From positions 1,764,001 through 1,828,000 of the forward strand of contig NC_087082.1 in assembly GCF_026151205.1 (NCBI RefSeq): 64,000 nt of DNA, in the 5' to 3' direction. The translations under genes were made by a program, and so were the position numbers. Below the pieces are notes generated by a model. That model saw only the letters and a list, made by a program, of their open reading frames with translations, made no database searches and was not told where the DNA came from. Source of the DNA: Bolinopsis microptera. Its lineage: Eukaryota; Ctenophora; Tentaculata; Lobata; Bolinopsidae. Positions 1-64,000 of the stretch are shown in pieces; within the stretch, counting starts at the first letter, position 1, and each line of letters starts with the position of its first letter.

Positions 1-399
1 TTAAAATATTTTTTTTTTTTTTTTTTTTTTGTTCAGGGAGCAGGCTTGCCACATAGGTCCAGGAGTACCGAACGTTTAGGCAGGGTGCTAGGTTATGGAA
101 CACACTCAACTAGTATAGGTAGCTGAGAGTCCGAAATCTCCAAAAGGAGATGTCATCAGAGTGTGATCCACTGCCTGACTAACCTGTGGGTAGAGTTCAT
201 TAGACTCTATTATGATGACAGGTAGTATCTTCTGTAAGTTGCTGAGATCCAGTGTCCATGGTACCTATCACCTATCTAGATAATAATAACAAAATGGGAG
301 GCTCTATTTGTCCAAGTGTGCTTCAAATTAAACTGATAAATAAAATACAAATTTGAATTTAAAAATTTTTAAAACCAATAATAAATATAAGGATAAATA
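1..399. other. Non-coding, no feature recognised
   Basis: Starts with a short poly-T run (about 10-30). I see no gene, no inverted repeat and no convincing transposon end. The sequence runs into the 60-bp array that follows. Confidence 0.5.
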
Positions 400-1370
400 C
401 CTTGACTGAAATAGTGAATGTCTCTGAAGAAGTAGAGACAATAAAACAAGATACGACACGGTATGTTGAAATAAAGCATGTCTCTGAAGAAGGAGAGACG
501 ACACGGTATGTTGAAAGAAAGCCTGTGTCTGATGAAGGAGACATGATAAAGCATGAAACGACACGGTATGTTGAAAGAAAGCCTGTGTCTGATGAAGGAG
601 ACACGATAAAGCATGATACGACACGGTATGTTGAAATAAAGCCTATCTCTGAAGAAGGAGAGACGACACGGTATGCTGCAAGAAAGCCGGTCTCTGAAGG
701 AGAGACCATAAAAACATGATACGACATGGTATGTTGAAATAAAGCCTGTCTCTGAAGGAGAGACGATAAAAACTTGATACGACATGGTATGCTGCAAGAA
801 AGCCGGTCTCTGAAGGAGAGACCATAAAAACATGATACGACATGGTATGTTGAAATAAAGCCTGTCTCTGAAGGAGAGACGATAAAAACTTGATACGACA
901 TGGTATGCTGCAAGAAAGCCGGTCTCTGAAGGAGAGACCATTAAAACATGATACGACATGGTATGTTGAAATAAAGCCTGTCTCTGAAGGAGCTGGAGAG
1001 ACGATAAAAACTTGACACGACACGGTATGCTGAAAGAAAGCCAGTCTCTGAAGAAGGAGAGACGAAAAAAAAAAACTTGATACGACATGGTATGAGGTAT
1101 ACTAAAAGAAAGCCTGTCTCTGAAGAAGGAGAGACGATAAAACGTGATACGACATGGTATGTTGAAAGAAAGCCTGTCTCTGAAGAAGGAGAGACGATTA
1201 AGCATGATAAGACACGGAATGTTGAAAGAAAGCCTGTCTCTGAAGAAGGAGAGACGATAAAGCTTGATACGACACGGTATGCTGAAAGAAGCCTGTCTCT
1301 GAAGAAGGAGACACGATAAAGCATGATACGACACGGTATGTTGAAATAAAGTCTAATGAAGTAAGTCAGA
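400..1370 (+). repeat. 60-bp tandem repeat array, partly open as a 20-residue repeat
   Basis: Units repeat at 60 bp (for example AGCCTGTCTC at 1111 and again at 1171), with shorter variants in the middle that lack part of the unit. Each unit carries an imperfect hairpin GTCTCT-N8-AGAGAC. On the + strand the unit reads as 20 residues of the type KPVSEEGETIKHDTTRYVER, open over about 402-719 and 1077-1319 but broken by frame changes between. On the minus strand long frames also stay open, so openness alone is not evidence of a gene. It may be a minisatellite or the relic of a repeat-protein exon. Confidence 0.75.
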
Positions 1371-1769
1371 CAAGCAAACGCTTCAGGTTAAATGTAGATA
1401 TAAGTCGTCTCCATCCCAGAAATAATAAATGATGACCCGGTGTAACGTTGCAGAAATCGGCCGAAAATAACAATGACTAAGAACAGTTAAAAAGTGACAG
1501 TATTCAAACACAAGGAAATTTAATAACATAGAACCTAATAAGGAATATCTCCAAACGGAGTTTCTTAGAGGGTGAGAGGTTCTTTAATAAAACCTAATGA
1601 TTAAATGAGACCCGCTAAAGGTACTAAATTAACCGGACTGCTAGCGAGGAATCGAGAGTGGGAATAAAATAAAAGCAGAATAAATCCTAAGATAACGGAA
1701 AACTGGTACAGAAAGCTAATATCCTATCACGGAGTCTAGGAAAAACCTGTGAACCAAATAAGCAGAATG
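1371..1769. other. Non-coding, nothing recognised
   Basis: AT-rich sequence between two tandem arrays. I found no reading frame of substance, no RNA gene and no repeat ends. Confidence 0.5.
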
Positions 1770-2119
1770 GCACCCGTGCATGAAGTGTTAAAATATATAC
1801 CGAACTGGAATGCCTGCGGAGGCATTTTACTCCTTAATAATGCACGTGTTAGAAAATTTAGTAAAAGCTAAAAATGAACGAAGCGGCACCCGTGCATGAA
1901 GTGTTAAAATATATACCGAACTGGAATGCCTGCGGAGGCATTTTACTCCTTAATAATGCACGTGTTAGAAAATTTAGTAAAAGCTAAAAATGAACGAAGC
2001 GGCACCCGTGCATGAAGTGTTAAAATATATACCGAACTGGAATGCCTGCGGAGGCATTTTACTCCTTAATAATGCACGTGTTAGAAAATTTAGTAAAAGC
2101 TAAAAATGAACGAAGCGGC
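1770..2119. repeat. Three tandem copies of a 116-bp unit
   Basis: The string CACCCGTGCATGAAG begins at 1771, 1887 and 2003, giving a strict 116-bp period; the copies look identical. Each unit contains the hairpin ATGCCT-GCGG-AGGCAT. No open frame persists through the units. The identity of the copies points to recent amplification or to an assembly repeat. Confidence 0.9.
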
Positions 2120-3739
2120 AAACTTTTAAAATAACTTTTGTGACGAAATTAACATTACTAATTTACTTACTCTATTTTGAAGTTCACCATACCTCCTCTA
2201 TTTATAGAATTCAACATAACTTTATCATCATAAAAATGTCGATAAACTAGTCATTTTCCAGCAAGGAGAAAACAGAGTTATAATATTTTTTGTGACGAAA
2301 TTAACATATTTTTTGCCATGTTGCGATGTTTCAATTGTGACACTGTAAGTGTAAACTCTAAACATATGGATCGAATCAGGTTGTAGTAAGTCACCAACCT
2401 ACCTATGTTGAGATTCTTTAAACTTTAACAGGGCCATCAAATTGTGTGACCACCCCAGAGTGTAGATCTCTCTGCCATTCCTCCAGTAAAGCAGCGAGTT
2501 TGAGTTCTGAGCAGTGTAGCCCCTGATAAAGTAATAAGCGGTGTATAGGGAAGAGATAACATGAACTGGGTGAGATGTGATTTGAAATGCTCCCGGTCGC
2601 CGATGCAATTCAGATGGCAAGGCTTGCAATCCACAATTTTGGCCTGCAAATAAATTATCATACAGTGACTGATTTGCTGCTGAGCTGTGTCTGCATGCAG
2701 ATGGAGGTACCTTTAAGGTTTCTTAAACGTGGCAGAAGACAAACTGCATGTTTGTGTCCTAGCTGGTATGATGATTGTGAATAATTGCTGAACCACGATC
2801 ACGAATCACGATCATTACATGTTTGATGTTGCTGATCTAGAAGAATCATTTGAAGAAGGTCCTGCCACTGCATGACCAGAATACTCCTGATCCCCTCCAC
2901 CGATAGGTCTGCTGTATTCACCAGCTGTTGTAGTCTCCTATTTGTATTTTTCGTTAACTTCTCGCATGTAGCCGAAGCTGGACTAGAATCGTGTTCTGTT
3001 CGCTGCAGTCCTTGAGCGGTAATCTTTACATGGTTGTGGTATGGTCATGTAGGGGCCCCGACCGGCGCCCTACCCTATCGGCAGCTGAGCGGTACCCGCT
3101 TGAATTACCGGAAAAGCTTACAGTTACACTACTGTAATTTCTAATCAATAGCTATATTATGTGAAGTGGGTTACGGTGGAGGACTAAGATGAGGCTCCCG
3201 TAATATGTGAACATATTTAAGTATACTTTTCCTTGCTGCATTATTATATGTAGAGTTTCGGCAAAAATCAACAGATAACGCAAAATAACTAAATATTTGC
3301 CATAAATTGCAATTTAATTAAGTTGGTTATATCTAGTTTAAATGATGTACCCTGTCTGATAGATTTATTTCAGTCAATATTATTGAATAATACTTCGCCA
3401 CTATTTTACCCTTTTAAAACAGCAAAAATTCTTATAGGTTGGTGTCAATACCTTTAAAATGGCTAAACAGGTATTTAAAGTCCTTCTGTACATTAGCTAT
3501 TAATGTGTGTGGTCTTGTGAACGTCTTCCTTACATCTAACATCAGTGGTACGCTGGAACAGGGTAAGTTAAAAGTTCGCTCAGTTGACTTCCGTTCATGC
3601 GATTTTAGTAACACTAACACGTTATGCTTTACTTGTAAGTTACAATACATATTGTATATTATTATATCTTCTATTATTTTATGTCAATTTATGTAAGGCA
3701 ATTTTATGGTTTATGTTTAAGGATATAATTTAACAGGTT
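2120..3739. other. Intergenic region upstream of the first kinase-KEN gene
   Basis: No convincing gene is visible. A 20-bp direct repeat (TTTTGTGACGAAATTAACAT) occurs near 2135 and 2288. Near 3561 the sequence AACAGGGTAAGTTA looks like a splice donor, and TTTAACAG at 3729-3736 is a good acceptor just before the start codon of the next gene. A 5' untranslated exon ending near 3561 and an intron of about 175 bp are therefore likely but not proven. The frames I tried across this junction meet stop codons, so it is probably untranslated. Confidence 0.45.
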
Positions 3740-5410
3740 ATGAAGCAGGCAGCTGACTCTGGTCGTGAACTTGGGGAAAGGGTTTCGGCCATGAAACTTG
3801 AAAGTAGTTCCCAAAACAGCACTGCTTTATCAGAAAATACTATTGCTACACACGAAGGTATTGCTATTCAACGAAACGCACTAAGTCTTCACAAACAGAT
3901 AACCAAGTGGATGGGAACTGAAAGTAATGCTAAACCTCCCATTTTTAATGAAGTAGGAGAGAAAGGATTCCTCAAACTTGATCATGACGTTCTGCTAGGG
4001 AGCGGCAGTAACGGAACTCGTGTTTATTTAGGAACATTCCGTCAGAGTGTAACAAATGTTGAACAACTGGTAGCCATAAAGAGAATACAATATGACACAG
4101 ATGAAGAGTATATTAAAATAGACAGAGAAATTTTAACCCTGCAGAAACTGGACAATGTCAATCTGATTAAATACTTGTTTGCTGACAAAAATATTCAATT
4201 TCGTCTTATGTTTATAGCTCTAGAGTTATGCAGAGGATCTTTAATCAATGTCTTTGAACTTCGTAAAGATGTATTTGATCGCCCCTTTGTGCTACGAAAC
4301 GGATCTCCTTCAGATGATTGGTGGTTTAAAAAGCATCTACTTCTAGGAATAGCTAACGGATTAAAATATGTCCATCAAGAGGATCATGTGCACAGGGACC
4401 TAAAGCCTCAGAACATCCTTGTCCAGGGGGATGACAGCAATGTATTCGGATACAAAGCAGTCATTTGTGATTTCGAGCTGACCAGGGAATTGAAGCCTGG
4501 TAAGAGCAAACTTTCTCATGCATCTGGACTTGTCGGGACTCATGGTTGGATGGCTAAGGAGGTTCTCAATGGAGGTGATCAAACTAAAGCTTTAGATATC
4601 TTTGCTTATGGGTGCATTGTTCAATTTGTTATGTCTGAGAACAGAGATATGGGCAAAACCCATCCATTCGGACCTGATGATGACCGAAATAGAAATATCA
4701 TAAAAAGTAAAAGGTACTCATACATCAGTACTCATATTGCTGATAATAAAGGTCATGTCTATCCTGATCGTCAATCTGCATCTTTTAGTAAGAGAAATTG
4801 GGTGGGTTACAGATATCTTGGAGATGCCCTTCTAGCTGACATGCTTGTGGGTGTTTGTATATCAGAGAATATAAATGTACGCCCCAGTGCAGCTGGAATA
4901 ATTGAACATCCATTCTACTGGTCTTATGAACAACGAATGCAGTGTAACGAAAAAATGTTTAATGCATTTAAAGACAACTTCCAAAAAGTAAATATAATAT
5001 CGGTGATGGAAAAGCATTGGGAAACCCTCGGCACTCACCGCCTTTCATCATTGGTACCTGTTGCATGGGATTATTATGTTAAGTATAGAAAGATAAATGG
5101 AAAAAACGCTCCCTCGGTAGAGCTTAGTGCCAAAATCTTTAACTGTTTGATGAGAAACATTCGGAACATTCAACAACATTACAATGACGCAATTAAAATT
5201 TTGCCAGACCTTGAAAAGGTCATGAAGGGAAACGATGAATCAATGGGCCAATACTTCTTTGAGGGTGTTCCTCTATCATTTCCTGTTATATACATACACT
5301 TTCATTGGTTGCAATCACAGAGCAATAGATCGGGCGGAGAAAAGCAGGATATTTACGATGTGCAAATGGATACCCTTTATGCCATAAATAATTATCATTG
5401 TTCTTTGTAA
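3740..5410 (+). CDS. Kinase-KEN endoribonuclease, copy C1 (IRE1/RNase L-like)
   Basis: Encodes 556 residues: a protein kinase domain followed by a KEN ribonuclease domain. Visible motifs are the glycine loop LGSGSNGT (86-93), VAIK lysine (K114), HRDLKPQN (218-225), DFE in place of DFG (244-246), GTHGWMAKE in the activation segment, HPFYWS (390-395) opening the KEN domain, IRNIQQH (474-480, candidate catalytic R475 and H480) and YFFEGVP (505-511). In IRE1 and RNase L this fold is a metal-independent endoribonuclease activated by nucleotide-driven dimerisation. No ankyrin repeats, signal peptide or membrane helix is present, so a soluble protein is expected. The start is the ATG in GGTTATG, four bases after a splice acceptor; this is the only array member where that conserved ATG opens the main frame. 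The G to E change may reduce phosphotransfer. Substrate unknown. Confidence 0.9.
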   Translation: MKQAADSGRELGERVSAMKLESSSQNSTALSENTIATHEGIAIQRNALSLHKQITKWMGTESNAKPPIFNEVGEKGFLKLDHDVLLGSGSNGTRVYLGTFRQSVTNVEQLVAIKRIQYDTDEEYIKIDREILTLQKLDNVNLIKYLFADKNIQFRLMFIALELCRGSLINVFELRKDVFDRPFVLRNGSPSDDWWFKKHLLLGIANGLKYVHQEDHVHRDLKPQNILVQGDDSNVFGYKAVICDFELTRELKPGKSKLSHASGLVGTHGWMAKEVLNGGDQTKALDIFAYGCIVQFVMSENRDMGKTHPFGPDDDRNRNIIKSKRYSYISTHIADNKGHVYPDRQSASFSKRNWVGYRYLGDALLADMLVGVCISENINVRPSAAGIIEHPFYWSYEQRMQCNEKMFNAFKDNFQKVNIISVMEKHWETLGTHRLSSLVPVAWDYYVKYRKINGKNAPSVELSAKIFNCLMRNIRNIQQHYNDAIKILPDLEKVMKGNDESMGQYFFEGVPLSFPVIYIHFHWLQSQSNRSGGEKQDIYDVQMDTLYAINNYHCSL

Positions 5411-5715
5411 ACTGATCATGCAGTTCTTATTTTAAAGACAGTTCCCTTGGACATTAGTTTGATCACCCGTAACCATCGACCAGTTTACGAATCTAATACT
5501 TACAGTAAAGTTCATATTCAGCATCCAGTATAATAGTAGGTCCATATAATATGATATATCAATCGTAATAATATAATATAGTTTGACTTTGAAACAGACT
5601 CAGAAAGTCCTCATGTATTTTTTACCCTCATTTAATGGCATGTTTAGCAATATGTCGTCTAATTCTGTAGCTCTTACTCCATCATGGGTTCTTTCTCTTA
5701 TTATGGTTTTGATTT
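5411..5715. other. 3' flank shared by kinase genes C1 and C2
   Basis: The first bases after the stop codon (ACTGATCATGCAGTTC and onward) closely match the sequence after copy C2 at 12166, so this flank was duplicated together with the gene. No separate gene is seen. Confidence 0.7.
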
Positions 5716-6198
5716 TTTTTTTCAAGCCATGCACCGGTTGCATGGAACTCTCTTCCGCTGATGTTGAGAAGTATTACTGATACCAACTGTTTCAAGCGAC
5801 TGTTAAAGAATCATTTATGTAATCAGTTCTGATGTTTTTTTCTTTCCATTGTCTTCACTTTGCAAGACACGTTGGCTTTTATTTTTTACCGCACTCCATT
5901 TTATGTCTTGATGTCTAACTTTCTAGGATATGTCTCTTTCTTGATTGATTATGTCACTGTACCTTTATTTTACCTACATGTATTGTATGGTTTCTGCTTC
6001 TACTTAGTTTAGTGTGGTTTACAATAAAAGATGTTTTAATTTTGTCTTTACCTTATGACGAGTTATACTTTAGTTCACTTTTACACATTTGCTCACATCA
6101 CTCACAGTCAGCCGCTCTGACATGGTTAACCACCTTCCTTGTGTTGTTGGTTAATCATATGAGCGGGATATAAATACCTCATTTCATTTCATTTCATT
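5716..6198 (+). mobile_element. 5'-truncated LINE 3' end (L2/CR1-like)
   Basis: The frame from 5731 to the TGA at 5830-5832 reads APVAWNSLPLMLRS and ends FKRLLKNHLCNQF, the typical C-terminus of a LINE reverse transcriptase (WNSLP followed by FKxxLKxxL). It is followed by an untranslated region and a tail of ATTTC repeats (6178-6198). The corresponding flank of copy C2 (about 12395-12410) lacks this segment, so it inserted after C1 and C2 separated. The same 3' end, GGATATAAAT then ATTTC repeats, recurs near 34310-34342. Confidence 0.75.
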
Positions 6199-7197
6199 GG
6201 GGACCAGCTTTGCTTACTGGCCAATGTTTACTTTAAAATATATTATATAATTATAGATACGAAATTGATTTTAAAAGTAACACTTTTAAAAGTTTAAATA
6301 CTTGATTTCCTTAACCTTTACAATTTTCGTTTACATAACTGGTAACTGATTTACCATTATAAATGATTATTGTGATTGTAAAAAATGACGATTGTGATAT
6401 TTGGGAAGGAGAGACAATGGTCTCCCTCTTTTAATCTGATTGAAAATTACTTTACACAGTTATAGCTAAATATTATGAGATTCACTCATTATTTGAAAAC
6501 ATTGCATTGAAATACACAGAATCAGATTGATTGGTATAATTGGTATGTTCACAATTTTACTGGTGAAGCACTTATTCACACGCTTTTTTACTGGTGAAGT
6601 CTAATAGTACATTTTTTCTCAACAAAAATAGATTCTTTTCAATAAGGCTTCGTTAATTTGTCAAGCTGGGTAAATGTCCTGAATGATTTTCCCCCACATT
6701 ATAATGCTGCCTGCAATTTTTATCATTTTACCGCTCAGTTAACTAGCTACCTTTTCTGCTACCCATTACATACTTGCGGCCCCTGTATTATAAATGCTTG
6801 TAATTTTAACCAATTTTAAGGCCTTTTTGTTTTCTTGACCTAGCAAATCATCTCTACATATTCAGGAACCTTCATTCGGCACTATCAGCGTTTTATCTTA
6901 TAGGTATAACAGTATTCATATTTCGAATATTTATTTCAAAGATTACTTGAAGCTGTTTACAAATTGACGGAATCTGACTGTATGACGTGTTCTTATTGAC
7001 TAATTGAATTTATGACTTTATGATATATATTATTTTTTTAATTTGTAGGCTAATGTTTTATTTAGCTCTGTTCCATCAGTATTTTTTACATTTCTTAAAT
7101 GTACATCTTTGTTGGGTATATTTTAATGTCGAAGTGTGTAATAAATGTTAGAATTTATTTATTTATTTATTTCTTTTATACAGTGAGTCTTTTATAC
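6199..7197. other. Duplicated intergenic DNA (paralogue at 12410-13400)
   Basis: Matches the region after copy C2 with scattered substitutions and indels. At about 6777 the sequence GCGGCCCCTGTATT corresponds to the long poly-C tract of the C2 copy, so the homopolymer expanded from a short C run. Contains an (ATTT)n run near 7157. No gene seen. Confidence 0.6.
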
Positions 7198-7431
7198 AGG
7201 GAGTCCATAAAAAAGGCGACCAAGTGACTTTTGTTAATAATTCGCCTTTAACCTAATGACTTTTAAGAGTCATGTGCTATGATGTTCCATTTTGTTAAAA
7301 ATTTCATGAAGCTGCCACACCATCCTCAAATGATGTAGAGGTTTGAATTTTTTTCACGGACTCCGGAGGTCATACGTCATATCAAACAGGTTTTGAGTTA
7401 TCAACACGTATCACTTGGTCGCCTTTTTCTT
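7198..7431. mobile_element. MITE-like inverted-repeat element, right end lost
   Basis: Left end CAGGGAGTCCATAAAAAAGG followed by CGACCAAGTGA; right part has TCACTTGGTCGCCTTTTT, its inverted repeat. Compared with copies at 13403-13693 and 18731-19021, the terminal TAGACACTCAGTG segment is deleted here. No transposase is present, so it is non-autonomous. The end sequence resembles Tc1/mariner-type MITEs, but I cannot assign the family. Confidence 0.65.
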
Positions 7432-7764
7432 TATGAATTTTAAAATTACGTATAATGATTTAAAATGTTTTTCTTCGAAGTTGTGTTTTCGTGTATTTCT
7501 GAAAAATTATTCAAAAGTATTAAAAATAACGTAATTGACCAAAAAAGATAGAATGAAACAGAGGCACAACTTTATGATATAATATTAATCGATCTAAACA
7601 TATCGGTCGGTTGGTATAATAAATTTTGTTCTTAATTGTCGGATAATAATTTTCCATCCAAACCGTTATTGAATAATTCCACTGTATGTTACAGTAGTCT
7701 TTGGAGCAGCATGAAATATCCATAATACTGCCCATTCTTTGTGTACATGATGCATAATAATATC

Positions 7765-8089
7765 ACAGTGCTGGCAAGCACGACCGGTGCATTTATTGTG
7801 GGTATACTATGTACCCCCTTTACTATTATACCCCCTTTACTATTATACCCCTTTTGGTACACGTTACAAGCCTCTTTCGTGCACGCGAAGCGTGCACTCC
7901 GGCCGGAGGCGGCGGCCGAAGGCCGCCGCCTCCGGCAGGAGTTTTTCAGGCATTAAGACTCGTCAGAAGTCGTTCAGCAGATTTATTTTTAGTTCAAAAC
8001 ATTCTAATTTGATGTCAAAGATGACAGGAATAAAAAATAGTTATGTTGAGATTTTTAAGAAATTTGCATAAAATACTCGCCAGCACTGT
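7765..8089. mobile_element. MITE with ACAGTGCTGGC termini and GC-rich hairpins
   Basis: Ends in perfect 11-bp inverted repeats ACAGTGCTGGC (7765-7775) and GCCAGCACTGT (8079-8089). No flanking target duplication is obvious. Internally it has a GC-rich block with two consecutive hairpins (7879-7936) in an otherwise AT-rich context. Overlapping frames of 67-94 codons run through it but look accidental. CAGTG-type ends would fit hAT or P-like elements; this is inference. Confidence 0.6.
7879..7936. repeat. Two adjacent perfect hairpins, each with a GAA triloop
   Basis: First hairpin: GTGCACGC (7879-7886), GAA, GCGTGCAC (7890-7897). Second: GCCGGAGGCGGCGGCC (7902-7917), GAA, then its exact complement (7921-7936). 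Both arms pair perfectly. The first contains GCGAAGC, a heptamer known to form an exceptionally stable DNA mini-hairpin. Confidence 0.9.
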
Positions 8090-9339
8090 TATGTTATACG
8101 AAATTCGGTAAAAAACCCAAAATCGCCATATTCAGGTGCCTTAAAAACCATGTTAAAATCGAGTTAGAGATCTGAAATTTTTCAGGGCGTCTAGACGTTG
8201 ACCAAATCGACTGCAAAAAAAGTTTCAGGTTTCAGGAACATCGGGAAGTGGGTTTTCTAGAACCCCTGTTTTACGACAGATTGTCGTGATATCTATATAT
8301 ATACATATATATATATATTCAGGGATAGACGCTTTGCCAGTCAATTGTAGCCTGTATTTAATTGTCCATAGATTCAAAAGTATAAAAGATACAGCCATTT
8401 CCGACCACAGGTCTTGAAAATAATTGTTTACACTTTAGTTTACATTGTATAAAAAAATTATTTGACGTCATGAACACCCCTTGATGACGTCATCAAGTTA
8501 ACCGTTTTTAAAACTTGATTTTTGACAAAGTAATAACTTTTAAAAATGATTTCACACCATTAAAAAGTAACTGTATTCAAAATCTGAGGAAATTATTATC
8601 TTAGATAATTGTTCAAGCATTCTGAAAATCTACCGGAAAGTTTTTCTAGCTTGCTCCTTCATAAAGATATTCGTCATTGAAGTTTGTGCTTTTTTGAAGA
8701 ATTATTTTATAAAAACGTCAATTTTGCGATTTAGTATTCTCTGGTGTTGGGCCATGCCTTAGGTTGTGGAGCGCAGTTCTGCTTCCTATAGGTATAAATT
8801 GTGCATTAGGCTAGTTTTAAAGTTAAAAATCGAAAAGTTGCACACGTGGGGACACGCCCAAATTGATAGAAAATTGCTAAAATCACTGAAAATTGCTGTT
8901 TTCATCATTTTCTGTCAACTTTAGAGTGCCGTTGTGATTACAGTTCTTCTTGAAATACTTTGAAACTTTGCATACTTATTAGGCTATATATAAAACAATT
9001 ACATGCAAAAATTTACGGCGATTCAATATTGGATGCGCACGCAACGTCCGCTCAAAGTTTGCACGTGCGAAAGGTGAGAATTTTGCTCATTCGTGATTTC
9101 CAACAAATTCTGCTTTGCCACGACAGTTTAATGTCATAATAAATGAATTTAATACCAACTTGAATGAGTATTAATTGGCATATTCAGTCAGTGATCGACC
9201 GATATGCTTACCTAAACACAAGGAAATGTTTTTAAAGGAAAATTTCGAAATTGTTGAAACTTCCTCCTTATTAATGAAGATATCAGTTTATATTTCGACT
9301 TTATAATGTACCCTGACATTATAATCAAAAAGAGATGAT

Positions 9340-9849
9340 ATTTGACCAAAACCCATAATCATGGGTAGAGTGGACCGCTGCCAGTGTCTCTCTTTCCCAA
9401 ACAAAAGGAAATGATATTAATTTGATTGACCGTTCTCAAATGCAAAATGATACCGAGAATGAAATCGGTCGCTCGCTTTTCCCATTCATTTACAATTGTA
9501 ATAGACTAAGAAAAACTACCCAAAGGCAGCTGTACTCGGCAATAAAGATTCGATAAACTTCAGCTAATTCAATAAATAATAACTACCACCCTTACCCCGA
9601 AATACTAGGTATCGACCCGAACGCAACCCAAAGAGATTTTTACAGCATCTGATTGATGTACCTAATCAATCGAAACTTATTACAATTCGTAAGCCGTGAA
9701 TGAATGGGAAAAGCGAGCGACCGATTTCATTCTCGGTATCATTTTGCATTTGAGAACGGTCAATCAAATTAATATCATTTCCTTTTGTTTGGGAAAGAGA
9801 GACACTGGCAGCGGTCCACTCTACCCATGATTATGGGTTTTGGTCAAAT
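9340..9849. mobile_element. Foldback element with 151-bp inverted repeats
   Basis: Arms at 9340-9490 and 9699-9849 are reverse complements over their whole length as far as I could compare, around a 208-bp spacer. The outer end reads ATTTGACCAAAACCC and the inner end CCCATTCATT. There is no coding potential. The identity of the arms indicates recent formation or ongoing conversion. Confidence 0.85.
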
Positions 9850-10000
9850 TATGTAGTGCATAATAACGTTTATTATACGTGGCAAATGTGTTGCTTTACA
9901 GGCATAGCAGGAATACTAGACACTCCTCCCTAAATGATCATAATGGGGCAGGAACCGAGAGTGCCCAATGTCATGATAATTTTACGACAAGATGTGAAAA

Positions 10001-10250
10001 TATGTGCCCATATATGGCAATATACGACAATATTTGACATTATTTGACAATATTCGACAATATACCCAATATACGACAATATACGACAATATACGACAAT
10101 ATGTGACAAGATTCGACAATAAACGACAAGATTTAGCAATATATACGACAATATAGTATGACAATATATGACAATATTTGACAATATATGACAATATACG
10201 ACATTATATTCAGACAGTATATGACAGTATACGACAAGATTGACAAAATG
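10001..10250. repeat. ACGACAATAT minisatellite upstream of copy C2
   Basis: Degenerate tandem units of about 10 bp of the type TACGACAATA and TATGACAATA. The same repeat occurs at matching distance upstream of A1 (about 14220-14420) and A2 (about 19555-19765), so it belongs to the shared upstream block. It could be part of the promoter region or simply hitch-hiking satellite. Confidence 0.8.
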
Positions 10251-10446
10251 TGACAAACCGTGGGAAAATGGGCACTCTCGGTTTCTGCCCATAATGGGCT
10301 CCAAAATACATATACAAATAAAAACAACAAAATATTGAAAATCACCGAAACTGCAATTCAAACCTATGATTATATGATAATATAATGTATCTCGATTAAA
10401 AGCAATGCAAACAAATTTTACAGGTTATGGCTTATAACTATGTTGG

Positions 10447-12165
10447 ATGAGTCGGAGGAGTTGGGAGGGTCAGATGGCAATGAGAGGACGTCTAGAGTGG
10501 GAGGACTTGGGAGGGTCAGATGAGAGGACGTCTAGAGATGAAGCTTCTGTGAGACAAAAATCAACTTCTCTGCCTACTATTACGAAAAACTTTACCGTTG
10601 ATCAATACCGAAATGAAGTCAAGCTGCGAAATTGTTTAAACCTTGAAAAGCAAATAACAAAACGGCTGGGGATCGGAAATAGAGCAAGGAGTGTTGCCTT
10701 TAAAGAAGTTGGGGAAAGAAAATTCCTTAGACTAGATAAGAACGTTCTGCTAGGGAGTGGCAGTAACGGAACTCGTGTTTATCTAGGAACATTCCGTCAG
10801 AGTGTAACTAATGATGAAAAGCTGGTAGCCATCAAAAGGACACAATATGACACTGAGGCAGAGTATAAAGCAACATACAGAGAAATTGAAAATTTACAGA
10901 GACTAGACCATTACAATTTAATCAAATACTTATGTGCTGACAAAGTCGATGAATACAATCTTATGTTTATCGCTCTCGAATTATGCGAGGGATCTTTAAT
11001 CAACGTCTTTGAACTTCGTAAAGATGTATTTGAGCGTCCCTTCATTCTTCGTAACAAAGCTCCTCCAGATGATTGGCGGTTCAAAAAGCATCTACTTCTA
11101 GGAGTAGCTAACGGATTAAATTATATCCACCAAGAGGGTCATGTCCATAGAGACCTTAAGCCGCAGAACATTCTTGTTCAGGTGGACGATAGCAACGAAT
11201 TTGGGTACAAAGCAGTTATTTGTGACTTTGAGCTGACCAGAGAGTTAAAGCTTGGCAAGACTAAACTGTCTGTTTCATCAGGAATTGTCGGAACTCATGG
11301 TTGGATGGCTAAGGAGGTTCTCAATAAAGGTGATCAAACTAAAGCTTTAGATATCTTTGCTTATGGGTGCATTATTCAATTTGTTATGTCTGAGAGCAGA
11401 GCTAAGGATATTACCCATCCATTCGGCCCTGATATTCAACGAGATAGTGCCATCATGGAAGGTAAAAGGTACTCATACATCAGTACTCATATTGCTGATA
11501 ATGAAGGTTATGTCCACCCTGATGGTCAATCTGCATCTTCTAGTAAAAGAAATTGGGTGGGTTACAGATATCTTGGAGATGCCCTTCTAGCTGACATGCT
11601 TGTGGGTGTTTGTATATCAGAGAATATAAATGTACGCCCCAGTGCAGCTGAAATAATAAAACATCCATTCTACTGGTCTTATGAACAACGAATGCAGTGT
11701 AATGAAAGAATGTTTAATGCATTTAAAGACAACTTCCAACAGGAAGATGCAATATCCGTAATGGAATCAAATTGGAAAGCCCTCGACACTCATCCCCTTT
11801 CTTTATTGGTACCTGCTGCATGGGATTATTATCTTATGCATAGAAGAATAAGCGGAAGAAAGGGTCCCTCGGTTAAACTTAGTGCTTCGATCTTTAACTG
11901 TTTAATGAGAACTATTCGGAACATTCAACAACATTATGAAGACGCAATTGGAATTTTGCCAGACCTTGATGAGGTCATGGACGGAAGCAATGAATCAATG
12001 GGCCAATACTTCTTTGAGGGTGTTCCTCTATCATTTCCTGTTATATACATAACATATCAATGGTTGCAATTACAGAGCAATAGATCGCACAAAGAAAAGC
12101 TAGATATTTACGATGTGCAAATAGAGACTCTTTTTGCCATAAAGAAGGATCATTATTCTTTGTAA
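10447..12165 (+). CDS. Kinase-KEN endoribonuclease, copy C2
   Basis: 572 residues, nearly collinear with C1 from the N-terminal helix onward. Glycine loop LGSGSNGT (102-109), VAIK K130, HRDLKPQN (234-241), DFE (260-262), HPFYWS at the KEN start, and IRNIQQH with R491 and H496 by alignment with C1. The N-terminus is odd. The ATG at 10440, matching the start used in A1/A2, opens a short frame (MLDESEELGG) that stops at 10519 because a 46-bp segment is imperfectly duplicated (TTGGGAGGGT at 10461 and 10507). The ATG at 10447 restores the frame and adds a new N-terminus starting MSRRSWEGQ. A seven-codon uORF (MAYNYVG) begins at 10428 next to the splice acceptor. Soluble RNase activated by dimerisation is inferred. 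Confidence 0.88.
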   Translation: MSRRSWEGQMAMRGRLEWEDLGGSDERTSRDEASVRQKSTSLPTITKNFTVDQYRNEVKLRNCLNLEKQITKRLGIGNRARSVAFKEVGERKFLRLDKNVLLGSGSNGTRVYLGTFRQSVTNDEKLVAIKRTQYDTEAEYKATYREIENLQRLDHYNLIKYLCADKVDEYNLMFIALELCEGSLINVFELRKDVFERPFILRNKAPPDDWRFKKHLLLGVANGLNYIHQEGHVHRDLKPQNILVQVDDSNEFGYKAVICDFELTRELKLGKTKLSVSSGIVGTHGWMAKEVLNKGDQTKALDIFAYGCIIQFVMSESRAKDITHPFGPDIQRDSAIMEGKRYSYISTHIADNEGYVHPDGQSASSSKRNWVGYRYLGDALLADMLVGVCISENINVRPSAAEIIKHPFYWSYEQRMQCNERMFNAFKDNFQQEDAISVMESNWKALDTHPLSLLVPAAWDYYLMHRRISGRKGPSVKLSASIFNCLMRTIRNIQQHYEDAIGILPDLDEVMDGSNESMGQYFFEGVPLSFPVIYITYQWLQLQSNRSHKEKLDIYDVQIETLFAIKKDHYSL

Positions 12166-13021
12166 ACTGATCATGCAGTTCTTATTTTAAAATACAGTTC
12201 CCTTGGACATTAGTTTGATCGCCCGTGACCACTGACCAGTTTACGAATTTAATACCTATAGTGAAGTTCATATTCAGCATCCAGTCTAGTAGGTCCATAC
12301 ATCAATCGTATAATATAGTTTGACTTTAAAACAGACTCAGGAAGTCCTCGTGTATTTTGTACTTACTCCAGCATGGGTTCTTCCTCTTATTAATATTATA
12401 GCTGTGATTGGAGACCAGCTTTGCTTACTGGCTAATGTTTACTTCCAAATATGATAATATAACTATAGATACAAAATTGATTTAAAAAGTAACACATTTA
12501 AATACTTGATTTCCGCAACCTTTTTATTTACATAATTAGTAACTTATTTACTAGTTGTAAAAGAAACTAGTTGTTGTAAAAAACGTGATTTACTAGATTG
12601 TAAAAAATGACGATATTGGGGAAGGAGAGACAATGGTCTCCCTCTTTTAATCTGATTGAAAATATTAACACAGTTATATAACACAGTTATAGCTAAATGT
12701 GCGATTCACTCATTATTTGAAAACATTGCATTGAAATACCTACACAGAATCAGATTGATTGGTAAAATTGCTGTGTTCCCAATTTTACTGATGAAGTACT
12801 ATGCACACGCTTTTTTTACTGGTGAAGTTTAATAGTGCATCTTTTTTCAACAAAAAGAGCTTCTTTTCAATAAGCCTTTGCTTTGTCAGTTTGTCAAGCT
12901 GGGTGAATGTCGTGAATGATTTCCCCCACTCTATATCTTTATAGAAGCTTACTGCCTGCTATTTTTATCATTTTACCACTCAGTTAACTAGCTACCTTTT
13001 CTGCTACCCATAACATACTTG
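12166..13021. other. 3' flank of C2, paralogue of the C1 flank
   Basis: Homologous to 5411-6780 without the LINE insertion. Includes GGTCTCCCTC and the CATTGAAATAC blocks found after C1. No gene seen. Confidence 0.65.
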
Positions 13022-13022
13022 C

Positions 13023-13075
13023 CGCCCCCCCCCCCCCCCCCCCCCCCCGCCCCCCCCCCCCCCCCCCCCCCCCCG
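13023..13075. repeat. Poly-C tract
   Basis: About 50 consecutive C residues with a single G near 13049. The paralogous place after C1 has only GCGGCCCC. Long homopolymers of this kind are hotspots of replication slippage and also of assembly error. Confidence 0.9.
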
Positions 13076-13402
13076 TATTATAAATGCTTATAATTTTGAC
13101 CAATTTTAAGGCCTTTTTGTTTTCTTGGAAGCAAATCATCTCTACATGTTCAGGAACCTTCATTCGGCACTATCAGCGTTTTATCTTATAGGTATAACAG
13201 TATTTAATATATTTCAAATATTTATTTCAAAGATTACTTGAAGCTGTTTACAAATTGACGGAATCTGACTGTATGACGTGTTCATATTGACTAATTAAAT
13301 TGATGATATATCGATTATTGTTTTAATTTGTAGGTTAATGTTTTGTCTAGTTCTGTTCCATCAGTATTTTTTACATGTCATTTATACAGGGAGTCTTTTA
13401 TA

Positions 13403-13693
13403 CAGGGAGTCTATAAAAAAGTAAAAAAGGCGACCAAGTGACTATTGTTAATAATTCGCCTATAACCTAATGAGTCATATGCTATGATGTTCCATTTTGT
13501 TAAAAATTTCATGATGCTTCCAAAATCATCCAGAATTAATGATATTGTAGAGGTTTGAATTAATGATGTAGAGGTTTGAATTAATGATGTAGAGGTTTGA
13601 ATTATTCACGGACTCCGGAGGTCATACCTCATATCAAACAGGTTTTGAGTTATCAACACGTATCACTTGGCCGCCTTTTTTAGACACTCAGTG
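13403..13693. mobile_element. MITE, complete copy upstream of A1
   Basis: Left end CAGGGAGTCTATAAAAAAG with GGCGACCAAGTGA; right end TCACTTGGCCGCC then TAGACACTCAGTG, an imperfect terminal inverted repeat. The first bases of the left end are duplicated (13387 and 13403). A TGATGTAGAGGTTTGAAT motif is repeated about three times inside. No transposase. Confidence 0.65.
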
Positions 13694-14219
13694 TGTTTTT
13701 GTATCAACAGTTTTAATTTTGATCAGGTATTAAATTGCTTCTTTATGAATTTTAAAATTACGTGTATAATGATTTAAAATGTTTTTCTTCTAAGTTGTGT
13801 TTTTGTGTATTTCTGAAAAATTATTCCAAAGTAATAAAAATAACGTAATTGACCAAAAAAGATAGAATGTAACAGAGGCACAACTTTAATATATTAATTG
13901 ATCTAAACATATCGGTCGGTTGGTATAATAAATTTTGTTCTTAATTGTCGGATAATAATTTTCCATCCAAACCTCAAACGTTATTGAATAATTCCACTGT
14001 ATGTTACAGTAGTCTTTGGAAGTTTGGAGCAGCATGAAATATCCCTAATACTGCCCATTCTTTGTGTACATGATGCATAATAATATTATGTAGTGCATAA
14101 TAACGTTTATTATAAGTGGCAAATGTGTTGCTTTACAGGCATAGCAGGAATACTAGACACTTCTCCCTAAATGATCATAATGGGGCAGGAACCGAGAGTG
14201 CCCAATGTCATGATAATTT

Positions 14220-14420
14220 TACGACAAGATGTGACAATATGTGCCAATATATGACAATATACGACAATATTTGATATTATATGACAATATACGACAATAT
14301 ACGACAAGATTTGGCAATATCCGACAATATAATATGACAATATATGACAATATTTGACAATATATGACAATATACGACATTATATTCAGACAGAATATGA
14401 CAGTATACGACAAGATTGAC
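14220..14420. repeat. ACGACAATAT minisatellite upstream of copy A1
   Basis: Same degenerate 10-bp units as upstream of C2 and A2, ending about 190 bp before the A1 start codon. Confidence 0.8.
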
Positions 14421-14590
14421 AAAATGTGACAAACCGTGGGAAAATGGGCACTCTCGGTTCCTGCCCATAATGGGCTCCAAATACATATAAAAATAAAAAC
14501 AACGAAATATTGAAAATCACCGAAACTGCAATTCAAACCTATGATATTATAATGTATCATGATTAAAAGCAATGTAAACAAATTTTACAG

Positions 14591-14636
14591 GTTATGGCTT
14601 ATAACTATAATGTCGGATGAGGTGGAGGAATTGGGA
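14591..14636 (+). promoter_or_regulatory. Conserved splice acceptor and short uORF in the A1 leader
   Basis: TTTTACAG ends at 14590 and is followed by GTTATGGCTTATAAC. The first ATG (14593) opens an eight-codon frame, MAYNYNVG, that stops at TGA overlapping the main start region, and the main ATG is at 14610. Equivalent acceptor-ATG pairs precede C1, C2, B1, A2 and B3. A leader uORF of this kind would lower translation and could make it stress-responsive; that is inference. Confidence 0.5.
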
Positions 14637-16313
14637 GGGTCAGATGACAGTGAGAGGACGTCTAGAGATCATGAAGCTTCTGTGAGACAACTATCAGCTT
14701 CTCAGCCTACTATTACGAAAAACATTACTGTTGATCAATACCGAAATGAAGTCAAGCTGCGAAATTGTTCAAACCTTGAGAAGCAAATAACGAAACGGCT
14801 GGGGATCGGAAATAGAGCAGGTAATGTTGCCTTTAAAGAAGTTGGGGAAAGGAAAGTCCTTAAACTAGATAAGAACGTTCTGCTAGGGAGTGGCAGTAAC
14901 GGAACTCGTGTTTATTTAGGAACGTTCCGACAGAGTGTAACTAATGATGAAAAGCTGGTGGCAATCAAAAGGATCCAATATGATACTGAGGCAGAGTATA
15001 AAGCAACGTACCGAGAAGTTGCCACTCTACAAAAACTTAATCATTCCAATGTGATCAAATATTTATTCGCTGACAACAATGATGAATTCAATCTTATGTT
15101 TATCGCTCTTGAGTTATGCAGAGGATCTTTAATCAATATATTTGAACTCCGCAAAGATGTTTTTGAATGTCCCTTTATACTCAAAAATCGAGCTCCTGCT
15201 AACGATTGGTGGTTTAAAAAACATTTGCTTCTTGGAATTGCAAACGGTCTAGATTACATCCATCAACAGGGTCATGTTCATAGAGACCTTAAACCACAAA
15301 ACATTCTTGTTCAGGGAGATGACAGCAACATCTTTGGTTACAAAGCAGTAATATGTGACTTCGAGCTCGCCAAAGAAATGGAGGCAGGGAAGTCTAAATT
15401 GTCTGTGTCTCAGGGGATCGTTGGTACCCAGGGCTGGATGGCTAAGGAGGTGCTTGCCGGGGGAGCACAAACTAAAGCCTTAGATGTGTTTGCTTACGGG
15501 TGTATAGTTCAATTTGTTCTGGTGGAGAACAGAGATAAGCATGCAATCCATCCATTTGGAGCAGACATCCACCGGGATAATGCCATCATGGAAAGTAAGC
15601 GGTCTTCATACATTAGTACACATATTGCTGATATAAATGGCTCAATCCGTACTACTGGTCAATCTTATTATGTCGGTGAATTACTGCAGGGTAGAAGTGG
15701 GCTAGGATATGAATATCTTGGTGATGCAATTATAGCAGACTTACTCGTCAGTGTTTGCATATCAGGGGATATAACTGTCCGACCTTCGGCTCCTGAGCTG
15801 TTGCTCCATCCATTCTTCTGGTCGTATGAGAAGAGAATCCAGAGCAATGAAATGATGTTTAATTTGTATAAACACGACTTTCAAAGACACGACATAGTGT
15901 CGTTGATGGAGAAGAATTGGAGAATCCTCAACACTTATACCTATTCCTCATTAATACCTGATGCATGGGAATATTATGTTTCTCATAGAAAAGCAACTAA
16001 AGGAAAGGTACCTTCCTCAAGACTGAGTAGTTCTCTCTTCAACTGTTTGATGAGGCTGATTCGAAACCTTCAGCAGCATTACGAAGAAGCAATTGCTCTG
16101 TCACCTGAACTTGAAGTTGCTTTAGATGGGAACTCAGAGTCTCTGGGTAAATATTTTTTCGAAGGAGTGCCCTTGGCATTTCCAGTAATATACATCTACT
16201 TGTTTCAATACCAATGTAATTCTCCGGAGAAAACCATTGAAGTAAGACGGAAGATATATCAGCAGCAACTCTCCACTCTAATGACTCTCAAAAGCAATCA
16301 TCGTGCATTGTAA
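14610..16313 (+). CDS. Kinase-KEN endoribonuclease, copy A1
   Basis: 567 residues from the ATG at 14610 (MSDEVEELGG). An in-frame ATG at 14559 lies upstream of the probable splice acceptor at 14590 and is disfavoured. Glycine loop LGSGSNGT (92-99), VAIK K120, HRDLKPQN (224-231), DFE (250-252), GTQGWMAKE, HPFFWS, IRNLQQH near 484-490 and YFFEGVP mark a complete kinase plus KEN unit. The IRNLQQH signature is close to RNase L (IRNLGEH), with the arginine and histidine that are essential there. The acidic, serine-rich N-terminal 40 residues are low-complexity. A2 is a very close paralogue. No sensor domain is visible; activator and RNA target are unknown. Confidence 0.9.
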   Translation: MSDEVEELGGSDDSERTSRDHEASVRQLSASQPTITKNITVDQYRNEVKLRNCSNLEKQITKRLGIGNRAGNVAFKEVGERKVLKLDKNVLLGSGSNGTRVYLGTFRQSVTNDEKLVAIKRIQYDTEAEYKATYREVATLQKLNHSNVIKYLFADNNDEFNLMFIALELCRGSLINIFELRKDVFECPFILKNRAPANDWWFKKHLLLGIANGLDYIHQQGHVHRDLKPQNILVQGDDSNIFGYKAVICDFELAKEMEAGKSKLSVSQGIVGTQGWMAKEVLAGGAQTKALDVFAYGCIVQFVLVENRDKHAIHPFGADIHRDNAIMESKRSSYISTHIADINGSIRTTGQSYYVGELLQGRSGLGYEYLGDAIIADLLVSVCISGDITVRPSAPELLLHPFFWSYEKRIQSNEMMFNLYKHDFQRHDIVSLMEKNWRILNTYTYSSLIPDAWEYYVSHRKATKGKVPSSRLSSSLFNCLMRLIRNLQQHYEEAIALSPELEVALDGNSESLGKYFFEGVPLAFPVIYIYLFQYQCNSPEKTIEVRRKIYQQQLSTLMTLKSNHRAL

Positions 16314-17356
16314 ACGTGGGTGCGGACATAATTTTAGCAGTATATATTTTTAAGAAGGGCATTTAAGAATAGCAGATAACAAATAAATTATTATTACTAT
16401 TCATTCATTCAAAGTTTTGAATTCCGGAGTATTATTATTATAGTTTAGATATTTTTTGAATTGTGTGATTATGCTGATTAACATAATCATGATAATGTTA
16501 TTACTAAATAAAGAAAAGCACTCAGTTTTTTGATTGTCTGGGTTTTTTAATTTGACTTTAAATATTTGTATTGAATGTAATGTTCTTTTTATAGTTGCTC
16601 AGCTCACACATTTTTGCTTCAGTTATTTCAGATAATGTATCCGATAAATTGTTAAAAGTTATCAGTGTTATCTAGAACTTTTTAAGTGCTATTTCTTCAA
16701 TCTTTTTTTTGTCATAATATTTTCATTTAAGTTGAATAGCCATGTTTCCTTTTTGTGATTATCGGGCATTTGTATTGTTTTAAGTTAATGACCAGTATTA
16801 TACCTGTTTAGACACGGTGTTAAATATTTTATTATATACTGAAGTCAGGGATTAATTCTTTTATAATCATTATGTTAGAGTTCTCATTTATTTATCTGAA
16901 TATCTATTACATTGCCCGAAGATGTTTGATTTTATTGAAAGATTATTGTATTATAACTGTATTTAAATAATTATAGATTTCATCGTGGTTATTTTAAGTT
17001 TTAAAAACTTCTTGGTTGATCAGATGATTTAATTCTCATAATTCTAATTCTAATTTAATGACTGAACAATTGTCTTTTCTCTCAAGCCTTTCTTCGAATA
17101 ATCTTCAATTTTCGAATTTTCGAGTACAGATATTCGCCGAGATCAGAGTTGATTAGTACATTCAAATTGAAAGTAACTTGGACTTGGAATATATTAGTGA
17201 TTTTGTGATAATTTTATGTCCCATGATGCGAATGACCCATAATTATAATCAACAATGTTTATTTACGATTTCTGTCCACAGGTTATGGATAAGAAGTCAG
17301 AAAGTGTTTCCACCTAGCCTGTCATGTTCTAGCTGTTTAACAGTGCCCTGTCCACA
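16314..17356. other. A1-B1 intergenic region (paralogue at 30048-31031)
   Basis: AT-rich. Starts with GGACATAATTTTAGCAGTA, also found after pseudogene A3 (30057), and ends with the B1 leader: a splice acceptor GTCCACAG at 17273-17280, then GTTATGG with a short uORF (MDKKSESVST) before the main ATG. No other gene is seen. The shared layout shows that A and B genes were duplicated as a pair. Confidence 0.6.
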
Positions 17357-18439
17357 ATGGCTGCTGGAAATGCTCTCAACCTGCAGAGGCAAATTGCTAA
17401 ATGGCTTGGGACTGGACCGAATGCGACCGATGTGAAGTTTAAAGACGTTGGTGAGGACAAACGCCTTACGTTTGATAAAGGCAAACTTTTAGGAAGTGGT
17501 AGTAATGGAACTCGTGTTTATCTGGGAACATTTCGCCGGCCAGTTACAAATGAGCCGCAGTTAGTGGCCATAAAGCATGTTCAATACAACAGTGATGTAG
17601 AATATAGAAACACATATCGTGAGGTGGAGAATCTGCAGCAACTGAATCATCCAAATGTGGTACACTATTTGTATGCTGATAAGTGTGAAGATTATGACAT
17701 CATGTTCATTGCCCTTGAGCTTTGCAGAGGTTCTTTAGTTGATATGTTCGTTCACAAACGTGATGTCTTCAAAAGACAATTCACTCTAAGGGATAATATT
17801 ATATCGTGTGACCATTGGGAATTCAAGAAAGATCTCTTGTTCGGTATAGCTCATGGACTAAACTATGTGCACAGTCAAGGCTATATACATAGGGACCTTA
17901 AACCACAGAATATACTAGTACGTGATGATAATGACAGCCGGTATGGTTATAAAGCTGTAATCTGTGATTTTGAGTTATCAAGAAAAATAAAAGATGGGAA
18001 GGCGAAATTGTCTGTGTCACAAGCTGCTGTTGGTACTCATGGTTGGATGGCCAGAGAGGTACTTGCTGGGGCAAAGAAATTGACTCGATCTATTGATGTG
18101 TTTGCATATGGATGTATTGTGCATTATGTGTTGTCTGAGAATAGGAATGAGCAAGATATGCATCCTTTTGGATCTGATCTGCATAGAGACATGAATATAC
18201 GGAAATCAAAGCGCTCCTCATATATAAGTTCGACTTTAAACCTGCAAGAACGCCGTCACAACTATTTACCTATAGGTTATGCATATCTGGGGGATTCCAT
18301 ACTGGCTGACATGCTTGTCGATACCTGCATTAGTGGTGTTATCATTGCCCGTCCTCTTGCCCATGAGATATTGAAACACCCCCCCCCCCCCCCCCCCCCC
18401 CCCCGTATTATAAATGCTTATAATTTTGACCAATTTTAA
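17357..18439 (+). pseudogene. Kinase-KEN copy B1, truncated: kinase only, KEN lost at poly-C
   Basis: Starts MAAGNALNLQRQ with a good context (CCACAATGG). Glycine loop LGSGSNGT (45-52), VAIK K73, HRDLKPQN (178-185) and DFE (204-206) are intact, and the kinase C-lobe runs to LKHP. There the expected HPFFWS is replaced by a poly-C run read as prolines, followed by 12 residues of intergenic sequence. The whole KEN ribonuclease domain is missing. The poly-C is followed by the same DNA found upstream of A1. Either recombination at a C-run destroyed the gene or the assembly collapsed here. If real, the product would be a kinase lacking RNase, conceivably a regulator of its paralogues. Confidence 0.8.
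18379..18404. repeat. Poly-C tract at the B1 breakpoint
   Basis: About 26 C residues directly joining kinase coding sequence (GAAACAC) to GTATTATAAATGC, the same sequence that follows the poly-C at 13075. Confidence 0.9.
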
Positions 18440-18730
18440 GGCCTTTTTGTTTTCTTGGAAGCAAATCATCTCTACATGTTCAGGAACCTTCATTCGGCAC
18501 TATCAGCGTTTTATCTTATAGGTATAACAGTATTTAATATATTTCAAATATTTATTTCAAAGATTACTTGAAGCTGTTTACAAATTGACGGAATCTGACT
18601 GTATGACGTGTTCATATTGACTAATTAAATTGATGATATATCGATTATTGTTTTAATTTGTAGGTTAATGTTTTGTCTAGTTCTGTTCCATCAGTATTTT
18701 TTACATGTCATTTATACAGGGAGTCTTTTA

Positions 18731-19021
18731 TACAGGGAGTCTATAAAAAAGTAAAAAAGGCGACCAAGTGACTATTGTTAATAATTCGCCTATAACCTAA
18801 TGAGTCATATGCTATGATGTTCCATTTTGTTAAAAATTTCATGATGCTTCCAAAATCATCCAGAATTAATGATATTGTAGAGGTTTGAATTAATGATGTA
18901 GAGGTTTGAATTAATGATGTAGAGGTTTGAATTATTCACGGACTCCGGAGGTCATACCTCATATCAAACAGGTTTTGAGTTATCAACACGTATCACTTGG
19001 CCGCCTTTTTTAGACACTCAG
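18731..19021. mobile_element. MITE, copy upstream of A2
   Basis: Same element as 13403-13693 at a constant offset of 5328 bp; it moved with the segmental duplication, not by transposition. Confidence 0.65.
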
Positions 19022-19554
19022 TGTGTTTTTGTATCAACAGTTTTAATTTTGATCAGGTATTAAATTGCTTCTTTATGAATTTTAAAATTACGTGTATAAT
19101 GATTTAAAATGTTTTTCTTCTAAGTTGTGTTTTTGTGTATTTCTGAAAAATTATTCCAAAGTAATAAAAATAACGTAATTGACCAAAAAAGATAGAATGT
19201 AACAGAGGCACAACTTTAATATATTAATTGATCTAAACATATCGGTCGGTTGGTATAATAAATTTTGTTCTTAATTGTCGGATAATAATTTTCCATCCAA
19301 ACCTCAAACGTTATTGAATAATTCCACTGTATGTTACAGTAGTCTTTGGAAGTTTGGAGCAGCATGAAATATCCCTAATACTGCCCATTCTTTGTGTACA
19401 TGATGCATAATAATATTATGTAGTGCATAATAACGTTTATTATAAGTGGCAAATGTGTTGCTTTACAGGCATAGCAGGAATACTAGACACTTCTCCCTAA
19501 ATGATCATAATGGGGCAGGAACCGAGAGTGCCCAATGTCATGATAATTTTACGA

Positions 19555-19765
19555 CAAGATGTGACAATATGTGCCAATATATGACAATATACGACAATAT
19601 TTGATATTATATGACAATATACGACAATATACGACAAGATTTGGCAATATCCGACAATATGATAATATGACAATATATGACAATATTTGACAATATATGA
19701 CAATATACGACATTATATTCAGACAGTATATATGACAGTATACGACAAGATTGACAAAATGTGAC
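19555..19765. repeat. ACGACAATAT minisatellite upstream of copy A2
   Basis: Same degenerate 10-bp units as upstream of C2 and A1. It differs from the A1 copy by a short insertion near 19660 and a short change near 19725. Confidence 0.8.
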
Positions 19766-19944
19766 AAACCGTGGGAAAATGGGCACTCTCGGTTCCTGCC
19801 CATAATGGGCTCCAAATACATATAAAAATAAAAACAACGAAATATTGAAAATCACCGAAACTGCAATTCAAACCTATGATATTATAATGTATCATGATTA
19901 AAAGCAATGTAAACAAATTTTACAGGTTATGGCTTATAACTATA

Positions 19945-21654
19945 ATGTCGGATGAGGTGGAGGAATTGGGAGGGTCAGATGACAGTGAGAGGGCGTCTAG
20001 AGATCATGAAGCTTCTGTGAGACAACTATCAGCTTCTCAATCTCAGCCTACTATTACGAGAAACATTACTGTTGATCAATACCGAAATGAAGTCAAGCTG
20101 CGAAATTGTTCAAACCTTGAAAAGCAAATAACGAAACGGCTGGGGATCGGAAATAAAGCAGAAAATGTTGCTTTCAAAGAAGTTGGGGAAAGGAAATTCC
20201 TTAAACTAGATAAGAACGTTCTGCTAGGAAGCGGCAGTAATGGAACTCGTGTTTATTTAGGAACGTTCCGACAGAGTGTAACTAATGATGAAAAGCTGGT
20301 AGCCATCAAAAGGATCCAATATGATACTGAGGCAGAGTATAAAGCAACGTACCGAGAAGTTGCCACATTGCAGAAACTTAATCATTCCAATGTGATCAAA
20401 TATTTATTCGCTGACAACAATGATGAATTCAATCTTATGTTTATCGCTCTTGAGTTATGCAGAGGATCTTTAATCAATATATTTGAACTCCGCAAAGATG
20501 TTTTTGAATGTCCCTTTATACTCAAAAATCGAGCTCCTGCTAACGATTGGTGGTTTAAAAAACATTTGCTTCTTGGAATTGCAAACGGTCTAGATTACAT
20601 CCATCAACAGGGTCATGTCCATAGAGACCTTAAACCACAAAACATTCTTGTTCAGGGAGATGACAGCAACATCTTTGGTTACAAAGCAGTAATATGTGAC
20701 TTCGAGCTCGCCAAAGAAATGGAGGCAGGGAAGTCTAAATTGTCTGTGTCTCAGGGGATTGTTGGTACCCAGGGTTGGATGGCCAAAGAAGTGCTTGCCG
20801 GGGGAGCACAAACTAAAGCTTTAGATGTGTTTGCTTACGGGTGTATAGTTCAATTTGTACTGGTGGAGAACAGAGACAAGCATGCAATCCATCCATTTGG
20901 AGCAGACATTCATCGGGATAATGCCATCATGGAAAGTAAGCGGTCTTCATACATTAGTACCCATATTGCTGATATAAATGGCTCAATTCGTACTACTGGT
21001 CAATCTTATTACGTCGGTGAATTACTGCAGGGTAGAAGTGGGCTAGGATATGAATATCTTGGTGATGCGATTATAGCGGACTTACTCGTCAGTGTTTGCA
21101 TATCAGGGGATAAAACTGTCCGACCTTCAGCTCCTGAGCTGTTACTCCATCCATTCTTCTGGTCGTATGAGAAGAGAATTCAGAGCAATGAAATGATGTT
21201 TAACTTGTATAAACACGACTTTCAAAGACATGACATAGTGTCGTTGATGGAGAAGAATTGGAGAATCCTCAACACTTATAACTATTCCTCATTAATACCT
21301 GATGCATGGGAATATTATGTCTCTCATAGAAAAGCAACAAAAGGAAAGTTACCTTCTTCAAGACTGAGTAGTTCTCTCTTCAACTGTTTGATGAGGCTGA
21401 TTCGAAATCTTCAGCAGCATTACGAAGAAGCAATTGCTCTGTCGCCTGAACTTGAAGTTGCTTTAGATGGGAACTCAGAGTCTCTGGGTAAATATTTTTT
21501 CGAAGGAGTGCCCCTGGCATTTCCAGTAATATACATCTACTTGTTCCAATACCAATGTAATTCTCCGGAGAAAAATATTGAAGTAAGACGGAAGATATAT
21601 CAGCAGCAACTCTCCACTCTAATGAATCTCAAGAGTAATCATCGTGCATTGTAA
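19945..21654 (+). CDS. Kinase-KEN endoribonuclease, copy A2
   Basis: 569 residues from the ATG at 19945, two residues longer than A1 because of an inserted SQ near position 33. All motifs match A1: LGSGSNGT, VAIK (K122), HRDLKPQN, DFE (252-254), GTQGWMAKE, HPFFWS, IRNLQQH and YFFEGVP. Most differences from A1 that I checked are synonymous, which suggests both are kept under constraint. The 3' flank diverges from A1 immediately after the stop codon. The leader has the splice acceptor TTTTACAG and the MAYNYNVG uORF. Full-length and apparently functional; role as for A1. Confidence 0.9.
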   Translation: MSDEVEELGGSDDSERASRDHEASVRQLSASQSQPTITRNITVDQYRNEVKLRNCSNLEKQITKRLGIGNKAENVAFKEVGERKFLKLDKNVLLGSGSNGTRVYLGTFRQSVTNDEKLVAIKRIQYDTEAEYKATYREVATLQKLNHSNVIKYLFADNNDEFNLMFIALELCRGSLINIFELRKDVFECPFILKNRAPANDWWFKKHLLLGIANGLDYIHQQGHVHRDLKPQNILVQGDDSNIFGYKAVICDFELAKEMEAGKSKLSVSQGIVGTQGWMAKEVLAGGAQTKALDVFAYGCIVQFVLVENRDKHAIHPFGADIHRDNAIMESKRSSYISTHIADINGSIRTTGQSYYVGELLQGRSGLGYEYLGDAIIADLLVSVCISGDKTVRPSAPELLLHPFFWSYEKRIQSNEMMFNLYKHDFQRHDIVSLMEKNWRILNTYNYSSLIPDAWEYYVSHRKATKGKLPSSRLSSSLFNCLMRLIRNLQQHYEEAIALSPELEVALDGNSESLGKYFFEGVPLAFPVIYIYLFQYQCNSPEKNIEVRRKIYQQQLSTLMNLKSNHRAL

Positions 21655-22172
21655 ACTAATATTGTGAACTAAGTTCTTACAGTAGGTACTTATAGTAAGA
21701 AGGGTATTCGTATATTAAGTATAGCTGTTAACATATCATAACTATTTTTGTTTTATTCATTGAAGAATGAAGATATTATTATAATAATCTGTTTATTATA
21801 ATATACAATTAATGTAAGATCTTATAATTGATTGATTTTTGATTTGAAACTTTTACAAAATAGCAAATATACAAATGTACAGCAAGTCGAACAAACATAT
21901 AAAATGGGCCGAAATGTATAAATGCTATAAAGCGTGGGTCAGTGAAACAAGTACAGAGGACAACTTTCAAAACAGGAGTTTTATGGCCGCCCAAAGTCTC
22001 AATAACATCACCTCCACCTAGTAATAAAATTATGAGATATGAAAAGTGTGAAACAATCAAATAATAAAATATTCAAAATATATAGTTGTCTCTTAAATAC
22101 AGATAACGTCTGAAAATTCTTAAAATAATCATCACTCCTTCATATATACTGATCAGTGTCCGAGAGTGTAAC
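21655..22172. other. A2 3' flank, AT-rich
   Basis: Contains TTGAAGAATGAAGATATT... near 21760 and a related TTGAAGATATTATAATAATCTG near 23140, and a TACAATTAATGTAAGATCTT block near 21805 repeated at 24172. The first pair flanks the LINE ORF1 that follows and could be a degraded target duplication. No other gene seen. Confidence 0.4.
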
Positions 22173-23069
22173 TCATGATGACTTCTTATCACGGCTACAT
22201 ACCTTCCCGTACCGGATGTAGTGGTCGAGATGAGTCTGTTCCGCCCTCTTCTTCTTCAGGTCAGTGACCAGATGCTTCCTTGTTGCTCGTTCTTCGCTGG
22301 ATCTGTCTGGACATATCCATACATCTTTGTGCTTCTCCCTCAGTCTCCCTGTTTTCATCAGAATCTGATGAACCGCTGTTGAGCTTGGGACGGTGATCTT
22401 GACTGGTCGGATAGCCGTACTACCTGGCCTCTTCCAACCGACTCTAGTCGCTTCGAAGTGAGGTTTCTCCCCGATCTCCTCCAAAACTGCGGTAACTAGC
22501 GCTGGAAGCTGTTCTTCCTCCTCTTCTTTCAGCCCAAACACGATCAGGTTCTTGCTCCTGTCCTCCTCTGCAGCCACACTCTTCATCACCTTCTTCAGGA
22601 TTTTACTGTTGCAGACCGTACCACTTGCACTGTTCTGTTGAACAGCTGCACTATAGTTCTGAATCCCTGACTCCACCGTTGTTTGGACTGTCTCCTCAAC
22701 AGACGTCTTAAGCAACTGTAGTTGTTCGTCCTTCTGCATCAGCAGCTGGCCCTGCAGTCTGATCACCTTTTCTTTGTCTGCTAGTGCTTCCGTCTTGAAG
22801 CACTCGATGATCTCCTTCAAGAGATACATCTGACTATTCTGCCGACGAACAAGGTCCACTGCATCCACAATCCAGCCAGACAGAGTCTGTTTATCCTTAG
22901 TCTTGATCTTTTCACGACTTTCGTAGTCAATTTCACGGTAGTCCATATGCAGGTCTTTTTCTAACTTATCGGACCAGCGTGCAACACAGCCTTCCACATC
23001 TTCCTGTTGATCATAGTTGAACTCCTTAATCAACTCCTGGGATCGGGTCAAAGTTGGGTCATCCCCCAT
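22173..23069 (-). CDS. LINE ORF1-type protein (RRM-like)
   Basis: 298 residues starting MGDDPTLTRS. The middle is predicted coiled coil (about 90-150, rich in Q, E, K and L). It is followed by RSKNLIVFGLKEEEEEQLP (near 172), GWKRPG, RPVKITVPS and WICPDRSSEER, a pattern I know from RRM-like ORF1 proteins of L2/CR1/Jockey-type non-LTR retrotransposons. Such proteins bind the element RNA and act as nucleic acid chaperones. The frame is intact, but no reverse transcriptase follows downstream on this strand (toward 21.7 kb), so this is a truncated insertion or a domesticated fragment. Codon use and strand are opposite to the kinase genes. Confidence 0.75.
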   Translation of the reverse strand: MGDDPTLTRSQELIKEFNYDQQEDVEGCVARWSDKLEKDLHMDYREIDYESREKIKTKDKQTLSGWIVDAVDLVRRQNSQMYLLKEIIECFKTEALADKEKVIRLQGQLLMQKDEQLQLLKTSVEETVQTTVESGIQNYSAAVQQNSASGTVCNSKILKKVMKSVAAEEDRSKNLIVFGLKEEEEEQLPALVTAVLEEIGEKPHFEATRVGWKRPGSTAIRPVKITVPSSTAVHQILMKTGRLREKHKDVWICPDRSSEERATRKHLVTDLKKKRAEQTHLDHYIRYGKVCSRDKKSS

Positions 23070-24742
23070 AGTGTACTTGTATAGTAATGTTATTGATACA
23101 TTAAAGACATATACATTAAGTATTTTAGTTTTATTCGTTGAAGATATTATAATAATCTGTTTTCGCTCTTTTGAGTGGGTCGATCATATAATTGATGTTT
23201 TGGGACAAAGTGAGAGTCTCCACTCAGTTTTTCAAACAAATTTACAATTCAAATGTCTGTCGATTCATTTCCTACTATATATGAGGTGGCGAAACGTTGC
23301 ACCGGTGACGACAGATATCTGCTCCTTCGCAATATGCACACCATTAGCTTTCTGTGGAACTTGGAAGCATTTACTTTGCTGCGCAACGCCAGTCATGCAA
23401 TATTTAATTACACGCATAGCAACCAACGTTTTGGTGGTTGAGGACAATATACCATTGAGTACTCGATTTGTAACGCTGAACTGGACCACTCCACAGTTTT
23501 AAAATGTGCGGCATACATCTTTGATCGGTGTATTCATTTTTTTAAAGACGCTGGATAACTATTTGGCAAAATTTACATTTTAACTTTATTTAAAATAATT
23601 ATAAATATTATATAAGAATAATAAACAACAACATTGTAGGGAAAATTGATTGTGCGTGGCAAAATTCTTGTTAAATACAGAACAGAGAACTACTACGTTT
23701 TTTTTGTGGGCTCCTATGATTTGATATAATTCAGACTTCAGCCATCATACTTTTATGAGATTCTAAATTTTTGTGTTACTGTATTTGTTATTTTCGTAAC
23801 TTTTGAATCATAATATTGATTATTTTCTTTGTATATTTTGTAATAGCTGGACTCACAAATATTTTTTTCAACTATTACAGAATATGGATCTAATGACTAA
23901 TGATATGTGGTAGATTTACTTAGTTATATATTTTATTTTACGATATCTTTGCCGCATAGGAGCGCAGCGCCCAGTGGGGTAGTAAATATTGTTTTTCATA
24001 GAGTATAATCTGTTCAATGCTTACTGATGCTTCATTCCGTTTGTCAATGAATTTAATAAATTGATAGTATTACTATTTGTTGAAAATTTGTCATATATCT
24101 GCCGTCAGTGACCACTTGTCTTTGTCATATTATTAAAAATCAGCATCTACTTTAATAGATAAGTCTCTATACAATTAATGCAAGATCTTATAATTAGGGG
24201 TTAAATTATTGATGCATTTAAGACATGCTAATAATCAAGGATATGTTGAATTTGATTTGTAAATAAATTTATTAAATCTATATAATGTGAGTCGATTGAA
24301 ATTATTAATTTATTATATATTTCATCATCCAAAATCTTTAATTTGATCATCAAAAGATATTTATTTGTTGACGACTGTAAATTGAACGATTTTATTTTGC
24401 TCAGTTTAAATTTTTGTTTAACTGAAAATGACTCCGCAAGTTTCAATTGAACCCCCAAATAGCATTGATGCAATACATATTTCCTGTCACCCTTAAACAA
24501 AGGTTCGACAAGTAATTATATCAATACAGTTATATTAAAAATAGGTTCGGACCTGGATAAAATAAAATAAATTCTTGAGATTGACTCATTATTGACAACT
24601 ATTATATTATGACGTATAATTACAATATATATCATAATAATATAATATATTATAACAATATAAACACGATTTCTATCTATAGATCATGGTACATTAATGT
24701 CTCATCCTGCCTCTTTATCCAGCTTTCTCCAGTCTCTCCACA
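23070..24742. other. A2-B2 intergenic region
   Basis: AT-rich. A short overlapping set of frames at 23017-23502 looks accidental. Words such as ATCTGCCGTC...CTTGTCTTTGTCAT near 24100 also appear upstream of B3 (30458), so this is a diverged copy of the A-B spacer with insertions. The B2 leader (24680) has CTATAGATCATGG where other copies have CACAGGTTATGG. Confidence 0.5.
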
Positions 24743-26299
24743 ATGACCATTGGAAATGCCCTAAGCCTTCGGAAGCAAGTCACTAATTGTCTTGGGGGTG
24801 GGGAAAGAGCTGCTAGAGTGAAATTTATAGATGTTGTCGAGGGAGGATGCTTGCGTTTTGATAAAGACCAACGTTTAGGGAGTGGAAGTTGTGGAACTCG
24901 AGTTTACCTTGGAACCTATCGGCAACAAGTTACAAATGAGCATCTGTTGGTTGCTATTAAAGAAGGTCATTACGATATACAAAGATATCGCGAGGTGGAG
25001 AATCTTCAGCAGCTGATACATCCTAATGTGGTGCGGTACATATATGCTGATAAGGAGGAAAAATTTAATCTCTTGTTCATAGCCCTTGAACTCTGCCGAG
25101 GTTCTCTTGTAAACCTGTTTGATCACAAACTTGATGTCTTTAACAAGCCATTCATTCTTAACAATCATGTACCTTGTGACGACTGGTGGTTCAAGAAGAC
25201 CATCTTGCTTGGTATAGCCAATGGATTGGACTATGTTCACGGACAGCGCTTTATTCATAGAGACCTCAAACCTCAGAATATACTAGTGCAAGATGATGAT
25301 AACAACATATACGGGTTTAAAGCTGTGCTTTGTGATTTTGAATTAACAAGAAAATTGAAAAAAGGACAGTCAAAATTGTCCGTGTCACAAGTTACTGTTG
25401 GGACTCAAGGTTGGATGGCCAAAGAGGTTCTCAATGGTGCAACGAAACCGACTTCAGCTGTTGATGTGTTTGCATATGGCTGTATTGTCCATTATGTGCT
25501 TTCTGAGAATCGCAGTAAGCAGTTTAAACATCCATTTGGATCAGATGTGCTTAGGGACAGTTCAATTTTGACAGGAAAGCGGTTTTCATACATAAGTTTG
25601 AACCTAACAACCTTCAACGATGATAGTTCAGACTATGACGATGATGATTCAGAAGCAAGTGGGTACGGGAACCTTGCCCAAGATTTTGAATATCTCGGGG
25701 ATGCAATTCTAGCTGACATGCTAGTTGATGCATGTGTGAGTGGTAAAAAAGTCATGCGTCCCCAAGCTTCAGCATTATTGACGCATCCTTTCTTCTGGAA
25801 TTATGGTGATAGAATGCTCTGTTGTCAACAATTTTTCAACAATTTTAAACATGACTTTCAGCGGAGCCCCTTGATAAAATCGATGGAACAAACATGGAAA
25901 GAGTTGACCAGACCTGAATTTCAGTTTTTCTCCCAAATACCTGAAGCCTTTGAGTACTATAAATTGCACAGGATGTCCATTAAGAGGAATATTCCCCCGG
26001 ATAATGTTATATCGACTATTTACAACTCCATGATGAGGTTCATCCGTAATCTGCAACAACATTACCATGAAGCAGTGAAGATGTATCCTTCTCTAATTGT
26101 ATTTATACCATCCGGAGACAATGAGACACTAGGCGAATACTTTTTTGAAACAATTCCTATGTCGTTTCCAGTGATTTATTTGTTTCACAAGTTACATGAA
26201 GACACAAGTTACATGAAGAATGATAAAAATGGTCAAGAACTTCATATACTGACAAAAAAAACTCTTCGAACACTATTTGAAAAGCATGTTGCACTATAA
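24743..26299 (+). CDS. Kinase-KEN endoribonuclease, copy B2
   Basis: 518 residues, start MTIGNALSLRKQ (CCACAATGACC). Glycine loop is LGSGSCGT (45-52, N replaced by C), VAIK K73, HRDLKPQN (172-179), DFE (198-200), GTQGWMAKE. After SYISLNLT there is an acidic insertion (DDSSDYDDDDSEASG, about residues 294-308) not seen in the other copies. The KEN domain begins HPFFWN and has IRNLQQH and YFFETIP. Complete and uninterrupted. It lacks the acidic leader of the A and C types, as do B1 and B3. Likely cytosolic kinase-regulated endoribonuclease by family; target unknown. Confidence 0.9.
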   Translation: MTIGNALSLRKQVTNCLGGGERAARVKFIDVVEGGCLRFDKDQRLGSGSCGTRVYLGTYRQQVTNEHLLVAIKEGHYDIQRYREVENLQQLIHPNVVRYIYADKEEKFNLLFIALELCRGSLVNLFDHKLDVFNKPFILNNHVPCDDWWFKKTILLGIANGLDYVHGQRFIHRDLKPQNILVQDDDNNIYGFKAVLCDFELTRKLKKGQSKLSVSQVTVGTQGWMAKEVLNGATKPTSAVDVFAYGCIVHYVLSENRSKQFKHPFGSDVLRDSSILTGKRFSYISLNLTTFNDDSSDYDDDDSEASGYGNLAQDFEYLGDAILADMLVDACVSGKKVMRPQASALLTHPFFWNYGDRMLCCQQFFNNFKHDFQRSPLIKSMEQTWKELTRPEFQFFSQIPEAFEYYKLHRMSIKRNIPPDNVISTIYNSMMRFIRNLQQHYHEAVKMYPSLIVFIPSGDNETLGEYFFETIPMSFPVIYLFHKLHEDTSYMKNDKNGQELHILTKKTLRTLFEKHVAL

Positions 26300-26593
26300 C
26301 ATGATTAGAAGCAGTTATTTATTGACTAGTGAGCGATAATCAGATGCTTTTGACCTTTTTATGAGACTGTTTTAGGTTGGTTGTCTACTGATTCCTTGAT
26401 GCTTATCAACAACAGGAGCCGTGAATTATATTTCTGTGTGGAAATTATTTTTGATATTATGTAAGTATGTATTAATCAGCTGTCAACGTTAAGTTTTTAA
26501 AATATCCTGATGAGAATTAGAGATCATCGTTTTATGACTTGATTATTATATGTATACAATATAAGAATATACATACAATAATATACACTATAC
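26300..26593. other. B2 3' flank
   Basis: AT-rich, no gene or repeat recognised. Confidence 0.4.
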
Positions 26594-26942
26594 AGGGTCG
26601 CCCAAAAGTAACTATCCAGGCCACATACATCCCTTTAATAACTCACGTAATTCGTGTCAGAATTTCAGAAGAATATACATATGGGTCAAACATGGAATTT
26701 CTAAAAGTTTTGCAAAATTTCATTGATTACAGAGGGTGTGGCATGCCACTCCCTCTTTTTCACTATTGTCGCCATGAAGCGAGAAAGCTTTGAGCTAGGA
26801 ACTTCAAAGTTTCTAAACACATTTGGTTTGATAATTCAAGTGCTTTAAGTGACCTTTTTAAGATCTTGCAGATACGTGATCTCGGCACTTACGTCTTACT
26901 CCGTGATTTTGTCACCCAATCAGTGATATCATCGGGAGCTAT
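26594..26942. mobile_element. Possible DNA transposon terminus
   Basis: Begins CAGGGTCGCCCAAAAGTAAC, like the CAGGGTGTCCCAAAAGT-type ends of many mariner-like elements. I did not find the matching right end, and there is no transposase frame. Weak call. Confidence 0.3.
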
Positions 26943-28242
26943 TTGCTAACGTGCAACAATGAGCCTCATTATGCGGTACCAAACATGTTGGGGGATGGCC
27001 ATCTGATCACTTAGAGTGTCGGAATTTCGTCCCGAAGCTATGTGATCTTTGAGTCCATTTCGGATATAATTCAATTCTTGAGGTTTTCCAGGAGTTTCTC
27101 TAAAAAAACTTTTTCTTTCAGAATTTAACTGTCCTTGCGTGCAGCGTGTTCTAGCCTGACTCCAGTTATCCACAGTTGGTGAGTATGCTGTGTTAACTGA
27201 GTTTAAGCTGCCCATTTTGTCAGGTTCGATGGAGCTTAAAGGTAGTAACTGACCCCGGCCTTGGCTAAAGTCTGGTCTTCTTATACCTCTTTGTTGTTGT
27301 TGTTGCAGGAGCTGGAACCTTTCTATTCCTGCATTTGTGGTTCCTACAGTGTTTCTAGCAGTTCCTTTCAAGTGATGGAAGCCGCAGTCTTTATGGAAAC
27401 AAGTTCGGGTAGCCACTGAGTTTCTGCATAGTTTTGGGTGGAAGAAGTTGCAATTGTCCCCTTTCTTGTAGCCTCTTTGTTTGTCGTCCCCAAAATCTGA
27501 TTTATATCGGCACCTTTTGGGATGCAGATGTGGGCATTCTTTGCCATTTATATAGCGTTTTCCAGTGAGGCCATGGGGGCATCTTCTCATGACAGATCAC
27601 ACTCACAGTGTTGGTCTGTTCATCGTTCAAGTTGTCATCTTTATTCCTTCTAGGGCTCTCTCTATCCTCTTCTGAAGTGATATGTTCTTCTCCTTCCTCG
27701 TCATGTTCTTTGATAGGATGCAAAATACTTTCAGACGAGCTTTGAGAGCTTCTTGCATTTATAGCTTTAGAGGGGGATAGAGGGAAAGGTCGTTTTTTTT
27801 CGGTTGCACCCATAACAGAGCCACAACCCTTCAGGCGGGAACAATCCCTTCTCAATTAGTTCTTTAAAAGCGGTCGCTTTCTCGTTCATCTTTTCACAAT
27901 TGTTGGAACCCTGCATACAAAGCCGACATCTTAAGAGCGGTTGGACTGTCAGTTGTTGTGGTATACAGTTGAGCAGGCATCACAATTGGTGTCGAACAGA
28001 GACTCGATCTTGAGTATCATTCGGTCACACAGAATCTTCTGGTTCCTGTACAGCTTCTTTTCAGCTTCACGCACTTTAAAACCTAATAGTTGGGCACAGG
28101 CTTCGAGAACAGGGGCATTGTGGACTTTCATATTCTCTAATTTTGTTTTGTAGATAGCAGTGACACTGTAAGAACACAATATGTTCTTGCTGGGTTCATC
28201 TGCAACGGTTGTGTGTAATATTTTTGAAAGATAAAACAACAT
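26943..28242 (-). pseudogene. Decayed LINE ORF1 with CCCH zinc fingers
   Basis: Read on the minus strand in three pieces. 28242-27949 gives an N-terminal part (MLFYLSKIL ... EACAQLLGFKVREAEKKLYR ... LFDTNCDAC). 27855-27502 is a charged linker. 27590-26946 carries cysteine/histidine clusters: CPHGLTGKRY, CPHLHPKRC, NCNFFHPKLC, CFHKDCGFHH. The CCCH pattern with HPKLC is typical of ORF1-like proteins of CR1-group LINEs in marine invertebrates, which bind RNA. A frameshift near 27590 and stops between the pieces break it. No reverse transcriptase follows on this strand before B2. Confidence 0.65.
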
Positions 28243-28905
28243 CTAAAGTAGAAACTGTTTTACAAATTTTCAGCTGAAATGAATAGATTGTGTGTAATTA
28301 ATTTTTGTTCATCCTATCTTTGGGGTATATCACGTGCCATTTGACCATGTTTGTGCACAACTTTTTAAAAGTCAATAATACTTTTTAATTTTTAATATTA
28401 TCTTTTAGATTAAGTTTTTGGGCAAAAATAATATGTAACCGATCTTGTAGTGTTCACAAAAGTTGTTTATACTATGTATAATAATAATTGATACAGTATA
28501 ATAAAGCGTTTTAGTGACATTGTTATAGGTAGTGAAATACTTTAATGAACTATTTTCGATTCTCATTTTTCCGATGGACATTTTTCCGATGGACAAAAAA
28601 GGATATAATCAAATATATTTGGGCACTAAAACGTTGACTACTGATTTTTAAAATCCTTCCTTGAAATTACAGTTTCGCTAATATATAATATAATTAATAA
28701 TAATAAAGTTAAAGATTTAAAATTATACTACATAGATTAGTCAATTGATGTAGCTGTAAGCTCTTATATTAGCATTCATCGTGGTTGTATTATTCCATAC
28801 TTTCAAGTAATCAACTATATGGCGGCATACTTTTATTAGGGTATGTATTGATTACCTACTAAATAAAGTTTGAGAGCCACTGTGATTCACAACGTCTTCA
28901 AAACA
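28243..28905. other. Non-coding, no feature recognised
   Basis: AT-rich. Only a local 15-bp duplication TTTTTCCGATGGACA (near 28566-28596) stands out. The end, from about 28880, is a copy of the DNA just upstream of the real AARSD1 start. Confidence 0.5.
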
Positions 28906-29248
28906 ATGCTGCTTAAGTGTCAAAAAGAACCCTTCCTTCAGCAGCTCACTTCCAAAGTCGTCTCTTGCAATGAGGTAAAATGTTCTTAAATTCTTTAATA
29001 AATTGTGGATCGTTTAATGTAAAATTCAGAAGTCTTAAAAACCTTGCTTATAATTGACGTATTTGATTGTCCTAATTTGTATATGTAACCCTTCTGTTTC
29101 AGGTAAAGAAGGGAAAGAAAAAGCACTACGAAGTGGTGTTAGAAGACACAATACTGTTTGCTGAAGGAGGAGGACAGCCATGCGATCACGGTGTTTTGAG
29201 AATAGTCCCCACTGACGTCACTGATGTAGATAAACTGTCTTTGCAAAA
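28906..29248 (+). pseudogene. AARSD1 fragment: duplicated exons 1 and 2
   Basis: Exon 1 (28906-28974, 69 bp, starts MLLKCQKEPF) and exon 2 (29103-29248, 146 bp, reads VKKGKKKHYEVVLEDTILFA) match the first two exons of the full gene at 38983-39304 in length, phase and splice sites (GAG-GT, TTTCAG-GT, CAAAA-GTAAGT). Homology stops just after the second donor, where a CCGGGATT-rich sequence begins. No later exons follow. The two coding exons keep their frame, so loss is recent or the fragment is still partly constrained. Confidence 0.85.
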
Positions 29249-29587
29249 GTAAGTGTAATCCCGGTACCGGGTCCCGGCTGTAGCCGGGATTGGACTTTTT
29301 ACCAAATCCCAGTCCCGTCCAAAATTTTACCGGGATTCTGTCCGGGATTTTAGATACAACTTCTATCAAGATTTTGGGAAAAAATTACCGATAGAATTTT
29401 CTTAAACTAAAATCTCCAAATCGGTTCAATTTTTGAAGTGATGTCGTCAAATTAGGCAGATAGAAATTCGTCCAAACTTGCACAGATTATCAGTCTTATT
29501 ATTACAACTATCTGGAAAGTTTAAGAAAATTCTATCGGTCAGATCTCTAGATATATACCTTGGTACTAGGTACTACTGCAAACTCCC
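29249..29587. repeat. CCGGGATT-rich block and 22-bp inverted repeat
   Basis: 29259-29350 carries repeated CCGGGATT/CCGGGTCCCGG words, unlike its AT-rich surroundings. ACCGATAGAATTTTCTTAAA starts the left arm of a perfect 22-bp inverted repeat (29387-29408) with its partner at 29518-29539, a possible small MITE. It fills the junction between the AARSD1 fragment and kinase pseudogene A3. Confidence 0.6.
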
Positions 29588-30047
29588 CGACTTTCAAAGA
29601 CACGACATAGTGTCGTTGATGGAGAAGAATTGGAGAATCCTTAACACTTATAAATCAAGAGGCTTGCATATACCTATTCCTCATTAATACCTGATGCATG
29701 GGAATACTATGTCTCTCATAGAAAAGCAACTAAAGGAAAGGTACCTTCCTCAAGACTTAGTAGTTCTCTCTTCAACTGTTTGATGAGGCTGATTCGAAAC
29801 CTTCAGCAGCATTACGAAGAAGCAATTGCTCTGTCGCCTGAACTTGAAGTTGCTTTAGATGGGAACTCAGAGTCTCTGGGTAAATAAATTTTTCGAAGGA
29901 GTGCCCTTGGCATTTCCAGTAATATACATCTACTTGTTTCAATACCAATGTAATTCTCCGGAGAAAACCATTGAAGTAAGACGGAAGATCTATCAGCAGC
30001 AACTCTCCACTCTAATGAATCTCAAGAGTAATCATCGTGCATTGTAA
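29588..30047 (+). pseudogene. Kinase-KEN pseudogene A3 (KEN domain only)
   Basis: Matches the last part of A1/A2 from DFQRHDIVSLMEKNWRILNTY to the stop codon. The kinase domain is absent. Within the remnant there is an 18-bp insertion around 29653-29670 with a stop shortly after, and a changed run at 29882 (GGTAAATAAATTTTTCG) that shifts the frame after SLG. The C-terminus (FFEGVPLAFPVIYIYLFQYQ) remains readable in another frame. It precedes B3 just as A1 precedes B1, so it is the decayed A member of a third A-B pair. Confidence 0.9.
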
Positions 30048-31031
30048 ACTTGAGCGGGACATAATTTTAGCAGTAGACACATTTTAGAGGGGCATTTATA
30101 ATTCATTTATTCAACGTTTAAACAAATTTCAATGTATCATTATTAGGTATAGTTTAGATATCATCTGATATTGGCTTACAAATATAATTTTATCAAAAAA
30201 TAAATAAATACAGAGAATTAATCATCCAGTTTTTTGTTTGTTTTGTGTCTTCAATTATTTCAGATTATTTATTCGATGAATTGTTCAATTGTCAGTGTTA
30301 TATTTCGTTGATTGATAAATTAATTAATGTATGAGTAATATGATATAATATATCTATTTCTGAAAAAGAAATTGAAAGAAGAAGTCATAGAGCTTTTTAA
30401 GTTTAGGTACTATTTTTTCACTAATAAAGAGCCATTTCTTCCTGAAATATTCGGTCATCTGCCGTCTTGTCTTTGTCATTTTGTCATGTGATTTAATTAG
30501 CCATGTTTCTTCTTTGTGATAATCGGGAATTTATATCATTTTTCGTAGTGATTAATGACTAGGTATTAGACACAGTGTTTTTTTAAACTAAAGTCAAGGA
30601 TTAATTCTTTTAACCATTTTATTGTATTAATTTTTTATTTAAGTTCTTTCAAACTATTTATTTATCTGAATATCTATTACATTGTTCAAAAATTTTGGAT
30701 TTTATCGAAAAACGGTTGTATTATTACTGTACTATATTTATAGATTTCATCCATGAGACTTCTTGGTTAATCAGATGTTTTACTGACTGAACAATTGTCT
30801 TTTCTTCTTAGCATTTCTTAAAATAATCTTCAATCCTCAATTAAATATCGACCGAGAGATAATCAGTACATTTAAACATTGAAAATAACTTGAAAATGAT
30901 CATTTTATATCTCATGATGCGACTGACTCATAATCATAATCAATCATGTTTATTTACGATTTCTATCCACAGGTTATGGTCTCCACCGTCTTCTAGTTTC
31001 TGACACCAAGTATTCTACTGCTCTGTCCACA
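30048..31031. other. A3-B3 intergenic region and B3 leader
   Basis: Homologue of the A1-B1 spacer (16314-17356). Near the end, ATCCACAG at 30966-30973 is followed by GTTATGG and a uORF of six codons (MVSTVF), then the B3 start. No other gene seen. Confidence 0.6.
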
Positions 31032-32561
31032 ATGGCTACTGAAAATGCTCTGAACCTGCAGAGGCAAATTGTTAAATGGGTTGGGACTGGAACGACTGCA
31101 ACCGATGTGAACTTCAAAGACGTTGGTGAGGACAATCGCCTGAAGTTTGATAAAGGAAAACTTTTAGGGACTGGAAGTAACGGAACTCGTGTTTATCTGG
31201 GAACCTTTCGCCAACCACTTACAAATGAGCATCAATTGGTGGCATTAAAGCAAGTTATAAACAGTAATGATGACTATAAAAAGAACTATCGAGAGGTTGA
31301 GAATCTCCAGCAACTGAATCATCCCAATGTTGTACGATATTTTTATGCTGATAAGTGTGAAGATTATGACATCATGTTCATTGCGCTTGAACTTTGCAGA
31401 GGTTCTCTTGTGGACATGTTTGTCCACAAACATGATGTCTTTAAAAGGCCATTCACTCTAAGGGATAATATATCTTGTGACCATTGGGGATTCAAGAAAG
31501 ATCTCTTGTTCGGTATAGCTGGTGGTCTTAATTATATTCACAGTCAAGGCTTTCTACATAGGGACCTTAAACCTCAGAATATACTTGTACGTGATGATAG
31601 TGAGAACCGTTATGGCTATAAAGCTGTTATCTGTGATTTAGAGCTTTCAAGGAAGATGAAGGATGGAAAGGCGAAATTGTCTGTGTCACAAGCTGCTGTT
31701 GGCACTCATGGTTGGATGGCCAGAGAGGTACTTAGTGGGTCAATGAAGTTGACTCCATCTATTGACGTGTTTGCTTATGGATGTATTGTCCATTATGTGC
31801 TGTCTGAGGGACGAAATAAGCAGCAAATCCATCCATTTGGATCTGATGAGCACAGAAACAGTTTTATAAAGAAAGCAAAAAGATACTCGTATATAAGCTC
31901 GACTTTAAACCGGCCACATGACGACATGTTCTATTCTCCTCTAGATTACGATTACCTGGGAGACTCCATATTGGCTGACATGCTTGTCGACACCTGCATA
32001 AGTGGTGCTATCAGTTCACGTCCTAACACAACTGAGTTATTGAAACACCCGTTTTTTTGGTCATATAGTGAGAGAATAAGGTGTAATGAACAATTTTTCA
32101 ACACTTTCAAAGATCGATATCAAAGCGAAAGCATGATATCATCCATGGAAAATACATGGAGCAGCTTGGAGAGTTTTGCACATGGGTGTCCTATCCCTGA
32201 GGTTTTGGAATATTATAATTTGTACAGAGAAAGACTTAAAAGAAAAAGGAAAAGACTCTCTATTTCGGCTTCATCAGAAATTTTCAACTGTTTGATGCGA
32301 CTCATCCGCAATTTGCAGCAGCACTACCACGATGCTGTTGAATTTCATCCACCTCTGAGTTCCTGTCTTGTTTCTGGTGATGATGAGACATTGGGCCGAT
32401 ATTTTTTTGAACGAGTCCCTATGTTATTCCCCGTCATTTACATTTTTACCAGATTGTATGAAGATAGTAGCGTCGGCAATTATTCATCCAGGGAACTAAA
32501 AGTTCAAAAGTTACTCAAAAATACCCTGAAACACCTGCACACCACTCATCCAGCACTTTGA
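31032..32561 (+). CDS. Kinase-KEN endoribonuclease, copy B3
   Basis: 509 residues, start MATENALNLQRQ in CCACAATGG. Glycine loop LGTGSNGT (45-52), VALK K73, HRDLKPQN (176-183). The DFG position is DLE (202-204), so both F and G are changed while the metal-binding aspartate stays. GTHGWMARE follows. KEN part: HPFFWS, a basic stretch KRKRKR (about 403-409), IRNLQQH and YFFERVP. Complete frame. DLE suggests further loss of kinase catalysis, in line with RNase L, where the kinase domain binds nucleotide but has lost phosphotransfer. RNase function is predicted from the conserved arginine and histidine. Confidence 0.9.
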   Translation: MATENALNLQRQIVKWVGTGTTATDVNFKDVGEDNRLKFDKGKLLGTGSNGTRVYLGTFRQPLTNEHQLVALKQVINSNDDYKKNYREVENLQQLNHPNVVRYFYADKCEDYDIMFIALELCRGSLVDMFVHKHDVFKRPFTLRDNISCDHWGFKKDLLFGIAGGLNYIHSQGFLHRDLKPQNILVRDDSENRYGYKAVICDLELSRKMKDGKAKLSVSQAAVGTHGWMAREVLSGSMKLTPSIDVFAYGCIVHYVLSEGRNKQQIHPFGSDEHRNSFIKKAKRYSYISSTLNRPHDDMFYSPLDYDYLGDSILADMLVDTCISGAISSRPNTTELLKHPFFWSYSERIRCNEQFFNTFKDRYQSESMISSMENTWSSLESFAHGCPIPEVLEYYNLYRERLKRKRKRLSISASSEIFNCLMRLIRNLQQHYHDAVEFHPPLSSCLVSGDDETLGRYFFERVPMLFPVIYIFTRLYEDSSVGNYSSRELKVQKLLKNTLKHLHTTHPAL

Positions 32562-32991
32562 AGATATTTAGGATTTACCGTTTGAATTGGTGAAGGTTGT
32601 TGAAGGTTTCGAAACTGACCGGATATTTGGCTCCATAGTAGTACGTTGCTCACTTCTTGTGGTCAAGGTTTCATTCGAGGGGGAAACATTTTATTCAAAA
32701 CAATTACTTCGCCCTACAAAAAGGAATATTACGTGGCCAAAAAAATACTTTTAGCTTTTTAGGAATTCTGTTCCATCAAAATGACCTGCACCCGCCTCAT
32801 TCGATAATTCACACTGAAGTATCAAATGAAATGAAACCATTCGCCGAAATTTTCCTTCTTCTACGGCAAATGAATTGTCTTGATTAAAATCTTTCTGTAA
32901 TTAGGTTCTGTAATTAAGTTCTGATTTTAGGTTGAACTGTAATTGGGTTAATTATGATTATTTTAATTAGAATTGGAATCTAGGATCTAAT
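32562..32991. other. B3 3' flank
   Basis: No gene recognised; a 76-codon frame at 32657 has no recognisable features. Confidence 0.4.
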
Positions 32992-33645
32992 TTAAGGCCA
33001 CAGGGGGGGGGGGCTTGAAGTTTGGGGTCCGAGGTCAGTTTTGAGATTTTAAGATATGTTGTAGAGCTCGGTCTAAATTTTCAAATGCTTTTTGTCTCAT
33101 CAAATTAAAAAAAGATTTTGAGATATTGCATGTAATTCTAAATTTGTAAATGAAAACTTCAAATGAAATTTTGTTTAAAATCTATCTTCTATTACAGTTT
33201 TCGACATGAGACCTTGTAACTCGGCAACAGAGTTCGTCAAGTATAATGCAATGTAAGAATGTAGCGATTTTTGATTTTTTGCTTCAAAGCTGAGATATGA
33301 GGTTAAAAACATGAATTTCACGAAATTTTCTACAGTTAACCTCAAGTAAAATTTTAAAATTCGCTGCATTATACTTGAATGTGCCAAACAGATAAAAGGT
33401 TTAGGAGAAGATAGGATACAAAATTTAAACTTGAGGTTTAAGCAACAAAACCTGTAGTAAACGAGGTTAACTGATTAAATAGCCAATTGTTAACCTCAAT
33501 TTTACGACAAACTAGGCGCTCTGGTGGGCTATGAGTTGCGCTTGGGCGCCGTGTAGGACATGGCCCTTCCAATGTCATAAAATGTGTTTTCGACATCGGA
33601 CCCCTCCCCCACCCCCCCCCCCCCCCCCTCCCCCTGTGGCCTTAA
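32992..33645. mobile_element. TTAA-ended inverted-repeat element (MITE)
   Basis: Bounded by TTAAGGCCACAGGGGG (32992) and CCCCCTGTGGCCTTAA (ending 33645). The inverted repeat continues imperfectly inward (GGGGTCCGAGGTC against GACATCGGACCCC). Poly-G and poly-C runs sit in the two arms. 654 bp, no transposase. TTAA ends resemble piggyBac-type non-autonomous elements, but the TTAA may be part of the repeat. Confidence 0.7.
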
Positions 33646-34021
33646 ATATTGTAGCTTTTATTATTAGATAATTTAAAGATGCTTTTGAAGCTTTGAAGAA
33701 AATAAAAACCAGTTCTATGAACTGCTTTAAATACCCTACTAACCCTCTAGTTTCACGGGCAATTAATCGAGTAAAAGAAATTGCACAATTATTATTTGCG
33801 AAATAAAAATATAGAGGAAACCTGGCTGTTCCATCGATACGTGTATTGGTGGTGTATGGTCAGTGTTAGGTCAGCAGGAGGACCGGCCACTGTAGTTGAT
33901 GTAGTTGATCCCAGAAATATGAGTGCGGGACGACAAAATGCAACGTATTCGAACGTATTAATATAGTGGAAAATTGTCTGTGGAACTAAAGGGTAAGGCC
34001 TTTAGTAGGGTATTAGAATTT
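33646..34021. other. Non-coding, nothing recognised
   Basis: AT-rich spacer. A 61-codon frame at 33781 looks accidental. Confidence 0.4.
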
Positions 34022-34350
34022 GTTATAAAAGTAGTCTAGTGGGCGGTATAATATATCCCGAAGGTGCTTGTATAGCAAGTAAGGCTCACCAAGCTGAAGG
34101 ATACTTCCGCCTGCGAGAAGAGGTGGATATTTATATATCCACATGACTACTCGTCATTTTATTTTATGTTGATCTCTACATTACAGATGTACAGTATCTT
34201 ATGTTGCTTTTATAACTCTCAGAGAAGCTGTTAATTAAAATTGGTATTTGATATTTTTATCAACACAATTTTTATTTTTAGTAATATTGGTTGTTGATAT
34301 AAGCATTAAGCCGGATATAAATGCTTTATTTCATTTCATTTCACTAAAGG
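34022..34350 (+). mobile_element. LINE/SINE 3' end with ATTTC tail
   Basis: Ends in CCGGATATAAATGC followed by TTTATTTCATTTCATTTCA, the same 3' end as the LINE at 5716-6198 (GCGGGATATAAATACC then ATTTC repeats). The left limit is uncertain. No coding sequence recognised. Confidence 0.4.
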
Positions 34351-35079
34351 TAATTTTCAAGGAGACAGTTTGTCAGGATGTTTTTTCACTTTGTCGCATG
34401 CAGGTGCAGTGGATTGCAAGTGAGAGTTATATTTAAATATGGACACGTTCATATTGTTTGGGATATTGGTAAATATTAGCGGCCCTATTAAAAGGTACGG
34501 TGTAGTCGACTTTGTCACACTATGAAATTATATAAACCATTGATGGTTGGTATAATCCGTAATCGCCTCATCCTCTACTAGGCAAACTTTGTCACATAAC
34601 GATATCTTAATCAGGTGATAAGATATCGCCTAAATACGGCCTGTACGAAAACGTTTACCTTGTCGCACTATAAACATGTAACGGAGTAAATAAGGGCACT
34701 CGAAAATTTGCTGCCATGTTTGACCAAATTTTCGAGTGTCCAGTTGATAGGATGGGTATAAAGCAATGAAAGGCATTAGTTTGGTCAAATCAAACGGAAC
34801 ATATGCTATCAGACTTTCAACTGACTAAGGCAGGGTTAAGACAATCTCGACGCTAGCAACGATCCCCTTTTACATAGTTCCACTAAAATGATAATTTAAG
34901 ATTAAATATGTATAGTAATAGGTAAATAAAGTAAAAAATGTAATAAAACGGTAGGGATAAAGTATATTGAAACGTAGTCAACACGTCATCAAACGAACTG
35001 ACCCAATAATTAAACTAATAGATCTCCCGCGTAATCTCCCGCGCAATTCTAAGACTCCGATTTGCGCCGTTGCAAAGTT
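34351..35079. other. Non-coding DNA with small hairpins
   Basis: Perfect 14-bp arms CACTCGAAAATTTG (34697-34710) and CAAATTTTCGAGTG (34725-34738), and another pair CGATATCTTA / TAAGATATCG near 34600-34630. TTTGTCACA and TTGTCGCAC motifs recur nearby. It may be the untranslated part of the reverse transcriptase element that follows; not certain. Confidence 0.4.
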
Positions 35080-35643
35080 ATTATAAAACTAAATTCAACA
35101 CGTGCAACAAATATATCGCAACAATAGAAATAGATGCCATTAGGTCAAGCTATGGCATTAATATATTTCCACACCCAATACCAAACTTATTCTTTAGCCC
35201 ATGCCTCTTTACCACAGATAAGTATATTTTACTAAGACGATCCCGTCTAAAACCCAACTCAATTAAATCATCAGTAAATTTCAAAACCCTATCAGAAAAA
35301 GCAACAACGTTATTACAAATCCTAGAATATCTCACAACCTGTGAACAGTACGTGCCATATAATACACTACTAGCTTGATTACTCATCAAAGGTTGAAACT
35401 TAACCACTTTAAAACCAAACTTATCCCTTTTATCATAAACTCTACAAGAAAACTTCCCCTCTCTATTTATCGAAATATCAAGATCTAATACATTGGCGGC
35501 ACTATCTACTTCATTTTCCTTATTAAGAGTAAGTGAGTCTGGATATATTAACTTAAAATATTCCTCTAAGTAACCATCAGAGTTAAGGGTAGTAATATCA
35601 TCTATAAGTCTAAATGTATGACGGTTACCTACAATCTACATAT
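35080..35643 (-). pseudogene. Reverse transcriptase C-terminal fragment
   Basis: Minus-strand frame from about 35643: NRHTFRLIDDITTL (the RT catalytic box, normally YxDD, here LIDD), then IYPDSLTL, LDLDISI, VYDKRDKFGFKV, MSNQASSVLYGTYCSQVVRY and SRIC. This pattern is known from reverse transcriptases of Penelope-like or related elements in marine animals. The frame stays open to about 35150, but the N-terminal two thirds of the RT are missing. Family assignment uncertain. Confidence 0.6.
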
Positions 35644-35649
35644 TTGACG

Positions 35650-38040
35650 ACATTTTTCGTTAAATGGTGCGCCCAGGTTGAGTCCGTCACACATTTAAGA
35701 AAATATATTAAGAGGAATGTTTAGGGCACCCCGGCAAGAAATGCTGAGTAGTGTAGGATTACTTGATGACCTGAAAGTGCTTTTTTAAAAATAGAGGCTG
35801 GGCCTGGATGGCCCACGAGAGAGTTGCCGGAGAAATCAAAGTGAATAGTGGAGGATAGTGTTATGAGGGGAGATGAGTCATAAAGGAACGCTTAACTGCC
35901 AGCTGGGTGTGGAAAGAAAGATTAGCTAAAACAACGTGTGAGTAGTCTCTATGTCACACCAGTCTGGTCCAGCTCCTCGTTGAAAGCGATGAGATAGCTT
36001 GTATAGAAGAGAGTCTGCCAGACCATAATAATATGATGATATGTGTGTTCATGTTGGTATTATAGGTTGAGAGATATTTGCAAGCTTCGATGATGGCTGT
36101 GAGCTCTGTTTGGTAAACAGTGCAATAATCAGGGAGCTTAAATGAGTGGTGTTATTGTTGTCATTTGTGATGATATAGTTAGCCCCGCTACCTGAGTCTG
36201 TGCGTGACTCGTCTGTGACATAGCAGATGATCGTTTCATTGGTGATATTGTCGATGGTGTTTTGTAGTGAATCTCTATATTCAGTGTTGACGGTGAAGTG
36301 CCGTCCCAGAATCCTGGTTGGTATTGATAGGTCTCTCTCTGCTCTGGGTGGTATATTGAGATCTGCCATGAATTGTTTGTTGATAGTGGTGAGTTTTGAT
36401 AGTTCCTTTTCCGTAGGCGATAGTTTCTAGGGTTAGGCTGCCATAAGCTTGCAGCCTGGCCGCACACTTTGCTGCTTCACCTCTCAGGAAAAGTATGATA
36501 TAATATGTAGTCAAGTGTCAGTAAGGTGGTTCAATGCGATGAAGGGAGTGCTTGGCATGGCACCAGACATCATTCTAAGTGCCAGTCACCAGTGCTTGAA
36601 CAAGTTTGAACTTCTTCGCATTGGAGTCTGTTTGGGTTGCCCTGATCCATATTATACTACAGTAGTAGAGATAGGTTAGGTCTGATGACAGTGGTGTACA
36701 TCCATTTGCATGTTTTGGGGCTCATACCCCATGTGGGGCCGAAAGCTCTTCGAAATTGCATTAGGGATGCCGTAGCTTTTTTGGTGGTGTTGATAATATG
36801 ATCGTTGAAGTTAAGTTTGCTGTCCAAGGTCATTCCTAGAAATTTAGCTGACTTGGACAGACCTATAATAGTAGTGTTGCCCACTGTTAGATAGGTCTTA
36901 GAGATCACTTTCTATTCCAGGTAAACATGACTATCTGAGTTTTAAGGGGGCTGATAGATAGCCCTTTGTTTTGGCACCATTTCTCTATCGTGTTAATAGT
37001 TTTGCATGTTCTTTTCCAGATGATATCTAAATCACTCCCTTTCGCTAGAGACACCAGATTATCCGCAAAAGCTTGCAGGTAACCTGGTATGTCTTTCGCA
37101 GTATATGCAAGGAGATCATCGACTACCAGGTTCCATAGGAATGGGGAGCGAATGCCTCCTTAAGGCACCCCCCCCCCCCCCTGATTCGAACCCTTCTCGA
37201 CTTATCCTTATGATTTATAGTAATGAATCGGTTGGTAACCTTGTTGATGATTCATTTTGCTGTGGCCAAGTCCACTTTCGTAGCCTTGACAGCTTCAAAG
37301 ATAGCCTTGAAAGAGTCATTATCGAAGGCGCCTTCTATGTCTAGAAACACTCCTAAGACATCCTTTCTTAGCTATTCTGCGTTCAATGGTGTGAGTAACT
37401 TTATGAAGTGCCGCTTCTGTGGAGCAGCCTTTCTTAAAGCCGAATTGTCATTTGTTGATATCATTTGTGATATTAAGGTCGTTATATAAGATCACTTTCT
37501 CCTGCAACTTTAACATCACAGGTACTCAGGTAAAAGAGTGATCGTTCGAAATGACTTAGCTTGGTTGTAGCCGGTTTTTCCAGGTTTTTGGAGAAAGATT
37601 CCAAGGGAGTCCTTCCACAAAGTTGGAATGTGTTGCGTTTCATGGTTTTTAGTCCTAATGTTCCTCGTAATATCTTTGATATGAGTCCAGGCTTTCTGAA
37701 TTTTGTCTAGTAAGTCTGGTGAAATAGGTAAGGGGCAGAGGGGAGGAACTGGCGGATCAGTAACACTCTCCTTGAAATGACCTCAAGTGTCTCCTCTGCG
37801 TTTTGGGTGAGGTCGCCGTTTTTATTTGGTTTATAAACGGCTTCCAATTTGTTTTTGTTATCGGTACAGGATTTCAGAATCTTGTTCATCCTTCCGGATT
37901 CTTTGAAAGATTCTGTGTCCTTGCGGAAATTCCTCCAAGCATTACGCTGGGAGTTTGATAGGATTTTTTGTTGAGTTTTAATTTTTAAGGTTTTGGTTTT
38001 AAAGAATAAAGGTTACACCATAATTTTTGATTCTCATCTT
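35650..38040 (-). pseudogene. Decayed LINE with reverse transcriptase and RNase H
   Basis: Read on the minus strand from right to left, several frames carry pieces in the correct order: YNQAKSFRTITLLPEYL (near 37550), GVFLDIEGAFDNDSF (37290-37350), SPFLWNLVVDDLLAYTA, QAFADNLVSLAKGSD (37030-37075), then KFLGMTLDSKLNFNDHI (36790-36850) and an RNase H start CYVTDESRTDSGSG (36180-36230). Stops and frameshifts occur between them. The RT box is FADN where FADD is required. The order RT then RNase H suggests an I/R1-type LINE. A poly-C run at 37169-37181 interrupts the QGG-VLSP region. Confidence 0.75.
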
Positions 38041-38150
38041 CACTTATTTATTGAATCAAATTATATTGTTATGTTTTTAATTATTTTCCGTGAACAGATT
38101 TTAGATTTATTATCTGGAAATTTACCAATTAAGCAATTACTGCATATTTA

Positions 38151-38440
38151 CGCTAGGTGGCCTGGTGGTTAGAGCTTCTACCTCCTGCGGGCTGCGCAAA
38201 AGGTCCATGGTTTGAATCCTAGTGTCACCTAGTTTAGGGAGTAGCTAAGGATCCATTGGATCTATGCGATCTCCTCGGTCGACTCAGCCGAATGATAGGA
38301 AACTTGAGTGAGGGTTATATATTAAATGAGGAAGGGTAGCTAAATGTTAAGAAAGTTAAAAAACTTCTTAGGATACTCCTTCAGTCAATCTACATTGTAG
38401 TATACTGTAAAGCTGTAAACATAATACTATATTACTATTA
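38151..38440 (+). mobile_element. tRNA-derived SINE
   Basis: Has an A box TGGCCTGGTGG (38158-38168) and a B box GGTTTGAATCC (38209-38219) at tRNA-like spacing, with sequence in between that is not a functional tRNA, and an unrelated tail. These are the internal RNA polymerase III promoter elements of tRNA-type SINEs. The right end is approximate. Confidence 0.65.
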
Positions 38441-38982
38441 ACTTATTAACTAAGTTATATATTATATTTTTTAAAGTTCAATTTGTGAAAATTTGTGACA
38501 ATTTGTCAACAACGAGGAAATACATACATAGCCGAGGATCGACCGGGCCGCATTTTTTAACTATAACGGTGCCCTGAACTAAGACACGATTCACCGAATT
38601 TTGACACGGACTGGGATTCCAATAGGTTTATTTTGACCGGTCGATCCTTGCGCAACAAACAAAACGTATTTAATCTGATTTATCTGATTTATCTGACTAT
38701 CTAGATTTATGTGTGAGTGTTAATATTTCATAAGTTGTCGCTTGTAATATTGCTGTTTTACTTTTAGGCTCGGGATCGAAATCAAAGTTGACATACAAAT
38801 TAAGTTGGTTCTATTTCCTTCTAAACATTAAATTTTCTTTTCAATATGCATATGTTCAGTCATTAAGCGTTTTATAACTTATTCATTTTCCTGTTATAAC
38901 AATTATTCTCCTGCTTATTTTTAGGGCATGTAAAACCAGTTTACAATTTAAAGCCATTGTGATACACAACGTCGTTAAAAGA
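38441..38982. other. Upstream region of AARSD1
   Basis: AT-rich, no separate gene. AACCAGTTTACAATTTAAAG immediately upstream of the start codon leads into the segment that is duplicated at 28880. I could not define a promoter. Confidence 0.4.
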
Positions 38983-41900
38983 ATGCTGCTAAAGTGCCAA
39001 AAGGAGCCCTTTCTGCAACAGCTCACTTCCAAAGTCGTTTCTTGTAATGAGGTATTTTATATATTTCTACTAATTTAGCTTGGAAATCTCGTAAGTTTTA
39101 TTAAAAACATAGTTGTATCTGGTTGTCCCAGTTTTTATATGTAACCCTTATGTTTCAGGTAAAGAAGGGAAAGAAAAAGCACTACGAAGTGGTGTTAGAA
39201 GACACAATACTGTTTGCTGAAGGAGGAGGACAGCCATGCGATCACGGTGTTTTGAGAATAGTCCCCTCTGACGTCACTGATGTAAATAAACTGTCTTTGC
39301 AAAAGTAAGTGTAAACAGATCTGAAATCGTGTCGTGGGCTTGTGGGTGTCATCTACGTAGCGCGCAAGTACTCCGATATGTTGCAAGTTTATCACAAGTA
39401 ACAAAATATTGTGTCACGTGACTAATTCTGAATATCGGATTACTATGCGCGATCGGCTCAGCGGCTGCGATCGAGTATACAAATTCACATCCGTATAACT
39501 ATAATAATATCTTTTATGTAACTCTTGGCTGGCATAAATTCCATTCACATACTGCTAAAATAACCCTCTTGTTGTTATGTATGTGGGCAATACATGACCT
39601 CTCGTAGTTAGGTAGTTTTTACTGAGCTCCATTTTCATTAATGTTTACCCAACAAGTTCAGAGTATTGGGAAACACAGCAGGACCAGGTTTACCACTTCT
39701 CATCTGATCCCACCTATCTGACTCAGTGTAAAAGTGGTGGACGTACAGAGACGCGATGGTAGAGCAGTACATTTCACTGATAAGAGAGTGGGTGAGGGGA
39801 GTGAGGTTAATGTGGAGGTTAACTGGAAACGGAGATACGATCACATGCAGCAGCACACAGGTTGGGTTTTGTTTTTATATTGTCTTTAGTTGGTGTGTGC
39901 TGATTAATATTGAAGAATGTATATGCAACATTAATTAATACCGTCGGATGCTTCTACAATGTTATTATGAATATTAAACCTCAAAATATTTTGGTGATTA
40001 TTAGTTTTACCATTCACTATGAGATCATTGAAATTGCTATTCATGAACTTGGTTAAAGTTTAAACATCGCCCATATTCATTGGTTTTTGCAGGACAACAT
40101 TTACTAAGCGCTATCGCGGAGCAGGAGCCATACAAATATAACACTGTATCATGGAACTTAGGTTAGTTCATCAGATACTAAGGTTTTATGTCACCAGTAA
40201 TCTCAATTGTTTGTATAACTCAGTATGATTGTTCTTCTATTTGGCTTATTCTTGTTCGGGATTGTTATTAGTTCTTTGAAGACTTTTTGCCGTGTTTCCT
40301 TTATAAAAGTACAAACAATCTCTGATGTCTGCCAATTAAGTTAGAACAATAATTTCAGGTTTAACAATATCACATGTTGAGCTCAAAACACCATCTTTAT
40401 CTGACGAGATCAAGCTGGAGATCGAACAGAAAGTCAACAGGTTCGTCTTCGATTATGTTTTAAATTTATCTCTGATTAAACTTATCAGTCCGGTGATGAT
40501 CAAGTTATAATCTAATGATCCTAGAGAATATCCACCACACGTCCCACCTCTTGTTTTAATAATTCTGTGGCTTTTGTAATCGTATTTTTAAGTGCTGACA
40601 GCGTATAAAAAATAAAATGTTTATCCCCCGACATCTAGACTCAGGATTGTTCTAAAAAGTATTATTTTTACAATGTACATAGATTAAAACAGCAAGACAA
40701 TACTTTGTAATAATATGCAAATTAACTCAGTAAGAAAATATGCTAATTGCAGGCCGCAATTGTAGCCACATGTGTGATACTAATTCTCCATTTGACAGGC
40801 AACTAACGATCTCACTTCAACAATATGTGGTCTCATGATGGAACTGTACTTTTTTTAGTTAGTCACGCTTCATTTTATATCAACAATCCCTGTCATTTCT
40901 TCTCACTTTTTTCTGGATCAGTTTCTGTTGAACATCTTTGGACACTTTTGTCGAGTTTGTTGAGTGCAGAGACAGTAATATGCGTATGGATGCTGTGGGT
41001 AATTCAGGAAAGGTCGCTATCAATCGTAACGGAATATTGGGGGAAGGCAGTAACGGGACTTGCGTTTACAAAGGAACATTCGAGAAAACGGTTCAAGTGG
41101 CCGTTAAAAGAATGGTATATTTCACAACCACTGACCTGAAAGTGATTAACAATGAAGTTACTATGCTGAAGAAGCTGGATCACCCTAATATAATCCGATA
41201 CAAGCTGTTCGACAAAGACAAGGACTTCCTCTACATTGTCCTGGACTTGTGTGACGCATCTCTGACTGAATGTATTAAAAAGCGAACCTTGAACCCTTCA
41301 TATATGTACATGCCCGGTGAAATGAAAGCAAAGTTCAAGATTAATATTCTGAAGGACATTTTAAGCGGCTTAGAATACCTCCACAAAATGGATGTTATTC
41401 ACCGAGACCTAAAGCCCCAAAATGTTCTTATCAAAAAAAGCAAAACCACCGAGTATGGTGTTACTGCTGTGATAACTGACTTTGGACTCAGTCTTGAAAT
41501 TAAGGAGGATCAAACTCACGTGACTGCTACAGAGGCGGGTACCAAGGGGTGGAAACCAAAAGAAGTACTTGGGAAGGGTAAAAAATATTTCAAGAAATCT
41601 ATGGATATTTTTGCGTTTGGATGTGTTGCACAGTTTGTACTTTCTCAATCTACCGACGCATCTAATCGTTACGTTCACCCTTTCGGTGAGGAATTGTGCA
41701 GGGAGCGAAATATCCACTTTGGTAAAAGGGTGGCATTCCTAGATGATCCTAGAAAATCGTTAGATCCTAGAAAATCGTTGGATCGTGAGGTGGATTTGCT
41801 GGGAGATATAATGGTGAACAGCTGTGTCAGCAATGACCCAAAACTACGTCCTGAAGCTATGGAGCTTTTAGATCATCCTTTGTTCTGGAGCTACACGGAT

Positions 41901-44326
41901 AAACTTCACTTTGTGGAGAAAGTATTCAATGATTACAAAGACAAATTTGAGAGCGATGCTGTTAAAAGTTTGGAAGACAACTGGAAGAAATATAAGCCAA
42001 CAGCAGTCGAAGAGAATATTCCTGAAGCTTGGGGATACCATTTGTTCTGTCGAAAGCTTGCCAAACAATCCAAACCAAACACCAAATCTCTCTTCAACGC
42101 TGTTCTCCGGAACATAAGGAACATCCAACAACACTGCAGAGAGGCGGTAGCACGGTACAAAGAGCCCCACAAACAACCAAACTCAGAGGCTTTCACTATT
42201 CTAGAGGAAGTTTTGGGAGATTGCTCGGATGAAGACATTGGACGATATTTCTTTTCTAGAATTCCAGTACTGATTCCAATCGTGTACCTGTCTCTTTACC
42301 TTCACGCTAGAGAAAATAGAGTTCTGCAGCGGTACTACAAGAATGCTGATACTGATAAAACGGTTGCGGAGGGAAAGACTAAATCAGGGTGGAGTACTCT
42401 GGACAAGCTCATGACACGCAGCTCTAGATCATCTACCCCGTCTAGTTCCAGTAGAAGCAGATCCAACTCTAAGAGTTAGAGGACAGATCATCTACCCCGT
42501 CTAGTTCAAGTAGAAGCAGATCCAACTCTAAGAGTTAGAGGACAGATCATCTACCCCGTCTAGTTCAAGTAGAAGCAGATCCAACTCTAAGAGTTAGAGG
42601 ACATGATTATCGTTTTTAAGTTTAAACGGGGGTTACAGAGTACAGACTTTAGATGGATACCGCTTGTTGCAAGCTTCACTTGAAATATCCTTGATAAGTT
42701 ACTTTCATATCTCATGTGATTATGTTGACTGATTTAACCTTTCGTTTCAGTCGTATATTGCTATTTATGATTTTACCAGGGTTTAAACAAAAGCGATCTG
42801 ATTTCCAAATTTAGTCGATTTTATACTTTCATTTTCTCTTTGAATTGGATTTTTTTATTAAAGAAATTCTTAATAATTTCTGAAATCGAACCAAATTGTG
42901 TTTTAATTGGTCGCTTTTTAGAGTTAATTTCTGTCCTAAAAACTCACTTCTTTCCGAAAACTCTTCCCCAATTTCTAAAGAAGCGCAAAAGCTCTGACGT
43001 TTTCCATCCACAGTTTGATCCAAGCAGGGACACCGGTAATAACAAAGGTTTACGATAGTAAAGATGATGATGCGTTATCCTCCGCGCATACCAGAGGACT
43101 ACCTGCCGACCATTCTGGTGAGTTACATTCCTACTTACTTGTGTGATTTCTACCATTACTAGCGTGTTACGTCTGAGATTTGTTTATAAAGAGTTATCAC
43201 TGTATTTTGTACCTTCCAGTGCTCATATAGTTCGATAGATTTTCGTTGGTTACGGGTTTCTCTTTAAATGTTGAACATCTAGAAAGTTTTTAATAATCAT
43301 TGTTGCGTATCAGGGCCGGTTAGAGTTATAGAGATAAAAGGTGTTGACGAAAACATGTGTTGTGGTACTCATCTGAGCTCGCTCGCTCAAGTTAGTGAAA
43401 TTTCAGATCTCAGTTTTAAGAAATGAAATTTATGATTTAAACATGTGCCTACAGTAGGGGCAGACAAAGCGCTAATATTCTCGTGGGTTCAGACGGCAGC
43501 CCGTATAAAGAATTGCGTTAGGATACTTTTTGTATACTCTAATCCGAACTGATAAGATAAATTTCTACATCAAACAGACGAAATTTAACCATGTTTTTCC
43601 CTCCCGCCCAGCTGCAGATGATAAAACTGCTTCACACAGAATCTAAGAAAGGAAACACCTTGCTCTATTTCGTGTGTGGAGATAGAGTGATCAATACCCT
43701 CCAGAGTGCGTTAGAGGTTCAACACAAACTAAACGTCTTGCTCTCGTCTCCGCCTGAAAAGTTCGCTCCCATGGTCAGTTGAGTGTGTTGGGGCTTTTTA
43801 GTTTTGGATATTTAAGCTTGCGAAAATATTAGGTGGTTTTTAATCTTGTCAGTTGATGCAAGCTTTGTTTCCTATTAATTAATTTCGGTGCAAATATCCC
43901 TCAAATGACTAAACCTCCCATTCTCAGGTAGAAAAGCTGAATAAAGATAACCGCACATCACGCAAGACCGCTGAGAAACTATCAGAAGAGCTAGCCATCC
44001 TTCACGCCGCCTCCCTCCTCCAATCCTCGGAGCGGGTCCTCACCATGCACCGACCATCTCCAGACGAGAAGTACAGCCTGACTCTACAACGAGACCTACG
44101 AGACACGTGCGAGAAGAGACTGCTGCTGCTCACTATGGGGGAGCTGGGTGGAGCTCAGTTCGTGTTTAGGGGACCTGTGGATGTGGTGGATAAGTTGGGG
44201 AAGGGGCTCGCGCAGAAACTTGGGGGTAAGGGAGGAGGGAGGGATGGGAAATTCCAGGGGAAGTTTAGTGATCTGGCTCTTTTAGAGAGTGCTGTGCAAT
44301 ATCTTCGGGACAACTTTGAGTCATGA
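38983..44326 (+). CDS. AARSD1: AARSD1, alanyl-tRNA editing protein (9 coding exons)
   Basis: Trans-acting editing protein that hydrolyses mischarged Ser-tRNA(Ala) in the cytosol. Coding exons: 38983-39051, 39159-39304, 39727-39860, 40093-40161, 40359-40440, 43014-43117, 43314-43390, 43612-43773, 43928-44326. All introns are GT/AG, the phases agree, and the sum is 1242 nt, or 413 residues plus stop, close to the usual length of about 412. Starts MLLKCQKEPFLQQLTSKVV. EGGGQPCDHG is the conserved loop of the AlaX fold. Zinc ligands are visible as HMQQH (H111, H115) and CCGTH (C217, H221). The C-terminus GGKGGGRDGKFQGK matches the DHHA1-like glycine-rich motif. Intron 5 (40441-43013) contains kinase gene D on the same strand. 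A fragment of exons 1-2 lies at 28906. Confidence 0.93.
40980..42479 (+). CDS. Kinase-KEN endoribonuclease, copy D, nested in AARSD1 intron 5
   Basis: 499 residues from the ATG at 40980 (MRMDAVGNSG). A possible splice acceptor TTGAGTGCAG lies just upstream (40968), so a 5' untranslated exon may exist. Glycine loop LGEGSNGT (20-27), AVK K43, HRDLKPQN, and a canonical DFG in ITDFGLSLE, unlike every array copy. GTKGWKPKE, HPLFWS, IRNIQQH and YFFSRIP show a complete KEN domain. A six-residue unit DPRKSL is duplicated before the end of the C-lobe. The tail is Ser/Arg-rich (SSRSSTPSSSSRSRSNSKS). It is the most divergent and the most IRE1-like in its kinase motif, so it may be the ancestral type. 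No intron interrupts the main frame. Confidence 0.9.
   Translation: MRMDAVGNSGKVAINRNGILGEGSNGTCVYKGTFEKTVQVAVKRMVYFTTTDLKVINNEVTMLKKLDHPNIIRYKLFDKDKDFLYIVLDLCDASLTECIKKRTLNPSYMYMPGEMKAKFKINILKDILSGLEYLHKMDVIHRDLKPQNVLIKKSKTTEYGVTAVITDFGLSLEIKEDQTHVTATEAGTKGWKPKEVLGKGKKYFKKSMDIFAFGCVAQFVLSQSTDASNRYVHPFGEELCRERNIHFGKRVAFLDDPRKSLDPRKSLDREVDLLGDIMVNSCVSNDPKLRPEAMELLDHPLFWSYTDKLHFVEKVFNDYKDKFESDAVKSLEDNWKKYKPTAVEENIPEAWGYHLFCRKLAKQSKPNTKSLFNAVLRNIRNIQQHCREAVARYKEPHKQPNSEAFTILEEVLGDCSDEDIGRYFFSRIPVLIPIVYLSLYLHARENRVLQRYYKNADTDKTVAEGKTKSGWSTLDKLMTRSSRSSTPSSSSRSRSNSKS
42426..42602 (+). repeat. Three 59-bp repeats spanning the stop codon of gene D
   Basis: TCTACCCCGTCTAGTTC begins at 42432, 42491 and 42550. 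The first copy encodes the Ser/Arg-rich tail and the TAG stop; the other two are in the 3' untranslated region. Since 59 is not a multiple of three, read-through would change frame in each copy. Confidence 0.9.
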
Positions 44327-44933
44327 ACCTTCTTTGAAGATAGCTTATAACGTGATCGTAGATTTTCTATGATTTTCTATGATGATGTTTTATAGATTTA
44401 GACTTTAGGATTTTGTTTAACTTATTTTTAGACATAGTTTATATTTATTTATCTTACGAGGGATATTTACAATTTCCATCGTGGCCACTTTGCTTATCCA
44501 GTATAAAATATTCACAGTCCCATTCATTTAGTTCCACATCATATTGTTGTCTCAACGCATGAACCCTCATTTCTGATACATACCGATCTAGCGGGTTGAA
44601 ACACTGAATATGTAGTAGTTTCACTTGCATTCCAACAGGTGACATTTCATATCTTTTCTTACATGAATTTACTATGACTAGTAAACAAAACATCCTTCGA
44701 TTTCTGTAAAACCTGTTACAGTTTCCTGTGCGATAAAAGTTCTTTGACTTGATGTGAACTTACCGTTCATTTTTCTAAAACTGAATCCTCGTAGGTATGA
44801 GCCTTATGACCGATTAGGTTATGTAGCCAATAATTAAATTATTGTCAGTTTCATTTCATTCTTCTGTAATATAACCTAATAAATAATTTGATATTGATCC
44901 CTCATTTCTACATCTGGATGCTGGAAGGGGGAC
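44327..44933. other. AARSD1 3' flank up to the assembly gap
   Basis: AT-rich, with no further exon. Minus-strand frames here have no recognisable features. Confidence 0.5.
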
Positions 44934-45033
44934 NNNNNNNNNNNNNNNNNNNNNNNNNNNNNNNNNNNNNNNNNNNNNNNNNNNNNNNNNNNNNNNNNNN
45001 NNNNNNNNNNNNNNNNNNNNNNNNNNNNNNNNN
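44934..45033. other. Assembly gap (100 N)
   Basis: Exactly 100 N, the conventional length for a gap of unknown size. Linkage of the left and right parts is therefore only as good as the scaffolding. Confidence 0.99.
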
Positions 45034-45700
45034 TAGACAGAATAATTGATCACATGTTAAAAATAAGCTGATTTAGGAGAAGCAAATATTAGTTGAACAA
45101 CTCTTATTGCTCTACGAGGGTACCGAGGAAAGAAGGTGGACACCAAACGTGAGATTCAGCTATCAGAAGTCTCATACAACCTCATCCCTGCCCCTATAAT
45201 GGAGTAGATCATGTGTTTTGTTAAAATGTTTTTTGAAAAAATTATTGGTAGCAATGAATTGTGCTCTGCCAATTGCAACACTTAAAATTTGATTGTGCTC
45301 TGCCAATTGCATCACTTGCGTTAATTGAATGTATATATACTGTTTGACACACTTTTACCTTAACTAATCTCTGTCACATAAAATACTGGAAATAAAGTTC
45401 ACAACTATGAACTCAAATGTATATAAAACACACTCACAACTGATCGTACAGTTTAAAATGGAACAAAATAAGACAGAATAATTGATCAAATGTTAAAAAA
45501 TAAGCTGATTTAGGAGAAGCAAATATTAGTTAAACTAATCTCTGTCACATAAAATACTGAAAATAAAGTTCACAACTGTGAACTCAAATGTATATAAAAC
45601 ACACTCACAATTAATCGTACAGTTTAAAATGGAACAAAATAAGACAGAATAATTGATCAAATGTTTAAAAAATAAGCTGTTAAAAAATAAAGGTATCATA
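45034..45700. repeat. 171-bp tandem repeat next to the gap
   Basis: CTAATCTCTGTCACATAAAA recurs 171 bp apart (45363 and 45534 regions), and AGACAGAATAATTGATCA occurs at 45035, 45470 and 45641. The copies are partial at both ends. Such an array probably caused the gap. Confidence 0.8.
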
Positions 45701-45883
45701 TCAGACGAGTAGCTTAAATGCGGGGCGAAGGTCTCAATTAAAGGAATAAATTGTAATGCTGCAGGGCGCGGCATAGCAACCATCCAATGAGCAACGATCC
45801 AATGCGAAAATTTAAAATCACATTTGGATATAATGCGCGTGAGTGCTTACAAATTTGCTTTTGGCGGAGATATAAACTGCGCC

Positions 45884-46296
45884 TATTATGAAAGGTTAGC
45901 CTAAAATACATATTCTCTGTAAGTTATAGCTTTATATCTGTTTAAATGTGGATATCGATACTAAGGCGAAAAAACCACAACAAATGAACTAAATTGCCCA
46001 TATCTTGGTTCGCGATATTCGCGGAATTGATCTCATTAAAAATAAAATTGTAACGGCCAAATTCCAAAATTTTCTCACCAAAATTCAGAATTCAGAAAAT
46101 TTCATGCAAAAATTTTGAAAACTGATAGTGATTGAGTTGTTACAATTTTAATAAAATCAATTCCGCGAATATCGCGAACCAAGATATGGGCAATTTAGTT
46201 CATTTTTTGGTTTTTTTCGCCTTAGTATCCACATTTAAACAGATATAAAGCTATAACTTACAGAGAATATGTATTTTAGACTAACCTTTCATAATA
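45884..46296. repeat. Inverted repeat, about 160-170-bp arms
   Basis: Left arm 45884-46054 starts TATTATGAAAGGTTAG; right arm 46139-46296 ends CTAACCTTTCATAATA. The arms match through CATATCTTGGTTCGCGATAT and its complement, with small differences. Spacer is 84 bp. No coding sequence; a foldback-type or MITE element. Confidence 0.8.
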
Positions 46297-46694
46297 AGTA
46301 AGTCTCATTCAAAAATATTAATAGTTGACTAATTTATGGGACGAAATCTACCAAATTTGGTGCGTATGCCCAAATATGGGCATATGGTTTTTGGCTCATA
46401 ACTCAGTCATTTTTTGTCCAATCTTGATGAAATTTCATATACAAGTTCAAGAGACCACTAGCTACAAGTAGAGCACCACAAACCTGGGTTTTTGGCATGT
46501 TTAGGGTATTTGGCTAAATTGGGCCTAATTTGGACCAAATATGGGCGTGGCTGCCCTGCGCGCACCGTTTGGCGGTTGGGGTCCGAGACCCCCTCAAAAG
46601 TTCGGTCACTGGTCCTCGTTTGTTGGTCAACTGCTATCTCGAAATCACGTTTCACAAAAAATTACCCATTGCCCCCCCCCCCCCCCCCCAATCA
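46297..46694. other. Non-coding with poly-C
   Basis: Contains words such as CCAAATATGGGC in both orientations and a poly-C run at about 46673-46689 immediately before the next open frame. GGGGTCCGAGACCCC resembles the inner arms of the TTAA element at 32992. No gene recognised. Confidence 0.4.
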
Positions 46695-47632
46695 TGTGGA
46701 ACCAATCAGAGTACCAAAGGAAAAATAGCTGGTTAGCAAACATCCAAAGATCTACCATCAACCTTGATCATAGGTACTCAAAAGCTAGAGATAAAAAGCC
46801 GAATGTTCACCTGGTTGAGGAAGAAAAGGAGGAGGTAACTGTTTTGCTACCGCCAAGCAATTCCATTTTTAGCGAAGAAGAAATATGTGAGACAACTAAT
46901 GTGTGGGAATGTGATGACGTGATTGAAGTGCCTCCTCAAGCGATACCGGTGTTAAAAACACCATCCCCTGACACTCTCACAATACCCATAAAAGGTAATC
47001 TAAACCCTGAGAGGAATGACAAACTCAAAGACCTTTCGAGCTCTTATATAAAAGAAAAAGCGCAGCAAGTTCAACATTGTACACCCAATCCGACAGAGGT
47101 CAGTGCTATGATCGAAAACAAAGCTAAAATCACCGACAAAGCACCTCTTAAAGTAAATACCAATCACCCCGTGAATATCAAAGTTCGTCAGTCCCGGCAG
47201 TCAGGTGCTCCCCAAGAGGAAGTGCCTAATTGTATACGACAACCAAGCACCCTACAAGAGGAAGTGCCTAATTGTATACGACAACCAAGCACCCTACAAG
47301 AGGAAGTGCCTAATTGTATACGACAACCAAGCACCCTACAAGAGGAAGTGCCTAATTGTATACGACAACCAAGCACCCTACAAGAGGAAGTGCCTAATTG
47401 TATACGACAACCAAGCACCCTACAAGAGGAAGTGCCTAATTGTATACGACGACCAAGCACCCTACAAGAGGAAGTGCCTAATTGTATACGACGACCAAGC
47501 ACCCTACAAGAGGAAGTGCCTAATTGTATACGACAACCAAGCACCCTACAAGAGGAAGTGCCTAATTGTATACGACAACCAAGCACCCTACAAGAGGAAG
47601 TGCCTAATTGTATACGACAACCTCTTCGATGA
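46695..47632 (+). CDS. Hypothetical protein with 14-residue tandem repeats
   Basis: Not recognised. Open from the ATG at 46695 (MWNQSEYQRKNSW) for 312 codons. The first 170 residues are non-repetitive, acidic and hydrophilic (VEEEKEEVTVLL, VWECDDVIEVPP). Then follow ten units of EEVPNCIRQPSTLQ ending QPLR-stop. A second frame through the same repeats (KRKCLIVYDNQAPY) continues instead into LFDDFDSDRFSGQFE and KYRAFSVDDILSKLSTKPG, which ends at a splice-donor-like CCAGGTAAGC (47724). The true gene may use the second frame after a frameshift, or be one exon of a spliced gene. No signal peptide or membrane segment. Confidence 0.35.
47213..47625 (+). repeat. 42-bp tandem repeat, about 10 units
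   Basis: Units CAAGAGGAAGTGCCTAATTG plus TATACGACAACCAAGCACCCTA, 42 bp each and almost identical; the only recurrent change is CGACAACC to CGACGACC in two units. A length divisible by three keeps any frame open through the array, so several frames are open on both strands. Confidence 0.9.
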
Positions 47633-47721
47633 TTTCGATAGCGATAGATTCAGTGGACAGTTTGAAATAAACAAGTACAGAGCGTTCTCAGTTGACGACA
47701 TCCTTTCAAAGCTAAGCACGA

Positions 47722-48165
47722 AGCCAGGTAAGCGACAAGACAAATAAAATACACATAGACACCACCAGGTAAGCACAAAGTCAGGTAAGCGACAAGACAA
47801 ATAAAATACACATAGACAGCGCCAGGTAAGCACAAAGTCAGGTAAGCGACAAGACAAATATAATACACATAGACAGCGCCAGGTAAGCACGAAGCCAGGT
47901 AAGCGACAATATAAATAAAACACACATAGATAAGACAGCGCCAGGTAAGCACGAAGCCAGGTAAGCGACATGACATATAATTAAAGACACATAGACAGTG
48001 CTAGGTAAGCACGAAGCCAGGTAAGCGACAAGGTAAAATTCTCATAGACACCACCAGGTAAGCACGAAGCCAGGTAAGCGACAAGACAAATAAAATACAC
48101 ATAGACAGCGCCAGGTAAGCACGAAGCCAGGTAAGCGACAAGACAAATAAAATACGCATAGAAAG
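47722..48165 (+). repeat. 57-bp tandem array of splice-donor-like motifs
   Basis: GGTAAGCGAC occurs at 47727, 47784, 47841 and onward with a 57-bp period, about eight units. Each unit holds two copies of CCAGGTAAGC or CAGGTAAGC, which fit the 5' splice-site consensus. The first copy coincides with the likely exon end of the preceding frame, so the array seems to have grown from an exon-intron junction. Confidence 0.85.
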
Positions 48166-48640
48166 ATACAAGTAAATACGAGGGCAGGTGGGCAAGAGGA
48201 AATGTATAAAGATACTGGTAAATACGAGGACAGGTGGGCAAGAGGCAATTTATAAAGATACAGGTAAATACGAGGGCAGGTGGGCAAGAGGCAATGTATA
48301 AAGATTCTGGTAAATACGAGGGCAGGTGAGCAAGAGGAAATGTATAAAGATACTGGTAAATACGAGGGCATATGGGCAAGAGGAAATGTATAAAAATACA
48401 GGTAAATACGATGCTAGGTGGGCAAGAGGAAATGTATAAAGATACAGGTAAATACGAGGGCAGGTGGGCGAGAGGAAATGTATAAAGATACTGGTAAATA
48501 CGAGGGCAGGTGGGCAAGAGGCAATGTATAAAATATACAGGTAAATACGATGCTAGGTGGGCAAGAGGAAATGTATAAAGATACAGGTAAATACGAGGGC
48601 AGGTGGGCGAGAGGAAATGTATAAAGATACAGGTAGTACA
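48166..48640 (+). repeat. 46-bp tandem array, left location
   Basis: Units of the type TACGAGGGCAGGTGGGCAAG then AGGAAATGTATAAAGATACAGGTAAA, 46 bp, about 10 copies with variants (ATGCTAGG for AGGGCAGG). The same unit forms the array at 61453-62450 inside a foldback element 13 kb away. Because 46 leaves a remainder of one on division by three, all minus-strand frames give the same hydrophobic 46-residue repeat; this is not a gene. Confidence 0.9.
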
Positions 48641-49071
48641 GTCAAATCCGTCCTTATTTAAGCCTTTGTCGGACAAAATTCGCAACAAAGCGATTTTAAC
48701 GGGATATGGTCGGGACAGGTCCCAGGAATCATTCCAGAGAAGTCCCAAAATTTCTGACTTGAGCAAAATCCACAATTACCACTTTTTTACCACCTTTTTA
48801 CCACTTTGGTTTTCCGCAAATAAGTCACGTTCTAAATATCCTAGAAGATTCTAGTTTAAAGCAGTGTGTTTAGAAAACAAAGGAGGACAACTTTTTCTTT
48901 ACCAACTTTTTCAAAAATAAATTATTTAATCAATTATTTAAATAATTAGTAAATTTTCAAATATTTCAAAAAATTTTTTTTATAACAATTTTGCACAATT
49001 ACATTACACGTACAATGAACTAATTTTTATAAAACTTTTGAAAATTTTCACTTTCAATATTTTGGACTTGG
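48641..49071. other. Non-coding, contains a diverged copy of the next inverted repeat
   Basis: 48780-48950 (ACCACTTTGGTTTTCCGC...) resembles 49085-49250 in direct orientation. No gene seen. Confidence 0.5.
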
Positions 49072-51597
49072 ACTATTTACCACTTTTTACCACATTGGAT
49101 CTCCGCTAATAAAACGACTTCTGAATGTCGTAGAAGGTTCTAGATTGAACCGATGTGTTCAAAACATAAGAGAGAACAACTTTTTATTTGCCAACCTTTG
49201 GATTAGATAATTAATCAATTAATTAATTAGATAATAAGTAAATTGTTAAAAATTTCAAAAATATAATTTTTACCAAAAATCTTTGCCGTGACGTAAAACG
49301 TAAAATGAATTTACTTGAATAATAGAACAAACACCGTCACATAGATTAGATAACAGATAAAAGAGATCCAGATCAATGGAATAAACGGTCGAAATTTGTA
49401 CGATGCTATAGCTAATAACTATTTGAACATCATATATATCGACTTAGTATTGTGCTTAACTAGATTGTTGAACTGGTTTGTTTAAACAAGAGAACTGAAT
49501 CCTACGATCTTATCTCTGATTGTCAGTTTATCGTTTCGGAAGTGTAAGCTTCAGCTTTTGCTTTATGTTGACTTCTCTTCGTAAAAAAGTTGAATCTGCC
49601 AAGAATCGAGGACTGACATCACTCGAAATAGTTAATATTTTGACAACAGAAGAACACATCGTGTGCCTGATACTATACGCGTGCTGATTCTATGTAAGTA
49701 ACTGTCAACTAATATACAATAATAGTAATATGTTTTTACCGTTTTACTTTTAAGTTTGATGTCAGCGGAGAGCGCGACTAGAGGCATTCTTAACCAATAC
49801 AATGTTTTAATTTACCAGGCAAATGAGGAGTTAATTCCGGTGAATAGCTTTAAGAGGGCGAATGATTGACAAAGTACATTTGTATGGAATGAAATATGGA
49901 AAGGGTTGCTGTCCCCAGGTACTATTTTAACTAATTATCTTTTAGTAAGTGCACTAACTTTTAAACTATGCCCAGCAAATTTGAAACGGATAGTTACAGT
50001 CCTGAAGCCTTTCATACTCTGTATGAATAATCAAACCGTCGCACCACAGATTGGATCAACAACCCCTGGTCACTGAACAAAATTAAACGGCAGTACAACG
50101 GCCTGACCGATTCCGCTCAGAGTGACGTCTATTGTGTGTTATTGCAAGCAGTGACCATATACCAGTTCCAAAGATTCTTATCGGCTAATGAAGATGAGTC
50201 CGTTGTAACTGAGGCAGAACCATCTTTAGTTCACGAACACAGTTTAAACAAATGTCCATTCTGTAACCTAGAGATCGCACCAAATGATAAATCCTCAAGT
50301 CGGGTTACTGGCAGGGTAAGTTATTGTGTGCGGGGAGGGGGGAGGTGGTATAGTACACATACGTTAGGCATTTTTACCCTACGTCTTGGGGCGATTCGAT
50401 TTTCGAAATCAGCGTCAAAAATACACTGATTTAGATTAATTTCATACCCAAAGGGCCTTTAGTAGGAGTGCAGTGCATACGTGAGGGGTATTGTTTCTCC
50501 GTAGCTTAGTGCACTAGATTCCCACTATAGGGATCGTGCAGAAAGCCCAATTACGGTATCGTAGCACCCTGTCGCATGGTTAGCGATTAGGTAATCATTG
50601 ATTACCAGATCAATTTCGCTAACGAGATAAACTAATTTCTTGATGACTTCGTCATTTTCAGTCTGTTTCGCGCCATCTTTTCAGAATTCAGATCATATTC
50701 CGAATATAATGGCCTTTTGCAATGTGCAGTTTACAGCATGTTCGCAAACACGATTATGTTGATTACAAGACTCAACGGAGTTGGTAAGGATCGGCTATTC
50801 AGAACGATTGCATCTATCGATGAAAGTGTAATAGATAGCTTTTTATTCGGCAAATTCTACACCAGCTACCATAAAGCATGTCGGAGAACTTTTGATGCTG
50901 CAGCTGATTTCATCAAAATCGAGATCATGACTAGATGAAGCCAGACTTTCGGTTCTTGAACAGAAGTCGTAATCTTCAACAACAGACATCAAGTGCGAAC
51001 AGCTCCCGCCAACATCTGGGGCAGCTGAACAACATTCTTATCGTGTTTACCATCAGCTGCAGGCGTGGGATGACAATAACCTAGATCCGATAAGCTGGGG
51101 ATGGAAGATGAACAATGGAGCACATGTACCAGTGACCACTCTTATGAGTACAGCTCCGAAAAAGCTCATTCAAAACATCAGTTGCAACTGTTTAAAGTCA
51201 GGTTGTGGCAATGCTTGTTCATGCAGAAAAGCAGGAATACATTGTGGATCAACCTGCCTCAAATGTCAGGACAATTGCACCAATGTGCCAGCTGAGGACT
51301 CATAAGTATCTAGTATACATGGTTATATAAAGTGCTGCTTCGATTTCCCAATCAATTTAATGAAAAATTGTTAATTATTCGTGTTATGCAATTTTAAAAT
51401 ATTTTGATCGAAAATAATTTTTATAATTTTTGGATATTTTTAAATAATTGATTAATTAATTATTTAATCCAAAGGTTGGCGAATAAAATTTGTTCTCTCT
51501 TATGTTATAAACACATCGGTTCAATCTAGAACCTTCTACGACATTCAGAAGTCGTTTTATTAGCGGAGATCCAATGTGGTAAAAAGTGGTAAATAGT
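49072..51597 (+). mobile_element. Candidate DNA transposon: inverted repeats around a CXC-domain gene
   Basis: ACTATTTACCACTTTTTACC begins the left arm (49072-49230); its reverse complement ends the right arm (51446-51597). The arms match over about 150 bp with some changes. The enclosed 2.2 kb holds the remnants of one gene (49970-51305). The geometry of a gene between long terminal inverted repeats suggests a DNA transposon, though I see no catalytic transposase motif and no target duplication. Confidence 0.5.
49970..51305 (+). pseudogene. CXC-domain protein of transposon-associated type, broken
   Basis: The C-terminal part is clear from about 50972: PPTSGAAEQHSYRVYHQLQA, then NNLDPISWGWK, PVTTLMSTAPKKLI, and a cysteine cluster CNCLKSGCGNACSCRKAGIH with CGSTCLKCQDNC, ending at 51303-51305. 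This W-G-W plus C-rich (CXC-like) C-terminus is common in uncharacterised, transposon-like proteins of cnidarians and arthropods. Upstream fragments fit the same family: KCPFCNLEI (about 50258) with a donor GGCAGGGTAAGT at 50308-50319, and SYHKACRRTFDAAAD (about 50866). An early stop after MPSKFETDSYSPEAFHTLYE (49969) and a stop before 50972 argue for decay, unless introns remove them. Confidence 0.5.
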
Positions 51598-51923
51598 GGT
51601 TATTCTTTACAAATTTCGAGATTTGAAGATAACTCAAAATCTACGTTGTCTTGAATTTTCCCCCTGGAGGGAAGGGGGGGAACATTACTTTTACAAAACG
51701 AACATGTTGCAAAAAACCGGTCGCTATCTCTTTTACTTTTGAAGTTAGGCCCTGGCCAGTAAGGTTTCCTGGGTTTAACTTAAACAGTGACAAATTTTAG
51801 TTTAATTTAAATTTATCATAGATCATAGTAACAAACTGAAGTGTAACTGTAGCACAGTTTACATACCATACTATAAGTTATATCTTGATGCAATCTAGTA
51901 TTAGTAAGGTATCTTGATGCAAG
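51598..51923. other. Tandemly repeated flank interrupted by the LTR element
   Basis: The unit with GTGACAAATTTTA, AATTTAAATTTATCA and ATCTTGATGCAAG also occurs at 60407-60545 and 60585-60700. The LTR element is inserted within this diverged tandem repeat. No gene. Confidence 0.7.
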
Positions 51924-52612
51924 TATAGAAAACGGAGTTCCTTGGTATTTAGTGTATGCTAGTCAAGCTCTAGTCACGAAGCACGAACGGCAGGGCGTAC
52001 CGTAAGGTAGAAATGAAACGAGTATATTAAAATGGATAATTAATTAAATGGAAAAGTAATACAAAGTGAACGTCAACAGATAAAAACTTCTAAGTGTTCG
52101 CTCCAATCAATTGACGTGACTAATAGATCACTCGACGTGTCTAATCACAAATGGTAGTGCTCAGTAAGACTGGCTACCGTCAATTTGAATCCCTTAAAGT
52201 GATTAAGGGGCAACTAAGAAGTGAGCTCTCCACATCCGGCTCTTCGGGTATACTCTCAAAATCTACGTCACGCCACACTGCGTGACGGCACAACGCATCT
52301 GCTTGCACCACGTGACACGCTGTCTCGCCAATGAGCACTCCACTAGCAGTCACCCTGTGTCCGCGAGGACCAACCACAGGTCTGGCTGTTAGTCAGGTGC
52401 AAAGTGAGCGGACGGCTCGTTACAGACAGTTAGTCTGACAGTAGTTCTGCCAGCCAACCGACTTACACTCAAAATGTGTAACTCCCAAATACGAACACAT
52501 AAAAACATTGGTTAATATATACCCGGAAACACATACTAAATTCTACGTCCCGTAAACGTTATACTAAAACTAAGATATCCTAAAAGATACCTCTAAATAC
52601 CATATTACAACA
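51924..52612 (-). repeat. 3' LTR
   Basis: 689 bp. On its coding strand it begins TGTTGTAATATGG and ends GTTTTCTATA. A 65-codon open frame inside is also present in the other LTR and is probably not a gene. Confidence 0.95.
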
Positions 52613-52621
52613 TCTCTACCC
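52613..52621 (-). promoter_or_regulatory. Polypurine tract
   Basis: GGGTAGAGA on the minus strand directly adjoins the TG of the 3' LTR, the expected place of the plus-strand primer for reverse transcription. Confidence 0.6.
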
Positions 52622-53180
52622 AAAAATTTTTTTCGAATATTTTAAAACAATAAAATAATCGCCCTATTCAAAATTTAAATTTTAATGCTCCCACGCATCA
52701 AAAATCCAAAACTTAAAAATAAGTCAAGTCTCAAAATATAATACACGGCCCTAACCCTGTGCATTAAATTTAAATCATCAAAATCCTTAAGTTAAAACTG
52801 AAATTGACTTTCACAAATCTTTCAAAACCTTCAAATACTTCCCTCTTGCACCAAGCTGTAGAGTCTTTGGTGTTGAGTCTTCATCCTTAGATAGAGATGT
52901 ATCGAATCTCTAATTCGTCCTTGACAAGCAAACAAAGAAGTCAAAATAAATTCGAAAGTTTCTACGTTTCCGCCACTAAAGCAGCCCTGAGCGAGTCGTG
53001 TTGCGAGTAAAGATCCTAATATCCCTATCAGTACTGTTCTGAAAGATACACGTGTTATCCTCAGTAAGGTACAGTACCACTGCTAAGTACTAAGTAGAAA
53101 AGCTAGCTACGTAAGAAATTACTGTACTGAAACTAGATTCCAAAGTAAGTGTACTCCCTGTCAGGGCTTCTTCCCGTCTT

Positions 53181-56100
53181 CTACTGGCTCAAATACCTCA
53201 AGAGATCCTTGACCACACTAACTTTCTCGTACCCCAAACGGTCGGGTTGTCTCCGCTCCTCAGGTCTCCTAGTGTTATATCTACGCTCCTCCCTCGGAGG
53301 GCTCTGTCTTCTTAGATCCACAGGAGAAAGCGATCCTGTTGTGTCAATGTCGTGCCCCACTGTATCATATGACCTAGAACTGCTATGACCCATCGTTCCT
53401 TCACTAACAACCGGACTCGATGATCTTCTAGCGGCCGATCTCTCTCTAGCTGGAGTGAAGAATTCTGCAGAATTATCAACTGTTTCTACACTATCGCCTG
53501 AGGGAATGTTATGTGTGAGAGGTGTTACAGTACTAAAACTAGGGTTAGTAGAATTCATATCTAGTTGTGCAGGACTATTCACAACCCTAGGAGTAGAACT
53601 TAAACTAGGTTGTTTATAAATGCTAGCTGCACCATCCTTCTCCAGACGAAACTTCTTCGGATGAACCTCTCTTCTCCTTGCTACAACTGGTGCTCTTCTC
53701 AGTTGAAAATCTGTCTCCTCTTCACTATCACTATCGGAATAGACTACATCTCGCCTTGATGAGTTCGTTTTTAACTCGGCTTCACTGCTAACAATTTTAG
53801 GCAATGTAAAGCTAGTCTCTAGTTTCTCAGAAAACTTGTTCCTGACATATCTCTTTAACTTTCCAATGTTAAACACCTTCTTCTCTCCATCAGGCAAATC
53901 TAAACAGTACAAGTGATCGTTTATCTTCTTAGAGATCTTATACGGGCCAACCCAACGAGGACCGAACTTGTGCTTTGGACAATTTATCAAAACAAAAGCT
54001 TCCTCACCTTCCTCAAAGAATGGTCCCTTCACGTGCTTATCGTGATATCTCTGTGCATAGCAAAAATCACGCTCAGCTTGGACCCTCACCTTCCTGGTGA
54101 TAAACTTGAGATTCTTGTACAGCTCGTATGCTTCAACATCAAACTCATTCTCCTTCATAGGCTCTAGCTCGAAATCCTTACGATTCTCAGCTAGCAGGCT
54201 TAACGGTGTGTTTAACTCACGACCAAACACCAATCTGTTGCTAGAATAACCTGTGTGCCGATTCCGCAATGAGTTAAGTACAAAGACTACTCTTGATAAC
54301 CAAAGATCCCAGTCCTGGTACCGTCCTGGTGGTAAGCTGGTTCTCAGGGCAGTATTCAACCGACGGTTCGCTCTTTCAACTCTTCCAGTACTTCGAGAAA
54401 CGTACGGTTGGCCATGAATGTATTTGCAATCTAGGGCTTGAGCTATGGTCTCGAAATAATTAGCTCTAAAACCCGGATGATTATCAGCCATCATGAATCT
54501 AGGCTGGCCAAAACGATCAATCCAAAACCTACGAATCAAAGACACGCTCTCCTTAGCTGTCTGGGTCTTAGTAGGAATAGCTACCACATAATTTGACCAA
54601 CAATCGGTTATAGTCAAAATATACTTGTAACCTCTAGGTGTAGCACCAACCTTCTCAGGAACTATATGATCGAAACAAATTGCTGAGTTAAAGGAGTGGA
54701 ACAATATGTGCTTGAGGGGTGCCTTACTGTACGCCTGAGGTGGCTTACTAGCTGCACACTTGCAACATGCTGCGATCCACAATTTGAAACATTCACCCAT
54801 TTTCGGCCAGTAGAAATGTCGTTTACAGACCTCAAGACAATTTTCTACTCCAGCATGTGCAGTCTCCTGGTTATGCACCATGTCCAGGACAGATTCATGC
54901 AAGGATTCGGGGACTATGATCAACTCTCTACTCCCCTCCGGATCTCTCACTTCAGTCCAACGTCTCCTAAGTATCCCGTCCTTGATACTTATAAGATCAA
55001 ACTGTTTCCAATAACTTAACAGTTCTTGTGGCATTCTATCCGCCTGAATTACCACCGGTTTCTCCTTCTTGATCACCCAACTATAGACCTGGTTTAAGAT
55101 ATCATCCTCCTTCTGAGCCTGTTTAATCTGCTCATGGGTAGGATTAAGAAACTTTACTCCTCTCTCTAGTGAGCTTACATCACTAGTAACCGCTGAAACA
55201 TTTTCCACTACATCAACTGCTCCTGCAACTACTGATGCTTCCTCTGTAGTATCAGCCTGAGTAAGATTACAATTGCAATGACGGCTATCAACTTCAGGCG
55301 TAATCTGAACAATGTTTACAACACTAGGGTCTTCACTATTTTCATCAAACAAGAACCCCGGAATCATACTGTCCTCAACACTCACCTCATTGCAAGATTC
55401 CTCAATCAGATTACTGCAATCATCATCAACCACAGTCTCGCTGCTAACCGGTACTTGCATCCTCTTAAACAGTATCGGGTGTTTACATCTATAATGCTCA
55501 CGTCTTACCCGGTTTACTCCTTCTAACGCAGCATCAAGACTAAAAGTGGAACTATGACCAATGCTCGCAACATTTTCTCGAGATTTACCATAAACCTGAT
55601 ACTTATAACGACTAAGTCCATCACACATCTGGTTACTCTTCCCCGAGATATGCTTCATAGTAAAAGTATAGTTAGCAAGCTCCTGAAGCTTCCTGATAAC
55701 AGAAGATGACATCTTTGAAAATATTGTCGTAATATTCAAGAGTGGCAGACAATCTGTGATAACAGTGAAGTTTTTAACGCCACGTAAGTATACCGAGAAA
55801 TGTTTCAGAGTCTGATATAAAGTCTCAAATTCAATCTGAGTTTGCGGCCATATCCGCTTGTGGTCCGGAACCTTACGAGAAAAGTATGCAATCACCCTCC
55901 TCTTTCCTTTGATCCACTGAGTCAAAGTACCACCAAATGCGTGTTTAGAACCATCTAAAGTTACCTCATAACTATTTGCCGGGTCGCTAACCTCCGGAAA
56001 AGCTAGGACAGGACTAGATATCAACATGTCACGTAACCTCTGAAATGCACTCTGGCAATCTTCAGTCCACTCAAACACCTTATTTTTCCGAAGTAAAGCA

Positions 56101-59100
56101 TAAAGGGGACGTGCTATCTCGGAGTATCCCTTGCAGAACTTCTTGGAATAGTTTAACATGCCCAAAACTGACTGCAATTCCGCTCTATTACAGGGAGGTT
56201 CTAACTTCTTAATATGCTCTATGCGAGAGTCGTTCATCCTGACTCCTTCCTTAGTTAGAGTAATACCGACATATTCAACCTCCTCACGTAAAAATCTGCA
56301 CTTACGAGGTGTTAGTTTCAGATTACCCAATTTAAGACGAGCAAAGAGTACTGACAGTATCTGAATGTGAGATTTTACATCACGCGTGAATATCAGTAAA
56401 TCATCTATGAAGAATGCTAACGCATCTGATATACCCAGACCGTTTATCAACCGCATGACCATTCTAGTAAACGTAGCTGAACTAGATTTCAGGCCCATGA
56501 CCATTCTAGCAAACTGATACCTCTTCTGATTGTGCATGAACGCCGTGACATGCCTGGATTCCTTGGTATACGGAACCTGGTGAAAAGATTTACTCAAATC
56601 CACTGTCGAATACAGATTCTTATCGCCCACTTTGTCTAAAATGTGGTTCAAGTTAGGCAGCTCCATCAAATCATCCTGAAGCTCTAAATTTACCATTCTC
56701 AGATCCGCAACTAATCTAGAGCGATCTCCTGATGGCACCAGGAAAAGGGGAGAATTAAAATTAGAGTGGTCAGGGCATTCCTCAACTACACCAGATCTAA
56801 GCAAACCTCTAATCTGTCTATCCATTTCCGGCTGCTGCTTAAACGGAATCCTTCTCGATGGAACCCATCTAGGTTTATAGTTATCCTTGAGCTGAAGATG
56901 TGCCTCAAAGAAATTACAACAACCTAAATCATGCTCTCCACTCGAGAAAATAGTTCTATACTCCCACACAGTCTCCCGAAGATCATTCTTGTCTTCCTCG
57001 CTTATGTTCAACTCGTCTAACTTCAACTGTTTGAAAAGACTCTCTCTATCCCATTCCTTAACTAGCGGCTCCTCGTCAGCTAGCTTGCTCACCTCTGGCA
57101 CTGAACAATCAGATGATATCGCATTAACCGTTTCACAGGTTACTCTCATCACTCGCTCACCAAACTCTACTGGCTTCATCTTGCCCAGCCAGGTTCTCTT
57201 ACTTATCTTCACAGGCTTATCTGTAGGATTCATGACTCTAACAGGGACCATGTTGTCCTCAGACCGTATGAGAGAGTGCGCTGTGAATATGCCAGTACCT
57301 ACAACCGTGTTAATATGAGGTTCTAACTGTCCATAAACGTCATCACGTTGACTTCTAGGTCGCAGCAATTTGCCTTGTATATGAGTGCCCGAGAGAGGTG
57401 GTATAATTACTGTCTCGTTGCATACTACCTTCATGCAGCGCTTAGTGGGTTTAGGTGGTGTTCTAAAACATGATGAACCCTTATTAGTATACAGCAATCT
57501 ATCTCTGGCATTAATATTAATCCCCTGATCAAACATCAAATCCATGCCTATCAGAACCTCTGCCTCATGAAATTCAGAAACAACAAACGTGTGCTCAAAA
57601 GATTTTCCGGCAATTATCACTGGAAGCTTAATCTGACCGAAAGTCTTTATGCTATTTCCCGAAAAGGACTTGAGCTTGAGATTACACGACACAACCTTCT
57701 CAAACTTATCTATAAATCTGACAAATGATTCAGCAATTATAGAAATAGATGATCCCGTATCCACAAAGAAATTTGCTGATCTACCAGCACAATTTCCTCC
57801 AACCAAAATGCAGTTTCCCTTACTGCCACCAATCTCGTTACAATCCTCATAGAAGTTTAAAGGCGCCTGGTTGTTAGGTCTATACGCTCTGTTGCCACTC
57901 TGTTGGCCATAACCACTCTGATATGGAGACCCTCTGTCTTGATATCTACTTCTATTACCAGAAAATCTGCTCGGACAGTTTCTCTGAAAATGCCCTCTAT
58001 TACCACACTCCCAACAACCTTCTAACTGAGAGCGAACGTTACGTGATCCCTGATTATTACAATTAACCACGTTGCGAGCTGGCTGATAACGTGACCGTTC
58101 AGACGTGTTTCTACGATCGTCATTTCTCATACCACCCCTAAAACTATTGCTAACCAGATTAGGAGTCCATGATCGGCCTGTGCGCTGGTTAACTTCCGAA
58201 TGGGAAGGGGGACATTCAGGACTATAACTCTCCTGTCTATTTCCCGTCATTAAGTGGTCACGTGTTTGTCCAGGTGCTGTAAACCTAGCTTTCTGGCCAT
58301 CTAATTCAGAATTACTAATGGCGAAAATGGTATCCTGGACCTGAGTGAAACCCCCTGGTTCACCACTCACAGCTAATGCGATACGCTCAGTCTGAATTGC
58401 TAGTTTGACTGCCTCTCTATATGAATGTAACTGGGTTTCATATAGCTTAGTCCTTACAGCTACGTCACGAGCTCCTACAACAAGAACATGCAAACAACTC
58501 TCGTCCCTCTTCGACTCGCAGTCGTATCCGGCTTTAAAAGCAAGCTCCTCTATACGTGAAATAAACTGCTGTAAGTTCTCATTAGCACACTGACGCAATG
58601 ACATGAGCTCAGTTCTATAGGCCCAAGATTGAGTAGCTGGAAATATCTCCTCTGAGTATCGCTTAATAAGAAGATCAATATTACATCTCTCGTCCGGTCT
58701 AAGAGAGATTTTCTGCAGTATTTCCCAGGTGGATTCACAACGAATGTACGACAACATATACGTGCTAATATCAGAACCACCGCTATGTCCACACAGAATC
58801 AAATGCTCCTTGAACCGCCTGGCAAATCTGATGAAATTAGATCCAGTATCAAAGTAAGGAGGCTTGGGAGGCTTGGCACCCGTCAAATGTGGACCAGCGA
58901 CTGAACTATTCAATGGAGTTATCATACTGTTGTCAAAATCATCCCCGATGTTCACGTTTCTAAACTTAGTAACTGTGCTAAGTGGTTCTGGCCGTACATT
59001 ATCAATCTTATTCTGCAGGCATTCTAAAGCTGAATTCAACTCCTTCTCTAAATCGGAAATGTCATGGCTATCTGTATCTAAACCATCTATCTCCTCCATA

Positions 59101-59168
59101 GTCTTATTTATGCTTGACTCGATAATTGACGTCGCCCACTCCAGTTCAGCTGTATTATTCTCACACAT
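53181..59168 (-). CDS. Gag-Pol polyprotein of the LTR element
   Basis: 1995 residues from the first ATG (59168, MCENNTAELEW); a longer frame upstream has no ATG. Order: Gag-like region; CCHC zinc knuckle CWECGNRGHFQRNC (about 385-398); aspartic protease FVDTGSS (D470); reverse transcriptase (about 810-975) with VDLSKSFHQVP and the box FIDD (920-923), a variant of YxDD; RNase H (about 1066-1185, VTLDGSKHAFGG); integrase with an HHCC finger and catalytic D1500, D1562 and E1598, the last two separated by 35 residues; a GPY-like C-terminal motif (GPYKISKKINDHLY). Pol order PR-RT-RH-IN places it in Ty3/gypsy. Gag and Pol are in one frame without a shift. No envelope gene is seen. The coding sequence appears unbroken. 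Confidence 0.95.
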   Translation of the reverse strand: MCENNTAELEWATSIIESSINKTMEEIDGLDTDSHDISDLEKELNSALECLQNKIDNVRPEPLSTVTKFRNVNIGDDFDNSMITPLNSSVAGPHLTGAKPPKPPYFDTGSNFIRFARRFKEHLILCGHSGGSDISTYMLSYIRCESTWEILQKISLRPDERCNIDLLIKRYSEEIFPATQSWAYRTELMSLRQCANENLQQFISRIEELAFKAGYDCESKRDESCLHVLVVGARDVAVRTKLYETQLHSYREAVKLAIQTERIALAVSGEPGGFTQVQDTIFAISNSELDGQKARFTAPGQTRDHLMTGNRQESYSPECPPSHSEVNQRTGRSWTPNLVSNSFRGGMRNDDRRNTSERSRYQPARNVVNCNNQGSRNVRSQLEGCWECGNRGHFQRNCPSRFSGNRSRYQDRGSPYQSGYGQQSGNRAYRPNNQAPLNFYEDCNEIGGSKGNCILVGGNCAGRSANFFVDTGSSISIIAESFVRFIDKFEKVVSCNLKLKSFSGNSIKTFGQIKLPVIIAGKSFEHTFVVSEFHEAEVLIGMDLMFDQGININARDRLLYTNKGSSCFRTPPKPTKRCMKVVCNETVIIPPLSGTHIQGKLLRPRSQRDDVYGQLEPHINTVVGTGIFTAHSLIRSEDNMVPVRVMNPTDKPVKISKRTWLGKMKPVEFGERVMRVTCETVNAISSDCSVPEVSKLADEEPLVKEWDRESLFKQLKLDELNISEEDKNDLRETVWEYRTIFSSGEHDLGCCNFFEAHLQLKDNYKPRWVPSRRIPFKQQPEMDRQIRGLLRSGVVEECPDHSNFNSPLFLVPSGDRSRLVADLRMVNLELQDDLMELPNLNHILDKVGDKNLYSTVDLSKSFHQVPYTKESRHVTAFMHNQKRYQFARMVMGLKSSSATFTRMVMRLINGLGISDALAFFIDDLLIFTRDVKSHIQILSVLFARLKLGNLKLTPRKCRFLREEVEYVGITLTKEGVRMNDSRIEHIKKLEPPCNRAELQSVLGMLNYSKKFCKGYSEIARPLYALLRKNKVFEWTEDCQSAFQRLRDMLISSPVLAFPEVSDPANSYEVTLDGSKHAFGGTLTQWIKGKRRVIAYFSRKVPDHKRIWPQTQIEFETLYQTLKHFSVYLRGVKNFTVITDCLPLLNITTIFSKMSSSVIRKLQELANYTFTMKHISGKSNQMCDGLSRYKYQVYGKSRENVASIGHSSTFSLDAALEGVNRVRREHYRCKHPILFKRMQVPVSSETVVDDDCSNLIEESCNEVSVEDSMIPGFLFDENSEDPSVVNIVQITPEVDSRHCNCNLTQADTTEEASVVAGAVDVVENVSAVTSDVSSLERGVKFLNPTHEQIKQAQKEDDILNQVYSWVIKKEKPVVIQADRMPQELLSYWKQFDLISIKDGILRRRWTEVRDPEGSRELIIVPESLHESVLDMVHNQETAHAGVENCLEVCKRHFYWPKMGECFKLWIAACCKCAASKPPQAYSKAPLKHILFHSFNSAICFDHIVPEKVGATPRGYKYILTITDCWSNYVVAIPTKTQTAKESVSLIRRFWIDRFGQPRFMMADNHPGFRANYFETIAQALDCKYIHGQPYVSRSTGRVERANRRLNTALRTSLPPGRYQDWDLWLSRVVFVLNSLRNRHTGYSSNRLVFGRELNTPLSLLAENRKDFELEPMKENEFDVEAYELYKNLKFITRKVRVQAERDFCYAQRYHDKHVKGPFFEEGEEAFVLINCPKHKFGPRWVGPYKISKKINDHLYCLDLPDGEKKVFNIGKLKRYVRNKFSEKLETSFTLPKIVSSEAELKTNSSRRDVVYSDSDSEEETDFQLRRAPVVARRREVHPKKFRLEKDGAASIYKQPSLSSTPRVVNSPAQLDMNSTNPSFSTVTPLTHNIPSGDSVETVDNSAEFFTPARERSAARRSSSPVVSEGTMGHSSSRSYDTVGHDIDTTGSLSPVDLRRQSPPREERRYNTRRPEERRQPDRLGYEKVSVVKDLLRYLSQ

Positions 59169-59646
59169 GCTAAAACCGTGTCTAAATGTAAAAAGGTACA
59201 CTTACAAATAGATAGATAAGTACTGGAACTGGCGTATTCTTCACGTTGCTGGCAAATCTTCTAGTCAAGACTTTACTGTGCTTTACTGGAACTGTAACTT
59301 CTACGTCTATCACTCCTGAGTAGAAGTACGAAAAGTAAGGTTGCTAAAACTTACGCAAATCTCACTAACAATCTAGGTAATAACGTACTGAAGTCTACAA
59401 GCGGCTGTAAACTAGGTGCTCGTCAAAACGATCGCACTCAACTGGAATATACAGGTACCACAAAATGGGTAGCTACACTTACCAAGTCTAGTAGGAAGTA
59501 CTGAAAGATCTCGAACAATCTCCACGTAATTCTTCTGCACTTCGACGTATACCGAACTTAGCTTATCAAATGAGAAACGTTAGGATCTTAAACGAAACTA
59601 TACTGAATATAGGTGATACTAAAAGGATCACGAGCAAAAATAGCAA

Positions 59647-59664
59647 CACTAAAAGTGGCCTCCA
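59647..59664 (-). promoter_or_regulatory. Primer binding site
   Basis: TGGAGGCCACTTTTAGTG on the minus strand, two bases inside the 5' LTR end. TGG is complementary to the CCA end of a tRNA. The tRNA species was not identified. Confidence 0.55.
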
Positions 59665-59666
59665 GA

Positions 59667-60355
59667 TATAGAAAACGGAGTTCCTTGGTATTTAGTGTAT
59701 GCTAGTCAAGCTCTAGTCACGAAGCACGAACGGCAGGGCGTACCGTAAGGTAGAAATGAAACGAGTATATTAAAATGGATAATTAATTAAATGGAAAAGT
59801 AATACAAAGTGAACGTCAACAGATAAAAACTTCTAAGTGTTCGCTCCAATCAATTGACGTGACTAATAGATCACTCGACGTGTCTAATCACAAATGGTAG
59901 TGCTCAGTAAGACTGGCTACCGTCAATTTGAATCCCTTAAAGTGATTAAGGGGCAACTAAGAAGTGAGCTCTCCACATCCGGCTCTTCGGGTATACTCTC
60001 AAAATCTACGTCACGCCACACTGCGTGACGGCACAACGCATCTGCTTGCACCACGTGACACGCTGTCTCGCCAATGAGCACTCCACTAGCAGTCACCCTG
60101 TGTCCGCGAGGACCAACCACAGGTCTGGCTGTTAGTCAGGTGCAAAGTGAGCGGACGGCTCGTTACAGACAGTTAGTCTGACAGTAGTTCTGCCAGCCAA
60201 CCGACTTACACTCAAAATGTGTAACTCCCAAATACGAACATATAAAAACATTGGTTAATATATACCCGGAAACACATACTAAATTCTACGTCCCGTAAAC
60301 GTTATACTAAAACTAAGATATCCTAAAAGATACCTCTAAATACCATATTACAACA
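59667..60355 (-). repeat. 5' LTR
   Basis: 689 bp; partner of 51924-52612, with a single observed difference. Followed on the right by the CAAG target duplication. Confidence 0.95.
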
Positions 60356-60762
60356 CAAGCAAACTACAGTGAAATTCTTTTTTGGACTGCCATGCCTTAT
60401 TTATTTAACTTGAACAGTGACAAATTTTAATTTAATTTAAATTTATCACAGATCATAGTAACAGACTGAAGTGTAGCACAGTTTACCTACCATGCTATAA
60501 GTTATATCTTGATGCAAGCTAGTAAGGTATCTTGATGCAAGCAAACTATAGTGAAATTCTTTTTTGGACTGCCTTATTTAACTTGAACTGTGACAAATTT
60601 TAAGTTAATTTAAATTTATCACAGATCATAGACTGAAGTGTAGCAAAGTTTAACTACACTTACATAAACTACGAGACTACAAATATATCTTGATACAAGT
60701 TAGCAGACAATGAGACAAGGAGGAATGTTGAGCCCAAATGAAATGAGCACAGCTGTCCTTTG
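60356..60762. other. Diverged tandem repeat flank
   Basis: Two partial units (60407-60545, 60585-60700) of the same repeat as 51770-51923. No gene. Confidence 0.6.
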
Positions 60763-63178
60763 CTTTGTCAGTTTATCTACTATTACAAACATTTTGTTAC
60801 AATTTCATTTATTTGTACATAACACTTTCGAACTGAGGCGTGACGGCGTGTCTGCACTGTAACAAAACCGCAACGAAGCATGTGATAACACCAGGGCATG
60901 GACATCAGGCATTGAACAAAGAACACAAAGACCGGGAGGAAAGCAAATAAAAATAAAACCTGATTAACAACAGCAAGAAAGCATTAAGGCAGCATCGTTG
61001 GCAAATAAGGATTTTCGTTAAGGAACCCAGGCCCAGAATGGATGGCGAGTGCAAAGTGTCAGTAACCCATCACCCAACGCTTTTTCGTCGGAGGAGAAGC
61101 TTGCCATCATTTGTAAAAAACCAACAACAACAGAAAAAGGTATACCGGTTTTACCGGTAAAACCGTTAAATTCATGTTTGTTCACATAATGCTTTTCTAT
61201 TGCTATATATTGTCTCAGCACCACTGGCTAATGGATCCCTGTATAATACCTGGCCATCTGGTTTTGTGCCTGGCCTAGTCCATTGACTATTTTTCTTAAT
61301 GGTTAATTGGCCCTTTCTCCGCTTTTCCTTTTGGCTATCTAACCTTCTACTGAACTAGTTTAGTGCCTAGCTTTGTTTTTAACTTTTCTTCCTGTTTATC
61401 TACCTTCATGTCTACCTGGCTCTTTTCATTAACTTTTCTTTTCAGGCTTTAATACGAGGGCAGGTGGGCAAGAGGAAATGTATAAAGATACATGTAAGTA
61501 CAAGGGCAGGTGGGCAAGAGGAAATGTATAAAGATACAGGTAAATACGAGGGCAGGTGGGCAAGAGTAAATGTATAAAGATACAGGTAAATACGAGGGCA
61601 GGTGGGCAAGAGGAAATGTATAAAGATACAGGTAAATACGAGGGCAGGTGGGCAAGAGGAAATGTATAAAGATACAGGTAAATACGAGGGCAGGTGGGCA
61701 AGAGGAAATGTATAAAAATACTGGTAAATACGAGGGCAGGTGGGCAAGAGGAAATGTATAAAAGTACTGGTAAATACGAGGGCAGGTGGGCAAGAGGAAA
61801 TGTATAAAGATACAGGTAAATACGAGGGCAGGTGGGCAAGAGGAAATGTATAAAGATACAGGTAAATACGAGGGCAGGTGGGCAAGAGGAAATGTATAAA
61901 GATACTGGTAAATACGAGGGCAGGTGGGCAAGAGGAAATGTATAAAAATACTGGTAAATACGAGGGCAGGTGGGCAAGAGGAAATGTATAAAAGTACTGG
62001 TAAATACGAGGGCAGGTGGGCAAGAGGAAATGTATAAAGATACAGGTAAATACGAGGGCAGGTGGGCAAGAGGAAATGTATAAAGATACAGGTAAATACG
62101 AGGGCAGGTGGGCAAGAGGAAATGTATAAAGATACAGGTAAATACGAGGGCAGGTGGGCAAGAGGAAATGTATAAAGATACAGGTAAATACGAGGGCAGG
62201 TGGGCAAGAGGAAATGTATAAAGATACAGGTAAATACGAGGGCAGGAGGGCAAGAGGAAATGTATAAAGATACTGGTAAATACGAGGGCAGGTGGGCAAG
62301 AGGAAATGTATAAAGATACAGGTAAATACGAGGGCAGGTGGGCAAGAGGAAATGTATAAAGATACTGGTAAATACGAGGGCAGGTGGGCAAGAGGAAATG
62401 TATAAAGATACTGGTAAATACGAGGGCAGGTGGGCAAGAGGAAATGTATGAAAAAGTCACGGAGAGTTAAAGCTTGTAAAGAAAAGTTAATGAAAAGAGC
62501 CAGGTAGACAGGAAGGTAGATAAACAGGAAGAAAAGTGAAAAACAAAGCTAGGCACTAAACTAGTTCAGTAGAAGGTTAGATAGCCAAAAGGAAAAGCGG
62601 AGATAGGGCCAATTAACCATGAAGAAAAATAGTCAACGGACTAGGCCAGGCACAAAACCAGATGGCCAGGTATTACTATTATACAGGGATCCATTAGCCA
62701 GTGGTGCTGAGACAATATATAGTAATAGAAAAGCATTATGTGAACAAACATGAATTTAACGGTTTTACCGGTAAAACCGTTATACATTTTTCTGTTGTTG
62801 TTGGTTTTTCACAAATGATGACAAGCTTCTCCTCCGACGAAAAAGCGTTGGGTGATGGGTTATTGACACTTTGCACTCGCCATCCATTCTGGGCCTGGGT
62901 TCCTTAACGAAAATCCTTATTTGCCATCGATGCTGCCTTAATGCTTTCTTGCTGTTGTTAATCAGGTTTTATTTTTATTTGCTTTCCTCCCGGTCTTCAT
63001 GTTCTTTGTTCAATGCCTGATGTCCATGCCCTGGTGTTATCACATGGCCATGCTTCGTTGCGGTTTTGTTACAGTGCAGACACGCCGTCACGCCTCAGTT
63101 CGAAAGTGTTATCATGTACTGTGTACAAATAAATGAAATTGTAACAAAATGTTTGTAATAGTAGATAAACTGACAAAG
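60763..63178. mobile_element. Foldback element: about 700-bp inverted arms around a 46-bp array
   Basis: Left arm 60763-61452 starts CTTTGTCAGTTTATCTAC; right arm 62468-63178 ends GTAGATAAACTGACAAAG. The arms match nearly throughout, with scattered substitutions and short indels. The core is the 46-bp array. Each arm contains a 68-codon frame (61018-61224 minus, 62701-62907 plus) that is the same sequence read from each arm. Long inverted repeats plus internal tandem repeats fit foldback transposons. I see no transposase and no clear target duplication. Confidence 0.8.
61453..62450. repeat. 46-bp tandem array, right location
   Basis: About 21-22 units, first at 61453 and second at 61499. Units are nearly identical (GATACAGG or GATACTGG, AAAGTACTGG variants). 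Three minus-strand frames of about 300-340 codons are different phases of the same repeat and are not genes. Confidence 0.95.
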
Positions 63179-63470
63179 TGGCTATTTGCAACTGCTTTTA
63201 TAGTAGATGCTGTTATGTCGCCCACGTGCAATAATGTGCAGCGCAACTTATACTTGCCAGGTTGCCTTGACAACGTCGCGCGCACGATTGTTTGCGGAGG
63301 GAATATGAATTAAAATTGGCCGCCCATGCCCAATGCTTGGAGGACTTCGCCGCTTCGACGCGCCGCGCAAACTAGCATTCTTGCTTTACATCGCGAAGAT
63401 TGTTGCTTCACATCGTCGATCGTTTGACATCGTCAATCAAGCCCAATGCACAGGAGGACTATTATAGTGC
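63179..63470. other. Non-coding, nothing recognised
   Basis: Higher CG content than the rest (GCGCGC, CGCCGC). The pair CATCGCGAAGATTGTTGCTT / CATCGTCGATCGTTTGACAT is only loosely repeated. No gene seen. Confidence 0.4.
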
Positions 63471-63612
63471 AAAGAAACTGCTACTAACTGCTGCTCACTG
63501 CTGCTCACTGAGCAGCATGAGCAGTGAGCAGCAGTTAGTAGCAGTGAGCAGCAGTGAGCAGTAGTGAGCAGCAGTGAGCAGCAGTGAGCAGCAGTGAGCA
63601 GCAGTTAGCATT
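63471..63612. repeat. 10-bp minisatellite GAGCAGCAGT with palindromic start
   Basis: About ten GAGCAGCAGT-type units preceded by their reverse complement (ACTGCTGCTC twice, 63488-63510), so the single strand can fold into a hairpin of about 25 bp. Confidence 0.9.
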
Positions 63613-64000
63613 AGTTTCTTTTCGAATGCCTGCGCACGCGGTATCTGTACGTTACATATACTAATACATGGTTAAACTTAAATGTTTCCACGAACTAGAA
63701 CTCGGATTCATCTTCTGTGCAGTCCCAAAAAAACTTACTGCCATGGCGATGTTACTATAAAGGTGCTTTAATTTAAACAGACGGCTTGAGCTCGCGTGCG
63801 ACATGACATTAAGCATGATTTGCACGCGTGGCGCATTCCAATGTTCAAACAGCTAGCACGTGGCACCAGTGGCGTAACGTTGCCTGTTGGCGCCCCCCTG
63901 CCGAAAAAAGCGCCCCCCTGTTGGCGCCCCCTCCCCTTTTGGTGCCCCTCCCTAAAATTGAACAAATTAGGTGATTTTAAAGAATACGCCGGTAAAATCT
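63613..64000. other. Non-coding window end
   Basis: C-rich motifs GCGCCCCCCTG and GGCGCCCCCT occur at 63890-63950. No gene recognised. Confidence 0.4.

Follow-up and report, generated by a model that had tools for sequence, protein, structure and literature searches.

A tandem array of candidate soluble kinase-KEN endoribonuclease genes in the ctenophore Bolinopsis microptera

The best-known animal endoribonucleases of the kinase-KEN type, IRE1 and RNase L, are each coupled to a sensor of their own, and their kinase-KEN unit acts through nucleotide-linked pairing. A stretch of 64,000 nucleotides from the genome of Bolinopsis microptera (C11:1764001-1828000 of the 264.65-Mb assembly, hereafter the window) raises a puzzle in this respect: What are the kinase-KEN genes that lie there in tandem, and does any sensor go with them? 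The answer that we favour, and regard as fairly probable, is that they form a tandem array and encode kinase-KEN endoribonucleases which are soluble, be it in the cytosol or in the nucleus, and correspond to the effector half of IRE1 and RNase L with no sensor built in.

Reading the frames of the window from stop to stop and searching it by tblastn with the encoded proteins reveals nine kinase-KEN loci, all on the forward strand between positions 3740 and 42479 (table 1). The first-pass annotation had described a tandem array of single-exon genes on the same strand, and both approaches confirm it: seven genes are intact (g1-g3 and g5-g8, with frames of 499-572 aa), g4 is truncated and the remaining locus is a KEN-only pseudogene fragment. 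A tblastn search of both strands of the window at E 1e-3 gave no copies beyond these nine, and scans for Rfam families and tRNAs gave no match in the window. We considered g4 as a functional kinase-only variant and rejected this idea, because the gene ends where a poly-C tract marks a duplication junction, and a g7-type homologue (P0010) is intact elsewhere. The tail of g8 is rich in Ser and Arg and encoded by a 59-bp tandem repeat (42426-42611); since the stop codon of the gene sits inside this repeat, the length of the tail may differ among alleles.

Table 1. Kinase-KEN loci, acceptor-like sites and duplicate segments, in positions of the window
Feature	Coordinates	Strand	Remarks
g1	3740..5410	+	kinase+KEN, 556 aa, DFE, RNIQQH
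g2	10447..12165	+	kinase+KEN, 572 aa, DFE, RNIQQH
g3	14610..16313	+	kinase+KEN, 567 aa counted from ATG 14610; frame stays open 5'; structure model m98841575a2dc
g4	17357..18439	+	truncated, kinase without KEN; enters poly-C tract 18379-18404
g5	19945..21654	+	kinase+KEN, 569 aa; 98% identity to g3; RNLQQH present, no Pfam KEN row
g6	24743..26299	+	kinase+KEN, 518 aa, DFE, RNLQQH
Pseudogene fragment	29589..30044	+	KEN portion of g3-type gene
g7	31032..32561	+	kinase+KEN, 509 aa, DLE, RNLQQH
g8	40986..42479 (ATG 40980 or 40986)	+	second-subfamily kinase+KEN, DFG, RNIQQH; structure model m2a0a3ff43324
Acceptor-like AG/GTTATG of g1	3735..3736	+	offset 0 to ATG, open
Acceptor-like AG/GTTATG of g2	10422..10423	+	frame closed by stop
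Acceptor-like AG/GTTATG of g3	14589..14590	+	offset 1, open
Acceptor-like AG/GTTATG of g4	17280..17281	+	closed
Acceptor-like AG/GTTATG of g5	19924..19925	+	offset 1, open
Acceptor-like AG/ATCATG of g6	24681..24682	+	closed
Acceptor-like AG/GTTATG of g7	30971..30972	+	offset 2, open
Recent duplicate segment, copy 1	13050..16315	+	98.0% to 18380-21656; start in poly-C 13025-13074
Recent duplicate segment, copy 2	18380..21656	+	start in poly-C 18379-18404, inside g4

Other features of the window are of a different nature. Positions 51924-60355 hold what reads by eye as a Ty3/gypsy-like retroelement, with a 2006-aa frame at 53181-59201 (reverse strand) and 689-bp direct repeats (51924-52612 and 59667-60355) that are 99.9% identical, so that its insertion is probably recent. 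The frames at 46529-47747 contain a 42-bp tandem repeat (47213-47622, 9.8 copies, 99%) encoding the 14-aa unit QEEVPNCIRQPSTL; a related 46-bp satellite forms two arrays, at 48162-48635 and 61451-62449 (92-94%, blastn), the latter lying between inverted copies of 95% identity (60763-61452 and 62467-63178). Retrotransposon- or zinc-finger-like frames, as judged by eye, lie on the reverse strand at 22173-23183, 26946-27596 and 35150-35635, the first two having no Pfam match.

Pfam recognizes the kinase domain in all eight window frames, and its KEN profile (PF06479) reaches E≤0.01 in six of the eight, exceeding the curated cut-off in g8 only and staying below it in the other six intact genes. 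The KEN domain claimed in the first-pass annotation is nonetheless upheld, since the structures predicted for g3 and g8 have a KEN fold C-terminal to the kinase, the whole unit folding as in IRE1, and the R-N-xxx-H motif is present in every one of the seven intact genes; architecture, predicted fold and conserved catalytic motif are thus established by computation. Residues were counted in an alignment of 35 rows (A2), in which g2, g5 and g6 are included as database rows. The catalytic Arg, Asn and His of KEN are kept in 30, 34 and 30 rows, respectively (one row is gapped), the beta3 Lys and alphaC Glu of the kinase in 33 each (two gapped), the HRD Asp in 34 and the DFG Asp in all. The Gly of DFG is replaced in 21 rows (14 have Gly, 15 Glu), the position being Glu in g1-g3 and g5-g7 and Gly in g8; therefore, the kinase activity of the larger, g1-g7-like subfamily is uncertain. 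Judged from its residues, this subfamily is one with an altered DFG and the other kinase motifs retained.

Could the KEN part then be a mere structural or RNA-binding tail of kinase signalling proteins? Such a role would fit the altered KEN residues of five homologues (P0018, P0019, P0125, P0126 and P0128) and the divergence of KEN, which is faster than that of the kinase in all four pairs compared. However, no intact window gene has lost R-N-xxx-H although six of the seven have lost the DFG Gly, and a divergent gene on C3, in which HRN and DFW replace HRD and DFG, still retains the motif (by eye). We consequently deem a mere tail quite unlikely.

The second part of the puzzle concerns the sensor. 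Hydropathy did not find a transmembrane segment before the kinase in the coding exons of the window: the maxima of the encoded proteins (1.40-1.64) all fall within kinase or KEN, against values above 2.2 in three of four IRE1 controls. This scale separates membrane segments imperfectly and is not sharp; of 16 homologues, one (P0016) carries a hydrophobic stretch at its N terminus (2.31), and in four more the kinase itself gives peaks of 1.85-2.06. With tblastn at E≤1, the window and its 50-kb flanks yielded no match to the luminal parts of eight IRE1 proteins or to the N termini, with the ankyrin repeats, of three RNase L proteins. The single hit of these queries (E 0.7) lies on contig C5, away from the array, and a kinase control query in the same search recovered the seven intact genes, g4 and a further kinase-KEN gene upstream of the window (C11:1759351-1761030; KEN 34.9 bits, above the cut-off). 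These results agree with the initial observation that no sensor is encoded in the coding exons.

A sensor might be encoded instead in hidden exons further 5' that are spliced to every copy, which would turn the genes into ordinary receptors of the IRE1 or RNase L kind. An upstream exon may indeed exist, for g1-g7 share an acceptor-like site, CAG/GTTATGG (TAG/ATCATGG in g6), located 3 to 75 nt 5' of the ATG; g8 has no such site. The sequence AGGTTATG occurs ten times on the forward strand of the window, six of them before genes, and never on the reverse strand. Against coding exons joined there, the frame following the site is closed in g2, g4 and g6, and three different offsets are seen in g1, in g3 and g5, and in g7 (table 1). 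Moreover, in the second cluster described below, the offset (determined by hand) is 2 in the g3-type gene and 0 in the g7-type gene, versus 1 and 2 in g3 and g7. A coding junction inherited through duplication should keep its phase, and since the offsets differ, the exon joined at the shared site is most simply 5' untranslated; splice phase therefore argues against sensor exons at this site. An upstream coding exon may be joined through another acceptor. The shared sites failed a filter of 75% pyrimidine, which listed different sites before g6, g7 and g8, those of g6 and g7 being closer to the ATG than the shared ones. Homologues also appear as short proteins, a point that weighs little because these are contig predictions. 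Given the luminal and ankyrin searches around the array as well, we consider hidden sensor exons rather unlikely, and retain soluble kinase-KEN products as the preferred reading.

How is the family related to IRE1 and RNase L? A phylogeny with both, suggested in the first-pass annotation, gives the family a branch of its own. In an unrooted tree of 59 rows, a 100/100 branch with a long stem (0.84) sets the seven window genes and 24 homologues apart from the IRE1 group (19 rows and a plant protein, 98/96) and from the RNase L group (five rows, 100/99). The family itself splits into g8-like proteins (10 rows) and g1-g7-like proteins (21 rows), each supported by 100/99. When three more rows are added, the upstream gene and a gene on C5 stay in the family (98/96), the support of IRE1 falls to 89/62 and the divergent C3 gene forms a very long branch, the placement of which is unsure. 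P0128, P0024 and P0028 were excluded since the script did not locate their kinase start, P0020, P0005, P0009, P0240 and P0241 were not entered, and P0001, P0003 and P0011 are window genes already in the tree; P0263 was trimmed anew to start from the kinase, while P0133, P0037 and P0243 were shortened C-terminally. Among the matches listed in protein searches, no family member carries a name, the sources being ena, jgi and lgn contigs. P0005, P0123 and P0125 are each on a contig of listed length 381,469, and P0013, P0124 and P0126 on one of listed length 1,759,158; these equal lengths, taken by themselves, suggest that the two subfamilies are linked elsewhere too. Viral contigs gave one match, of 30% identity over about 100 kinase residues (L001).

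The family resembles IRE1 (ERN1 and ERN2; yeast Ire1) in having the kinase followed by KEN, the R-N-xxx-H motif, Ser/Thr in the activation loop and the same predicted fold, but differs in that no luminal domain or transmembrane segment was found, in its own long-stem branch, in its multicopy single-exon arrays and in DFG being often DFE. RNase L, the vertebrate enzyme activated by 2-5A, is likewise a soluble kinase-KEN enzyme; here, however, ankyrin repeats were not found near the array and the branch is separate, while the fish RNase L rows read DFG (by eye), unlike g1-g7. A conventional IRE1 query, P0021 (Em0017g559a, which we take to be from Ephydatia), produced at least 56 matches in the genome (of 154 candidates, 55 were scored); none began before residue 374, none exceeded 42% identity and, among those listed, none fell in the luminal part. 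The KEN pieces of P0021 and of the carp IRE1 P0022 had no match in the genome either, a negative that carries no weight by itself unless a control is added. Short conserved exons can be detected, as an S6 kinase (P0298, Oscarella) gives matches of 47-56 aa with 61-79% identity on C3, but this kinase is probably better conserved than the IRE1 query, and a conventional IRE1 may have escaped these searches.

The earlier statement that no described system matches these genes was too strong. Arabidopsis IRE1C is also a kinase-KEN product without a sensor domain, and IRE1 lacking the sensor occurs in some other Brassicaceae (PMC6788458); yet it is a plant IRE1, present as one or two genes in two Arabidopsis species and having a developmental role, and a tandem array goes unmentioned in the sections of that article on which we draw. 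Lineage-specific KEN expansions have been reported for Oikopleura and monocots in a survey of HEPN domains, the relevant section of which describes KEN apart from the N-terminal kinase, whereas here the fusion is kept (PMC3710099). Short kinase-KEN proteins without a luminal or ankyrin part in the listed sequence, some of which may be partial models, are found in Morus (P0028), Eucalyptus (P0136), the soft coral Xenia (P0052) and a fish (P0160); P0136 groups with plant IRE1, P0052 with KEN kinases of soft corals and ENA contigs, and P0160 with RNase L. Among the titles and abstract openings listed in searches of the open-licence literature, none describes arrayed genes of this kind as a family apart, with kinase and KEN fused and the sensor missing; the HEPN survey comes nearest. 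Sensor-lacking IRE1 and KEN expansions are already known; what seems new is a kinase-KEN family that is fused, sensorless and arrayed.

The history of the array can be followed in its duplicates. In a self-comparison of the window, the end of g3 recurs with 92% identity at 29588-30098, in the fragment, which precedes g7 just as g3 precedes g4, and 16701-18381 matches 30465-32050 with 76% identity; a pair of g3-type and g4/g7-type genes was therefore probably duplicated as a unit. The poly-C junctions of the most similar segments (table 1) may be assembly artefacts. A 10-bp repeat, GACAATATAT, lies directly 5' of g2, g3 and g5 (9986-10256, 14223-14432 and 19553-19767) and marks their common 5' flank.

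Outside the window, C11 bears five additional long frames (512-589 aa), among them the four (also 512-589 aa) that make up a second cluster at C11:1437949-1462590. In this cluster, identity to g8 is 98% for the first type of frame and identity to g3 is 89% for another, whereas the remaining two share 77% and just 38% with g7; R-N-xxx-H is present in all four, and the g7-type frame is without the [CSTI]D[FLW] motif. Further members or relatives lie at least on C5, C2 (two frames), C3 (two frames) and at C11:2209-2213 kb, a profile search of the genome with PF06479 being so insensitive that the window's own genes were not listed. The C5 gene has the first part of its kinase in a different frame or exon. 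Those on C3 are two neighbouring divergent KEN-kinase genes (C3:6492158-6496488, L007), of which the second was found by tblastn with the first alone (45%), and the first perhaps encodes, from its motifs, a pseudokinase-KEN protein. At C11:2209-2213 kb (reverse strand; L005, L006), tandem units of about 1.48 kb join a partial kinase-KEN frame to a second frame that looks like ribosomal protein S16.

Most of these genes might be decaying duplicates, such as retrocopies, without function. The family lies in single coding exons, whereas the S6 kinase on C3 appears as short separate matches, and to the truncated copy and the fragment of the window one may add broken or split copies elsewhere. Yet seven frames of the window are intact and C11 has the five long frames outside it, catalytic residues are retained, and dN/dS is below 0.43 in all nine of the 28 gene pairs that have unsaturated dS (0.06 for g3-g5, 0.29 for g4-g7, 0.42 for g1-g2 and 0.205-0.263 for the other six). 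The KEN of g1-g2 is under weak constraint (dN 0.148, dS 0.225). The computations establish that the window genes are under purifying selection and that tandem and segmental duplications of its single-exon genes have enlarged the family; we find it very improbable that they are mostly functionless. Arrays of genes for conflict and stress responses often expand by such duplications.

For the soluble endoribonucleases that we favour, analogy with IRE1 and RNase L suggests that nucleotide binding plus activation-loop phosphorylation, or else a ligand, would bring the kinase domains to pair, whereupon the KEN active site would be assembled and RNA cleaved. The trigger would be supplied in trans by a small ligand, a partner protein or the induction of expression. 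That these products are soluble in vivo, pair, cleave RNA and serve in immunity or stress is what we infer.

Regarding ligands, the genome has two neighbouring OAS-like genes at C1:15746-15753 kb (reverse strand), which are long single frames of 609 and 1019 aa (L032 and L033). Both contain OAS1_C and NTP_transf_2 above the Pfam cut-offs, with GS and D-x-D motifs seen by eye, and one of the two, compared with solved structures, matched best OAS2 (6.3e-18) and also OAS1 and OAS3. In four sponges and eight further lower Metazoa, OAS was found but RNase L was not, according to the portion of a 2018 survey used here (PMC6307210), and sponges are reported to contain 2',5'-linked oligonucleotides, the roles of sponge OAS being termed speculative in the section concerned (PMC2852836). 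Taken together, these data would fit the possibility that the kinase-KEN genes supply the effectors that the 2-5A (oligoadenylate synthetase, OAS) pathway of animals is missing, being activated without ankyrin repeats by OAS products or related nucleotides. RNase L, however, detects 2-5A chiefly via its ankyrin repeats, which were not found in or around the array, and the OAS genes (C1) are unlinked to the arrays (C11). Hence, we regard this role as unlikely, and the presence of OAS and the kinase-KEN family in the same genome as only weakly suggestive of a link.

A wider proposal, rather improbable in our estimate, is that a soluble family of KEN RNases, independent of IRE1 and RNase L, would constitute a multigene RNA-cleaving defence arsenal as well as the missing effector of OAS or oligonucleotide signals in animals without RNase L. 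The family supplies concrete candidates for the RNA-cleaving step behind invertebrate OAS, and its sensorless, multicopy branch of kinase-KEN proteins raises the question of what controls a KEN RNase that has no sensor.
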